From assembly GCA_003971905.1 (NCBI GenBank), contig RSEE01000029.1, positions 434,001-498,000 on the forward strand: a stretch of DNA of 64,000 nt, written 5' to 3'. The notes below the pieces were generated by a model. That model saw only the letters and a program-made list of their open reading frames with translations. It made no database searches and had not been told where the DNA came from. Positions 1 to 64,000 of this stretch are shown piece by piece (position 1 is the stretch's first letter; each line of letters begins with the position of its first letter). The position numbers were made by a program, and so were the translations under genes. The stretch comes from Moniliella sp. 'wahieum'. Its lineage: Eukaryota; Basidiomycota; Moniliellomycetes; Moniliellales; Moniliellaceae.

Positions 1-693
1 GGGTGAGGGGCGTGGGAGGGTGGATGGGGGCAGTGGCGCCAAGCGGAGGCGGGGCGGGGCAGCAGCAGCAGCAGACACCAGGCACGACGCCAGCGGGAGC
101 GTTGCGCCGATTGACGACGGAAGCTTGAAGCGCTGAAGCGGAAGCGCTGAGCCAGCCACTTGCCACACCAAAGCCACCCCAGGTGGCGGCGGCCCGCAGA
201 CGGGCACTGTCGGGTGGGCTGCAGGGTCTGTGTGGGATGGTGATCGAGTGGGTGATGCCGCCGAGCGGGATGCAGATGCAGATGCAGGGGGCAGGACGCA
301 GGGTGTGGCCACCCACCCAGCACGCCCCCTGGCAGCGCGCCCACTGGCCGGGTGCGGGCCGAGCGGCAGGGCCTGGCGTGGGCTTTGCCTCGCAAGCCCC
401 GCTCGGGAGCATACATGCGGAGCACTGGCCATCCGAGCGCCTCAGCAGCCCAGACGCCAGCGGCCAACCATCGCAGCGCCTGAGAAAAAAACAGGCCAAG
501 CCAAGCCAGCACCCTGCTCGGCCACGCCCCCATCCTCTTCCACCCGCACCCCACCACCTCTTCCGTCCCGCTCCTGCGGCCCCCCGATGCGCTTCGCGCG
601 TCCGCTCCTCTCCCACTCCCACTCCCACTCATACTCCCACTCATACGCACCGCTGCCTGCCCGCCCACCTGCTAGCCCCCACACCCACACACC
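1..693. other. Upstream region of the CCCH gene
   Basis: GC-rich DNA with CAG-type microsatellite (about 61-72) and a CACTCC-like pyrimidine-rich repeat (about 610-645). Long open frames occur on both strands, but they are proline, arginine or glycine-rich low-complexity translations without a domain, as expected from GC bias. It is read as promoter and 5' leader of the gene that begins near 694; an upstream exon cannot be excluded. Confidence 0.4.
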
Positions 694-3181
694 ATGGCCG
701 ACACTGCCCCGCCCCCCCTCTCTTCCCACCCCACCCTCTCCGGCTGGCCCACATCCGTCCCCCCCCTCGACTCGTGCGACCTCCTCGCCCCCTGCGCTTC
801 CCCCTCCCACGCCCTGCCGCCCTCCATGCACGACACCGCTCCACTCGCCCCTCGGCCCCAGTGGCCCCACCCGACCAAACATTCGCACTGCCCATCTTGC
901 CTCCCCACGACACCAACGTATGTTCCCTCCTCCCTCCCATCTCTTTCTTGCCCTTGCTGACGTCTGCCCCCGCTGCTATTTTCCTCCAGACTCCCGCTCC
1001 CCACTGGCCTTGGCAGAGTAGCGACGGTCTTGCCACCCCCGCCGATGGCCTGCCTCTGGCTCATGTTGCGTACGAGCCCGACGCGGACTATTTCCACCCC
1101 ACCCCGCCCGAGTACAGTACCCCCCAGCCTTGCTCCCCCCTCCCTCCGCTCCGCCCGCTCCGTCCCGCTCGCCCAGACCCCGCGCCTCGGCTCCTGTCTC
1201 GATGCCGCCCCCGCGCTCCATCCCACAAGTAGGGAAACATTCCCCCCCTGCCCTGCGTTCCCGCTTCCTCCAGCCATCGCCTCCGCAGGCGGCTGGAGCG
1301 GTATACCGCCTGCCGGTGCGGCCTTCGCCCCCCTCGAGCCGACCTTTCCCAGGCCGGTTATCCGAGTCTCCCCCATGCCCGCTTGCGCACTTACGACGAT
1401 CCAGCCAGGCTCCTGTGCATGCTAGGCACCACGACTTTACGCACCCCCTCGACCCGCCTCCGCCTCGATCGCCCGCTTCGCCGTGGGAGAAGGTGGTGCC
1501 GGCTCATCCGCCTCCTCCGTCCGGGTCAGATTCATCGATGCTGCACCCCTCGCTCAGCTCACCTACGTTGGCCACGTCGAGAGATGAGGTTGTATACGAT
1601 CTGGCAGTAAAACGGAGCCAGGCAGCGCTTGCTGCGCCCCCTGGTCCCTCCCTTGCTCCGACCGCCCGCGCAACCGGAGCTACAGTGTATTTACAGGTGA
1701 CGCTACCAACCTCCTTTGGCCCTGGCGCTGGCGCTGGCGGCGGCGGCGGTGCGATGCCGCCGAATCCGAATGATGTGCTTGCGGCCCGGCTGGGACAGTT
1801 GTGCATTTCGCCCTCCAGCCAGGAGGAGGTGCGACGGTCGTTTGCGCGGCGCCAGACCACGGCCAGTACAGCTGCTCCGCCACAGAGTCTCGAAGCGTTA
1901 CGTACGAGCCACGAGTGTGGCTGCTGTGCTCCGCACGGCCCCTGCTGCGGCGGCAGCGTCGCAGGCGCACCCGACTCGGTTAGCATGGGCACTTGGCCGC
2001 ACCTCACTCATCCGGCTTCTGCGCCTCTGCCCCTCTGGCCCCGGAACCAGCGTCGCCCCTGGACCATGCCCTGTCTTCCTCCACACGCGACACGGCGTAC
2101 GACCAAGTCAGTCAACTCACTCCTCCGTTACTTCCTGACCTTGTGACTCGGCGACATGAGATGGGGTTGCCCCGGACCGAGGACAGTGCACCAGCTTCCA
2201 CTTCGCCTACCTCCACCTTCCCCCATGCGCACCCTGATCCGATCGTGCCAGATCATGGAGCCGGCGCAGCGCAGGCCGGAGCAGGCCTTGGAGCCGGGAC
2301 AAACACTGCACCCGCTCCCGTACCCGTACACACCCGCACCTGCACCCACAACAGCACCAGCAACAGCAACCGGACACCCGGCGGCCCAGGACAGGCGAAT
2401 GGAGCGCGCAAGACCGAGCTGTACAAGACCGAGCTGTGTCGGAAATGGTCGGAGCGTGGCAGTTGTCGCTACGGCGCCAAGTGTCAATTTGCTCATGGCG
2501 CACAGGAACTGCGCCCCGTGGAACGTCACCATCTGTACAAGACACAGGGTGTCGCACGTTTGCCAGTACGGGCGTCTGCCCGTACGGGTACAGATGCTGC
2601 TTTATTCATCCGGACCCTTTGGCAGGTGTAGGTGCGCCTGGTGCGGTAGGTGCTAGTGCGACGGCTGCTGGGGCCCCGCGCGCCTCCCCGGCTCTTACCT
2701 CCGATACTGTTACCACCCTGACCCGCCCCGCCCCACCGACACACACAGCTCCCACCCCCGCCTCCGCAGCGGAAGCAAGTCGGCGCGCACCCATCGTCGT
2801 GCTAGTCGTACCTCATGTTCAGGCTCAGGCTCAGGCTCCGGATCGGGACCGGGATCGGTTGCTGCTGCCCCTACTGCCAGCGGAGCAGGTGGAGCAGGTG
2901 GATCAGGATCAGGCGGAACGAGCAGTGTGCATGTCGCCATCACACGTATGCACGAAGCATTGCACCAAGCCCGCACGCATCCCGGTAGCGCCTCTTTGTC
3001 CTGTACCGAACCTGAGAGCTCTAGTTCCAGTTCGCCCGTACCCGTGTCCGTGCCCGTGCACACACACACGCCCATGTCCATGTCCAAACCTTCTCCCCCA
3101 CTCGGTTGCCCCACCGCCGGTCTCACACCACTGACTCCCCCGCCCGCTCGCATCCGCATCCGCGCCCGCATCCCCATCTGA
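694..3181 (+). CDS. TIS11/tristetraprolin-like tandem CCCH zinc-finger protein (frame-broken)
   Basis: Two CX8CX5CX3H fingers are visible. Finger 1 (2437-2496) is preceded by YKTELC and followed by an ELRPVERH linker; finger 2 (2550-2609) contains CRTF and PYGYRC. This tandem with its YKTEL lead-in is the hallmark of TIS11/Cth-type proteins, which bind AU-rich mRNA 3' ends and promote decay in the cytoplasm. The flanks are Pro/Ser/Ala/Gly-rich and probably disordered. The fingers lie in different frames: one base is missing at the GGG at 2547-2549 just before the first cysteine of finger 2. Further apparent one-base losses lie near 860, 1130, 2000 and 2770. A probable intron spans 918-989 (GTATGT, CTGAC branch, CAG end). 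The start at ATG 694 is a best guess; the stop TGA at 3179-3181 ends the frame carrying a Ser/Pro-rich tail. Confidence 0.75.
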
Positions 3182-3828
3182 CTAAGCCCGCCTGCGCCAC
3201 CTTGCCTCCCGTCCCGCTTGCCTCGGACCCCCGGGAGAGCAAGTAAGCTAAGGCGTAAGCGCGTGCCGCGGGGCTTGGCTTGCAGTTGTGTGACTTGGCT
3301 TGGGCTCGAACGTGGGCTTGGTGTGGGCTTGGTGTGGGTTAGGTTGGGCTTGGCTTGCTCGAAGCCTGCCGAATGCAATCCAAGTGCGTCAGTATGCTTT
3401 TCTCTTCGCTCTATTTACTTTTGTTGGTCCTCCGCTGCCAGCCAGCGAGACGCCCACGACCACGACGAGAACACACCCCCATCTAAACGCGAAACGCGAA
3501 ATGCTGAACGCTAAGCGCTGCAAGCCCAACTGCACCCTCCCTTCGAGGCCTTGGTCTCGACTTGGTCTCGTCCCGCATCCTTTCTATTCGTGTTAAGCGC
3601 ACCACCCTCAAGCGTTGGTCCGTTCAACATATGTCATTGCCTTGGGCTTGGGTCCGCCAGCCTCGGATCGGATCCTGACCCTCAGGCCTGAGCCTCAGCA
3701 CGCTGCAAGTCCCTCCAGCGTTTCCAGTTTCTCTACTGCTTCCAGCTCCGCAAGCTTCACCGGATCAACGTTCTCAATCCTCATTCTATCGTCACTCTAT
3801 CCACCCACCGTTCTGTTCCGACTCGATT

Positions 3829-3862
3829 TGATTTGATTCGATTCGATTCGATTCGACTCGAC
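3829..3862. repeat. ATTCG pentanucleotide microsatellite
   Basis: About six degenerate copies of a 5-bp unit reading ATTCG, followed within 100 bp by a short CTTTG array (about 3955-3980). Simple-sequence DNA with no coding signal. Confidence 0.7.
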
Positions 3863-4268
3863 TACCCTTTTTTGCGGTTTGCGCAGCCGCGCTATATGCT
3901 ACGATTCGTACTCTCTATATCTATCCGAACCCTTTTTTTGCTCTGCCTGCACGTTTTGCTTTGCTTTGCTTTGCTTTGCTTGGGACCCCATCTATCTCCT
4001 ACCGCCGCCTTTTTCTCTTTTCTCTTTTCTCTTTCTTCTCGTGTCTCTTTTCTGTTTTCTCTTTTCTCTTTCTCCTTGTCCAGTGCTCAATGCCCAGTGC
4101 CCAGTGCCCAGTGCCCTCTCCCCCGTTTCTTCTCTCCCGGTGAGAAAAAGATCACTGTACTCCCCTCCCCCCCACGCCCCCTCACCCTTCTCATTCGTCT
4201 TTTCTCCCTCTTTTCCATTTCCCATTTCGTGCTTGTGCTTTGCTTGTGCTTGTTCTCCTTCTCCGTTG

Positions 4269-4346
4269 TTTGTTGCTTTTTGCTTTTTGCTTTTTGCTTT
4301 TTGCTTTTTGCTTTTTGCTTTTTGCTTTTTGCTTTTTGCTTTTTTG
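4269..4346. repeat. Heptamer array (GCTTTTT)n
   Basis: About ten nearly perfect copies of the 7-bp unit GCTTTTT, then degraded copies to about 4430 (variants with GCACC and GCTCC). Strand-asymmetric T-rich DNA that may act as a poly(dT)-type nucleosome-depleted element. No downstream gene in the expected position was recognised. Confidence 0.85.
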
Positions 4347-4987
4347 CACCTTGCTCCTTGCTCTTTGCTTTTTGGTCTTTGCTCCTTGGTCCATGCTTTT
4401 TGCACCTTGCTTTTTTGCGTTTTGCGTTTATTTGCGTCCGTGTTTTGGATTGGTTTGCGGGCTCGTGCAGCCAAGCTCTTTTTCGGACCCGCCGAACCGA
4501 GCGTCCAGCGGGGGGCTGCAGTGGCACCGCGGAGCAGGAAAATCCAAAAGCCAGAAAAGGCAAACACAAAAGCAAGCCAAAGCAAAAGTGCAAGACGACA
4601 ACTCAAACGCTCTACCTACCTACCTACTGTTCCCGTTCTCGTTGTTTTTGTTTTGCCCCCCCCCTCCCCCCTACCTGCTCTACCGCTCTCCGATCTGTAC
4701 CACAGCGTGCCATCTCTCTCGATCCTCCCCTTCCTCCCCTCTGCCTCTCCCCGCACATTATCCTGCTCGTCGCACCGAATAATTTTGATTTATCTCTCTC
4801 AGAAAACCCCTACTGAGCTATGCGCTCCCAGAACAGGATCGATGCGGATAGGATAGGATTGGGTAGGATAGGACAGGGAGAGGTTACTAGGATGATTCAG
4901 TGGTTATAGGATTTTGGAATGTAGCCGGTGGAAGGCATGAATTGGTTGGTGGAGTTAGGTGGGTAATGGTGAGGTCACAATCTAGCC

Positions 4988-5013
4988 ACTGTACTGTACT
5001 GTACTGTACTGTA
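4988..5013. repeat. GTACT pentamer array
   Basis: Five copies of GTACT ending in GTAC. The unit is a 4-bp palindrome plus one spacer base, a shorter relative of the 7-bp palindromic arrays elsewhere in the window. Confidence 0.85.
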
Positions 5014-6544
5014 CACGCTGCACAGTGACACAGAACACACGCAGATACGCGCTCAGCTGCTCACGCTAGGAAAGTTGGTGAGAAACGTTAAGTCCGAAGC
5101 ACCAGAGAAAGAGGAGCTTGGTGCGCCGCGCGGGACCGGTGATCCGTGACCAACGCGCCGCAGTCGGATGGCCGAGGGAAAACGTGATGATCACGAGCAC
5201 GCGGGGGGACCGTCGGGGAACGGGGAACGGGGAACGGACGAACCGGGCACGGGGCACGGTGCACGAGGGACCGAGGGCAAGCCTGTCGGTCGTGGAGAGA
5301 ATGAAGGGATAGACGCGAACCCAGCATCCCAAAAAAAGAGGAAGAGCTAGCGCGTAGCCCTCAGAAATTAATTGTTAGTAGTGCCACCGTCGCACAGGGT
5401 CTAGCTAGGTCAAGTTGTCTTCTCCACGTAACAATTCCCCCTCGAAAACGTTCTTAGACAAGAGCAAGGAGGAGGGAGGGAGTTCGACCAGGACGGCCGA
5501 GGCACCAAGGCGAACACATGCGAGAGAGATGAGCGTCCCGCCACGGCAGCAGCAGCCACATAAAAGAAGAAGCCCGAACAAAACAATGAATACTTCGGGT
5601 AGAGGGAGGTATCCGGAAGGTGTGGAAGCAGCGTATGGCCCATGTCGAGGCAGGGCTGAGATAAATGCAAATGCGAGCGATCATCTGATCGATCCATAGG
5701 CGCGTTCGGCACTTAATACGGTCCTCTCTTCCAGCACGCCATGCCTAGCGGGTGCCCTCAGAGACATAACCCGAGTCGAAAGGTAGAGAGATGGTTTGAT
5801 GCTTGGGCGTGGCACTCGCAGAGCTAAAGCAGCCCTGCTGTAGGGCATTCGCACTGCACACCATGGTCGCCTCTTGGGCTGAGAGCTATGGGTCTCAAAC
5901 CGGGTTGCCCAGTGCTCCTTCTCGCGAGACGCAAAAGGTCCTGGGCCAGGACAATAAGAGACGAACCGTAGGAGCAACGGGATGTTCGGGATGTAGGGAG
6001 GCTAAACGTGCGGTTGAGAGGGAAGGGCGATGGAGCGATGAGAGACAGAGGAAGCGGGATGTAGTGATGTGAGGGTTGGTGCCCGTCCGGGGAGAGGCAC
6101 CACTCCACTCGATAAAAATCTGTTGCGCCATGATCAACTGGCCGCAATTCATTAATCAGATCAATCAGACCGCTTCCCCTCGGGGTACTCATCGATACTC
6201 TATACTCCGTTCACTCCGTGCTCACAATCAGCTCCTTAGCTCTTTCGGTCAGTAGGGGCCATATGATTGCGGCCACTGGTCACGCGCACGGCGCAACAAG
6301 GTGGCTGCCGAGAAACGTGAAGAGTGAAGCTCTTGAAGCTCGCCGGTGAAGCCTGAGTATGGCCTGAAGGGCCTGAGGGCTAGCAGGCTGTGGCGCCTGG
6401 GCTCAGCGCTCAGTGGAGCAGAGCCCTCGCTGAGGCCCAGCCCACTGGTACTGATGATGTACTGATGCCTAAGCTCCAAGGGCCTAAGGCCTAAGGGTAG
6501 TTGGATTGTGCCACTGTCTTGTCGTCAACAGGAGCGTATTGTCT

Positions 6545-6660
6545 GCGGGCGTTGAACGTACGCGGTACGTTGAACGTTGAGAGAACTGAGGAGTTCAACG
6601 TACCTCCGACCAACGTACCTCCTCACTCCAACGTTCATCGTTCAACGTGCAGCGAACGCG
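6545..6660. repeat. AACGTT/ACGT-core repeat cluster
   Basis: Clustered copies of GTTGAACGTT and its complement TTCAACGT, with spacers carrying CAACGTACCTCC twice. The pieces face each other, so the 115-bp cluster could fold into several hairpins. Confidence 0.6.
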
Positions 6661-6877
6661 TAGGTTCAACATGCCAAAAGCATTCGCTTGTGCAGGGTCA
6701 CAGGTCGGTGTGGGGTGGGTCTCTGTGACCGGGTTGACCAGAGCCAAGCTAGTGGGGCCATGCCAAGTTGCTGCGGTGTGTACGGTTGGAGAAACTATGA
6801 GGGTGGCCCTCGGTACCGCGGGTATATAAAAACCCCACACCTGTCAAATTGCTTATCGGTCAACGTACAGCCAAAAG

Positions 6878-6918
6878 GTCCTTGGTGACGTGTGACGCGT
6901 GACGCGTGACGCGACGTC
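6878..6918. repeat. Heptamer array (GTGACGC)n with ACGCGT core
   Basis: Four or five copies of GTGACGC, so that the palindrome ACGCGT recurs every 7 bp. The array lies about 50 bp after a TATATAAAA box near 6825. Confidence 0.8.
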
Positions 6919-7995
6919 AAAACATCTGTCAAGAACAAAAGTTTTCGGCAGGCACCGGGACCATGCAACTGCCTGTCCATCGACCATCCAAAGTCATCTA
7001 GTCATTGATAACGATGCATCATATATCATACATCATGCATTGTGTCACCTGTCACCCTCACATGTATTAACATGCCATACCATAGTATGCTATTGATAAT
7101 CTCTCGCCTGGAATGAGATCTGTGGTGTATATCCGATCGGATCTTGTACGGTGCGACTGTGTTATAGACCAGAGAGCAGGCAGTTGGTAGTGTATTGCAT
7201 TGCACATGAGCTGCAGAGTCTAGAGAATCCTACCCGCCAGGAAGGACTATATATTGCACGGAACAAACCAAAAGGTTCTGGACTTGGGCTGCTGGCGCCA
7301 CTACACCAGTGAGGCGTCACATGTCTCAGACTGATGAGATCGACAGATAGGGAGCGGAGTTGGGCGGACTTTGGGGCTCAAAAAAAGGGTACGCAACTGA
7401 TTGCCACACACGTCCAACTTCGATGACGTAGAACGTATTTTGAACGTTAGTGAATGAGAATAAAGCTATAGCTAATCAAGTGCAACGCTGATGCAGGTCA
7501 TGGCGCTGATGCGTACAACGCCCCTGCATAATATAACCGTAGGACATGTATACGTTGAGTATAATCTACGTGTGTGGCCACCGGTCGTTTCCACAGATGA
7601 AGGAGATATAGGGTAGATTCGGTAACGGTCGGAGATAAGCGAAGAGGAGGCAAGCGAAGAAGAGCATGTGCGAGGAAGAGGAATGATATAATGATGCGAG
7701 GAAGAGGCGTGCGAGGAAAAAAAGCAATAAAAGCGGGGAAAGAGGAAACAAAAACAATTGAAGCGGGAGAGGGGAGGAAAAACAAACGAGGAAGATGGCC
7801 GACACTGGGTGTTGGTGGACCCGAGAGAAGTACAATCTCCCTCTTTCTTGTCAATATAGGTACAACAGTCATCCAGTCATAGAGATGTGCGTCGTATCCA
7901 TTCCGATAAATCCCGATTGGCCAAGATGTGTTACATGTTACATGTGAGCCACACAGCGCGTCGTCGCTCTAAAAAAAGCGCCAAGCTTCTCACGT

Positions 7996-8026
7996 TCAAA
8001 AAGTATGAAGCTTCAAGCTTCAAGCT
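7996..8026. repeat. Heptamer array with AAGCTT core
   Basis: Three to four copies of the AAGCTTC heptamer. A shorter copy in the opposite register (TGAAGCTTGAAGCTTGG) lies at about 8331-8347. Confidence 0.75.
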
Positions 8027-9309
8027 TCGCAGTCCAGAGCTAGCAATCGATAGCCCTCTAACTCTTTCTTAGCATCCTCTTTGCTGGCGTCGCTTAAAAA
8101 TATCATTTTTTTGCTGTTGTCATGGAACCCGCCGCCGTACCCCGCCTACGCCCCGCAGCACCCGGCGGGGTATAGGGGGTTGGCAAGGCGGATCCTATTA
8201 TAGCGCACCACCGCGGGCTAAGCACTGACTCGACAACGCGCCTACAAAGTTCACCTGCACGGTCGTCGCCCATAGTGGTGGAGCCAGCACGACAACTCCG
8301 TAGGGTTCATCGATCATCAAGGCATGTTGATGAAGCTTGAAGCTTGGAGCGCAATTGCCCTCTGCTTCGGTTGGAGCAAAGCTGCGTAGCCCTTTTCGTC
8401 TGCGGCTCTGCTGGCTGACCGCTGCAGTGGGGTTACCGGTTATATAAAGAGTGAGATGAGTACTGAGGAGTGGCCTGAGGTCTCTCCAGGAAGGAGACCA
8501 GAGGGATTGAGGCCCTCAGCCTGAGATGCCTAATGCATAATGGGACCGCCGCAGGCCGACGATTCCTGCAAGTATACGCCGTGATCGTCGCCTGCTCTGC
8601 GCAAGTCAGTTGTGCTCCGCAGTTGTAAGCATGGCCTTCAGGCTGATAGATATCCGACCCTGATACTCCGCTTCGCCGCAAGCGCACCTACTGCGGCGCT
8701 CTCGATGCCTGTCTTCAGTAAGCATTGCCCTCCAAAGAGAAAAGCCAGCCAACAGGCGCTTGTGAATATCCGGCGGCCGAAAAGGCAGGCAATTCGCAGC
8801 AACGCCCCGTTATTACCATGTAATGCTACTGGAAACGAAGTTCACTGCGGAAGACCAAGTTCAGTAGCAGCATCCTCCACAGTCTTGCCACAAAACGCTC
8901 GCTGATCTGCCATGTCTTATAGCGCCGATTGCGACAGAGCAACTCCCATTATATACAGGGTCTGTCCCGAGCTTATTTGACTGATCCACCCCCGTTTCCC
9001 GCTCGCTTTTCGCACACCGCACACCGTGGGTGGTGGGCATTACAGCAAATAGGGCCAACGCTCGCTACTATATCGCATCTCGCTCTTCTCCACGCCCGTC
9101 CGTCCGTTTCGGTCACTACTCCTCCCCTCCAACTCCGTACACTGTGGCCATCCTCCCTCTGCTCGGCTCAAGTGCAGTCCAGCCATTTCATTTCAGCCCA
9201 GCCTCGGAAGCCTCTTTTTCCCACCCCCAAATCGGATCTCGCCTAGAAGCCCCGGGACACCGTATACACCACCAGCTTTGTCGCCACCCACGAGCCAACC
9301 TCCGTCATC

Positions 9310-11464
9310 ATGCTTGTTAATCCCGGGTCCATGGCGTCGTTGATCTCCCAACCCTTGTTATCTCCACCTGCTGCAGCAGCCTGTGAGGCTGGTGGCCGTA
9401 TTGCTATAAGCTCACCACACCCGTCGGCGCCAACGTGGGCACCTGCTTCCACTCTAAAATCGCCTCGCCACCGATCGTGGTCTGACCGACATTCTGGCTC
9501 GTTCTACCTCTCCTCCTTACACTTCTACCCCTCGCCAACACACCAAGCTCTCGCACCAGGTCTATTCTCCGGCCCCACCTCTTGATGACCAAGCTTCTTT
9601 CAGCACCCTGCTAGTGCACTCTGAACAAGACTTGATCGCGGCATGGGCCATTCTCCCCACGGAATCCAGTCCTCCCTTCACAACCTCTTCATTCGCCTGT
9701 CCCTTCAACAGCTCACTGGTTGCCATGCCCCCCTTTGCCTCCTCGCATGAGGACGGTACAGCTATGGGCAAATTGACCATCCCTGCACACGCGCTACCGC
9801 ACCCGCTACCACGGCGCTTCCAGCTACTACCGATGACACCACAAATGCCCCGTCTCCACTTTTACCATTTAGCACTCTCCCGCCCCCCTCGTCCTCGTCT
9901 GAACCTACTTTCAGCCCGGCCCGCGTCCTTATGAATGTAGCTTACACCGACCTCCACGCAAGGCCATCTTTGGCCAGGGACATGGCCATGGCCTCTCTTC
10001 CTGATTCTCACCTGACGGGATTTGATGAGCTCCTCCAATCGTCCGTCTCTTTGATGGGAGCTATAGAGACAAGAGAAATGGTGCGCTGAGCAATACGCGT
10101 TCCTCCTCTCTAGGCTCATCTACTCCTCGCCCTTTTTCCCACCATTCTAGGTTTAACCCCAGCTTGCCTACTCGCCTTGACTCGCATCCTTCGCCGACCG
10201 CCAACTCTGCCTCCATTCCGTGGCCACCGTTGAACGAAGAAGAAGACCAAAGACATGATACGGATGCCTCATCTCCAGCATCCGTTGGCTCCACAGGTTC
10301 TGAGTTTCTGGCCACGGGCTCGGGCTCGGCATCTGATCCAGCACCAAGGTCAGCGTCTGGATCCACCTCCGTGGCAGGTCCAGCTTCTGTTTCGGCGTTG
10401 TTGGAAGTCGTTGACACCGAGGACAAAGAACCATCTGAGGCTCGTGTTCGGACAGGAACGAAGCGACAGGAAAAGTTTACCCGCAGCCGGACTGGATGTC
10501 TGGTTTGCCGCGAACGTAAAGTCAAGTGCCCCCAGGATGGTATGCCATGTACCAAATGTGTTCGTGGCAAGCGTATCTGTGCCTATGGACCGTACCCTCC
10601 TCCCGGACGACGGACCCAAAAACGGATCAAGCGAGAGCAGGCCAAAGCCAATGCAGCGGCTGCTAAGAAAGCCAAGGCGGCCAAGCGGGCCAAGAGGGGG
10701 CTACAAAGAAGGCAAAGGGAGCCGAGGGGTACAATGTGGACAAGAGGGCTAAAGGGCGCAAGGGGCGCACTGAGGGCAATGAAGACGAGAGGGGAAATGA
10801 CAACAAGGGGGACAAGGATGACGAAAAGGGGAGCATTGAGGACAAGGAGGGGAACGGTGACAAAGGAGATCAAACCAACGCGACTACTCCTGTTTTGTCA
10901 CAACACTCTTCTCCCCCGCTTTGGGAGGTAGGCGACGGATCCATTGCTAGATACGGCGCTTCCCTTTTGCCCCCCAACCCCCCTGGGTCGAATAGGTCTC
11001 TTACACCGGTGTCAGGCACCATTACAAACGGAATGCAACCGCCCAGTACACCTTTCCCCACTCCTCCCAGCAAAATGGGCGGCAGTTCTTTGCGACGTTT
11101 ATCCTTTCCTCGGCCCTTATCCGCCCGATCTCCCGAGATGGTGACCAGTGCGTTTGGCAATAGCTACTTTAATACTGCCCCTCCCCTTCCTTGTCTCATC
11201 CCCACCGAGGACGGCAGCGCACCGTCCATGTTCCGACGTCGGGGCGAGGGGTACGCCGGAGCGGGGTGTTATATGACGTCCAGCTTGGCCACGTCGCAGA
11301 CCAGACCCCGATCAGCAGGAGATCCTTCCCCGCAAGCCCAGAGAGGGAGGGGCAGTAGATTCCATTCTTGTACTTCTTTTGGATTGGGGGAACGAGACAG
11401 TATATGGACTGTCTCCTCCCCGACCTTGTGCCAGGGTGCGTTGAGGGGTAAGCACATGCTGTAG
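9310..11464 (+). CDS. Zn2Cys6 binuclear-cluster transcription factor (frame-broken)
   Basis: The DNA-binding domain is at 10497-10580: CX2C, six residues, C, six residues, CX2C, six residues, C, beginning CLVCRERKVKC. This is the fungal Gal4-type Zn(II)2Cys6 fold, a nuclear regulator that usually binds CGG-containing sites. The cluster is internal, preceded by about 390 residues rich in Ser, Thr, Pro and Ala and followed by a Lys/Arg/Ala-rich stretch and a Lys/Glu/Asp-rich acidic-basic segment. No middle homology region was recognised. One continuous protein requires frame changes near 9470, near 9790, at the AAA at 10076-10078 and at the GGGGG at 10696-10700; the last three act as single missing bases. 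The earliest ATG with a plausible reading is 9310, with 9331 as an alternative. The end at 11464 (TAG) is close to a GTAAGC at 11449, so a final intron is possible. Confidence 0.75.
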
Positions 11465-12392
11465 TTTTGATTGTTCTCTCCGTCCCCGTCTCGCAACACC
11501 CAACAAGCCTCTTTTTTCACTTGTGTTTGCATCATTGATACAACATTGCGATATGTGGGTTATAAAAGTGTAATACCACGTAGAGGAGACGGAGGAGGTG
11601 GCGAGAGAGGATCAAACAGAACAGAGAGTCTTATGTGGTGTTGTGGGCTTTGGTATACTTACTTGGTGACCTGTCGCTTGTCCGCCTGTTGTTCGTAATA
11701 CTGAGCCTGTGTGTGGCGCGTGGTTTCTGGAGCACACAACTTGCGGTATGGGATGAAGATCTTTCCACTCCCTATCCTTTCCGCCACTCTTCGTCCGTTC
11801 ATGGTACCAGACTGAGGGAGTACCACATAAACCCACACGCTAATGTGCAGAACGTCCAGAGGATTCCAGAGCAAACAAGACAAAAAAGGTGAGAGAAGAG
11901 AGCCAAGAACAGTTGACACAACATCCACAAAACCTGGCTCAAGTAGAGGGGGGGGGGGTATAGATAACCCCGAGCAACCTCTTCTCGTTTCTTCTTCCCA
12001 ACCTCTCTGCTCCTAGCCGTAAAACGCGTAGGTTCGCAACCCTAGAGCTTCGTAGGCACTCGTCTGTCTACTTTCAGGGTGCGTTGGACCGACAAGAAAG
12101 GAACTTAAGGAGAAAGAGGCCCTCATTACACAATAATCAAAAGAGAGGTTATTATGTTCTCGAGGTACATATACATAGTATAGGCGGAGGCGAAAGCTCT
12201 TCTCCTTTACTGTGCAGCAGTACCGTGGAGAGAGGCGGGAGGAAGAAAACAGGCTGGTCGAACACATGGTAGTCCAATCATAAATGGGGGTGTGCTCAGC
12301 CGTGCCTCAAAAAAGAAAGGGGAGACATGAGGAGGTAGGCCTCTGTTTACACAAGGACAGTAGAAAAAATGACCAGGTGTCGGGATTGGTGC
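11465..12392. other. Spacer between Zn2Cys6 gene and tRNA
   Basis: No domain or convincing exon seen. It contains a G9 run near 11950 and scattered short frames on both strands, and probably includes the 3' untranslated region of the Zn2Cys6 gene. Confidence 0.4.
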
Positions 12393-12400
12393 AAAAAAAA
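12393..12400 (-). terminator. RNA polymerase III terminator of tRNA-Gly
   Basis: A run of eight A on the + strand, read as T8 on the - strand, lies 1 nt beyond the mature 3' end of the tRNA. This is the expected Pol III stop signal. Confidence 0.85.
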
Positions 12401-12401
12401 T

Positions 12402-12495
12402 GCTTCAAAGGGGAATCGAACCCCTGTCACATCGACGTCTCACAGGCACAGGGCCAGTCTGGCAACGATGTAGTATACCACTAACCCATTGAAGC
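12402..12495 (-). tRNA. tRNA-Gly (anticodon GCC) with a 24-nt intron
   Basis: The - strand folds as a cloverleaf. The acceptor stem GCTTCAA pairs with TTGAAGC (7 bp). The D arm contains AGTGGTA. The anticodon stem CATCG pairs with CGATG, with U33 and anticodon GCC at 12461-12463. The T arm AGGGG-TTCGATT-CCCCT follows a 4-nt variable loop. The loop is interrupted after position 37 by a 24-nt insertion (12436-12459), the canonical place of eukaryotic nuclear tRNA introns. No CCA is encoded. A T8 terminator follows directly. Confidence 0.93.
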
Positions 12496-13035
12496 GTATA
12501 CACTGCTATGCGCGAACCATTTTTCCCGATACCGCGTCTGGCAGAATAACACCCAAACTCCACACGCTCGGCAAGATGGAAGGTACCCATGGTTCAGAGA
12601 AAAGGTGTGTGGTGGTGGTGGTGGTGGTGATGGATGGAAAAATATTCTTGCCTCTATGCTGGACCTGGATGCTGGTCGCATCTCTCAGGATCTCCTATCC
12701 CCGTTGGCGATGACATTGACCTCATCGCGAGCTGGGTCGAACATTGAATTATTGATGAACTCACGTTCAGCTCAGGACTCAGGCCTCTGAGCTACGCAGT
12801 CTGGGGTCCGCAGGAGGAAGAGGAAGGGGGAGGAGGAGGGGAGGCCTGAGCAGGGAGGAGTGGCAGGCTTGCTTGTGGGGTCTAAGGTATTGGGTACGAT
12901 TAGAGATCGGCAAATTGCGCCGCAGCTTGGCGCACCAACTTGGTCTGAGTGGACGGGACAAGGGCCATTGGGCCTGGGGGGGGGAATGGACTGGTCTATA
13001 ACAAGGCGGAATGGGATGGGGTGAGCGTGGCTGGA
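12496..13035. other. Spacer, possibly containing the last exon of the DHHC gene
   Basis: A GTG microsatellite lies at about 12609-12630. On the - strand a poly-C/CAG acceptor-like site near 12978 could begin a last exon of the palmitoyltransferase gene, but no frame is decisive. Confidence 0.35.
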
Positions 13036-14904
13036 TCAAACCAAGGAAGAAAAGCGACGAGGGGCGGAGGGAGCGGGATTAGGGGACAGGACGTACTCAA
13101 TCATCTCAAACAGAGCCAACCACGATGACCTGGGCCACTTGTACGGTTGCTCCAGCTCGTGCACACGGACCACTACGCCACCCACATCGAGCGCAGCTTG
13201 TTGGCCATCTGTCAGGCCGCGCTTTGGTCTCGCTTCCCCGCCCGAGGGAAGAAAGGTAGAGATAGGAACCCAGAAGTAGAGCCAGGGCGAGGGATGGGTG
13301 TCTCGTGCAGAACTGTCTCGCTCCGGCACGCTGCCTCGCCGTCGGACTTCTCCTGCTCTGTCTGTAGAGGTAGGAACAAGAGGAGAGGGGGGCTGTACAC
13401 GCGCGTGCGCATGATCTTGGCCGGGTTATGGTTTAGGTTTTGGTCCTGGTCCTGGTCTTGGTCCTGGTCTTGGTTTTGGTCGGAGTGCTGCCGCTCGGCC
13501 TGGCGCTTGGCCATGCGGGCCTTTCGTTGCCACCACTTTTCGCGTTCGCGATCGATCGCCAGCGTGCCCTGAATGGATTGTTTCCAGGTCATCCACAACA
13601 AAGCTACCAAACCCCCCATCACCGTTCGGTCAGCATTCTCTCGCGCCCCGCCCCGGTTCCCCCAGCGCCCGAACCAACCACGTACCCAACGCAATCGTAC
13701 TGAGCATCACGCCAAAGAAGAGCACAACAAGGGGAAAGATGGTATAGGGCCGAGTGGGGTTCGTCTGGTTGAGCAGTTTCTGGGCTTGAACCAACGCTCC
13801 CCCGTAACGCAACGTAGGTCCTCCAAGCCACGTCCATCGCTTGGCCCACCACAGTTCCTCCATCCTCCCATCGGTCCAGGCAAACGTTCCAATCGCCCGC
13901 GTTTGCTCCAGCGCGTACCGCCCCATCACAGGTACAAGGAACAGTAGCAGCGCAGGTGCACTCACGAGAAACAGGAGGAAACTCCCCATGTGTGTTTGGC
14001 CACAATGTCATGGTCAAACTGCGCGCAATGGATCACGTCAGATTAGATCAGGTCGAGGAAGTAGGTAGGTAGGTAGGTAGGTAGGTAGGGTAGGATAGGA
14101 TAGGAGGCAGCAGGGCAGGTTAGAACGTACCAAAGGACAGTGATGGTCCAGGCCGAACCGGCACGTTTGACAGTCTCCACAATGCCGTGTTCTGCTCTCA
14201 AAACAAAACAAAAGGTAAGATGGTGAGTACATGGTGCGCAGCACGAACCCACAAAGAGACACGGGGAAAGGAAGGGTAGCTAAAACCCACCGGGCTGGTT
14301 TCCATCGACCTTGGCACCCGTCCCGAACAACGGGGCAGACTGCCGTCGGGCTCGCACTGATGAATCATGTGTTTGCGCACCGCTTCAAACCCATCCTCGT
14401 CCGCCGGCGCCGGCAAGGAATCCCGAAAGCGAAGCGGGAAAAACGTACGTCTCACCCACCGTACCCACGCCCACGGCGACCGCGGCACAGCCGTATCGGG
14501 ATCACAGTCAGCCTCCACAGGCGGCAGGGGCGTCGCACGTGCTCGCGCCCAATATACCCGCGCATAGCTCGACACGGTCAGCAGTAACCAGAAGTTGATG
14601 TAGGTGAGGCGGAGTACGTTGGGTCCCAAGGTGCGGGGGGGATTGGGCGGGTGCAGGAGGTACCGCACTACGCACCGGTACGCTGTGCTGCGACCGTGTG
14701 GCCGCGTGAGAGCGTAGCGGGTACGCAAGGTGGACAGGATACAAGGTACGGGAGATGGTCATGGTCATGGTCATGGTCAGCGTTGCGGTGCTCTGACCGC
14801 GGGAAGGGGGGGGGTTCAACCTACACGCCATAGACCACCAGCAAGGACGGGATCAGCTTGCCTGCCCACCAGTTGAGACGCGCCAGACGTGACTTGGCGC
14901 CCAT
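13036..14904 (-). CDS. DHHC-family protein S-acyltransferase (palmitoyltransferase)
   Basis: The cysteine-rich catalytic domain reads RTRHCGDCQTCRFGLDHHCP at about 14135-14195, with the DHHC motif that carries the acyl-enzyme cysteine. Upstream lies the QCEPDGSLPRC segment and a KVDGNQPGG piece typical of these domains. N-terminal (KLIPSLLVVYGV, then NFWLLLTV) and post-DHHC hydrophobic stretches (SFLLFLVSAPALLLFL; FPLVVLFFGVMLSTIAL) give about four membrane segments. The enzyme palmitoylates substrate cysteines at the cytosolic face of membranes. The start chosen is the ATG at 14904 (MGAKSRLARLNWW). At least three introns are implied, with clear donors at GTGTAG near 14825 and GTACGT near 14132. 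Frame breaks occur at the CCC at 14322-14324 and the CCCC at 13984-13987 (each one missing G on the coding strand) and near 13655. The C terminus carries an Asp-Gln repeat (13440-13480); its last exon is uncertain. Confidence 0.85.
14063..14105. repeat. TAGG tetranucleotide microsatellite in an intron
   Basis: About seven copies of TAGG followed by TAGGA-type copies, inside the intron downstream of the DHHC exon. Confidence 0.8.
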
Positions 14905-16289
14905 CCGCGGGCCAGCGAGGGAGTGGCCAGGGCCGATCATACGTGCCACTGCGGCGGGGGGCAGAGGAGTGCGAGGCTAGTAGTGTGTGCTGCCCGATGT
15001 GGATCGCTGGCGCCTGGCGTGGCCGAGTGCTCCGAGTCCCGAGTGGGGCTGCGCCCATGCGGAATTTCAAGCGGGTCGCGCAGGCTGGTCAGGTGACCGG
15101 GGGTGGGCTGTGATGAACGTGTGATTCACCATTCGTGCTGGTGGACGCAGGGGATGACGTCAGCACTGTTACTCGCGCCTGCAGGCGTCTGCCGTCTGCG
15201 TGTGTTGGACATACATAGGGTTACGCTTATCCAGTCTCGATTATCTCGAGTATCGTGCATCAGTAATCAGTGCATCAGCCATCAGTGCATCAGCCATCAG
15301 CTGATGGCTCAGCCTGATTGCTGAGCTGAGCCTGAGATGCGTCTGCTTCCACCCTGGTTCGGTTGTGCTCCTGTCCTGTTTGACTGGTGGTAGTTGGTAG
15401 GCACTAGGGAGGAAGATGCAGGATCGATGACGTCGAAGCCGCCGCGGACGCAGACCCAGCGCCCAGCGGTTGCCCCGTGCTAGTACTTACACTGGCCTCG
15501 TGCCTGCGCTCCCTTTGGTCCGCTTTTTTTTTTTACGAAGTTCAGACTTGAAGTTCTGTAGCTTGCTCCATTCCCAGAACCCGCCAGACAGACCCAAGGC
15601 GCAAGCCATCCAATGGCCCACCCGTGTGCCCCCCTTTCACACCAGTGCCCTTTAAGTACCACCCGCACACCCCATAGCGGCAGCCACATGCGCGTCATGA
15701 CGACGCGCATGACGCAACTAGAGTGCTGCCCTCGGCCTCAGCGTCACCGACCATAGCGACCATCGACCATCGCTCATCGATCTATCTGCTTTGCTGCCCA
15801 ATGGCCTCTCACTGCAATGCGGTCATTCATGACGTCGACGCAATCCTCCCTCCTGTTGGGCTCAGCCTAACCCATCCCTCTGTTCTGTGCTCCGGCAGAA
15901 CCCCACTCTGCATCATCGACATCATCGACATCATCGAGCATCATCTTCAAGCAGCCCTCGCATCGTCTCGCACCAATTGCTCTGCGCATCCCCCGCGCGC
16001 ACTGAACGCACACCCCAGCCTCAGGCCTGAGGCTGCGCGCCTGTGCGCACACACTAATGCAGTGCAGTTTTTTGCGTTTTGTGATTAGGGCAATATAATC
16101 CACTTGGGCGCCGCTCAGCCACTCAGCACGCCGCACCCGAAATGGCTTGGATCAAACTCCCCAAATCCATATGCACTCACTGGCACATACCCAGCATACC
16201 CAGCACAGGGTCTCCGCTTCCTCTCCACACACCATCCACCACCTCCCCAATCCTTGCCCCACCAGAAGCCGCCCGGCCGCTCCTGCTCC
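14905..16289. other. Divergent promoter region between DHHC and secreted-protein genes
   Basis: No gene recognised. It contains CATCAG direct repeats and an 18-bp perfect palindrome at 15292-15309, an ATGACG/CGTCAT inverted pair at about 15688-15712 and a CATCGA trinucleotide-like array at about 15913-15945. Poly-T at 15527-15536. Confidence 0.45.
15292..15309. repeat. 18-bp perfect palindrome
   Basis: AGCCATCAGCTGATGGCT equals its own reverse complement, centred on 15300/15301. It follows two direct copies of GTGCATCAGCCATCA and precedes overlapping GCTGAG/CTCAGC elements, so it sits in a region rich in inverted repeats. Confidence 0.85.
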
Positions 16290-17072
16290 ATGCGTGCTCT
16301 CTCCCCGGCACCGTTCTTACCGTTGCGGCCGTCTTCCTCCTTCTCTCGGTGGCCCTCCCTGCTGTGCTTGCCCAGGACGAGTACGGGTCGTCGACATGGA
16401 CCTCTCGTGGCTATACCTGGACCGCCTCCTTGGATGAAGATGGCGACCCGGTTCATCCTGGCGTTGCGCATCTCTCCACCACCACTTCCTTGATCTCCTC
16501 CCCTTCCGCCTTATCCTCCCCTTCCTCCGTATCTCTTGCCTGGTCCCAGACGCGCACCCGCGGTGGCCACACCGTCGTAATTGGGTACGACGATGATGAC
16601 GATCCAGTCGAGACCAGCACCCTGGTGGCGTCCTCCCATGCCCATGCGCCCACACCACAAAGCCTATTCCAACCGTGCCTGCTGCAACCCCCACCACATC
16701 GACCTCTTCCTCGATCAGCTTCACTACCATCTCGGCCCATTACCAGTCCATCTCGGGCTACTGGCCACCCAAGGCGTCCGCCGTACCCCTCCCCACCGGC
16801 TACACCTCCGGCGGCATCCTCGCCTGAGTCAAATCCCAGGCTACAATGGCGCAATCACCAGTAGCGATCTCTCCTATGCGTCAGGTCGTCCCATTTACGG
16901 AGGTAGCCGTCGGCTCCTCGTGCCCAACCCACAATCGCTGCTCGTGCTCTTGTCGCCCCTCCTGGTCGCGCTGCCGCCAAGTGAGTTGGCGCTAGTTTTG
17001 ATCATCTTCCCTTTTTTCCCTTTCCCTCTCCAATCGGTTGTCATGTGCATATCCAGTTGTTCAGTCGAGTAA
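16290..17072 (+). CDS. Secreted, possibly GPI-anchored, Ser/Thr-rich protein
   Basis: A classical signal peptide is visible: Met, a short polar stretch, then a hydrophobic core reading LTVAAVFLLLSVALPAVLA before a likely cleavage and QDEYG. The mature part has Thr/Ser/Pro-rich stretches (from about 16490 to 16710), a DDDDD cluster near 16590, a Tyr/Gly-rich region (GYNGAITSSDLSYASGRPI) and a hydrophobic C-terminal stretch (LLVLLSPLLVAL) suggesting a GPI signal or membrane anchor. This fits a cell-wall or surface protein; no enzymatic domain was recognised. A consensus donor GTGAGT at 16981 and acceptor at 17056 mark a probable last intron. Frame changes near 16319, 16640 and 16826 are needed; the first and last behave as one missing base. 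The ATG at 16290 is preferred because it places the signal peptide at the N terminus; an ATG at 16142 is open in the other frame. Confidence 0.5.
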
Positions 17073-17474
17073 CGTCCCCACTGCCTTTGGAAACGGTCTT
17101 GACCCCGCCCCCCACCACCCCCCCACCCTCCATCCTATCTCGCGCATGTTTTTTCTTCAAAAAGGTCCCCTTCTCCTTTGTTTTGTTTATCTTCACTTGT
17201 TCACTTGGTTCTCGTTTGTTTTACCCCCCATCCCTCCCCTCCCATCGCACTGCCCTTTCTGCTACGATATTATGCATTATGGAAGATATGGGACGCTTTT
17301 TACATAGCGCAAATGCAAATGCAGTGGAAGAGCGTTTCCTACTAGCCTTCCCTGGGCCACGTAGCACTCCGGGCAGAGACAATCAATAAGTGGCAACACA
17401 TGGCAGGGGAAATGGGACGGGCAGTGGGACAAGCGAGCAGCCAAGCCGCTCCCAACGATCCCATGGTTCCTCCC

Positions 17475-18394
17475 TTAGAACCAATAGCTCAGAATCGCAA
17501 TCGTGCCCAACCCCAACCCAATCCCACAATCGCCGAGTCGCGTCGGCGACGTCGATTGATCAGCGTGATGACCTTGTCGATCCCAGGCATTTGCGCAGCC
17601 GTCTGGCCTAACCGCGCCACAGCTCCACTCATGGTTTCCCGCTGCGCCACCAAATCGTCTCGTACCGCGTAGGCAGCTTGGGTCGCCTCGTCCAACATCC
17701 GGCCCGAGTTGTCCAGCCTGCCTCGATCGGCAAGGTGATGCGACGCATCGTCAGTTGCCGTTGCGGTACGACCTGACAAGGCAAGTGGCGATTGCGTGTC
17801 AGCGAGGCGGATGGATGGAGGCCTAAAGACAGAAGAAAAAAAGGGGGGGGGGACGTACTGAATGTCAGAACGGACATTCCCGAGCAAATCGCGTTTGGCT
17901 TGCGCATCGCGCAAGTTGCTGTGCAGCCGCCCATACTCGGTTTCCAAATCGCGCAGCACTTCTCTGTGTCGCCGTAAGGCAGCTTGGACCGGGACCGAAC
18001 TGAGGCCTCTCCCATCCCGATCCGCCATCTCCTCCATCCGCTCCACCGCACCGGCCAACTCCGATAACAACGTCTCCATCTCCGTTTCGTCATCCGCAAT
18101 CTCCGCTGCTTCCTCCTGTGCTGCTCGTGCCGCCGCCCCACCCACACTCATATCCAACACCACATCATCTTCTTCCCCCGTCGCGGTATACCCCGCCCCA
18201 CTAGCCCCGCTCAAAAGCGGATACGCGCCGTACCCACTTCGTCGCAGCCGTCCACTCGCGGCACCAGTGGCAGAATGGCCCGAGGCAACGCGCGTCGCTA
18301 GACCACTGTACAGAGCTAACTTGGCATCCAGCGACGTCTCCAGCACCCGGATCCGGCGCCGCAGAGCTTCCCACTCGGGATTGGAGCTGGTCAT
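17475..18394 (-). CDS. GOS1: Golgi SNARE of the Gos1/GS28 family
   Basis: The N terminus reads MTSSNPEWEALRRRIRVLE followed by SLDAKLALYSGLA, matching the start of Gos1/GOSR1 Qb-SNAREs. A charged helical middle (ELAGAVERMEEMAD, ETEYGRLHSNLRDAQAKRDLL) is followed by the SNARE core and by DKVITLINRRRRRDSAIV, the conserved pre-membrane segment. The C-terminal anchor (about 17 hydrophobic residues ending SYWF) is reached only if one G is restored in the G runs complementary to 17511-17519; the uncorrected frame runs into an unrelated polar tail. Gos1 drives fusion of intra-Golgi and ER-Golgi vesicles. An intron is likely at 17773-17858 (GTACGT donor, poly-C, CTGACA branch, CAG end), with some ambiguity about the frame after it. 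The ATG at 18394 is chosen because the conserved NPEW start follows; the open frame upstream is leader. Divergent with the WW gene. Confidence 0.85.
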
Positions 18395-18815
18395 GCGCGG
18401 CGGGGGAACGAGACAGAGCAAAGGGAACACACTTAAGGACTTGGACGAGGTACAACACACAGAGCCAACCCAGGCAAGTAAGAAGGGCGATGGCGGTGAC
18501 GGTAGCGGTAGCGGTGGCGATGGCGATGGCGATGGCGATGGTGGACAGAAAACTGCCTGTGGCGCAGGGCGGACCGGGTCAAAGGCCAGGCAGGCTCCAC
18601 GTCGCCTCCGTCTCCCAGCGCAAAGCCTCAGGCTGATGCGCTCCTGCCCCAGATCGACGCCATGGCTGCAATTGAAATTGAACATCTCCTTCGTCCCGCT
18701 GACAAGGCGGGATTACCTAATGCCCGGGGCAGACCACCTCGTTTACCTTTTGCGTTTGCGTTTGCTTGCCTTGTTGCCTTGCCGCTTCACTCGTCCACCT
18801 CGCTCGCTCCCCACC
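18395..18815. promoter_or_regulatory. Divergent promoter between Gos1-like and WW genes
   Basis: 421 bp separate the two start codons, so both genes must be driven from here. The stretch contains a GGCGAT hexamer array at about 18490-18542. No TATA box is obvious. Confidence 0.5.
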
Positions 18816-19824
18816 ATGCCGCCATCACGCAAGCGCTCCTCACCCGCTCCTACCTCATCCGCACCTCCACCAAAACGGAAAGCGTCTCGCTCTCCGGACG
18901 AGGAGCCTCCCCTTCCGGATGAGGAGCCTCCCCTTCCGGATGAGGAGCCTCCCCTTCCGGACGAGGAGCCTCCCCTTCCGGACGAGGAGCCTCCCCTTCC
19001 GGACGAGGAGCCTCCGCTGCCGGATGAGGAGCCTCCGCTGCCGGATGAGCAACCACCACTACCGGACGAACAGCCTCCGCTTCCGGAAGAGGAACCCCCG
19101 CTGCCTAGCCATGACACCTTCTCTTCGACTCGGGAGCTTTCCTCCACCGATGCCGAGGCTCAGGCAGCGGGTCAAGCTGCTACCGCAGCCGGGTGGCGAG
19201 CAGGTACGTTTTGTTGTTGTTGTCTCTTCTCGATGAAGCGAGTGATGAATCATATTAACCCTGCTGTACCCGTGCTATGCCATACCAGTTTGGGATCCAT
19301 CGGCGGGGGCATACTATCACTGGAATGCCCATACCAACGAGACGACCTGGACTGTACCGCATACGAACCCTGCATCTGCTGGAGTACGCACCACGTCAGA
19401 CAGCACTCTTACAACTCAACCCCAACTTCAACCTCAAGATGACCATTCCCTCCTCTCACAATCCACTTCCTCCGCCTACCCTCAGGAGGTAGATCCCGAC
19501 TTGGCCTATCTCGATCCAGGCACGTACGATCCAGCCATCGCTGCAGCGCGGGGGGCATCGGCGTATGGCGCGCTATGGGCGCGTACCCAGGCGCATGGAC
19601 CTGAAGGTCCCAAGGATGCTATGGAGAACGATAAGGTGTACGATCCATCCCAGTTGGCCCAGCGGGCACGAGACCAAGTGTATGCCCAGGGAGCCAGCGG
19701 TGGCGCCGCTGTTCAACGGTCTGCTCATGACGTCCATCGCCATCCGACCAAAAAGCAAGTCAAAGAATTTCAGGCACGCAAACGGGCGCGCAAAGCGGCC
19801 AACCAGGCGTGGCTACGTGACTAG
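18816..19824 (+). CDS. WW-domain protein with EEPPLPD minisatellite
   Basis: Two exons, 18816-19203 and 19289-19824, separated by an 85-nt intron (GTACGT, CCAG) and giving 307 residues with no frame break. Residues 1-27 are basic and Ser/Pro-rich (a possible nuclear signal PPPKRKASR). Then come about ten copies of EEPPLPD. A WW domain spans about residues 122-155: Trp127 just before the intron, the aromatic block YYHW at 138-141, TTWTVP with Trp150 and Pro153, giving the normal 22-residue Trp spacing. WW domains bind proline-rich peptides. The C terminus (KKQVKEFQARKRARKAANQ) is basic and helical. The domain plus short charged tail recalls nuclear PQBP1-like or splicing-associated WW proteins, but that link is inference. 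The start ATG has a good CCACC context. Confidence 0.85.
18895..19098. repeat. Coding 21-bp minisatellite
   Basis: About ten tandem 21-bp units encoding EEPPLPD (late copies EQPPLPD and EEEPPLP). The first units are almost identical at the nucleotide level, implying recent expansion or homogenisation; the reading frame is preserved because the unit is a multiple of three. Confidence 0.95.
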
Positions 19825-20550
19825 CACCTCGTCACACCATGCTGGCACCAGCTTTAGTCACAGCCTCGATGAGAGGTGAGGGTTGCCACAGAGAAGGTCC
19901 AGAAACCTAATTGCCACACGAATGAACCGAATGGGGGGGACCTCTTGTATCAACTGTTACATGCCAACTACCAACGCTCTACTCGCACAGATGAGCAGAC
20001 CAGGAGCGCAGGGGGGTTCCTTTGGAAGGAGCATGCATATGCTTCTACCTCGGTCCTCTTCTCGGGGAGGGGATACACCAGTACCCCACACCATCTCGCG
20101 AACTTGTTCTGTGTGACGCTCGTGACCGATTCGACGGGGACGCTGCCGACCCGGCTGTTAGTTACCAAGGCTCGAAGCGCAAGCTGCCTTCCCCATTCCG
20201 CTGCATCCGCACTGGGGACCTCGGGCCATATGAGCAGCGAGTAAGAGATATTAGCACCCACTTGTGCAAGGGCGCATCGGCTCTGCTCCGCTTTGCCCAA
20301 ACGCTATTATTTGCAGCGACGTGAGCGAGGGAGGAGGGGAGGAGGGGGGAGTGACTGGTGTGGGCATGGGACCCAATGAGAACGTTTATGGACGCAATCG
20401 AGCACTGGACATAGATCAGCCGTGGGGAGGATAGGTCGCCGTCGATGGATGGGGGTGTTATCATGGCAATCACGTGACCCCAATCTGGGTGCTGTTTAAA
20501 TTGCACACGCGGGGAGATGAAACTTTCACGCTGCTCGCTTCTCTGGGTGG
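19825..20550. other. Spacer between WW and F-box-like genes
   Basis: No gene recognised. It should contain the 3' end of the WW transcript and the promoter of the following + strand gene. A purine-rich GGGAGG tract lies near 20325-20350. Confidence 0.4.
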
Positions 20551-22105
20551 ATGCGCTCGCCGCCACCATCTCCCCCAGCTGGGGGGGAGGCTCCCGCTGT
20601 CCCGGTTACGATCGAGAGGATGGGCGCCCACCCCTCGAGCCCGCGTCCGGTGCCGCCGACGACCGTTACCACCATCGAGCTGCTGAACCCGTCCTGCTCT
20701 CCCGCGGCTGCCCATCGAGGTGCGCATGGCCGTGTACCGCGCCCTCACCCAGCTCGCCCGTCCCGCTGGCTGCGCACCCAGCTGGCCTGCACCGAGCGCG
20801 CAGCTGCCGAGGTTGTCCGCGCCCATCTCTTTCAGCATGTGGTCACGACCAGTGTCGCGCGTCTCCGCCGCTGGTCCCTCGCCGCTGCCACGATGCAGCC
20901 CGAGACGCTGTACCAGACCCGGTGCCTTGTCTGCCTGGCGGACCTCTGCCTTCTCGGCAGACGAACGGCGCAAGGCGAGAGGTAGTGCGTTGTTTGATCA
21001 TCTGGCTGGGCCTCGAAGGCTGGCCCAGGCGGTGGACCTCGTCCCTTTCAATCGTCTTCCCCGCGTTGAAACGCTTGTTTTGCAAGCGCCTCCTCCCTTC
21101 CCGCTCCGGACACTGCATCACCTTGTCTTTAGCACCGAGCTGAGCGGGATCGGGTGCGGCGACCGTCTCTGGGACGAAAGGTGGGTGAGCCTGACGCATC
21201 TCCATCTGATTGGTCCGAGGATGGTGTTGGGTCCGGGCTCGTTGCACGCGATGGGCCACTTGCCGCAGTTGGATCACTTGGTTCTGTCTCTTCCTGGCTT
21301 GAAAAGCGGGTGGTCCCCCACCGACCTACTCACCACCCTCCTGGCCCTCGTTAAGGACGGGGCTTTTCCCTGTCTACAGCAACTCACCTTGGTCCTCCAT
21401 CGTAAATCAGATTTTGTTGGTTCGGCCACACGCTGGCTCGATGCCGTCCCGCCCGTGGTGGCGTTGGCAGAATGGAGGTTTGCCCGCTACCTACGACAAG
21501 CAGAGGATGGAGAAGAGGAAAATCAGATTGAGTCTCTAATCTGCCTCTGTCTTCTTCTTCCACGTTGGGCTCCACACGTTCCTTGACCCTTCGACTTGTC
21601 ATCCTCCCCGATCAAGGAGAGGGAATAGGGTACTACAATCGCTACCTTTTCGCCCGCGCAGCCAAGGGTGCTGCCACTCACTTTGGACACGGAGAGGTGG
21701 AGGACGAGTGGGGAATCTTCCCTGAAGTACAGGAATGGACGCTTCCCATTCGCGTCTTGCCCTTACGCCCGGTACGGCAGGCGGGAAGAAACTGTCGCAG
21801 CGAACGAAACTAATGAACCCAGCGAAGGAACAACAGGGGATAGGAGGGCCAGTTCGCCGGCTCACGCTTCCTTTGGGGTCGAGGTGGCCGAGGCACAAGC
21901 TACCGAGTGGGTGGTGAACCCCATTCTCCTTCAGCAGCTTGAGGGTACCCGTCAACGACCCCCACCTACTGTGCCTCTCAGGCCGATCCAGCCTATGCAG
22001 CTCGACCCAGACCTGGGCCTGGGCTACGCATTGGCACGTATGACCGCCGCCCCGCCCCCGGACCCAACGTTGGCCCAGCTCGAACTCGAACTCGATCTCG
22101 CTTGA
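20551..22105 (+). CDS. F-box-like protein with leucine-rich C-terminal part (frame-broken)
   Basis: A segment reading LPIEVRMAVYRALTQLARP at about 20705-20765 looks like the first helix of an F-box. It is followed by RWLRTQLACTERAAAEVV and HLFQHVV, as in many basidiomycete F-box-like proteins. Downstream are leucine-rich stretches (SLTHLHLIGPRMVLG, LPQLDHLVLSLPGLK, CLQQLTLVLHRK) and an acidic or Leu-rich end (LAQLELELDLA). F-box proteins are substrate receptors of SCF ubiquitin ligases. One protein requires frame changes near 20705, 20770, 20960, 21565 and 21780. The stop TGA is at 22103-22105, only 44 bp from the stop of the convergent Air-like gene. The start at 20551 is the first ATG of a plausible frame. 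The class assignment rests on weak motif similarity. Confidence 0.5.
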
Positions 22106-22149
22106 AACAATTGGTGGTACGGTAGAATCGAGATGAATTCGACCCGAGT

Positions 22150-23923
22150 TTAGTCTACCAGACTGCCATGGTATTGAGGTGCGTGCTTCGTAGTGGTGGT
22201 GTGGGAAGAACGTTTCTTGCCCTCCTTCGGCTTGGATGCCGCTTTGTCCTTCTGGGCCTTTGGGGCCTTTTTGGCGGTCTTGCCTTCTTCCCGTCGTCAT
22301 TTTCGTCCCAGCAGCTTTGCTGCCCTGTCCCATCTCTGACTTTGCCGCCTTTTTCATTCGTTTCCGCTCCTTTCTCCGCTCTTCACGCGTGCTCTTCGAA
22401 GCCTCGGTGCCACCCTCGGATACAAGAGGAGTATGGGTCCCGGATGAAGGGGCACTCGTGCTGCTCCTGTTACCGTTTGCCCGCGCTGTGTCCAGGCCAA
22501 ACGTGAATGCAAATGCCTCGTTCTTGCCAAACTCGGGCGCACCGGCCGGGGTACCCCCAGTCTTGCCTCGAGAAGGCGGGGCCTTGGAAACACCCCGATC
22601 TTTCCCCATCGGTCCTTGCTTCGGCGGAGGGGGTTGGTGCCGTTTGGTCCCGGTAGGTCGGTGTTTTGCTTCCCGCGACGGATCCGCCTGCTGCGCCTTG
22701 GCCCGCTTCCTTTCGGGCCCATCTTCCCTCTTCTTCGACGCCTCCTCCTTTTCCCCATAGTCCAGTCCACCCCTTCCCATTCCGGAGCGAGGCGCATCCA
22801 AGTCCATTCTGCGCCCTAGCTCGGATCCCGGCCACCGGGAAGACCGAGGTGCGTCGCCCCGTCCCCGGTCGCCCCGTGGGTACGAGTAGGGTACACGTCC
22901 TTCCACCCGTGCCCCCAGCCGGTCTTGCAGCAGCGTTCCAGGCTTCCCTTCTGCCCTCGGGGCCGTGCGCATGCGCTTGCGCCCCATGTACTCGTTCACC
23001 ACACGATCCATCTCGTGCAATGCGGCACGTTCGTCCTGGTAGATTGAAGGGGCGAGTTTCGGTGGCGGCGGCAGAAAGGAAGTAAAGGGACCGGTACGAC
23101 TGCCCACTTCGCTCCAGACCGTTCGGTCGCTCAGCGGAATCCGACGCGGTTCGGGACAATCGTCCCCCCAATGGTTGCCCCGTGCCGCGCAGTTGTAACA
23201 CCACCTCGTGGCTGGGTCCCACTCGGGTGGCGGCACCGCCCGCTCTTGTCCATCAGGAGCAAGCCCTTCCTCAGCAAACAACGCTTCTCGTTCTTCCTCC
23301 ACCTCTTCCTCATCAAAGTAGGTGTAGATGCGCCAGAGGGTGGGACAGGCGGTGGCAGTATGGTGGAGCGATTGACAACGCGAACACAAGTTCCGACGCG
23401 GTCCACGGTACGTGCAATCGCGGATCCGGTGGCCTGCCAAGCCGCACTTGTGACATACAATGCCCATGGTACAGTCGCGTGTGCTGTGCTCGTCGACCGC
23501 ACCACAGGTAAGACAGCGTTGGTGCGGACACTTTTTCATCATGTGACCTTCTTCGCCACAAGCCGCACAACGCGCCACTGGTCGTCGCTCCGTCTCGGAC
23601 GCTTGTTCGTCCGAGTCGTAGTACCGCTCCCCATCCTCTTCCGCTGGCCCTGCTTCCAACTCCTTTGTCACACGCGCATTCTCAGGAAGGAGGAGACCCT
23701 GAGGCGCGGCATCAGCATCAGCCTCCTCGCGACCGGCGTCCGATGCAGCACGCTCGGGATCGTGATGCAGAAACGAGAGGCTGGGGGGAGGGGGCAAATG
23801 CGCATCGGCCGCGAACAACTGGTCGCCCTGCGTGTCAAGAATGAATCCCTGGGACTCGTTGCTGTCGATGTGGAAGAGCACCTCGTCGCACTCGGGCGAG
23901 GAAGAGGGGGAGCGAGACGCCAT
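22150..23923 (-). CDS. Air1/Air2-like CCHC zinc-knuckle protein (TRAMP complex)
   Basis: Five consecutive zinc knuckles are present between about 23200 and 23580: CAACGEEGHMMKKC, CLTCGAVDEHSTRDC, CHKCGLAGHRIRDC, CSRCQSLHHTATAC and CYNCAARGNHWGDDC. Between knuckles 4 and 5 lies TLWRIYTY, matching the IWRxY motif that Air1/Air2 use to contact the Trf4/5 poly(A) polymerase. Five knuckles plus this motif are diagnostic of the RNA-binding subunit of the nuclear TRAMP complex, which marks RNAs for exosome decay. The N terminus is acidic; the C-terminal half is basic, Arg/Gly/Pro-rich and ends in a Lys/Ala-rich tail (KTAKKAPKAQK). That tail and its TAA stop (22150-22152) are reached only after a net frame change near 22280-22300; the uncorrected frame runs antisense through the neighbour to 21599. 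The start is the ATG at 23923. Confidence 0.82.
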
Positions 23924-24519
23924 CTGCGTACTTCCCAGGTCAGATGGGTCTAGGAACTAGCAGTAGAGCTGGTGGGTTGGTTGCCGCTATGAGGTTTCGC
24001 TATTCCAAAAAAAAAACTGTCGTGGGGCTGAGAGCGGAATTAGGATTCCGCTTTCCATCTATCTGCTAGTTGATGCGTTGATGTGATAAGCGCTCAGGCT
24101 GAGCACAGCTCAGCAGGAGCTGTCTGGAGGAAAGAAGGCGGGGAGCAGGCCCTGTGGACGAGTATATATCGCGGAGGGAAGACAAACAAGAATTGCAAAG
24201 GAGGGAAGATCCTCACAGCAGATCAAGCGCATGGAAGGGACGGAGAGGGGAGAGGGGAGAAGATGAGAGGAGGGAAGGGAAGGAGAGGAAAGGAAAGGAA
24301 AGGAAAGGAGAGGGGAGGGGAAGTCCTCACGTCCTCGCCCGGGCAGAGGGTGAGGTGAGGGAATAAGCACAGTCCATTAGCCAAGGCGTTGCCATCCACA
24401 GAGGCCGCTCACGGGTCTGCCTGGAGCGTAGCTGAGCGTCTGCTAAGCACCAGCAGCCGCTTTCCAAAATGAAGGACCGAGCCCCACGTACCACAGCATC
24501 CATAGCGAGCGTCCAGGAC
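23924..24519. other. Spacer upstream of the Air-like gene
   Basis: Contains an A9 run at about 24006, GCTGAG/CTCAGC elements and a purine-rich microsatellite (24240-24320). No gene seen. It separates the Air-like promoter from the 3' end of the PP1-targeting gene. Confidence 0.45.
24238..24318. repeat. Purine-rich AAAGG/GAGGG microsatellite
   Basis: Degenerate GGGAGA copies followed by about six copies of AAAGG. The same AAAGG unit recurs in the Erg25 intron. Confidence 0.8.
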
Positions 24520-26538
24520 CTAGACGAAAAATTGGGTAAACATGCGCGACGAAGGGGCGACCGGCATCTCCTCCATCTTGTACGCGTTCAGTTCCTCTTT
24601 GATCTGCGCCAAGACGGAGGAGTGAGACGATTGGCAGTCGTTAGTTCTCCACGGCGATCGTAAATGTGAGCAGGCCAGGTAGAATGCATTTGCGCCCGAG
24701 GGGCAAACACGATCCGTCTCCCGCCTCCGCTCATGCTCTGCGCCGGAGACATGGCAAAACAGAAGCAGACGGCATACGAGGCGGGGGACTTGTTGTGGTC
24801 CCCAGGGGCGGCGGCGGGGTGCCTGCATGTAAAGGCAACGAGGCAGAAGGTGGGGTGGAGGTAAGCGAGGGAGGAGCGGACCCTTCCGGAGTCGGGACAG
24901 AGCTGAATGCGCCCTCCCGTTTCTTGAGGATGCTGCGAGGCGTCGGGGCTCGAGCGGCGGAAAGACGACCGCGCTCAATCCCCTCGGCCCATTGGCGGAG
25001 CGAGTCTGTCTCGTGTGCGACAGAGGGAGCGGAGGAGTCGGTGCCCAAGCTATGCAGACTGGCCACCGAGACGACGGAGCCGCTTGCGGGGTGATGGCGA
25101 TGGGGGGCGTAAGCGGAGCAGGAGCAGGAGCAGCGCGGGGTGGAGTGAGCACCTCGATGTTGGGGTCCAAAAGCGGATTGTCAGACAAATCCAGTGGGGG
25201 TAGCTCAGGGGCCCAAGATTGGTCCACGTCGTAAAAAGAAGACGCATTGCGTTCATCACGCTGTTCCTCTGTCCGGCGCTCGTCCCGCGCCAGGGCAGCT
25301 GAGGGAGCTGCATCCGCCTGAAGGTCCGCCGCATGGCGCAGAAGAGCATCCGACATCTCTTTTGAGCTGCGGGTAGAGGAAGAGCGTTGGGGGCCACCTT
25401 GCAAGGCGGCTACCTGGTTAGCACTTAGTGTTGGCCCAGAGGCAGTGGGCGCGGGTATCTTCTCCTCCCAAACACGCGGGCTGTCCATCGCGGCTTGTTG
25501 CCCTCTGCGACTTGAGCCGCTGTTTCTCTCGCTCCACCATCGCTTCCCGCGGGCTGAGTTCGGGGCCATGCTCCGATCCCGAGGAGGCTTGGTGCGACTG
25601 CACCGCGCTTGTTCAGCCTCTTGCATTTGCCGCACATAAAAGGCAGCAGGCGTAAGGCCTTGCCGCGTGGCCGCGGCCGCGTCCGACTCGATGGTCATGT
25701 GGGACACAGAGACACCCGCACTGGCGGCACGCGAGGTTTCCCCCGATGGAGAAATGGTGGTTGGAAGAGGGTGGCGTTTGTTTGGAGTGCGGAAGTAGTA
25801 GTAGTAGTAGCAGGAGGAGTAGGAGTAGTAGTAGTAGCAGGAGCAAGTGGGGAAAGTGTAGGGCGAACATCCTCCTTCTTTTGTCCTTGGAGAAGATGTT
25901 GGAGATGCCCATGATGGAGTGCTTACTCGCACGGGAGATCTTGGTGCGGCTGCGCGAGACGCCGGCGCCGATGGAATGGGCGCTGCGCCGGATCATGACG
26001 CTGGCGCTCGAGACAGTAGAGGAGATGGAGAGGCGGGAGGAAAGGGAGATGTTGTCGGTGGAGGCATTGAACTTGCGGTGGAAGACGCCGCGGCGGGGCG
26101 GGGCACCTGGATCGCCAGCAGGATCGGACCCGGCGGGGGGGGGAGGCCCTGAAAACGAGGGGGGCTGGTGGTCGAGGGTGGAAAAGGAGCCGATGGTGCT
26201 GGCGGCCCGAGGGAGGGCGACGGCCCAAAGTCAGTGCGGCGGCGGGGGTGTGTTGTAGGCAGCAGAAGTGGAGAGGGGCGGGCGGGAGGCGGGCAGCGTC
26301 CGGGGTGCGAGGGCAGAGAGGCGTCGGAGGGCAGGGGCGAGGGCTTGCGGCGCACATGGGGCATGCTCCCGGCCGGCAGGGACATGGGTGTGGGCAGCGC
26401 GGAGGCAGAAGAGGGCGGGGCGGCGGGGGCGGGGGAGGAGGGGTAGACGCGCAGGGGGGCAGCAGCGACCGACATGGCGCGTGGGCGGTTGGGGACGATG
26501 GGCGGGCAAAGGGAGGCGGCGGGCAGGCGCGAGCGCAT
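24520..26538 (-). CDS. Bni4/Phactr-like protein phosphatase 1 targeting protein (frame-broken)
   Basis: The extreme C terminus holds RRIVFAPRAQM, an RVxF-type PP1 docking site, then IYDRRGELTTANRLTP, IKEELNAYKMEEMPV and a final MFTQFFV. The order RVxF, YDRR, RLTP, IKEELNxxK, then an aromatic end matches the PP1-binding C terminus of animal Phactr proteins and of fungal Bni4-type proteins, which place PP1 (Glc7) at the bud neck or cell cortex. The rest is long, disordered and Ser/Pro/Ala/Thr-rich, with a charged segment (REAMVEREKQRLKSQ), TPRSILKKREGAFSS and an N-terminal basic patch. The RLTP and IKEEL parts are in different frames because one C is missing near 24615-24622. Further breaks occur around 25050, 25450, 25560 and in the CTA repeat at 25795-25850. 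Start: ATG at 26538; stop TAG at 24520-24522. Confidence 0.7.
25793..25855. repeat. Coding TAG/GGA trinucleotide microsatellite
   Basis: About 18 triplets of AGT or AGG type within the PP1-targeting gene. Depending on the frame they encode Thr, Tyr or Leu runs on the - strand; the Thr/Pro frame fits the neighbouring residues best. Confidence 0.85.
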
Positions 26539-27205
26539 GGCGCCGGCGCCCAAATTTTGGCCGCGGGTGGGAGCGGCGGGTTAGACGAGGACTGCTGGGA
26601 TGCATTAAAGTGGCCGCCCACCGCCACACGCCCCGTGCCCGGGCGGCCCACCCCCACCGGCCTGACCCGCCCACACTGCCGCCGTGCGCCCGCATGCTGC
26701 GCCGGCCGCAACCCTACCCGCCAGGGCCCCTTCCACGTGCCGATCACTGGCCAGCACGCATCGATCTGCATCACCCATCCATGCACGTGTCCCTCCGTCC
26801 ATCCCTCCCTCCCTCCATCTACGCCCTCCTCATCGCCTGGAAACGACGCTACGCCGCCGACGCGGCTTGCCTGCATCAACAACGGTCATGGCGGGAGGCA
26901 AGCCAAGGCGGAAGCCCATCAAATAAATGATGCGCATAATCATTAATCATGGTATCGTGGGTTGGGCGGAAGATCCGCACAGGAACAGTGTGGAGGGAAA
27001 CGCCAAGCTCATCCCACGTTGACTGGCAGCTCTTCTCATTGCGTTCTCCCACAATTGGAAGGCCAGGGCTAGTGACGTTGCCGCCAAGTCAAGGCCCTTT
27101 CGCCCTCCCCATTCGTTCCCAAACCGAATATCGCGCGTGTGACGGCCGACCGGCACACCACACCTGCAAAGAGAATCTTCACCGACTATGAATTAGTTCA
27201 TTTCT

Positions 27206-27285
27206 TGGTGTGCGGGGTCACAGTCTGCGGGGTCAGTGTGCGGAGTCAGTGTGTGGAGTCAGTGTGTGGAGTCAAACATTTTCTC
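27206..27285. repeat. 13-bp tandem repeat (GTCAGTGTGTGGA)n
   Basis: Four to five copies of GTCAGTGTGNGGA, the first two degenerate (GTCACAGTCTGCGGG). Confidence 0.8.
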
Positions 27286-28855
27286 ATTAGTCTTGGTAGC
27301 ACCGTCGTCATTGCCACCAGGGGGGGAAACGGATTTCAGATGAGCACTCTCTTTCCTGCCGTACTCTTAGACTCTTCCCGCTAAATTCTCACCCCCCTGG
27401 ATCAAGCTTCTATCACGGGCGGGCCCGGCCAGGGGCTCGTTCAGGTTTGTAGGGTACAGCCCCTTAGCAGACGGAAGGACGACTTACGGTAGTTTCGGGT
27501 TTGGGCTAGTTGGTAGAGATCCGAATGGAGCTCGGAACGAGGAGAGGCCTTTTGTACGTGAAGCGGAGGCGGCTGCATGATGTGTGGCAAGGCTGCGTGC
27601 ACCCCGGCTCGGACGGGAGTACTAACGTGTCTTATTAAGCCTCCGGGCCATGAGGAAGGGTACAGAAGCAGTGGAGGACAACACTGCCATCAGAGCTGGG
27701 ACTGAACAGAGCAGTTGACAGGGTGGCTGGAAAGGAACCCGCGCGACAAGGTGGTACCGGGACTCGACGCGGCTAACGAAAGGCTCGCGCGACAGGGCGG
27801 ATGGAACGGGTTTATTAGGTGAGAAGTCGGAAGATGAGGAGGCAATTAAGTGGAGACCAGGTTGCCTGGACCGAATCAATTGGCTGGAAACGGTCAGGAG
27901 TTGGACAGGTGAGGAAAGTATCCCCATCAACCACAAGGGTACAGGCTATAGATCGAAACTGAAAAATAGATGCAATATACTAGGGGTATAAAAAGTGTAA
28001 CGGAGTTGCTGGCTTCCCAGGCGGGACCTTCCCTGCCAATCGGAGACAAGACTCACGGAGGACTGATCGCGTTTCAGATCGAATGTCCAAGGAACAAAAC
28101 ACGGGCGTGAACGTAGGAGGGTCGCGAATATAGCTTTGCTGTTCGTCGGGCAGATCCAGGCAGCGTGAGCAAAGGAGGTTGCACGTTGGAGGGCTGGATG
28201 AGGAAGCGGGGAGCTCCGATGGGCGAGGGAGGACAAGTGAGCTGATCGAAAAGGTATAGTTCTTCTAGAATGGAGCTTGCCTAATAGAAGAAGGGTGAGG
28301 GGAAAGAATTGTGAATGACTTAGGCCATCACGATTGGGTCTAAGAACAGGCTGGTTTTATAGAAGAGAAGGGAATCAAAGGAAAGACGAACAGGTCTGCA
28401 GCAAAAGGGGAAAAAGTCAAAGGGAAGAAGTCAGGATCAAGCACGAGAGGCACGAGGTGAGAGACGAGGCGAGGGTCAAGGGCCAAAAACGGACCCGATA
28501 CCAGAAACGGAAGAGTCGAAACCATATATAGTTTTGGGTTTTAGACGTGCGCGAGCGGAGAAGAGACGATTGTTGTGTGGGTGTTGTAGGCAGGCCGAGA
28601 ATCCGAATCACGATAGCGAGAGCGATAGCGAACGATAGAGAACTTGACTATAGTGATAGGAAGAGGAGCCAAGAAGAGAGGGACGATAAGGGAGTGAAAG
28701 TGGCTGTGTGCAAGGCGACTTATCGTCGCCCCGTGACAGAAAGGAAAAAGACATGTCGAAAAGGAGGGATCGGTTGCAACAGGCGCGAAGGACAAAGATA
28801 GAGTAAGTGGGGACGGGAAGACAGTCCTCACAGAGATACCGGGAACTTGTTGGCC

Positions 28856-29900
28856 TCATGTAGGCCAACCGAATTCGACTTGGGCGGGTTGGGAGAAGAA
28901 ACTCTTGTCGCGGGGATGTGCGTGACCGTTTGCCACCGTACATGGTTTCCACAACATCACATCAAACTTGGCTGGACTTCGGAGCGCGCCATACTGGGGA
29001 TGTGCATAGCAGGCGGGCCTCTTATCTTGGACCATATCAGCATCGCCACACGAGCGAGATGCAGCTCTCCTTTCTTCTGCTCTTTCCAAAGACAAAGTCT
29101 TATAGTCATAGCAGGGACGATATCTTTGGGGGTGTGGGCACTTCTGCCTCGGCTCTTTCGCGGCTTCCCGGGAATTCAACTCGCCAAACAAGGTAGGGGG
29201 TAGCAAGGTCATGACCAGTGTAAGCGTAAAAACGTACCGCCAAATCGAAAATGCGACGACGCATGGTTGACCAAGTCGGCTTCAGGAACACCGTCAACAG
29301 AACTTGGACAAACTTTTGTCACACGACCGAGATATGGGCCAGGAGTTGTCCGTCAAAAGGGAACTCTTCCAGACCTCCGGGGAACAAGCCGCTTGCGGAC
29401 GGAAAACCAAGCCTAAATCCTTATTGTTGCCGATCCTGCTCTAGGGATGCAGACAAACCCATACCGCGAAGAGTCATTTGTACCATTTCTGTCAGTGGCG
29501 AGTCAGTATAGCAAAAAGTAATCCTGGGGTGTGCGGCGAGAGCTGATGGTCCTGACCTTTTTGTGCTCCAGCAAGCGTTTGAAATGCTGGCGTGGTTTGG
29601 ACACGGTAAAGCCCCTAGCCAACGATTCCTGCTTCGCATTGCTTGACAAAAGACCACCCGAAGAGTCTGATATCGCATAGACTTTCCTCGATAAGATGCA
29701 TGTTGCCCTTGTAACGAGCGGATCGATGAAATACGGATCCAATTCTCGGGAAAAGGGCCACATCAGAGGGGGAATGCAGCAAATTCGTCCTGATTAACGG
29801 AGCTCTCTTCATCAGTGCCCATTGTGCGGGGAACAAGGTGTCAGCGTCAAGACCCAGCGCAAAACTTATTAGTTGTTCATCGTCGTCGTCTGCGGGTTCA
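28856..29900 (-). CDS. Candidate multi-exon or decayed gene, function unknown
   Basis: On the - strand, stretches with ordinary protein-like composition succeed one another: FALGLDADTLFPAQWALMK (about 29865-29805), NMHLIEESLCDIRLFGWSF (about 29700-29645), VTKVCPSSVDGVPEADLVN (about 29320-29260) followed by a GTACGT donor, and a polar segment to 28856. A DADT-like motif occurs in family-2 glycosyltransferases, but one motif is not enough for a call. Stops separate the pieces, so introns or decay are required. No start or end was fixed; coordinates are only the span of the pieces. Confidence 0.25.
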
Positions 29901-30530
29901 ATTGACCCCGCATAATCATTTCACGAACCAACACGGGAACGAGGGGGGGGAGGAGGGACTACAACATAACTCTCGGTTCGTAATACTCCTTTTTCCCTCT
30001 CCTCCGTCGGAGCGCTGCCGGAATCGCTGTTGACCCCATTGGTGCCACAGGTGGTCTTCAGGGGACGGTTCGTCACCTTCGAAAGCAGTCTCCACCACGG
30101 GCTCCGGTTCAGGGTTAGTTCATATTACGTCGTGTGTCCCTCGGGCGGCGAGCGGTGTTGTTGGTGCGAGATGCCAGGGACGTCCTGATGGTGCGGGAGG
30201 GAGGCATTGTAGAGTGGCAGTACTGGCTCAACAGAAACATGGCGGGAAAGGTGGTGGGTGGGGGCATGCAGCTCGCCTAAAAGGGATGCAGCTGTGTGGT
30301 CGCTTCCCCACCAGGGGTCGGATTCCCAAGGGTCGATCGAACTGAGATTTGCGGAGCGTGAATTGACTTTACCACCTCAAATTGAGGCCTGGGGCCGCTC
30401 TTTCAGCGATCATCCTGCATCACCCCCAAAACAGAAGCATGGGCTGGAAGAACACGCTGTGCTGCCCTGCGACGTGAGGCGGCTGAAGCCCGTGCGGGGC
30501 AGGGTCGCTCCGACGAAGCATGTTAAAGTA

Positions 30531-30558
30531 CGTTAAACGTTAAACGTTAAACGTTAAT
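30531..30558. repeat. Heptamer array (AAACGTT)n
   Basis: Four copies of TTAAACG, i.e. the palindrome AACGTT every 7 bp. Confidence 0.85.
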
Positions 30559-30705
30559 GGTCACCGCTCACTGGTAGCCGTTACCCTCAGCCTTCGGGCT
30601 CCGGCTGGGTGCTCAGCGAGCGCCCAGCCCTGCAAAATAAGATCCGCATACTGCCTGGCATGGGGAGAATAGGTAAACGGACAGACAGATCATGTTGAGC
30701 CATCC

Positions 30706-30918
30706 GGTGGCTCGTGCTTTGGCCAATGTCCCTTCAGTTCCTCTCAGGCCTGGGAGTTCTGTTGTTTTCTCTCTCCTGTTTTCCTGTTCCGCAGCTTAAC
30801 CCCTGGTGGCGACTCTGCTTGCTGTTCCTTTGTAGGTGTTGCTGGTTGGCTTAGACACCACCACACCAGAGCGATTGCATCACCCTCAAAGACCATCCAC
30901 ACTCCAGGTCTCATCAGT
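30706..30918 (+). repeat. Dispersed repeat, copy A
   Basis: Diverged but clearly alignable with 37892-38126 in the same orientation. Shared blocks include AATGTCCCTTCAGTTCCTC, TGTTTTCTCTCTC, CCGCAGC followed by AGCCCCTG/AACCCCTG and GGCGACTCT, and a CACCACCAC segment before GCATC and ACCATC. The copies differ by many substitutions and small indels. No boundary features (terminal inverted repeats or target duplications) were found. Confidence 0.75.
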
Positions 30919-33439
30919 TCAAGCCCACTTCCGGACAGAGACACTGTTCACCTAGCTGAACTCTCCTACAGCGACACCATCACCATTCCCCAAGAAACAA
31001 AATCTGCCAGCCGCATGCGATATCGCCAGAACCTTCCCTCAATGGCAAGGAAACAAGAGGGCACAATTCCTTCGCCCCAGGTGCGCCGAATCTGATCGCT
31101 CAATGCTTGGCTGATATCGGATCAAAAGAACGCCTGGTACGCTCCCTCCGCAAAACATTTGGCGATTCAATGGTTGCTCGAGGCTAACCGCGCGTGCATT
31201 GCCTGACAGGATATGTTACCTTCAAAACCATCGATCAGCCAAATCTTGGTTTAAATCGGTACTATTCGGCATGTTGTGCATCTCAAGCTGTCCTGGTGGA
31301 GTACGCATTGAAACCCCTCCAAAGGGCCACAGCAACCTCAATTTGCGCCTGGGCAAGCGAGCACAGAGCAGCGCGAAGCCTACATACTGGCCCAAGTGAT
31401 AAGCTCAACGCCGCCAGGTTGCTGTGGGTGCGGCTCCTTCAGCATACCTCCAGGAGGGGGTGAGACGGCGTAGGCCCATTACGCGGACCATTCGCCCATC
31501 CCACGCATCTGTTTTGGACGCTACCAAAGAGGATGAAGAGGCTCAATAGGAATGCCGCATCAACTGTGAAGCAGGTGTATATGAACCACCAGCGGCGAAG
31601 AAAAACTCTATCTGTTGGGTATATAGAGCACTGGAACACCCGTGGCGTTGATATTTAGTAGCTAGCATGCATGCTATAATAACAGTGGAGGAGACGATGT
31701 CTGCCTTTTGTTCGCCTTCTACCCTTTTGGTTTGTGCTTCGCAGCGGAGGCTCTCTGATCCTACGGCTGCTATCGCAGCTCGATGGCGTAGTGGTTAGAA
31801 GAGCCAGAACATGGAAATTCTTATACAAAGTCCGCAGCCGTGTAGAATACATTGCGCCTTTCACAGCTACTAAACCCAGTTATTCTGTGTGCCCCCATCG
31901 CTCTCACTGTCGTTTCAAAAGTGCCTGTGCGCCGATAGTCCTATAGGGGTTACACTTGGTTAGAGGAGCCGTGTTCGTTAAAGTCGTAAGACCACAATTG
32001 AAGGGGTCCAGGGTCTCCGAAGTTACTCTGTTCCTTGCGGCGCGTTACCACACTCGGTACGATAGTTGGTGGGAAAGACAGAGTCCTAAAGAAGAGCAAG
32101 CGCTCAGACCAGTGACTGTAATCGCGACTTGCAGAGTGCTCGACGTAAGTCGTAAATTCGTAAGCGTATAAAGGTGAAGAATGGAGAGGGAAGTCGGGGG
32201 TACAGACGTGAATTGACGTAGGTAGACGTGGGTATAGACGGGGGTTGGGCGGTGAGGATCACCGCCAGCAAGCCTCAGACTGGGCTGTTAGTATACTTAT
32301 ACCGTATCATCAGAATAGGCATCAACAGATGGAAGGGGAGTCTACAATAGTAAAAGGTAAAGGGTGGCCTGTTCTGCCTGGCAGACTGCGATCCGGTGGG
32401 CCGCAGTCGATGTGGAGTTCTATCAAGACCGACGACGCCGCGGATAGAAGCCTCATACCGCTAAGTCCAGTCCTTTCCTGGTCTCCGCGGTAAGTGGTCC
32501 GTGCTGACTCTTTAGTACTCACAAATGTCAAGGGGCTGGCGTGTGCTTCGATGAGAGTTCTACGAAATGGGGGCTCGGTTTCCGGAGAGATGACCGGAGG
32601 CGCCCCATAATCATGGCAGTGACGGGTGGGCGCTGGCTGGCGGTGGGTGCCAGCGGAGCGCGCCTATCCCCTCTGCCAGCCTCCCCAGGCCCGTGTAGTC
32701 GTGCGGGCGAACATTGTAGGCGAGACAGCGGAGCCCTACTCTCCCCAAGTCCCAGCGAAGCGAGCACTGGCCGGCGGTCACCACCAACAACGCCTCTACC
32801 CCCTCCATTTCCCTCATCCCAAGATGGCTTGACTTGGAACCCCGACGACGGAAGGAAAGAGGGGCATGTGAGCAGGAACTCCTTTGGATGGCATGCCAAC
32901 GATCGAAGGAGAGGGGGACGTGCCAAGTATCCAAAGCATTCACTCAAAGCTTCAAGTTTGATCGTCGGCGCAGGCATGCGGTGTTCCTCTGCACCCGTCT
33001 CTATCTGTTCCGTTGTTTTCCCTTGTTTCCTCTTTAGCCCATGTCTGTAAGCAATGGTTGGTGGATTCCCTCACTGTCCATCGTTGGCTCTCTCCCAATT
33101 TTCCTCGCCAACTGATCATTCCACTACAAGCAACACCTCCTCTAGTTGCCCCCCCGGTTCTCGACTTCGCCTCCATGGATCTCCGATCCCGCCTCAGTTT
33201 TTAGCCAATCAAATCGGGGGAGCGCTCTTGGGGCTACATCCAGTCCGTCCTTTTGCCCGTTAGTCACGAGACCTCTTTAGACTTATGTCATCATGTGACA
33301 CCATGTGGGGGGATGACACGACCGCCTTTGTGCCAATTGTAAACTGCACACACCGTTGCTCTGTAAGAGTGTATACTCGGGGAAGGCTGGTTCTGGCCAG
33401 TGTTACATTGGGTCGAGCCGACACCTTGTTTAGCAAATA

Positions 33440-34750
33440 CCCCTTAAAACTTTATACGATCCACCACCAAAGAACACCTAATCGTTAAAGCTGTACCTTA
33501 TCGCACTGTTTGTTTTTGAAAAGGATCAAAGACTGACTTCAACACATGATGCCCAGAATATATTTCGACCTTGGATTGCATTCAGAGTCCATCCAGACAA
33601 AATCAACATCGGATTGCCTCCTGCCGATGAATGGGGTAAATGGTTTGTAGATCAACTTACAACTAACATAGCCGGTTTTGACATGTGCATCACAGGTTAC
33701 TGTTGTGCTGATGAATTGGGTGTTACACTGGTGCATGCAACCAGTTGAACTGCAGGCGGCAGCAGCAGTGTTCTTATTTTCTCGTGCCTCTGTCATCTTG
33801 TGAATGAGAGTATAGTCTTGTGGGAGCTACGTAGGAATGTTATGTATGACTTTTCCACCTCCAGTCCCAGTAGTTGCACAATAGTTACGATTCTCTGTTA
33901 GATGCCGAACTATACACAAAGCGTCACGGGCGAGTGCGCTACCATTAGATGTAGTAATGGCAATCGAATTATTGTCGCCGTTGGCCTCAAATTCGTTCCC
34001 GTGGGCTCCCTCTCCGCATGTCATCAGCTGAACGGCGGCATATGTCATGTTACCATGCGGCTCCTGTTCCCACCTCCCTTTGACCAAAGATCAGATTGCC
34101 ATTCTATTAAGTGCTATGTTTCTATTGAGACCTACATGAAGTCAGAGCAGATGAGGTTGAAAGCCGTGAACGTGTCAATAGGCATGCCAAGTTGGGTAGC
34201 GTGGTGAAGGGCGAGACAAACATTCCAAACATCTCCCTGATCCAGACTTGGACAATAAGACTTCCAGAAAGCATGAAAGTGTAGTCAATGAGGAGGCCGT
34301 AACAATTCGATGCACCCCCGGCGCTTAACATGAACAGGTGGGTCCAATGCAAATAGTGACACCTAATAGGGAGGAAAAATCATTTTTTTGCAAGTCACCG
34401 TTTCTGCACTTCCCACCACCTTGTCTGTGGTCCGCCAGTAGAGCTGAGATATCTGCATCCCAATGAACACATAATGCACAGATCATCTGGGAGCGAGTAA
34501 TATCTACCAATCTATTCAACCCATCCTTTTGCAATCAAGTGTATTCTCGACCGATGGAAAAAAATAGTCGATTTCGCGGAACAACACTCATGAACTCCGT
34601 CCACATGACAATTTGTTGGTTCGTGTGAGAAGCCCAGAGCCAATATGTAACGCCTGGGGTGACATCGAACTCGTTGTCGACTACGTCCTGATGCACGTGA
34701 TATATTCGCTACAATCAATTACGGCTGAATTCCCTTTCAGCCTCTATGCG
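33440..34750 (-). CDS. Candidate spliced gene, unknown function
   Basis: The - strand carries several protein-like exons linked by plausible splice sites. One (about 34690-34560) reads FDVTPGVTYWLWASHTNQQ and continues to SVVPRNRLFFSIG. Another (about 34250-34140) reads DVWNVCLALHHATQLGMP, then FTAFNLICSDF up to a GTAGGT donor. The next exon, entered at an AG near 34083, reads HGNMTYAAVQLMTCGEG and continues with CIVRHLTENRNYCATTG. A last exon (33792 downward) reads CSSTGCMHQCNTQF and VTCDAHVKTGY, followed by GTAAGT. Many cysteines, Thr and Asn suggest a secreted or lumenal protein. I do not recognise the family. Exon borders, start and stop are tentative. Confidence 0.4.
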
Positions 34751-35357
34751 CTGCTGCGATAAGTTATAGCTCTCGACAGATGTCATTAACAATGCTCATT
34801 GCGTGACAGTAGAAGGTAGGGATGGCACAGACTAAAAGAAATAAGTCATCAATAACGCAGCCATATCCGGAACACTACCCACCAGTTGTGACTTCAAGTC
34901 GTGCTCGTGGCTAGGAGTAAGGTTCACATCGGGTGATCACTAAAATGTTGACTAGGTGCTTTGATCAACTGAGGAAGGAATCTACTGATGGCAAGTCTGA
35001 ATACAAATTTGACGGCCCAGGTACTCTGAGTCAAGCAATGAATTAAGAATGAATGTATTCAGAGCGAAAAGGCATGCCAACCGGTGAATCGGTTGCGACA
35101 GACCCTTCCCGTTGTTTCCCTTGTTCCACGTTGTCGAGTTGAAAGCGTTGCAAACGGGGAAAGAACATGTAGCACAATCCTCTCTCACATTGGGAAAGCA
35201 AATATCAAATAACAATCCTCCTGATCTCTTATGCTGACTAGTTGGTGCAGTGATTCAGTCCATCTTTGATTGGAATGGACTGTTGCAGTTCGTACCATCG
35301 AATTACCTTTTCGATTAAGAGCCTAAGGTTCATCAGTCCTAGAATTCTGATGGCCTA

Positions 35358-36606
35358 TTGAGATTGAGTGGGACAAGGGCGGTGCAATCGGGCGGATTCG
35401 GGTTGTCCATAGTCTAGGATCGGATATTCCGTCAAGGGACATGATCATCGTCGGTCTGATAGTGGCAGCGCCGCTTGCTCCAATCATTGGCAGCAAAGAT
35501 TGGAACGGGGGGGTGATTTGTGCCTGCTTGTCAACCATCGTTCACCGGTATGATGTCTTGGTTCAAGGTTCTGCGCAGATAAGTTCGTCATTGAGGAGTT
35601 GCTGTGCGTTCACCACGAGATGGCTAACACCAAGAAACATACATTGCTTTTACTATCCTGTTTCATCATTACTAGTGCTCGAAGACGAAATCGATCGTGT
35701 TCCCTAAAATGCGAACCGTCTACGGAGGACCGCAGCACTGTTCGAAGTTGAAGACACGGGTTATTTTGCAGCTAACTTGGGGATGGAGGGGGTAACGTAT
35801 AGCATTCGCTGCATACTCCCACAAGGGCTACGATCCATTTACAGCAAAGGTTCAGAATAAAGAAAAAAATAAACCCCTGCTGCAGTGCCGACTTGTCGCA
35901 TGTCCCTGCGTAGCTCGCAATTAATCGGCGCAGCATATATGAAGCGTATTGCAATGTTGATAATCATCAGTCGACTAATGTTACCCTTTCTTTTGGGCAC
36001 AACGTCGTTTGGACAGAAGCGTCGATTCTATATCGGTCATTAACAACTGGTGATACTTGGTATTTAGGTGTGGTGGGAATTTTGAATGAATGGAATACCG
36101 TGTCTTGCGAAGTGTCGTGCGCTTTGGAACCCGTACACCCCCCGACCGTCCTAGCCTGACGGTACCCTATTGTACCACATACAGGTATAGCCTTGTTGAG
36201 CATCAGCTTGCACTGCGCTCTCGCTTGGGGTGTGAGGGGAAGATATTTATTCTTGGTCTCAGCAACAACATTGAATGTTGGCGACATGACGGGGTTGCAA
36301 AATATATCTATACAGATGGTCATCTATTGAAGTCCGGTGGGGCTTACCCAACCAGTGTTTTATACCTTTCCAACACTTTTGCTGGTAGGACAGGGAAGCG
36401 CCCTCTTGCTTGTTAGGTTGTGTTTCCGTAATCTACATTTCTTTAGCAGACGGTCATTCATTATTATGGACGAGAACGAAACGAAAGACACAGAGGGAGT
36501 AGTCACAAGCTTCCGTATCTTAGCAGATGAGGAGGATCGTTACTGGTACACAACCACGCATGGCGTCGATGTGAAACTATATAACAATCCGATTCCTTTC
36601 TATTAA
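35358..36606 (+). CDS. Candidate spliced gene, unknown function
   Basis: Protein-like stretches on the + strand: WDKGGAIGRIRVVHSLGSD then VGLIVAAPLAPIIGSKDWN (35370-35510), and farther on GKIFILGLSNNIECWRHDG, KYIYTDGHLLKSGGAYPTS and VLYLSNTFAG (36235-36390). That last run meets a GTAGGA donor, and a TTTAGCAG acceptor leads into MDENETKDTEGVVTSF and HGVDVKLYNNPIPFY, with a TAA stop at 36606. Repeated Trp/Asp/Gly motifs could belong to a beta-propeller lectin-like fold, but this is inference only. The phase at the last junction does not fit without a one-base change. Confidence 0.3.
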
Positions 36607-37891
36607 AGCTACTTTCTACCATTGGATGAAGCTACCCACTTGCGCATACTAAATTTGTACATAAAGAGGTAGGAAGAGGATGGTGGATGGTATTCAGAGG
36701 TGAGGCAGTACAGGAAGTCTGCACGCGAAAGTCGAACTGGGCGAACTGAGACTAAAAGCTAGAGCAAAGCTCACCTGGGACTGGATACTGGAAAACCGCT
36801 AAACACCGAGCGGCTGATAAGCTGGAGTGGGAGATGGGTTGCGGAGAGGGAAAACAGATAAACGAAGAGAAGAGAGGAGACGAGGAGTTGCCCCTAGCTG
36901 TATGAGTTAACTAAAATGGGGACGCCAAGCAATCGTGGGTGACCGGTGAACCCACAAAAAACATCCCATACACAGGCAGGGACAAAGGTGGAAACAGCAC
37001 TGCAAAAGAAGAACGGAGGTATCACAGCGGATCAACGAAATCGATTTAAAATATCAGCGGCTGACATCGGCGACGTGTTTGCATGGTTTGAAGGAAATGA
37101 TGTCAGCGGGCGTCGCAAAGAGGTCGTTGATGTCAGCGACGACGCGCAAAAGAGGTCGTTGATGTCAATGATGTGCAAGCGCGGGGGGCCAACTGCCGGC
37201 TACATGTGAAGCTTTGCATCGTTTCGAAATCCCACCCGGCCACACCATTTCGTGTCTTCTGCTAGCAAATGCTACCAGAACCACCTAGTCAACACGCGTC
37301 CTTCCTATACGCGCTCACGGTAGCTGGCCGAGGGCAGGGAATCGATTTGGAGTAGTCGCAGCACGCAAGGGTGTGCTCTACGGGGACATGCGTCTTCAGA
37401 TTAGCCAGGGGAACATCGGCAATCAGTGGTGTGGCCAAGATCTAGTCGTCAGGTAAATCATGTGGAAGCTCATTTCATGTAGACCAACTAAAGGCAGGCC
37501 ATGGTGTTGGATGAGGCCGGAAATTGGGCCCCACTGGTCCGTGTAGTATATACGTCCTTCATCGCAGTGTTCTGACTCCGCCGGATACTCATTGGACCAG
37601 ATCAATTGTCGGTGGTCGCAGAATGACCTCGTCGTACGGACCAGAGCGAACGACACCACTGTTCGACAATGAACACGGGTAGCGACAGGTTTTACATTTG
37701 CGGACCGGCTTGCCCTTCAACTGTTCCTTCAAGCAAAAGTCCACCTTTTGCTTAATGAACGCTGTGTTGCGTGTGCAACCTGTCCCAATGTTCCGGAAGA
37801 TTCAAATGGCTGTTATACAACTGGTCCCGCAGTATCGTCGGGCGATCCTGAGTCGCAGCACTCCATATCATTTGCATAAAGTATTAAATCG

Positions 37892-38126
37892 GGTGGTTCG
37901 TGCTGTGGCGAATGTCCCTTCAGTTCCTCCTCAGGCCAGTAGGAGTTCCGGTGTTTTCTCTCTCATGTTTTTTCTTGTCCCGCAGCATAGCCCCTGATGG
38001 CGACTCTCTGCTGCTTCATGTTCCTGTGTTTCAGCCACATTGGTGGTTGCCACACCTCCACCACCACCACCACCAGTGCGACTGCATCGCCCTGGAGAAC
38101 CATCAGGATTCCCGGTCTCTTCATAG
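37892..38126 (+). repeat. Dispersed repeat, copy B
   Basis: Second copy of the element at 30706-30918, same orientation. This copy has an expanded CCACCACCACC tract (about 38060-38076). Flanking DNA on either side does not align between the two sites. Confidence 0.75.
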
Positions 38127-39719
38127 AGGTTAAGGTTCCGGGGGTGGAGCACAGATGGCGCAGCGCTCTTCTCACAGGCTCTCGCTCATCCGATGTGTGC
38201 TGCCGATTCGTGTCCACCCACGCCGAGGCCATTGGGTCACCACAGCCGATCGGGTCCCTCTGGCCCTCACCACATATGCGCTTCCAAAACGGATGGAGAA
38301 TGCCAGCATGAAGACATGTCAGTGAGAGTTCGTGATGATGAACCAACGATCTCCAGTGAGTCTTTACTTCAACAAGGGGTTTCCAGTACTCCGACTTGCC
38401 CTCTTTTGGTGGCATAGTACCGCACCGTCATGACCAGGGGGAAAAAAGTCTCTTGCTGAGGGCGTTCCTCAAGTGGTACTTGGCGTTCATGCCTCCGACT
38501 CTCCACTTTTTGCTTCAGCAGTCGAAGCCACTCTTCTCCCGGCGTTCCACATTAGGCGTTGGGTGGGTTGCCTCGTCTACCCCCTCTTCCCACACCCACA
38601 ATCACATGTCAGCCCCCATCGACCCGAGTCCCTCAACAGGGTACTAGTATGGTTTACCTCTATGCTTGATTCTCCGAGTGCGGATGACCCCATCGCTTCT
38701 CGTTGTCGGCAAGCCTAGTCTAGCCTCGCTCTCATGCTGTGCCTCGTCTTCTTCTCCCGCTCGCTGAGAATGTGGGTGTCCACTGGGACGGAGCGCATAG
38801 TCTGACGTTGGTCATCCTCGCACACACCGCCGCCTCGTGCAACACGCCAAATTTGCACTAATTGTTGCTGCAAGCCAAGAGTGCTCAGACGGTAATATCA
38901 GACCACACTTACAGCTGTGCGCGAAGAACTGCCCAGTGCGCCGAGCTGGAGACCAATTTGAACCTGTTTGAGCATTGATCCGATGCTCTATCCGATATAG
39001 TTCTCACGTTGTTGGGAGTAGGTTTCTCGTCTTCCACTCTAATGAGGTTAATGAGGAGACAGCATTCATGTCGTTGGTCATTCGACCAACCTGGGTTCGG
39101 GGTGTGAGGAACGCGAAGAGAGACCGGTATAGGCTCAGCCTGAGGGGCCAGCCCATTTTCGCCCGTGACACGCCCAGCCAGGCGGTTTTCGACTTCAAGT
39201 ATCTTTGGCGACGGCAATCGCCCCTTGTTTGATTTTCTGTTATTCAATACTCACGTTTCGTCCCCTCTGCCTTTGGGGAAGGACCATTCCTAGTCCAGCC
39301 TGTTTCCTTGTTCTCTACCCTATCCAGAAACTGTCTCCTTTGTACTACTACTACACCCCAGTCCCTTTTCTAACAGGCATCGGTACTTCCCTGGGCCTCT
39401 GACGCGACGCGACGTGGCTCTGCACACATCGCCTTTATTTTCCAGACGGCCAGCTGATGAGCGGAGACTTCCAATGACAAGTAACAAGAATGCAAAGTAG
39501 TGAGACGAGTCCTTCATATGCACGTCTCTGGAATGAAGAAGGCAGAGGAAAGAGAAGGGAGATAGAGAAAGCAAAAGTGTTGGGCAGCCGGCGAGCCCTT
39601 CCGCCCACAACTACTAATAAGCCAGCCGGTCTCCAATTAGCATGTGCATGAGAGCTCTCAGTACTACCTCAGTGCTGAGCTTCAGTGCGTTGGGGAGATG
39701 CATCATGCCATCCTGCGTG

Positions 39720-39850
39720 ATATTAGGCATCACCCCTCCTGGTATCCGTCCAGACGCTTCCTCTCTGCTCCCACGTATATACCCTCGGTTATATAAGGAA
39801 CTACTCTTATCATATTAGCCTGCTGTACATCTCGTCAGAACCACATCCTT
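39720..39850 (+). promoter_or_regulatory. TATA-containing repeat module, copy 1
   Basis: TATATAAG at 39790-39797 sits in a module also found at 55138-55262: CACCCCTC, then CCGTCCAGACGCTTCCTCT, a CCCTCGG immediately before the TATA box, then CCTGCTGTACAT and GAACCACATCC. It could be a solo-LTR-like promoter remnant or a conserved promoter; no gene follows it that I can recognise. Confidence 0.5.
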
Positions 39851-40374
39851 CATTCTCCTTCTCCAGCTTCAACTGTTTCAACAAGGCCCATGTGGTGTGT
39901 GGCAGAGGAGCCCCAGCATGAGGTCCTCTCTCAGATATCTCGCATGCCACAGATCTCGCCAGTGGGTGGAAACTAATGATCCTAGTTGTCTAGCGATGTA
40001 CTAAGTGCAGTTATGCAGTGGTAGAAGAAAGAAGACAGGAGCTGGGTTGAACGTGTTTTTGAACCCAGCCAGACTGAGGATCAGAAGAGAAAAGGAGAAG
40101 AAGGAGGAGTGGCGCAAAAGGCCAGAGGATAGGGATACTGGCGTGTGGTGCCCGGATGAGTAAAATGATCAGGATGTCCTCGGAGGTGGCTGGCCCACAA
40201 CCTTAGTTAACAGTAAGTCTAATCTAAAAGCAACTAGTATACGGCCCGGTCTGCTGGGGTCACCAATGCCATCTTTTTAGCCACCGTGGCGTCGTCGCTA
40301 CCGTCTTCTCCAACAGTCATAGAGATAAAAGGAGAGGCTCTCTATTAGCGCTGTTTCATGTTACCGATTACCGG

Positions 40375-40404
40375 TGTCACCGATTATCGATTATCGATTA
40401 CCAC
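40375..40404. repeat. Heptamer array (ATCGATT)n
   Basis: Three copies of ATCGATT, the palindrome ATCGAT every 7 bp, followed by ACCGGTTATAACCG, another inverted sequence. Confidence 0.85.
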
Positions 40405-40529
40405 AGTTACCGGTTATAACCGACCGCAGCTACCCCGCCCCGCCGAGGCCGGCCGTACCGCCAGACACCGGTACTGAGAGTGCTGTGATTCCAATTGTAG
40501 GTCGAGGTCGGAGAAATCAAACTTCGATC

Positions 40530-40553
40530 TCGTCACGCGTCACGCGTCACAGG
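40530..40553. repeat. Heptamer array (ACGCGTC)n
   Basis: Three copies with the palindrome ACGCGT every 7 bp. Confidence 0.8.
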
Positions 40554-40616
40554 TATCATGTATCACACGGCGGTTATGTCAACAGATGTCACATGTCACA
40601 ACTGTCAAGCATGTCA

Positions 40617-40752
40617 AACTTCAAGCTTCAAGAGCTTCAAGCTTCAAGAGCTTCAAGCTTCAAGAGCTTCAAGCTTCAACCTTCAACAGCTAGCTTCAAG
40701 AGCTAGCTTCAAGAGCTAGCTTCAAGTGAAGCTTGAGATCTGAGAAGCTTGA
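40617..40752. repeat. Higher-order AAGCTT and GCTAGC repeat cluster
   Basis: AAGCTTC heptamers are organised into a 16-bp unit (CTTCAAGCTTCAAGAG) repeated three to four times. It is followed by three copies of a 13-bp unit AGCTAGCTTCAAG and by AAGCTTGAGAT pieces in the reverse register. Confidence 0.9.
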
Positions 40753-41561
40753 GATATAAGAACTTGAGCGCGTCACCACGGACTCAACAGTTCAGCGGGA
40801 CAGCGTTCAGTAAACGTTCCAACTCTTCCGTACACTCAGTACTCAATGTACTCGATCCTCAGTGTCACAGCGTCACACGTCAATATTTACTCAAATCCGT
40901 GGTGATTACTCCTGTACCTGTCGGGTGGCGGCTTGGCATGGCCGAGAATGCATCGATAAAATTTGAAATTGAGTATCTATGAAGAAGATAGGGCAAGCAG
41001 CAAGAGCTGAGAGCCACTGCTGAGTGCTGAGCCGGTCGAGAACTGGCTCAGCTGGCACGCCCGCCAGGTCGTAGGATAAAAAATGGGACACACCCGACGG
41101 GACGCAGCGAGGCTGGCTGGCCGTGGCTGCGTCAGCGTCACAGCGTACCGGGCGCGTACCAGGTACCAAGCGGGCAGGGGTAAGTCCAAGTGTGGTCGGA
41201 AACCGCATAGGTAGCCGTACTCAAGGTAAACTAGTAACCGGCAGACTTGGTTGCTGCTTCTGGTGGCGAGAACTACCTCGGGGGCGGCAGGGGTTGCAGT
41301 AGCTGCTGTCTAGTGCCGCACCAAGTGCGCCCGCACAGCGCCCGCACGGCGCCCCACTCAGCCCACCCGGCGCGGCAGCAGCGACCCTGGCCTGGCGGCC
41401 TAAAAGGCTGCAGGCATGGCGCCTGTGTGTCAGTGGCGGGCGGAATCAGAATCTCCTGGTTTTAATGAGCAAAAACGTACCTTGAAGCTTCAAGCTTCAG
41501 TGCAGACGGCAGCGTCTTTCTTTCTTTCATTGCCGTTCCGCCTTTCAACCGCCCTGGCGTG

Positions 41562-41600
41562 CCACCACCACCACCACCACCACCACCACCACCCACCCAC
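41562..41600. repeat. CAC trinucleotide array before the GATA start
   Basis: About 12 CAC triplets immediately upstream of the ATG, in the 5' leader, preceded at 41484-41500 by an AAGCTT heptamer pair. Confidence 0.85.
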
Positions 41601-43127
41601 ATGCCCGAGGCCAGCCAGGAGCCTCCACCTTCCGGGGATGCTGCTGCTTCTGCATCTTCTTCTGCATCTCTTTCTCCTTCTGCTCCAGTGGCTCTTGCTC
41701 CCATCCCTCCTGCATCCGAGTCCACGCCCGCCACGGCCGTCCCCCATGCTCCGCTCGCGAACCAGATGGCCCAGTTGCAGCTCCAACCCCCCCTTGATGG
41801 CGAAAGCGAGGTGGAAGTAAGCTCAACTTCTGCCCCCACCGCACCCTTGACAGGGGAGGAGGCCCCTGACACCGCGCCGGGTACCACCGAACCGTCCCCT
41901 CAAGCCACACCGCTGGGCTCGGCCATCTCCTCTCCCGACGCCGGCCAAAAGGACGGACAAAATGGCGGTCTGTTGTGCATCAATTGCGGAACAGATACCA
42001 CCCCTCTCTGGCGCCGGGACGAGGATGGCAGCCCACTGTGCAACGCATGCGGGCTCTACCACAAACTTCATGGCATCAACCGCCCGATTACGATGAAAAA
42101 ATCGGTTATCAAGCGACGCAAACGCACAACCCATTCTGCCTCGGCAACGGCCCCGACCGCCCCACCGCCTCTATCGCATGTTCCTTCAGTTGTTGCCCCA
42201 CCACCGATGGTGCCCCCCTTCCTACCAGATCCGCACATGGCGCAGCAGTTTGCCCAGGCTCAAGCCCAGGCCCAAGCTCACGCCATGGCCATGCATGCCC
42301 AAGCCCAGGCGCATGCCCACGCCCAAGCGCATGCCCATGCGCAAGCTCAGGCCCAGGCCCAGGCCCAGGCCCAGGCCCAAGCTCAGGCGCAGGCTCAGGC
42401 GCAGGCGCAGGCGCAGGCTCAGGCGCAGGCTCAGGCTCAGGCTCAGGCGCAGGTTCAAGCTCAGGCGCAGGCTCAGGCGCAGGCGCAGGCACGGACGCGC
42501 GTTGAACCCAAAGAGCGAGAAAACGCTGCGCTTGCACTGATGGAGGTGAGTGCTCCGCCACGTCATCCTCCTCGCCCGGCAGGCACGTCGCTGAGCCGGG
42601 ACGAGTCCCGGACCAGGGGGGTAAAGCGCGCAAGGGAAAGAGGGGGATATGACGAGGATGGGCGACAGGCGGGTTCGCTTCTACGCTCTACCTCCCAGCC
42701 AGCCCAGCGCTTCCTCCGCTCCGAACGGATGGAGTGGGAGCGCCCCGACCGGTTGGTAGAGCGTCTATCCCAGGCATGCGAAGAGCTGGAGTTCGCTCGG
42801 GCTGAAGTAGGTCACCTTCTGGAGAGATACACAACACTCTTGCAACATGCTCAAGAGGCACTAGGGAGCTCAGCGGCCACCACTCCGCCTCGCTCGCTCT
42901 CCCCAATTCGGACGTCGCAGCTGCGGAGGCACAATGACGATGTACCGCGACAATGGGCCGGAGCGCTTGCGCGATCCGTATCGGAAAGCCGATGTGCGAG
43001 GGAAGCGCGGGAGTACCCACGAGAGGCGAGGGGAACAAAGGAGGAGCGAGTAGGACGCAATCCCCTCCCTCGCCCCGTATGGGACGAAGAACGTGGGCGT
43101 CAGCCCGCTCGCTGGGGTGGGGGTTGA
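41601..43127 (+). CDS. GATA-type zinc-finger transcription factor with poly(Ala-Gln) tract
   Basis: A single intact frame of 508 residues. The GATA finger is at residues 126-150 (CINC, 17 residues, CNAC) with the core [11 protein letters not shown] and GLYHKLHG, followed by the basic tail [11 protein letters not shown]. It binds GATA sites in the nucleus. The finger and KRRKR tail resemble iron-type (Sre1/Fep1/Urbs1) factors, but only one finger is present and the Cys-rich centre of those proteins is absent. A C-terminal coiled coil (about residues 380-425, [19 protein letters not shown]) recalls AreB/Dal80-type factors, so the regulon stays open. Residues about 217-298 are an Ala-Gln dipeptide tract. 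The N terminus is Pro/Ser-rich. The ATG at 41601 is the first in frame; the open frame upstream at 41559 starts with GTG inside a CAC microsatellite. Confidence 0.9.
42255..42495. repeat. Coding hexanucleotide repeat encoding (Ala-Gln)n
   Basis: About 40 units of CAGGCN/CAAGCN type (wobble variants GCC, GCT, GCG) encode alternating Gln and Ala, with a few His and Met near the start. Mixed synonymous codons indicate selection on the dipeptide or an old expansion. Confidence 0.95.
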
Positions 43128-45393
43128 TGTGGCAAACTAGTACAAAGACATTCATGCATATTGTCATGACGACATTCTCAGTAGAATAGATCTAGAGCGA
43201 CGCATACGGCATGATTGTCGAAACACCTAGTCTCGGGAAGAGGTGGTGATGGCGAGGACACGATGGTAGCAGTCCTGGGTTTACGAGGCAAAAAAGATGG
43301 TGCATCTTGGAGCCCCCCCCCACCACCACAGGCCTATAGTCTCAGAATGATTAATCGAGATTAGATGTCGTTGCAGTAATCCGGCTACAGGAACACAGGC
43401 TTGGAAGCTGTCGCATCGAATATATGCAAAGATCCATAGAACCAATACCTTGGTACATGCCCGCTGAGGATGATAGTCGAACATATTCCCACCCTTGGAA
43501 GGGGAGGTTGGGGATGGGTTGTAGGCTTTATGCAACGTATTGAATGAACTATAAAACATTCTGGTGCCCTAATGGTATCAAACTATCGAGATCCTTGTTC
43601 TGTTGATTCAAATGTCCCCCTTCCGCCCCACAAAAGAGTTCAAGTTGCAACGTAAGGGTTCCAAGAAGCGCTAGTATAGGAAGAATTCCAAGATAGAGAG
43701 GTCATTTGTTGCCAGTGTTTCCTAGATGCAAGAAAGACAATAACCTGTGATCTAGGGTTATCAACAAACTAAAGACCTGAAGTTGCTATCGACTTGGTGA
43801 ATCAACACGCGGATCATATGGTTTGCATCGTACGCTTTTCAATAGTGCCGGACGCTCCAGGAAGCGTCCTCAGCGCTAGAGCCGGCTTCACAACTAATGC
43901 ATTCCCTTCGGATCATCACTGATGTCTTTAACGATGAATTAAGCAATGAAAGGGGGAGATCCGTATACAGGCCCGCATCGTCGGTCACTGAAATACCGTC
44001 GTGTTGGCATCAGGTTCTCCTGGCCAATATAACCACGGACGGGTACTGGACGAGTTCCACTACTACGCTCTCTCCGAGGTGGAAGCGGATTCTACTACGA
44101 GAATTTCGTGGTTAGTCCTCATCCTGGAGGCCTATCCAACAATGATTTCGGCATACTGGGATCACTTGTAAGACTTTTGCAGTTATCTTACAGTAGGAGC
44201 TATAGCCGACTCAATTATATCGGTGTGATGGCTCAAGCAGCTAGGCGCCGAGGGGGTGTAGGAGGGGAGTGAAGCGCCACAACGAAGGATATAGACAAAA
44301 TGAGGCGTCGCAAGCAAGAACGGACGCACGGACTTATATGTGGCAAAAGGCAGCAGGGTCGCTGGCTGAGGAAGTATAGCAACATGTCTGTTGATGATTG
44401 CACATATGGCGACGGAGAAGAGTGGCAAGAGAAGAGGACCGGATACGAGACCTGGAAGAGCAACGAGGGGTGAATAACAGTTCCCGGTGATCCAAGGAGA
44501 GGAGCAGCGAGGGCCACAGAAACTGTGAAAAGGCTATACAGAGACTCAAAAGTCAGAAGATGCGCCTAGGAGAAAATGATGTTGCCTTCATCCGGTTAGT
44601 TGAATGAAAACCCTCCGTCATAAGGAAACCCCCATACGGCCACAGAGTTCTAAAAGAACACTAGCGCAAATAGAGAAAGAAAGGGAGGAAGGAATGGAAC
44701 CCGAACTTACAGGGGTGAGTTCCTCGTGCAGAAGAAGCCACGAACAAACAGTCGGGATACTCATAGTTTCTCTGGAGGGAAAAGCGCGCTAGATATGAAA
44801 AATGCTAGGGGATACGACGGGCCATCGCTCTCCTGTTTCCAGGAGGAATACGTGAGGTATATTTTCACACATTCCTCCATCGAGCAGGGTGCCGATTGAC
44901 GAGTGATTGGGCTCAGGTAGCAATCACAGGAGTGAATTAATAGTGGGTTTCGTTGAGATCAGGCCTCATGACAGGAGAGGAATAGTGGAAGTCAATAAAA
45001 TGGGCAACGACTAGGCAAACGAGGCATATAGACTTAACCGCCTGGTTAGCCATACAGTCCGTCTTCGTTTGCAATAGATGAGGGGACGCAGACAACGCGA
45101 CAACGGGTGTTGCGTTGCTCGTTCAGTATGTACTGCACATACTTCTTCATGCATGCACCATGCACTCCCACAGTTGAGATGAGAATACAAGTCTCACGAA
45201 TGTAGACGTGCCTATGTGAACCAGCCTTGGTATATCGCAATCGGCAATGAATCCGAAGCCATACCATAGATGCCACATTTTACTACCACCAAGATTGTAA
45301 ACGCTAATACTGGAAAGCTTTTTGATCAACAGAGGACTGTGGCTGAAGATGAGATTCTCGGTGCACAGTTCTCTCATATCATTCACGGTCTCA

Positions 45394-45436
45394 CAGATGA
45401 TCGATGATCGATGATCTGAGATCTGATCGATGTGGG
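45394..45436. repeat. Heptamer arrays with ATCGAT and AGATCT cores
   Basis: Three copies of GATCGAT run directly into GAGATCT and ATCGATG; a second short GAGATCT array lies at about 45560-45582. Confidence 0.8.
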
Positions 45437-46268
45437 TCATCATTCAGCAAGGTCTATACCGCCCACGCCTCCATCCCTTGTTGCGCATCCCAGCGCTCCC
45501 AGCCTTCTCTCTCGTTTCCGAGCCATCACATCGTAGGAAGACAGTGCCTGGTATTCGGGTCTGAGATCTGAGATCTGATAACTGACATCTCTATCAACGA
45601 ATTGTGCACACATATAGTTTGCCATTAAAACCTCTCATTTCGGGTGGAACGCCGATACACGTCACATAATAACTCCTTAGTATATGAATGGCTTCTCATG
45701 TTCTCTTCCGTCGCTCATCGAGCTCATCAATGCATTGTGTGTGTGGGTGAACATCTGTGCTCGAAACTGTTTAACAGTTCGACGGCGGGCGGGTGTATAC
45801 ATGTGTACACATCTTCGCGCACCCGTTTTCACATCGTGCGTTATGTACGCCATACTAAGTACAAACGCGTTAAGCGCTTTAGCGCCAAGTACTAAGGAGA
45901 GTCTTTTGTTTGTTGGGACAACGGGGCGATATCAACTGTGAATGAAATGACAGTTCAAAAATACAGAAGAGAGACAGGACAGAAGGCCAAGTCAGTATGG
46001 CGTAAGAGCTTATGCCTTGGACCCTCCACCCCATAAACAAGAGCTCATAACGAGTGCATCGCGTACAGCTCTCCCAAGTTCATTCATGCCATCATTCACG
46101 AACCAGTTCGATCAAAAAGGCCACTTTTTGGTGTATTAGCCAGACGTGACGCCCTCTGTTGGCTTCCCTTTCATCGCTTGCTTGGACGCTTTCAGATCTT
46201 CATATCTCACCTCTCACCGATCACCTGCTCTCCCTTCCTCTCCCAGGGCGGACACCCCCGCTGTGCGA

Positions 46269-46284
46269 TTAGGGTTAGGGTTAA
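46269..46284. repeat. Interstitial telomere-like TTAGGG motif
   Basis: Two perfect TTAGGG units followed by TTA. Too short to be a telomere; possibly a chance match or a repair or insertion scar. Confidence 0.5.
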
Positions 46285-46667
46285 TTCACACTCGCCAGGT
46301 CGCATGATGCCTGTGACCATACGTCTCTCGTACAGCCTGGTGCTCTGAGAACATGGGAACACCTGAACGGCCGGAATGAACGTTGAACGCCTGGCCGGTC
46401 GGTGAGCGGTCGGGGGCGGAGAGCGTTCAAGACGTTCAAGTTGAACGATGGTAGACCGAAACCCACAGTAAATCGCGTTCAAAGAAAGCGAACGAACACG
46501 TGGCGACCATCCACCAGCACGATCCTGAGATGATGCTATCGGAGCTTAGATGTGAGACCTGGTTCAGGGCCAAAGTTCATATCACACACTGCTCATCGCA
46601 TCATGCATCATGAGTACATGAGTGCATGAGTAGTGTCCGTAGGCCTGCAGTCGTTCTCTGCCTGGTC

Positions 46668-46712
46668 CCGGTCAAGCTTCAAGCTTCAAGCTTCAAGCTT
46701 GACCCGGTCGAA
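46668..46712. repeat. Palindromic AAGCTT heptamer array
   Basis: Four AAGCTT cores at 7-bp spacing flanked by CCGGTC on the left and GACCCGG on the right, so that the whole element is close to an inverted repeat and could extrude a cruciform. ACGCGTA heptamers follow at 46727-46745. Confidence 0.85.
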
Positions 46713-47057
46713 TTGCAGACGTTCGCGTAACGCGTAACGCTTCAACGCGTCCAACGCATCCACACCTCACCATCTCACACCACGCTGGTGAGCGCTTGCG
46801 CGCACCCACGGCATCACCGTCAGCATGGCGGACTTAGCGCTCAGGCCCAGGTGAGGCCGTCTCGGGCTGGCAGGCTTAGCGCTAGTCAGCCTGACTGGCT
46901 CAGCTGAGCGCGCTCAACCCGTCAGCGCGTCAGCTGACGCTAGTGAGTTCGGCACGTCTAAGAGCGTTCACAAACGTTTCACATTCAACGTTCAACCAGC
47001 GTTCAATGTGCACTCGCCTCAAGCTTCAAGCTTCACTAGTTCACTCTTCCTCCCTAG

Positions 47058-47100
47058 CTCTAGTTACTAGTTACTAGTCACTAGTCACTACTAGTCACTT
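47058..47100. repeat. Heptamer array with ACTAGT core
   Basis: About six ACTAGT cores with one spacer base (T or C); two more occur at about 47397-47409. Confidence 0.85.
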
Positions 47101-47929
47101 CTGAGCAGATCTGAGATCTCGCATGTGACATGTATATGACAGCTGGATGACATAGTGGCACAGTCTGGCGCTGCGCGACTGAGTACTGGGCGCTGACATC
47201 GTGTGGCAACTGTAACGTGGAACATGGAACACATGTAGCACATGCAATAGAGCGACGCGGCACCTCGTCACCGCCACCGCCTCCCTGTCCCAGTGACGCG
47301 GAGACGGGTCGCCGGTCGAGGTCCCGGAGACTTGCCGGGACATGCCTCGGTAACGCGGAGACAGGCGGGTCGCCGGTCGCCGGACACACTGCCGCAGTCA
47401 CTAGTCACTTCTGCAGCGCAGACGCCTTAACCGACTCAACCCGAAGGCAGCCTAACGGCCAACGACCAACGTCCATCGGAGAAATACGGTCGAAAGCAAA
47501 CAGGATCAAGAATGGGCCGAGTATCATGCACATGCGCTATGATTCAACCACCACAATAGGGATTCGATGCTACGTGTGGAGTATCAAGGGAGGGAGAAGG
47601 GGAGCAATCGTTCGTGCACGAAATTTTTTTATTCCAGTAAAAATAGTGTGTTCGAAAAGAGAGAAGTGAAAGCATGAGTGCGAGTTAAGAAGGAAAGGCT
47701 CCAGGGCAACGAAGGAGCAGAGTTATATGGTCCGATGAGCGCGATGAAAGGGGGCACACAATGAGGAGAGAGAAACATGGACCTGGAGACTAGACGAGCG
47801 ACCAGGGGGTATAATGGAAAGAGAACCGTACGCGAGACGGTAAAGAGTGAAAGACGATGCGTGCGAGCTGCGCGAAGAGAAGGAAGAGAGGGGTTCATCG
47901 TTTAACCCAAAGATGTGTAGGAAGCAAGC

Positions 47930-49380
47930 TCAGGAATACGGCATACGACTGGAAAACCAGCGCGAACCAAGGTCCAGGCCCTCAACCGAAGCCAGGGTGG
48001 GCTTGGACCATGACGAAGACGGGTGGACTCCATTTTCGTATTCGCCCTGTGCCAAAGGGGTGTGCACATACCCCCCCTCGACCAAGGGAGACGAAGAGGC
48101 AATGGTCAGAGTGGGCGTTAGTGCACTTTCCTTGCCCGTCAAGGGAGTATCGCACCCGTCTGTGCCATCGCCCCGCATCACTTTCCCGTCGGTCGAGGGC
48201 AGGTTGCAGAGCGCCTGGGCTTGAGCCAAGGCGTGGGCATACAAGCGCGAGTTGAGACGAGGCGCGTAGGGTTCGGGGCAGACTGGGACACGGACAGGCT
48301 GGGCGGGCGAGAGGCAATCCCCTCAGGGCGTTGTAGGCGTAGTGGGGAGGATGAAGAACGAGTAGAACGAGTACTGTGAGAATGGGAAACGGTGCGCGGT
48401 GAAGGTTGAATCGAAGAGCGGACGGTACGGGAAGAAAAGTTACTAGACTGATTCTCTGAGGGTGCGATTTGGTGGGCAGTCAGAGCGGACGGGGCCACGG
48501 GCGGGCGCAGGTGCGGTCTGTTGGGCGTCGGTATTAGGACCAGGAGTGGGGATATAGAGGGCTTCTTGAACCCGATTTTGCTCAAGTAAGGCAGCAAAGG
48601 ACAAGAGTGACTCGTGCTGGACGTTGACGCGGTATCCGAGGAAGCCAAACAGCTCCTGCTCCATCATGTTGATGTCGCGTAGGGTGAAGAGACCCTGGCC
48701 AACGATGGTCCAAGATTTGTTGGAGTAGGTGTCGTCGCAACTGGCCTTGCTGGCCAGCATGAGAGCCGAAATGAACAGACGATGACCGCTTCCGCGCGAG
48801 GGGGGAAGCGCAGCTTGAGCCGCTTGAGCAAGTAAAGCGCCTGGTATATGACAATGGTGGGGAGGCGAGTACGGTGGAGAGCATAGGCGATAAACTGGAG
48901 CAGCGGTTTGTGCTGACCACTGGAGGGACTGCTGCTAGAGCGCGGGCGCCCGTGGATGCGGCGGGGGAGACGGGAGGGTGCTAGGGCAGGAGAAGAGGGC
49001 CATGACAACTTGTTGACACACATGGGCATATCTGGGGCGTGTTAGTCAAGAAGGCGAGTGTGTCAGTCTCTGGCGCATGCTCATTAAGCCCATGTGGGCG
49101 CGTCAGATCTCAGACCCCGCAGGTGCTGGGGAGGATGCAACGGCGGGCGGAGGTTGTGAGTCAGAGACGTACCATCAAAGCCGTACAGGTTGAGGGAGGG
49201 GGCGGGAGGAGCGGAGACGGGGGCGTGGGCCGCGGGGGCGATGGACGGGCCGTGGGTGCTGGCGCGCGGCCTTGTGGGTGGGATGGAGACATGTGGGACA
49301 GAGAGGGGCAGGAGGTGTGGGGGGGTGGTGGGGAACGGGAGCAAAAGCGAGTGGGATCGGAGCTTAACATATACGTTTGC
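47930..49380 (-). CDS. Pcl1/Pcl2-type cyclin (Pho85 cyclin family)
   Basis: The cyclin box reads HKPLLQFIAYALHRT, TIVIYQALYLLKRLKLRFPP, then GHRLFISALMLASKASCDD, NKSWTIVGQGLF and INMMEQELFGFLGYRVNV (about 48920-48640). The NKSW and the MEQELFxxLxYxV run are typical of fungal Pcl1/Pcl2 cyclins, which activate the Pho85-type CDK in G1 and polarity control. The two halves of the box lie in different frames: one C is missing in the run complementary to 48800-48805. A probable intron runs from GTACGT near 49173 to a CAG near 49028, joining SLNLYGFD to MPMCVNKLSW. The N terminus is Pro/Ser-rich with ATG at 49380 preferred; the C terminus is Ser-rich and extends to 47930 after further frame changes near 48500 and 48245. 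Earlier stops at 48443 or 48178 are alternatives. Confidence 0.8.
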
Positions 49381-49642
49381 GTCAACGACGGGTGCGTCGG
49401 TGAGTCGCAGGACGGAGGAGGGGTGCGCTGCTGCGAGCGGCAGCGTAGTCAGCAAGGCAGCATAGCCACACCAGGCCACTCTTGTCCGCCACTGCCTGCC
49501 ACTGCCCGCCACTGCCACATCCCAACCATCGGCCAACGCCGGAACGGAGAGAGCGTGGATGCAGGGCCCTAGTGGGACCACCTCATCGATCATCCATGGT
49601 CGATGATCTGCAATTAGTGATCGGTGACCAAGTGACTGCTCG

Positions 49643-49800
49643 CCGGTCACCGGTCACCGGTCTTACCTACTGGACTGGTACGAGTCGATGGATTGTTCGG
49701 AGCAGCGAGGAGGTGGCGTGTGACACGTGACACGTGACGATGTGCGTAGGACATGCATGATGTGGCCGGCACGGGTGACCGGTGACCGGTGACCACTGCT
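49643..49800. repeat. Three adjacent heptamer arrays (GGTCACC, CACGTG core, GGTGACC)
   Basis: CGGTCAC at 49643-49662, ACACGTG at 49717-49738 and GGTGACC at 49774-49796. The first and third are reverse complements of each other across about 110 bp. Confidence 0.85.
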
Positions 49801-51405
49801 GCCCGGTCACAGGGACGCCGCCGTGGGGGTTGGCGGCATGCTGGGACAAGGCAGCGGGTGGGCAGGGTTCGGTGGGCAGGAGGGGATGCCTCTTGTCCCC
49901 TGTGCTCCCGGGTCCTTGCTCAATCATGAATCAACGACATTAATCATCGACATCAGCCAGTAACTAATCAATCATCGATATCGATCATCGCGTTAGGAAG
50001 GCTTAGGATCCCTTTGAACCGCCCCCTGCCACCCCTCATTTTGGCGTCCGGAAAGGGTTCTGAGAGGGAGAGACCACAGATGGAATCCGAGAGTGCTCGG
50101 CCGCTCAGCGTCAGTTGGAACACAGCAGTAGGCCGCGTACCCGCGGTACATCATTATGTGCGCCAACGAGTCTGCCGCCCGCGTCCCGTCTCGCCATTTT
50201 TTTTGCGATGGCATTCCAATGCAACGCCAGATTCGCGACCTGTGGGTCTAGGAGCTGTGCATAAGCGCCAAGCAAAGAGCCCTGGCAGTTGGGGTTGGGA
50301 AGATTGCCACGCCTCTCGGCTCTAATTCTAAGGCCTGAGGCTGAGGCCTCACGCGTGACGCCTAACGTCAAATACTCCAGAGCAGTGGCCAGTGAGTACT
50401 AAGTTCACGCGTCACGTGTCACGCTCAATATCCAACGTTCAATTCAGCTGGTGTGGCTTCGGAGGTCCTGGAAACAGGGTTCAACGTCGGCGAGCCGCGG
50501 CTGGGCTGAGCCGCTGAGCCCTGGACGTGGCCCCCGAGCGCCTGAGCGCCTGAGCCGCTGAGCGGTGGCTACGCGCTCTGATCCTCAGGAAACTGAAGAC
50601 TGAAGGCGACAAGCGCCGACCGGCTGTACATTCAGCAGAACTTGGAACGTTGAACGTTGAACAGTTGAATCAACGCTAGGGCAGTCAGGAAGGTGTTGCG
50701 GGATGCGATGGAACGTGGACCCGAGGCTGATACAGGTACCATGGCCCGGAGGGCCATGCATCCGCACGACAATAGTCCCCCCCCCACTCAAGTCCAAGGG
50801 GGTGGCCAAATAAGGCCATCGAGCTTCCGTATCGTTGTTGTGACGACTGCCGCCTCTGTCCCCGTTTCCTTTTCCTTTTCCCGGTTGCGACCGGTAACCG
50901 GGGTAACCCCAACAGACCCATCTAGTATACGGAGCAATTCATCAATGCAAAAGTACATCAATTCAAAACACAAGTGCAAGTTCAATACCAGTGCGTGCCC
51001 GGAATAACTATAGTAACTAGCCACTTGAACATGTAAACAGTGACTAGAGTGAATAGAATAACTATGTACGTAGTGGCACCCTTGGGAAACTCGGGGAATT
51101 ATATTAACACAAGTTGGCAAACCTAGCACGAGTGCAGTGCTAGCCAAGTCTCAGGATCTCAGGCTAGCTGTGCTGGTGCCGGGGTCCTCCCATGATCATG
51201 TTCTCACTGTCCCCCCCCCCCCACCCCTTCCCCACGTTGTGACGTGTTGCATGTTGCATTGACATGTTAGCATGAAAGTATCTTAGATCTTAGCCCACCT
51301 GGCGGAAAAGGGCGGCACAAAGGATAGGCGCCCGCTTCAGGTCCTTCAGGGTTCAGGAGTTTCTGAGCCCCACAGGACCTCAGAACCTCCACTTGAGGCT
51401 GCGAG

Positions 51406-51434
51406 CTTGAAGCTTGAAGCTTGAAGCTTGAGGC
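51406..51434. repeat. Heptamer array (AAGCTTG)n
   Basis: Four AAGCTTG units, opposite register to the arrays at 7996 and 46668. Confidence 0.85.
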
Positions 51435-52737
51435 TGGTTCACGTTCAAGTTCAAAAGCTTAGTGTCGAGTCTCCCATTTATCTATGCACTCGGATGCTCT
51501 CGACGCGTAAAACATGAAATCGCGTAATCGAGTAACTAGTAATCGACCTAATCGAAAATCGGCAATCGATGAAAATCCAATAATCGCCAATCTAGTACTT
51601 GATCATCGATTATCGGTTCCATTTAAGTTGTACATTTAAAACCCAACAAGTCAATCTGAGACTGGGCGAAGCGGTTAAGCGTTAAGCCTTAGGCACGTTA
51701 ACGTGTAAAAGCGGCAAGGCCGGTAACCAGTAATGGTCGCGTGGATCGAAGAATGGGGAGGAACGAGGCTTCTCACCGGTTGGCATGACCCGCATTGCCC
51801 TCATGACCCTACACGCCCAGACGCCCCCCACGCCACCACAACCTGCCACAACAGACCTCTAACAGTAGACCTGAAAACTAAAGGCCTATAACAAGTAATT
51901 GTCAACCTCGCATTACTATAATGTGCAAATGGGTGGGCTCTATTGGACTAAGAAGCTCCTGCGACTGAATTGTCCCTGCGAGCTCGGATGGACGGAAGAG
52001 CTTTTTGAAATGACACAGGGTCCACACACAGCTGATGGGATGGATGCCAACACAATAACTCATCGTATCCGCTCGTGCTACATCTGAGCGAAGGCGGGGA
52101 AGGTGTCACCACGGGTCACTAGCCACTAGTCAAAGGACCCCGAACACTTCCTGGGGTCTCCACATTGTGGTCTCATAGTTCGGTTGGCACATCGTTTACA
52201 GAGTTTGACGTTGAGGCTGTGGGGCAAAGAAGCGCTGCGCTTAGCCGATCGGTAGAGTTACAGTTCTGTAAAATCTATAAAGGCCAACAGAACAAGGTTG
52301 CAAAAAGGTTACCGACTCAAGCAACAGTTTTATTAAGCTGAGAAGGGAAAGAAAGGACCCACATCAACAGGAACCTCTACAATTAATCAGCTTCTCCGCG
52401 CTCTGAGATATCAGCTCAGGTCAAAGAGCCTATCATATATCAGCCCGCCGGGGTCGAAGATCGAGCCTTGGCGCAAAGGGGTCGGTCCGTCGGCCGAACC
52501 ACTCTTTTGGAGACGAGCCTCGAACATATAACGACTCAGTGTTAATAACGAGTTGAACTCTCAAAAGCCGGGCGAGAGAAGAGACAGGCAAGGGTCGAAC
52601 ACAGAGGGGGGTGCACCGTTGACGGGCCCGAAGAGCCCTCTCAGCCACATCGTGGTGTATGGTATGGATCAACAGGGGAAAGAGTGCAGGAGAGAACCCT
52701 GAAGCACTACCCTGTCACCGCATTGTTGTGAGAACCC

Positions 52738-52770
52738 TTACCGGTTACCGGTTACCGGCTATACCGGTTG
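52738..52770. repeat. Heptamer array (GGTTACC)n
   Basis: Three copies of the odd palindrome GGTTACC, then a CCGGTATAGCCGG-like inverted piece. Confidence 0.85.
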
Positions 52771-53163
52771 CCAAAACAGTCTTTGTCCAAGTGAGACGAG
52801 CTCCAAAAAGTCACAATGGAGAATGTCGAATGCATATACCAGCTGCCCTCTCGTTCGGCGCGCTTGCGGGAACGCCTTGGAACGGGTCTACCATTGCTTG
52901 CACCCCTGAAGAGGCTCTGAAGCCGAGGCCAGTGATGCATGATGTAGGAGGATATAGGCCTGATATCGATAATCGATAATGGTTGGTGAATGATGCACGA
53001 GACGGGTGACGTATTCAGGGTCTTGAATACCAACACCTGGACATGTCTCTGATCGCTGCAGCCATGTCGACTTGAAATACCCGTGGACCCGTGAACGGCT
53101 GTGCACCCGAAGGAAGATCGGTTCCGAAGACAGCTGCTCTGTGCACAGATGGATGGGGGAAAG

Positions 53164-53222
53164 TCTTAGGCCTTAGGCCCCTTGGGGCTTAGGCGCTTAA
53201 GCCTAGGTCTTAGGCCTTTGGC
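53164..53222. repeat. AGGCCT-rich inverted repeat cluster
   Basis: Overlapping copies of CTTAGGC and GCCTAAG, including CCCCTTGGGG and CTTAAGCCTAGG, so most of the 58 bp can pair with itself. Confidence 0.75.
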
Positions 53223-53625
53223 CACTTATAAGCCCTGAAGCTAGCGCTGAAGACCCTAAAAGGCTTTTTTTATAAGCTTGACGGAGAGCTTCGGCCGGCG
53301 CTTAGCGCTTACTACGGCTTCAGTGTTGTTACAAATATTGTTACAAAACTCCCTTATACAAGTCACTCTGTCACACCACTGTACAGCCTGCAGCTCAGCC
53401 CTCTCTCGGTACACACATTCCATAGTCTGCTAGTAGTGATTACTATAGTTCAGGTACCCATGACAGGTGCTTAGAACTCATTAGTTGAGTGACTTTCTCA
53501 GTACAGAGTCTCAGTACTACTGATACTCGGTATACTCAGTTGAGTTCACGCGTTCACACGACTTCCAATGCAATCATGTTCCTTCAACACGTTCAACAAT
53601 TTTCAACGCGTTATACGTCCAATAT

Positions 53626-53668
53626 CCAAGCTTCAAGCTTCAAGGCAACCTTCAAGCTTCAACACGTC
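53626..53668. repeat. AAGCTT heptamer array
   Basis: Two AAGCTT cores at 7-bp spacing and a third after CAACCTTC, next to AACGTTCA pieces. Confidence 0.75.
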
Positions 53669-53893
53669 AACGTTCAGATCGACCGTTGAGACGCTGTGAC
53701 TTTTGTCGTTGTTGCCTGCGTCCAGTACAGTTGTGGCAGGCGAGCTTGTCGTGACCGAGAGCGCGAAACTAACGCCTTTCGCCGTCTAAAACTGTTGGTA
53801 AAGCTCACTAGCCCCTACAAAGACCAGGTCCGGTAGAGAGTCCACGGATGCAAAGCGTTGGAACAATAACGTTGTTCGGTGAAATGCGCCCTC

Positions 53894-54830
53894 TCAGCAT
53901 CCATAAAGCGAACTGAGTACCAACAACACCATCCTTAATATGAGCCAACTGGACTGCTGTAGAGGTTCCAACACGCGTCTGTCCAAGGTCCCGGCTGTAT
54001 CCGTATGATGCCTGGTCAAAAAGACAGACACAACAAGAGTGGCCGGGGCTACGCCACGCCAGATAGGTACTACATCAAAGTTACACCCACCATCAGGAAT
54101 CCGGTAGCCAAGGGAGTCCAGCACCTTTCCGCGAACTATGCTGAAGTCAGTCCCGCAGGGGGTGGTGAGCAAAGTGCAAAACTTGCTCCACTACCGCGGT
54201 GGCATATCGCTAATAAAGTGAGCAAACCCTGAGTCACCGACAGCCGTGCGCCAGCGCAAAGTTAGTTCAGTGTTGGCACGTCCACATGGAGCAGTGCCTC
54301 GGGGGTGGCTAATAGAAAGTTGAACCCCTCACCAACACCGGAAAGGGCAGCCGACTCGTTGTTCATGTTACTGCGAATGGCGGGCCCATTGGGGCCAAAC
54401 GAAGAAGCAACAGGAAGGCGAGCATAGCACACCAGGATCATTCTTCTGACCAGGGTCGCAGGTTCAGGGTGAAGGGTCGCGTGCGTCGTGTGTCGGCAGG
54501 GTGGCGTGGAGCGCGGCCTGACCAGGGGGCGTGGAGCGCGGCCTGACCGGGGGGCGCAGCCTGGAAGAGAATCCTGGCTTGGGCGGACGGGCGCCATGGG
54601 CGCGGGTGGCGCGGGGGGTACCGTATTCCCGGAAGCCGGAGCTGGGCCAGACCATGTTCCATCTGGATGAGGCGCTCGTGGAACGCGTTCCGCATCTCGG
54701 TCTCCGATAGGTAGTGAAGGTCTCCACCTGGGTAGCCAGCAACCCGTCACAGTCACACCAGCCGTTTTCCATTCGGATTCTCTTTCTACTATCCATTGAT
54801 TGTGTGGATGTGCACACCCATCTCGGCATA
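53894..54830 (-). CDS. Candidate gene remnant, unknown
   Basis: Three protein-like pieces on the - strand: MRNAFHERLIQMEHGLAQL (from about 54695), NNESAALSGVGEGFNFLLA ending HVDVPTLN with a stop at 54262, and VLDSLGYRIPDGGCNFDVV through GVAPATLVVSVFL (54172-53894). They need introns or frame changes to join. A 25-bp direct duplication (54503-54552) lies in the middle. No family recognised. Confidence 0.25.
54503..54552. repeat. 25-bp direct tandem duplication
   Basis: Two adjacent copies of GGCGTGGAGCGCGGCCTGAC plus a G run; the period of 25 is not a multiple of three, so it would shift a reading frame. Confidence 0.85.
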
Positions 54831-55137
54831 CAATAATCAGGGAACAATCCCCTGCCCGACACCTTGAGACAAAAAGCCAGCCCAATCTTGACGTAGACCT
54901 AACCCAGGCAAAAGGAAGACGAAAAGGGGGGCTTAATGATGGGATCGATCAGCCGGGCTCGTTATTTCTACCGCTCTCTCGCCCGGGGAGGGACACCATG
55001 ACACGTTCCTTGAGCGTCCCCCTTTTTACTATAGGCTAAAGCTTCAGATCATGTCAACAAACGCAGTTGGAAGGAGAAGGATGAGATCCCTCGGTTCAAT
55101 CTTCTCACCATAAAATCTTCTCTTCGGCGTTACCCAT

Positions 55138-55262
55138 CATTAACCCCTCTTATTCGCCCGGACGCTCCCTCTACTCCCCCGTATCCTCGGCTATATAAAG
55201 GTTCTGATAGCCTCCTGTACCTTTCCTCTCCGAACCACCTCCACATCAGTTTCTCTCGCTTC
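55138..55262 (+). promoter_or_regulatory. TATA-containing repeat module, copy 2
   Basis: TATATAAAG at 55192-55200 with the same flanking layout as 39720-39850 (AACCCCTCTTATTCGCCCGG, GACGCTCCCTCTACT, CCTCGG before the box, CTCCTGTACCTT and GAACCACCTCC after it). Confidence 0.5.
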
Positions 55263-56998
55263 CCTTATTGGCATATGCTTCCACTCCCATATCGCGGTTG
55301 AAAACACGTTATCAACATTGATGAACACCAACAGTACGGATTCTGGGCTCTATATATACCTCAACTTGAGACAAGCATTGTACCTTCGGAAGACGCACTA
55401 TAAGGGATGACACTCACGAATTCATCCAGCCAATCAAACTCGACTGAGGTAAAGGGACACAAAAAACCGCACCTGTGTATTAGACTTCGCATTTCCACTA
55501 ATGTGGACATGGGCTGCATACACTACCACGCCATCAACGATGAGCTTGACGAGCAGGCGCACGAATCTGGCTATCGAACGTTATATATACACTAAGTGCA
55601 CACAATGGTCACAGCATAATAATGCAGGTCGTAGGTGTAAGGGGCGTCCTTCTGTACGTCTTCTATACCACCGAATACGGCTCGGGCACTTTCCGTGAGC
55701 TTGTTAAACGGTCTTGAAGGGCCACCAGAACGGGTTCTGGTACCTCCTATGAAAACCTTCATGTAGAAGACCTTGCCACCTCATGCGCCACCGAAAAACG
55801 TATTGCTGTGGCATCGTTGTGGCTCTGGAATCATTAAGGCAATACTTGCACCCTCCCCCCCTCCTGGTGCACTTCTTGCCATTCCTATGGCCCCTGCCTC
55901 TCCTGGTAGGGCGTGGCATCTGGGCAAGGGGGAAAATGGTTTTGATACCACTTGGTTTTCCTTCTCTCTACGAATGATCTTTTCCCCAGTCCTTCCCCCC
56001 TCTCCTGCAGCACTGCTCAGTGCCAACATGGGGTAACCTACTTCGTTGTAGCCCGCTAGAGCAGGTGGGATTCCTTCCATTAGTAGTGTGATATATCGCA
56101 ATCCAATCTATTTTTTCTCCTGGACTTACGTCCAAAGGAGGCGGCTGAGAAGACCCGCGGAATGAGAATAAGCAGGGGAGTGCAACATTTACCACAGTCC
56201 CATATGGACCTTGGCCACATAGTCAAATGATCGCATCAGCCCTTATTCTGTGTCGGGCCACGCTATTAGGGATATATGGACGCAAAAAGGTCCTGGGATA
56301 TGGTCAACCTTGGGAATGCAGCTCCGGTGCGTTTCAATGTATTGTTCTAGGAATTGTGCTGCTCTCGAGTAGGGTCGTAACCCCAAGTTACTCTCTCTTC
56401 CCAGATCTCTCAGATCTCAACCTGATCTCAGCTCTCAACGATCATCCTGATGGTCACCATCAGCTCTCATCCTCAGCTCCCATCCTCAACAGGGCGGACC
56501 AGCGTGCGGAAGTTCAAGATACCACGCTTCAAACAGCTCCGAGGTATCAACAGGTCCAGGTTAGGGGACTGTCCGGCTATCCTATCGCTGTTCTACGGCC
56601 GCACCTCAGGGTTGAGCCTCAGCGCTCAGCAGTCTACCGACCTTGGAGGAGCAGTGCAACGTATCTCTCCAGGTAGGTAGCTTCTTGTGCCCAAGGACCT
56701 CAGCCCCTACACCTCAACACACATCCAAACGCAACAGCATGGGGGCACATGAATTAACGCAACCAAGAAACCCCGAGGTAAATGTGATGCGGAGCATGGG
56801 CAGTCGGGCTCGCCACGAGTGATTGATTGGCGCTCGACCAAAGCCTTGTGGTACACCAGTCCGGGGAAGAGTGGGAACTGGGACGCAGCGCAAGGACCGG
56901 AAGGGCTGGAAGGAAGGTGAGGTTGTAGTTGTTCCGGCCCATGTCGCGATCCAAGGCTGGATGCAACAAAACAAGGGAGCACACAGCTCGTCCGGGGC

Positions 56999-58151
56999 TT
57001 ACTCGCGTTTGAACGCAATCTTCTTGGCTTGGGCGCGGTCCATGCCCTTGTCCATGAGCTTGCGCATCTCCTTCTGGTTCTCCCGGGCTTGGGTGGTACG
57101 TTCCCTCGGTGTCCATCACGTAGTCCCACCACCGGAAGGAGGAAGCGTAGCAGCCAATGAACGCTTGGTGGTGGTGGTCGTGGTGGTCCGCCCCCGCCCA
57201 GAAGGGCAGGATGTGGCGAAGACTAAAGGGGAAGTCATAGCCGCTGTGCGAGTCGATGGCTTGGAACAGGCGGCAACAATCCATAGGTAGACTGTGACAA
57301 GGTGCACGTTGCCCGCCACGACAGCGAGGAGCAGGGGTCCTCCAATGGTACCCGTGCCCAAGATCAGCGTCTCGGCGGGGTGCGCGTACTCGGCAGCCAA
57401 ACCAAAGGGAGCTGGGAAAAAGTTAGCATGAGAAGCAAAGCAAGCAGGAAGGAAAGGAAAGGAAAGGAAAGGAAAGGAAAGGAAAGGAAAGGAAAAGGAA
57501 AGGAAAGGAAAGGAAAGGAAGAAAAAAAAAAGGAAAGGAAAGGGAAAGGAAGAAAGGAAAGGAAGAAGGAAAGGAAAGGAAAAGAAGAAGAAAAAGTGGG
57601 AGGATGACATACCACGTACTCGTGATGCTTCTTGTGAATGTGGCGGTAAAAGGGTCCCCAGTGGAAAAGGCGGTGGGCCCAGTAATGCCACGTGTCCTCG
57701 ACGACAAGAAGAGAGCGATCTGCCAGGCAATGGTCCAGATGGGGGGGAACGGGACTTGGTACGTGGCCAGGCCAAGGTACTGGCACATGGGATGGAATCC
57801 CCAAATATGAGGAAGCTCAACAGTAAAGTGACTGATCAAGACGTATTTGGTGCATCCCACTGGTCCTTCCACGACGGCACCTTCTCGTCCTGGATTTGTA
57901 CTTGCGCAAGGCCGGGATGTGGTCGATGACGACCCAGGGAGCTGCACGGCCAAAGTACAGGAGCTCGTGGAGAACAAAGCTCATAATGCCGGTAGCGATG
58001 ATGGGATTGTCCCACAGACGTACCAGTTCATCCACCCTTTCTCGAGGAAGTGTGAGGCATGGCTAGTCGACGCCCTGGTACAAGCTCGGCCCGTGGACGT
58101 CGACGTGGGGGTTGAGATGCCTCGAGGAGCGTGGTGGCTGTTGAGCGACAT
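56999..58151 (-). CDS. ERG25: C-4 methylsterol oxidase Erg25 (frame-broken)
   Basis: All signatures of the fatty acid hydroxylase superfamily member Erg25 are present: [10 protein letters not shown] and [20 protein letters not shown] (first membrane region), [18 protein letters not shown], then the di-iron histidine boxes HRLFH (57661-57675), HKKHH (57622-57636) and HHDHHH (about 57165-57187), then [12 protein letters not shown] and a Lys-rich C terminus ([18 protein letters not shown]). Erg25 removes C-4 methyl groups of ergosterol precursors in the ER with O2, using electrons from cytochrome b5. The start ATG at 58151 runs in frame into FLEKGW; the stop TAA is 56999-57001. An intron lies at about 57412-57612 (GTATGT donor, purine/pyrimidine microsatellite, CCCAG end). 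At least five frame changes act as single missing bases, e.g. AAA at 57895-57897 and GGG at 57856-57858 (coding strand), then near 57710, 57275 and 58020. Confidence 0.9.
57445..57595. repeat. AAAGG microsatellite in the Erg25 intron
   Basis: About 25 degenerate copies of AAAGG on the + strand, i.e. CCTTT in the transcript, occupying most of the intron. Confidence 0.95.
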
Positions 58152-59395
58152 GGCAGGCAGAGACGGACCAGCTGGCGGGACACACAGGCGGGTGGTGGGG
58201 CTTAGCTTTATACGAGGTGATGCGATATGCGCCCGCGTGCGTCGCTTCCGGGGTTACAAACAGGCGAGGCGTGTGGCAGCTGGAGGGCCCAAGCCCAGCC
58301 GGCGGCAGGCGAAGAACGGGGGCGGGATGATCGATGAGCGCTGGGGCGACCGGTGATGGTGCTGGCATTTGACCTTGGGCAGCGCACGCCGGCCGATCTG
58401 ATGCCAGGCAGCCGCACGGGGCCAGTGTGGCGCGCTGCCACCAAATGACTGAGCAGGCCCCCTCTGCCCCCGTGCCCCAGCGCACGCGCGCGCCAGCGCG
58501 CCGCTGCTGTCTTGGGTTAGTAGTTACTCAACCTTAGTTCGCGCCTCTGCGGCCTGCTGCCTCGGCGCACCCGACACTGCCCCCCGGCGGAGCGTCCCAC
58601 GCCGTTTCCACGCGACACGTGATGCATAGATGGGCGTAAGCGCGTAAGGCCTACCGGCGCCGGGCGGCACAGATGATTAAGGAGCCCAGGATGATTGGTT
58701 TGATCTAGCCGCATGAAACGTTCAACCCAAGCCCCGCGCTGGTCGCTCCCAGCACCAACCAGATCCCCATCGGATAGATCTTCGATTGTTCAACGTTCAC
58801 TAGTCACTAGTCACTTGCTTGCGGGCCGCGCCTTGGTTGCCATACGGCAAACCAGGTCGCCGTTAAGGAGGGGGGGGACGGCAGAGCCACTCTGCCACCC
58901 CTGCTCGGGGATTGAAAAGATACCTCGTGTCCGGTGGCTGCTGCAGCGATCCTGGCATCGCAACAGCGGCCAGCGCAACACACATACGCGACCATCCATA
59001 TGGTGCATGCCCACCGTACCGATCGTATCAGCGCCCCAATGCAGTTACCAGGATGCCAGACAGAACCAATTCCGCATCCGAAACTCGATGCCGCCCACAA
59101 CTCAAAAAGGGGGGGACGGCATCAAGTACCAACGTTCGCCGTTCGCCGTTCAACGTATCAACCCCTCTCCCACAACAAAGTAACTACGACTTTAGATACC
59201 ACCCACCCGCTTGCCACCAAACGCAGAGAGAAAGGCCGACGGCCCCAGATGATGCGATTTTGGGGTGGGACAAGCTGCCTATCGCGGTCAGGGCGTAGCA
59301 GAACCCTAACAGAGGGGCGCAACCACATGCGCGGGGGCAAGAGAAGCACGCAGGACGGTCAAGCACCCAGGACCGCCGAGGGAAGCGGAAACATC
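58152..59395. other. Spacer between Erg25 start and uL14 end
   Basis: Contains the Erg25 promoter. An ACTAGT heptamer array lies at 58797-58816 and a CGTTCGC array at about 59133-59156. No further gene recognised. Confidence 0.5.
58797..58816. repeat. Heptamer array with ACTAGT core
   Basis: Two to three CACTAGT units next to a TTCAACGTTCA element. Confidence 0.8.
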
Positions 59396-59898
59396 TTAAA
59401 CCACCGTGCCAGCGTTGGAGGCAATACGGGGCCAAAGGTCCGCGCACTCCTTGGCCACGGGGCCCGTGATGGCCGACCCCTTCATTTCACCCTTGGGGTT
59501 AACAATCACACCAGCGTTGTCCTCAAAGTAGAGGAACACGCCGTCCTTCCTCCGCCACGTCTTGCGCTGGCGAATGACAATGGCCGGCATGACTGTCGCG
59601 AGAGCAAATAAGATAGGTCAGTACGAACTCTTCTTTCTTTTTTCCTCTGTTTTCCAAAAGGGTAAAGTGGGAACAAATAACGCACCCTTCTTGCGCAGTT
59701 CCGGCTTGCCCTTCTTGACCGAAGCGACAAACATGTCACCGGCCGAAGCGGCGGGCAGACGGTTGAGGCGTGCGCCCGTACCGTGCACAGCAATGACAAA
59801 GAGGTTCTTGGCCCCGTGTTGTCGGCGCAGTTCATCACGGCGCCGACGGGCAGACCGAGGGTCATGCGATACTTGGTTCCCTGCGCTCCCTTGGGCAT
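59396..59898 (-). CDS. RPL23: 60S ribosomal protein L23 (uL14)
   Basis: Exon 2 (59396-59592) encodes [39 protein letters not shown] and ends SNAGTVV; exon 1 (59686-59898) begins [20 protein letters not shown] and contains [28 protein letters not shown] and [11 protein letters not shown]. These are unmistakable uL14 sequences. The protein sits on the large-subunit interface near the GTPase and bridge region. With the frame restored it has about 137 residues, normal for the family. The break is exact: between NTG and AKN one G is missing from the run complementary to 59812-59815. The coding intron is 59593-59685. A likely 5'-leader intron spans 59909-60052 (GTAAGC donor, CAG acceptor 10 nt before the ATG), a common arrangement for fungal ribosomal protein genes. 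Confidence 0.95.
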
Positions 59899-60923
59899 GG
59901 TTACGAGTCTGGACACAATGGAAAAGCGGTCAGCTGGCTGTCCAGCACATGTGTCGTTGATGCGACAACAAAAAAAGGAGAGGAAAGGCGGGCTAGCGTC
60001 GCTGCGTCCTGGCGCGGACGCAAGGCCACCTTACAGGGGACGATCGGCTTACCTTGCTGGTTGGCGAGCGAAAGGGGACGGCCACTGCAACCCACGAAGC
60101 AGGGATGGGGGGGGAGGCGCTGGCGACAACCCTATCTGCACCCTCCTTGTTCTCCTCGGCAACGGGAGGGACCTAGGGCTGGTCGACTGGCGCAGCGCCC
60201 AGGCAGCTTACGCCTTGCTGCGGTAGCTTCCTCCCGTGCAACCCTAGGTCGATCAAACGGAACCCAGTACTCACGACGTACTCACGCGTCACCGGAACGA
60301 TCACAGTTTTGTGAAACTTTCCTCCCAGTCGATGCTGCAAGCGGAATGCTTTGATGGGCCTGCCGTTCCGTCCATCGGTCAGAGTTACGACGGAATGGAA
60401 CCAGGGGGCGAGATCGGTGCAAACGTGTGCACGCCCGCGGCGACATGTGGCATGTGAATGTGACATACATGTGATGTATAGCGTGTGATGTAGGACACAT
60501 GATGCATGATGGGTGTGTGACTGGGCCCGTGCGGGGTGCTTGGAAAGGGGAAGCGGGAAGCAGGAGGGGCCACGGGGAGTGTGCGTGTCGCGCCCGAGCG
60601 ACGGCGGGGCACCAGCGCACTTTGGTGTCCCGCCCAGCAGCGCCCAGCAGCGCCCAACGCCCCCGTCGGACCAAGGGAGCGTGTGGTGGCGCGTGGTGGC
60701 GCCCACGGGGCCTCAGCCCCAGGGTGGGCGCCCAGCCTGGGCCAAAGGCCTCAAACTCAATCGCAGCTTAGGCTTAGCGGTTAGTTAGCTAGCTTACCCG
60801 CCCGCCGATCCCCTCGGGTCCGCCCTGTCGCTCCTGGTTTTGCTGCTCTGCTCTTCCATCTCATCTCCTCTCTCTCTCTCTCCTCCCCGCCCTCACCTTC
60901 AGCCCCCCCCTCCACCAGACAAA
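59899..60923. promoter_or_regulatory. Divergent promoter between uL14 and BAR genes
   Basis: About 1 kb between two divergent starts. The left part contains the probable 5'-leader intron of uL14 (59909-60052). A CT-rich tract (60838-60905) directly precedes the BAR start, as is common in fungal core promoters. CATGTGACAT-like inverted pieces occur at 60440-60510. Confidence 0.55.
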
Positions 60924-62052
60924 ATGGACTCGTGGAAGACATTCACCAGCAGCCTGTCCGACGCGGCCGCGAGTGCAGCGGCGAGTGCGGCGCCCGTGGG
61001 CACGCGGCTGAGCAAACAATTTGGGCACTTATCGCAGCAAGCGCGGGAGCGGTTGGGTGCGGTAGACCCGTCGGACCTAACGGAACTTCCGAGCGAGTAC
61101 CGGGCTCTGGAAGCGCGCGTCGATGGACTACGATCGGCCCATGCGACCTTGGTGCGCGTACTCAAAGTGTACCAGACGGAAGGGTACGATTGTCCTGTTA
61201 GCATCCAAGACTCGGTGAGCGATGCGTCGCGCTCGGTGGTGCAGACTGTTGGTGCTTGGACTGCCCAAGCACGCGGGGTAGCTGCGCCCACACTTCCTCT
61301 GACCCGGCTGTCCGACGTACGTTGGCCCATACGCTTTCGCGCGCCATGGCCAGTGCAGCGGTGGAGGTGGGCCCAAGTCCCAGTCGACGGGTGCGAGTGG
61401 GGTGCCAAGTGAGCCAAGTGACCAGGGGGAAACGGGATCGGCGTTGGCTGCAGCGTTGCGTTCGGTGAGCGTGGCGAGCAACAGTGGGTCAAGCGCGGTT
61501 GCACCAAGATGGAGAGATTCAGGAGAAAGTCAGTGCGCCATGGGTGGCGTTTGGCAAGCAGATTCAGTTGGCTGTCCAGGCACGTGGGGAGGTGCAGGAG
61601 GCACGGTTGACGTTGGATGCGGTCAAGCAGACGCTGAAGAGTGTCGAAGTGCAAGCGGGACAAGGTACGGAGGGGGACAAGGTGCAGCATGCGCGAGCGG
61701 AGGTGGAACGTGCGGAGGATGTGTTGGTGGCTGCACCGAGCAAGCGATTGGACTGATGAAGAATGTGTTGGAAAACCCCGAGCCGATCCGGATGCTGGCG
61801 TTGTTGGTTAAGACGTACGTTTGGTTCCTGATTTGCTACGAGCAAAGCGCGATGGAGGGCAGGTACTGATACAATCTTTCTCTTCTTCTCTTCTCTTCTC
61901 TTCTCTTCTCTTCTCTTCTTCTCTTCTCTCTCTTCGACTGCAGCCAAGCCGAGTACCACCGCACCGCAGCCGAGGCGCTCGACACGGCGTTCACCCAAGT
62001 TTCGGCGGATGCGCGGGGGGTGGAGGAGACGTTCCGTGCGAGTCGGGTGTGA
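60924..62052 (+). CDS. Gvp36-like BAR-domain protein (frame-broken)
   Basis: The start MDSWKTFTSSLSDAA, then RERLGAVDPSDLTELPSEY, LEARVDGLRSAHATLV and KVYQTEGYDCPVSIQDS match the N terminus of fungal Gvp36-type BAR proteins. Farther on are QDGEIQEKVSAPWVAFGKQI, ARLTLDAVKQTLK, EVERAEDVLVAA, MKNVLENPEPIRMLALLVK and, after the intron, QAEYHRTAAEALDTAF. The BAR dimer senses or shapes curved Golgi and endosomal membranes. The intron at 61815-61943 (GTACGT; CTGCAG) has the right phase. Frame changes are needed near 61300, 61400, 61480 and at about 61735 (one missing base in GCACCG). The stop TGA is 62050-62052, running straight into an AAGCTTG heptamer array. With frames restored the length is about 330 residues, normal for the family. 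Confidence 0.8.
61876..61932. repeat. TTCTC microsatellite in BAR-gene intron
   Basis: About ten copies of CTTCT/TTCTC forming the pyrimidine tract before the branch site (TCGACTGCAG). Confidence 0.9.
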
Positions 62053-62110
62053 AGCTTGAAGCTTGAAGCTTGAAGGTGATAGCAGGATGCATGAAACGTG
62101 AAACGTGAAG
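62051..62110. repeat. AAGCTTG and AAACGTG heptamer arrays after the BAR stop
   Basis: Three to four AAGCTTG units (62051-62075) and two AAACGTG units (62094-62108). The first begins within the BAR stop codon region, so it lies in the 3' untranslated region. Confidence 0.85.
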
Positions 62111-62502
62111 AAGGTAACAGAGGGCTTGGTCGACTCGACAGAGACCGTATCAACTGCCTCGCCAGAGGGGTAGGGGGTAGGGGGAGGAATCTACACCTGT
62201 GTAGAGGTAGGAGCGCAAGGTGGACTATAGGTTTATGTTGTGCCATGCCTACCCCCATCGACCGCATCCTTCCACGCGCCCGTACCGGTTACCGACTCTT
62301 TCTTTACACTATCCAATTCAATTTAACCCTTGGCACAAAGGATGACAGGTGCAATCTCCCTAGCCAAGGGGAATGGACAGGTGCGATCTCCCTAGCCAAT
62401 GTGACTGGACAAGGTACAATCTCGCTAGCAAATGTGACTGGACAAGTGCATCTCGCTAACCAAGACCGCTACCGCGTACCGGCACTCCCGTCCCCTTATA
62501 CC
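62111..62502. other. Intergenic region between convergent BAR and transcription-factor genes
   Basis: Contains three imperfect copies of a 28-30 bp unit with ATCTCCCTAGCCAA or ATCTCGCTAGCAAA and GGACAGGTG (62345-62465), making a short minisatellite. No gene. Confidence 0.6.
62343..62465. repeat. Short minisatellite (about 28-30 bp unit, 4 copies)
   Basis: Repeated AATCTCNCTAGCNAA followed by NGTGACTGGACA or GGAATGGACAG; copies are about 75-85 percent alike by eye. Confidence 0.75.
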
Positions 62503-62644
62503 TCACGTGTGTCGCGGGGGGTTGTGGTGGGAGGCCGAACCAGCCGAACCGGGCGCTTGGTGATAGAGTGTAAACCCACGAGGCTTTGCACGAGGGTTGG
62601 GCGTACGCTTAGCCTCCGACGGAGACAGGGACTTAGACGGAGAC

Positions 62645-62727
<83 letters not shown>

Positions 62728-64000
62728 CGGATCGTTAAGGCCAGGACTGGGCACCGACGGAGACGGGGTCCTCCTTGATCCTGATCCCTCGTTCTCGTTC
62801 TCGTTCTCGTTCTCGGTTGTTCCTGTTTGTGGTGTAGGAGATGGAGGGTACGGAGCAGGAAGGACGTTTGGGTAGGAGACACGTCGCGCAGGAAGGATGT
62901 TTGGGTAGGAAGCACGTCGCGCATCGTTCCGTATCTCCTTGGACTCTGCAACGGGAGAGGTAGGTCCATCCTCGTGCCCGGGGGCAAGGTAAGGTGCGCG
63001 GGGAGGAGCAGAGGGGCCAGGATCAAGATCACGGTCAGGACCAAAGTCAGGATCAAGGGCGGTAGGACTAAGCTCCTGCTGCTCCGGACGCTTCTCGGGC
63101 TCGACCTCGGGGTGGATGAGGTCCGAGGAGAGGGTAACGTCCGTGTGTGCCTGTTCCTGGGCAAGGGCAGGAGCAGGAGCAGGGGGTGCTGTTTGAGCAA
63201 CAGGTGTTGTAAGTGAGCATGAGCTGGTCGAGTCGGACAGCAAAATGGTCGGTATCGTGCGCAGCATCGGCACATTGAGTCAAGGCGGAAATGATACCTC
63301 GTACCTCATCGTTTCTTCCCCCTCCTACCAGGCGCGCACCGGCATGGAAAAAGCCCGCGCGCATCAAGCCCGGGTCCACTTGTAGGTACCGTTGGGCGGC
63401 CATGGTTTGGGCCACCATCGCGATGCGTCCGGCCAACTCGATGGCAGCACGACGGATGAGCGCACGCAGTTCGTCCGCCCGTTCGCTCTGCTCGGGCACA
63501 GCGAGAGGATTTAGGCCAGCAGGACCGGACGCTAAGCCCGTCGGACCTGGCGCGTTGGACCCAGCGTGTCGCCCGCCACGGCGATCCCATGTTCGTTCAC
63601 TACGCAGCTCAACGCGATCCAGGTAGCGGCATAGACCACTTCGATAAAGCACGCTTGGAACACGGTGGTCAAATCCCAGGACGAGGGCCAAGCTGGGGGC
63701 ACGCCTACGGCGGCCAAGTGAGCCGCTTTCCATCCATGTACCGCCGCGACGGCCGTTTCGAGCGCACTGAGTTGGACACCTTGCTTCATTGCGCGAGGGG
63801 ACCAAATGGTAGTGTAGAGCGTAGCGCGTACCTCGGCCAAATCCAGCACGGCCGCCACCCAGGCACCCCAGCGTCGAACGGCAGGTAAATCGGTAGGTAC
63901 GGGTGCGGGGGAAGGGGCGGAGGCTAAATCGGTCCAGACGACACCCGGGACAGGTGGGGCAAGTACATTGTAATCTTCTCTTCGAATCGCAGGGGCGGTG
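62503..64000 (-). CDS. Fungal transcription factor, C-terminal part (runs off the window)
   Basis: On the - strand, LDLAEVRATLYTTIWSPRA, SWDLTTVFQACFIEVVYAAT and ADELRALIRRAAIELAGRIA followed by YLQVDPGLMRAGFFHAGARL have the helical, Trp/Tyr-rich character of the middle homology region of Zn2Cys6 regulators. The DNA-binding part would lie beyond 64000. The C terminus is Pro/Glu/Ser-rich and includes a duplicated block (SYPNILPARR and SYPNVLPAPY), a Glu-Asn run and a Ser-His dipeptide tract, ending at 62503. Frame changes near 63210 and 63540 are required. A normal role would be nuclear transcription control; the ligand or pathway cannot be told. Identification as a Zn-cluster type is inferred, because the cluster itself is not in the window. 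Confidence 0.5.
62642..62728. repeat. GAGAGT hexamer array encoding (Ser-His)n
   Basis: About 14 copies of GTGAGA on the + strand, read as Ser-His repeats on the - strand. Almost perfect, hence probably length-variable. Confidence 0.95.

Follow-up and report, generated by a model that had tools for sequence, protein, structure and literature searches.

Palindromic heptamer repeats in a Moniliella genome as probable excision footprints of a cut-and-paste DNA transposon

Work on excision footprints usually proceeds locus by locus, in reporter assays. According to the available excerpts of the two papers, Ac/Ds in Candida albicans leaves excision footprints with palindromic P-nucleotide insertions (PMC5873905) and TcBuster leaves complementary inserts at its excision sites (PMC3499496). 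Target duplications of 7 bp are described, in excerpts of a further paper (PMC12730594), for the fungal hAT7 elements of the rusts Puccinia and Melampsora, which belong to the hAT superfamily, and for Kyakuja (KDZ) elements of Agaricomycotina, whose ends are 5'-CA..TG-3' and which lack terminal inverted repeats; Repbase tags some hAT families '7-bp TSD' (excerpt of PMC4455052). Among the best literature matches listed, mostly openings of abstracts, we recognised none that described genome-wide heptamer footprints of the kind reported here.

We analysed 64,000 nucleotides of Moniliella sp. 'wahieum' (assembly GCA_003971905.1, contig RSEE01000029.1, positions 434,001 to 498,000), hereafter the window, together with 23 other 10-kb pieces; this 294-kb sample is 0.4% of the genome. 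We read the palindromic heptamers as excision footprints of a cut-and-paste DNA transposon, with a probability of roughly 0.8, and the arrays as footprints that were probably multiplied later by slippage or re-insertion.

Palindromic runs of period 7

An initial annotation had described intergenic arrays of a 6-bp palindrome plus one base. These proved real and stronger than described: such units made up 27 of the 41 exact period-7 runs of at least 16 bp in the window, and 22 of the 33 of at least 17 bp. At neighbouring periods palindromic runs were few (0/24 at period 6, 0/3 at 8, 0/2 at 9 and 3/21 at 5), while periods 2 and 3, at which chance readily supplies a 2-bp palindrome, gave 12/66 and 17/40. 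Arbitrary pieces hold palindromic period-7 runs as well (16 of 31 runs of at least 17 bp in 20 arbitrarily placed 10-kb pieces), so the window is not exceptional in kind. In the 294 kb, A-initial palindromes formed 51 runs of at least 16 bp against 0.0 expected from 10 order-3 Markov simulations, palindromes starting with C, G and T formed 1, 0 and 0, and non-palindromic units formed 41 against 0.9 expected. Palindromic 7-mers were commoner than other units on this sample. The family of palindromes first listed is real, limited to A....T palindromes that place TNA every 7 bp; its CACGTG case (CACGTG + A, 49720–49738) is a plain CGTGACA tandem repeat of 7 bp, in TNA phase and outside the palindromic series.

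A catalogue of all forms counted 194 sites in the 294 kb and 9 when the sequence was reversed; by extrapolation, the genome has about 31,000 such sites. The catalogue places 69 sites in the window, clustered at 45–54 kb; coordinates of 39 of them are given here, besides the CACGTG run. AAGCTT units formed arrays with spacer C at 8008–8028, 46672–46700 (29 bp) and 53627–53644 and with spacer G at 51404–51431 (28 bp) and 62050–62075 (26 bp), and shorter runs at 8331–8346 (+ G) and 41485–41499 (+ C), the latter just upstream of a GTG-started GATA zinc finger ORF (41559–43127). ACGCGT arrays lay at 6892–6913 (+ G), 40531–40550 (+ C) and 46724–46740 (+ A), and ACCGGT arrays at 49643–49662 (+ C), 49774–49794 (+ G, as GGTGACC) and 52738–52758 (+ T, as GGTTACC). 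AACGTT was repeated at 30530–30557 (+ A, 28 bp) and 50645–50662 (+ G), ACATGT at 7929–7945 (+ T) and in a run at 40586–40600 (+ C), and AGGCCT in a run at 6481–6496 (+ A). ATCGAT formed an array at 40381–40400 (+ T) and another (+ G) that ran into an AGATCT + G run (45396–45426); a separate AGATCT + G array lay at 45560–45578. An ACTAGT array changed its spacer base from T to C (47060–47090), and a further one (+ C) adjoined an AACGTT footprint (58788–58815).

The period, taken at first as fixed at 7, is 7 in the main class, with 8- and 9-bp relatives at 15911–15935, 46609–46632 and within 40619–40679. The first of these repeats CATCATC-GA, a 7-mer with two complementary bases; the last is a compound array that mixes 7-bp units with 9-bp units (CTTCAAG-AG); and at 46598–46631 an ATGCAT run is joined to the 8-bp units CATGAGT-A and CATGAGT-G.

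Could the runs be the work of replication slippage, with palindromic 7-mers folding into hairpins in the nascent strand and expanding like microsatellites, no transposon being involved? Such expansion fits perfect arrays of up to 40 bp, an array with 8 copies of the 8-bp unit GATCACT-C, and the share of runs in the 294 kb that reached at least 19 bp, which was 33 of 186 for the palindromic A class and 13 of 482 for non-palindromic period-7 runs, many of the latter due to chance. Slippage alone would not, however, favour A....T over T....A palindromes: genome-wide, there were 1081 occurrences of AAGCTTNAAGCTTNAAGCTT (AAGCTT) and 0 of a control made by reversing it (TTCGAA), which is just as palindromic; ATGCAT gave 508 against 0 for TACGTA. 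Nor does it predict a restriction to period 7 with TNA.

The core 12-mer and the bases at its junction

The core of the pattern is a 12-mer, TNAxy-y'x'-TNAxy, rather than an array. It gave 277 strand hits in the 294 kb against 1.0 expected, and the same design with any of the other 15 zNw centres gave 3–26. Fifteen of the 16 A....T palindromes occurred in it (the missing one has xy = AT), and 13 of the 16 kinds were present in runs of at least 16 bp. Among 232 TNA-pal4-TNA sites, 59 had an extension of exactly two bases at one end with none at the other, 11 had no extension and 4 extended by two bases on both sides. In the window, minimal footprints were TCATC-GA-TCATC (8307–8318), GGTTA-CC-GGTTA (8431–8442) and one around TCA-GCGC-TCA (6401–6413), and an AAGCTT + C run was followed by a TCACT-AG-T-TCACT footprint (47019–47045).

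The 12-mer belongs to a series in which a 7-bp duplication, abTNAcd, has one or two extra bases at its junction that are complementary to the neighbouring end; spacings of 8 and 9 bp correspond to 7+1 and 7+2. One-base members of the window were GTTGATG-C-GTTGATG (24069–24083), GCTGAGC-C-GCTGAGC (50505–50519), CCTGAGC-G-CCTGAGC (50541–50555) and TCTCAGG-A-TCTCAGG (51149–51163). Two-base members were AATCAGA-TC-AATCAGA (6154–6169), whose insert is the reverse complement of GA, AATGAGG-TT-AATGAGG (39041–39056), GCTCATC-GA-GCTCATC (45713–45728), GTTCAAG-AC-GTTCAAG (46425–46440) and GGTAACC-GG-GGTAACC (50893–50908). For nnTNAnn repeats in the 294 kb, the inserted base complemented a flanking base in 20 of 21 cases at 8-bp spacing, and at 9-bp spacing 23 of 27 two-base inserts matched the reverse complement of one of the ends; both are hand counts on lists in which a few hits overlap at one locus. 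Among strict maximal 7-bp repeats with a TNA centre, complementary inserts made up 11/12 (one base) and 6/7 (two bases), compared with 13/32 and 9/52 for other centres; they stood out at length 7 with a TNA centre and not at lengths 8–10. At spacing 9, 7-mer repeats with a TNA centre were only slightly more numerous than those with other centres (27 against a mean of 20.9); it is by their inserts that they stand apart. Length-5 repeats with a two-base insert were also in excess (85/293), a class that includes the 12-mers themselves. A 5-bp duplication (TNAcd), considered initially, gave way to one of 7 bp in view of the repeat spacings, and a palindromic target was unsupported as a requirement (palindromic in only 1 of 21 cases at 8-bp and 5 of 27 at 9-bp spacing).

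Searching the whole genome with three chosen 7-mers, we found the predicted complements in 69 of 72 inserts of one base and in 60 of 95 inserts of two, for which the chance levels are 1/2 and 1/8; with hits less than 60 bp from another dropped and repeats on homologous contigs kept, the counts were 59/62 and 57/88. Two-base inserts that broke the rule numbered 35/95 overall and 14/29 for GTTGACC. CCTGATG gave 100 hits and its ANT-centred reversal 1; GTTGACC gave 84 against 33 for its reversed ANT control, which was thus not empty, and one automatic reversed-7-mer control was unusable, the reversed 7-mer being itself a unit of arrays. Plain 7-bp duplications without extra bases (70 of the 272 hits) fit clean rejoining and also ordinary duplication.

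Complementary inserts between 8- and 9-bp repeats of non-palindromic 7-mers are not expected from slippage alone, nor are 12-mers with one-sided two-base ends (the 59 of 232 above); as sole cause it is contradicted by these inserts, and we regard it as very unlikely. It may well act afterwards, as the growth step of the excision model below. The suggestion of replication or hairpin slippage in the initial annotation was right in that hairpins are probably involved, but the data favour hairpin-capped ends at transposon excision. The period and symmetry that it saw shared by unrelated sequences do reflect one palindrome-making process.

Empty sites, excision and the search for an element

We compared five pairs of homologous contigs. 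Footprint and empty site were paired twice between L037 and L032 and once between L034 and L031 (inside a run of such units), a pure 7-bp duplication faced an empty site between L029 and L028, and one example reads GGTGATT-AA-TGATT against GGTGATT. Empty sites in related chromosomes were thus found, in few cases. Junctions with P bases occurred with TNA only, in 4 hits of which 2 were clean, and the 15 other classes had 0; these counts come from a separate comparison, as several TNA cases in the indel listing were not indels or lay inside arrays, and pure duplications occurred in non-TNA classes too. Indels of 6 to 10 bp numbered 3, 7, 3, 4 and 6, a slight excess at 7 bp. For window positions 44001–54000, no full-length homologous contig was found among the 38 of 312 candidates scored (matches of 36–490 bp only), so the arrays noted there are not comparable with an empty site.

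That the sites lie away from coding sequence, as first noted, is broadly true: 3 of 160 fell wholly inside stop-to-stop ORFs of at least 300 aa, and with these ORFs as a gene proxy the density was 0.05/kb inside against 0.67/kb outside. This position, the dyad symmetry and the clustering at 45–54 kb would suit a dimeric protein, one of the causes that the initial annotation had proposed, with selection maintaining its clustered binding sites; low density in long ORFs is, however, expected for any frame-shifting insertion. The range of palindromes in the 12-mer and in the runs would call for many proteins, and some of the sites are 7-bp insertions in one homologue, missing from the other, where the empty site is intact. 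We find this proposal hardly credible.

Under the excision reading, a transposon would insert at a symmetric nnTNAnn target and duplicate 7 bp, giving abTNAcd-[element]-abTNAcd, as the footprints suggest. Its transposase would then excise the element and leave the flanking chromosome ends as hairpins, a chemistry known from hAT elements. Host nucleases would open these hairpins, mostly 1–2 bases beyond the apex, to leave self-complementary P nucleotides on one end, and the other end would be trimmed by 0–2 bases before end joining. The predicted products, which correspond to what is observed, are abTNAcd + d'c' + TNAcd (net +7 bp), the forms with bTNAcd or abTNAcd on the right (+8 and +9) and the mirror images. 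The +7 product, the usual one, contains A-cd-d'c'-T by construction, hence the unit first noticed, a 6-bp palindrome with one base between copies. Each such footprint would already amount to roughly two copies of its 7-, 8- or 9-bp unit, from which slippage, further rounds of insertion and excision at that site, or both could build perfect arrays. Against this reading, long perfect arrays, such as that of GATCACT-C, require this presumed extra growth step, and some 31,000 footprints is a very large number when the element itself is unseen.

The element was sought in several ways. Inverted-repeat/MITE and end-motif scans of the 294 kb found none flanked by a 7-bp nnTNAnn duplication, and the indels that distinguish the five pairs of contigs included none with such a duplication. 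YARNG is the end consensus used for short terminal inverted repeats of hAT type; 28 candidates with YARNG ends and a 7-bp duplication were found in the 294 kb, 0 with a TNA centre. Genome-wide, the hAT profiles PF05699 and PF14372 matched nothing, as in the control genomes, the KDZ profile PF18758 matched nothing, with a silent control too, and the MULE profile PF10551 gave 0 matches here and matches in 3 control genomes; RVT_1 gave 71 matches in this genome. When 60 of the 131 long ORFs that do not overlap were scanned against Pfam, 30 families matched, and the 25 of them that were listed included no transposase. Zn2Cys6 domains were present among the scanned ORFs and mark the DNA as fungal.

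Some repeats were set aside. A candidate of L025 with a 6-bp duplication was actually two inverted AAGCTTC arrays. Self-comparison showed a dispersed family of about 850 bp, with TGTCACGGGC...GCCCGTGACA ends and 5-bp duplications, which we read as solo LTRs, and a family of about 230 bp without inverted ends (30694–30916 and 37888–38126), and L031 differed from L034 by a 356-bp insertion with TG..CA ends and a 5-bp duplication; no 7-bp duplication was visible in these two families or the insertion.

An enzyme acting without an element, for instance a domesticated transposase, might make 7-bp staggered, hairpin-capped breaks at TNA whose repair leaves the duplication and the P nucleotides. Its footprints would be identical, no transposon was found, and the comparisons of footprint with empty site reveal only the end state. 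Duplication followed by flanking hairpins is, on the other hand, two known steps of hAT-type insertion and excision, and we know of no enzyme that makes both at an empty site; we consider this account improbable. Its broader form, in which tens of thousands of hairpin-ended nnTNAnn breaks rewrote the intergenic DNA and were the main birthplace of its heptamer microsatellites, the enzyme (such as a transposase that is domesticated or element-poor) being independent of any resident element, is a doubtful conjecture.

Comparison with known systems

The excision footprints proposed here resemble those of Ac/Ds and TcBuster in their end-complementary junction bases and small deletions, which excerpts of those papers explain by flanking hairpins and end joining (PMC5873905, PMC3499496). 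They differ in the 7-bp duplication centred on TNA (8 bp, nnnTAnnn, in TcBuster) and in their number, tens of thousands of sites by extrapolation with the element unseen. With the about 30,000 footprints that this genome seems to hold, one could derive statistics on target preference, on the length of the duplication, on where hairpins open and on how ends are trimmed, and footprints could perhaps date transposition after the loss of the element itself.

The 7-bp target duplication of hAT7 is matched by these footprints; there the elements are known, whereas here the hAT profiles matched nothing (the controls were silent as well). A lack of terminal inverted repeats like that of Kyakuja would explain the failed inverted-repeat scans, but the KDZ profile gave 0 matches here (control silent) and CA..TG was not enriched between nnTNAnn repeats (28 against 40 expected).

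Excision would also give a concrete origin to palindromic microsatellites that repeat or motif finders would call satellites or protein-binding sites. The arrays share their perfect head-to-tail 7-bp units with heptanucleotide microsatellites, and differ from them in their seed, a palindromic junction of two copies with a fixed design in place of random slippage.

Period-7 palindromic runs and their constant TNA

The initial annotation had described, at more than 15 intergenic sites of the window, period-7 arrays whose unit is a 6-bp palindrome plus one spacer base. The family proved real: 27 of the 41 exact period-7 runs of at least 16 bp in the window are of this kind, and the same scan found no comparable palindrome excess at periods 5, 6, 8 and 9. 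Twenty arbitrarily placed 10-kb pieces held 31 period-7 runs of at least 17 bp, 16 of them palindromic; thus, the pattern is genomic. Our statistics are based on 294 kb (the window, two neighbouring pieces and 21 others) and on pattern counts over the whole genome (69.5 Mb in 223 contigs; the window is 64 kb of contig C29). In the 294 kb, A....T palindromes formed 51 runs of at least 16 bp vs 0.0 simulated and were the only enriched class, those starting with C, G and T forming 1, 0 and 0. The same palindrome was repeated at 7-bp distance 69, 1, 2 and 0 times for first base A, C, G and T, respectively. Genome-wide, triplets with one free base between copies numbered 1081 for AAGCTT and 0 for its reversal TTCGAA, and the same count gave 508 for ATGCAT vs 0 for TACGTA. 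The enrichment of A....T only, together with the zeros of the reversed controls, indicates that the constant part is a TNA every 7 bp; the 4-mer between TNAs is free, but self-complementary.

The commonest form was not an array but a lone 12-mer, TNAxy-y'x'-TNAxy (primes denote complementary bases), with 277 strand hits vs 1.0 expected. Breaking any one of its nine constraints lowered this ratio from 277 to 5–18, and the same design at the other 15 centres gave 3–26 hits. TNA repeats with a non-complementary middle were not enriched over other centres. TNA-pal4-TNA with identical N occurred at 232 sites: 59 had an extension of exactly two bases on a single side, 11 were unextended, 4 had two bases on both sides and the remainder had other or longer extensions. 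The flanks of the 59 isolated 12-mers were unremarkable.

Seven-base duplications with complementary inserts

We also found the wider spacings TNAxy-y'x'-b-TNAxy and TNAxy-y'x'-ab-TNAxy, in which b or ab often copies the bases preceding the first TNA. The series can be read as a 7-bp duplication abTNAcd with one or two inserted bases complementary to the adjoining end. When hAT elements excise, the chromosome ends on either side are known to be left as hairpins; opened off-centre, these yield P nucleotides, and the break is closed by end joining. The sites are likely to be footprints of such cut-and-paste excision. The +7 product would form when d'c' is added at one end and ab is trimmed from the other, and would for that reason contain A-cd-d'c'-T, the palindrome first noticed.

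By hand count, with a few overlapping hits included, inserts were complementary in 20 of 21 cases when the copies lay 8 bp apart and in 23 of 27 when they lay 9 bp apart. Among strictly maximal repeats the values were 11/12 and 6/7 at TNA centres vs 13/32 and 9/52 at other centres. Repeat length 6 gave 65/131 and 12/83, and lengths 8–10 showed no excess of complementary inserts; length-5 repeats with a two-base insert gave 85/293, a class that includes the 12-mers themselves.

Three 7-mers (CCTGATG, GTTGACC and GATCACT) were picked before the genome search, GATCACT having already been met in an earlier spacing search. The pattern 7-mer, 0–5 free bases, 7-mer returned 272 rows, 70 without insert and 35 with 3–5 inserted bases. 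One-base inserts were one of the two predicted bases in 69 of 72 rows, and two-base inserts were one of two predicted dinucleotides, out of 16, in 60 of 95 (15/29 for GTTGACC, 9/15 and 36/51 for the other two 7-mers). Without hits less than 60 bp apart, and with homologous-contig repeats kept, the counts were 59/62 and 57/88. The centre control gave 100 vs 1 for CCTGATG and its reversal and 84 vs 33 for GTTGACC; that of GATCACT was void because arrays are also built from its reversal (618 + 594 hits).

Empty sites and genomic distribution

In places, two haplotypes or duplicated segments seem to be present in the assembly. Five pairs of sampled loci lie on homologous contigs (C8/C23, C37/C92, C20/C22, C57/C67 and C5/C27) with 91–96% identity over about 3 kb; C58/C60 and C15/C26 are linked by common rare hits only. 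Three 7-bp insertions matched the footprint scheme: ACTGACG-CG-TGACG and GGTGATT-AA-TGATT in locus L037 vs ACTGACG and GGTGATT in L032, and GTTGAGG-GTTGAGG in L029 vs GTTGAGG in L028. A fourth, CGTCA-CG-CGTCACA in L034 vs TGTCACA in L031, lies within a run of such units. Across the five pairs, complementary-base junctions occurred at 4 TNA targets (two clean, one inside an array, one with several further differences) and at 0 in the 15 other classes; pure duplications occurred 9 times at TNA and were also present in 11 other classes. Seven indels were of exactly 7 bp, 5 reading as footprints (one with a mismatch) and 2 not; indels of 6, 8, 9 and 10 bp numbered 3, 3, 4 and 6. L031 and L034 also differ by a polymorphic insertion of 356 bp (TG..CA ends, 5-bp duplication AGCTG).

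Our catalogue of forms, which leaves out pure duplications of non-palindromic 7-mers, holds 69 sites in the window and 194 in the 294 kb, vs 9 in the same sequence reversed. Extrapolation from 95 sites in 210 kb (window and two neighbours excluded) gives about 31,000 per genome. Density was 0.05/kb inside stop-to-stop ORFs of at least 300 aa and 0.67/kb outside, as expected of frame-shifting insertions. Positions 45396-53662 of the window (8.3 kb) hold 34 of its 69 sites, several times denser than the rest. A minus-strand tRNA at 12401-12495 (Rfam, 54.3 bits; missed by ARAGORN with bacterial settings) probably has an intron, given its 95-bp length.

Other repeats were met. A dispersed family of ~850 bp, whose ends are TGTCACGGGC...GCCCGTGACA and whose duplications measure 5 bp (AGAGC, TCCAA), occurs at L010:8975-9828, L015:414-1281 and L009:9273-10000, with a fragment at window 50736-50889. 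Among the matches listed (40 of 596 candidates scored), 38 of 42 span the full 854 bp, the query included, and the other full-length ones are 91–98% identical. Some copies are paired, 2.4 kb apart; the family probably comprises solo LTRs and short LTR elements. A ~230-bp repeat without inverted ends, possibly a SINE, lies at window 30694-30916 and 37888-38126 and in L008 and L016, with shorter copies in L014 and L024.

Array growth, the source of the proposed footprints and known systems

Runs of 12, 19 and 26 bp most often end alike, which fits growth by whole units, by slippage or re-insertion alike. At G000:C61:166457-166519 the 8-bp unit GATCACT+C stands eight times in tandem. This array, an expanded 7-bp duplication with a single complementary base added, favours slippage.

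The scar, its 7-bp length and its TNA centre are seen directly in this genome; that an element inserted, that hairpins formed and which transposase acted we infer. The 0.4% of the genome that was sampled contained no occupied site, with an element between the duplications. Genome-wide profile searches for hAT, MULE and KDZ returned nothing, the positive control responding only for MULE; the RVT_1 profile gave 71 matches in the same genome. The missing transposon would suit an enzyme that makes such footprints without any element, an explanation we consider improbable. Many footprints could have been left over long times by few very active copies, so a low copy number does not contradict transposon excision.

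Comparable products are described for Ac/Ds in Candida albicans, with palindromic insertions of the P-nucleotide kind and pointers to budding yeast and Arabidopsis work and to Pso2, a hairpin nuclease related to Artemis (PMC5873905), and for TcBuster, with complementary inserts and 8-bp duplications nnnTAnnn (PMC3499496). Duplications of 7 bp are likewise reported in PMC12730594 for hAT7 of rust fungi and for Kyakuja of Laccaria, the latter without inverted repeats.
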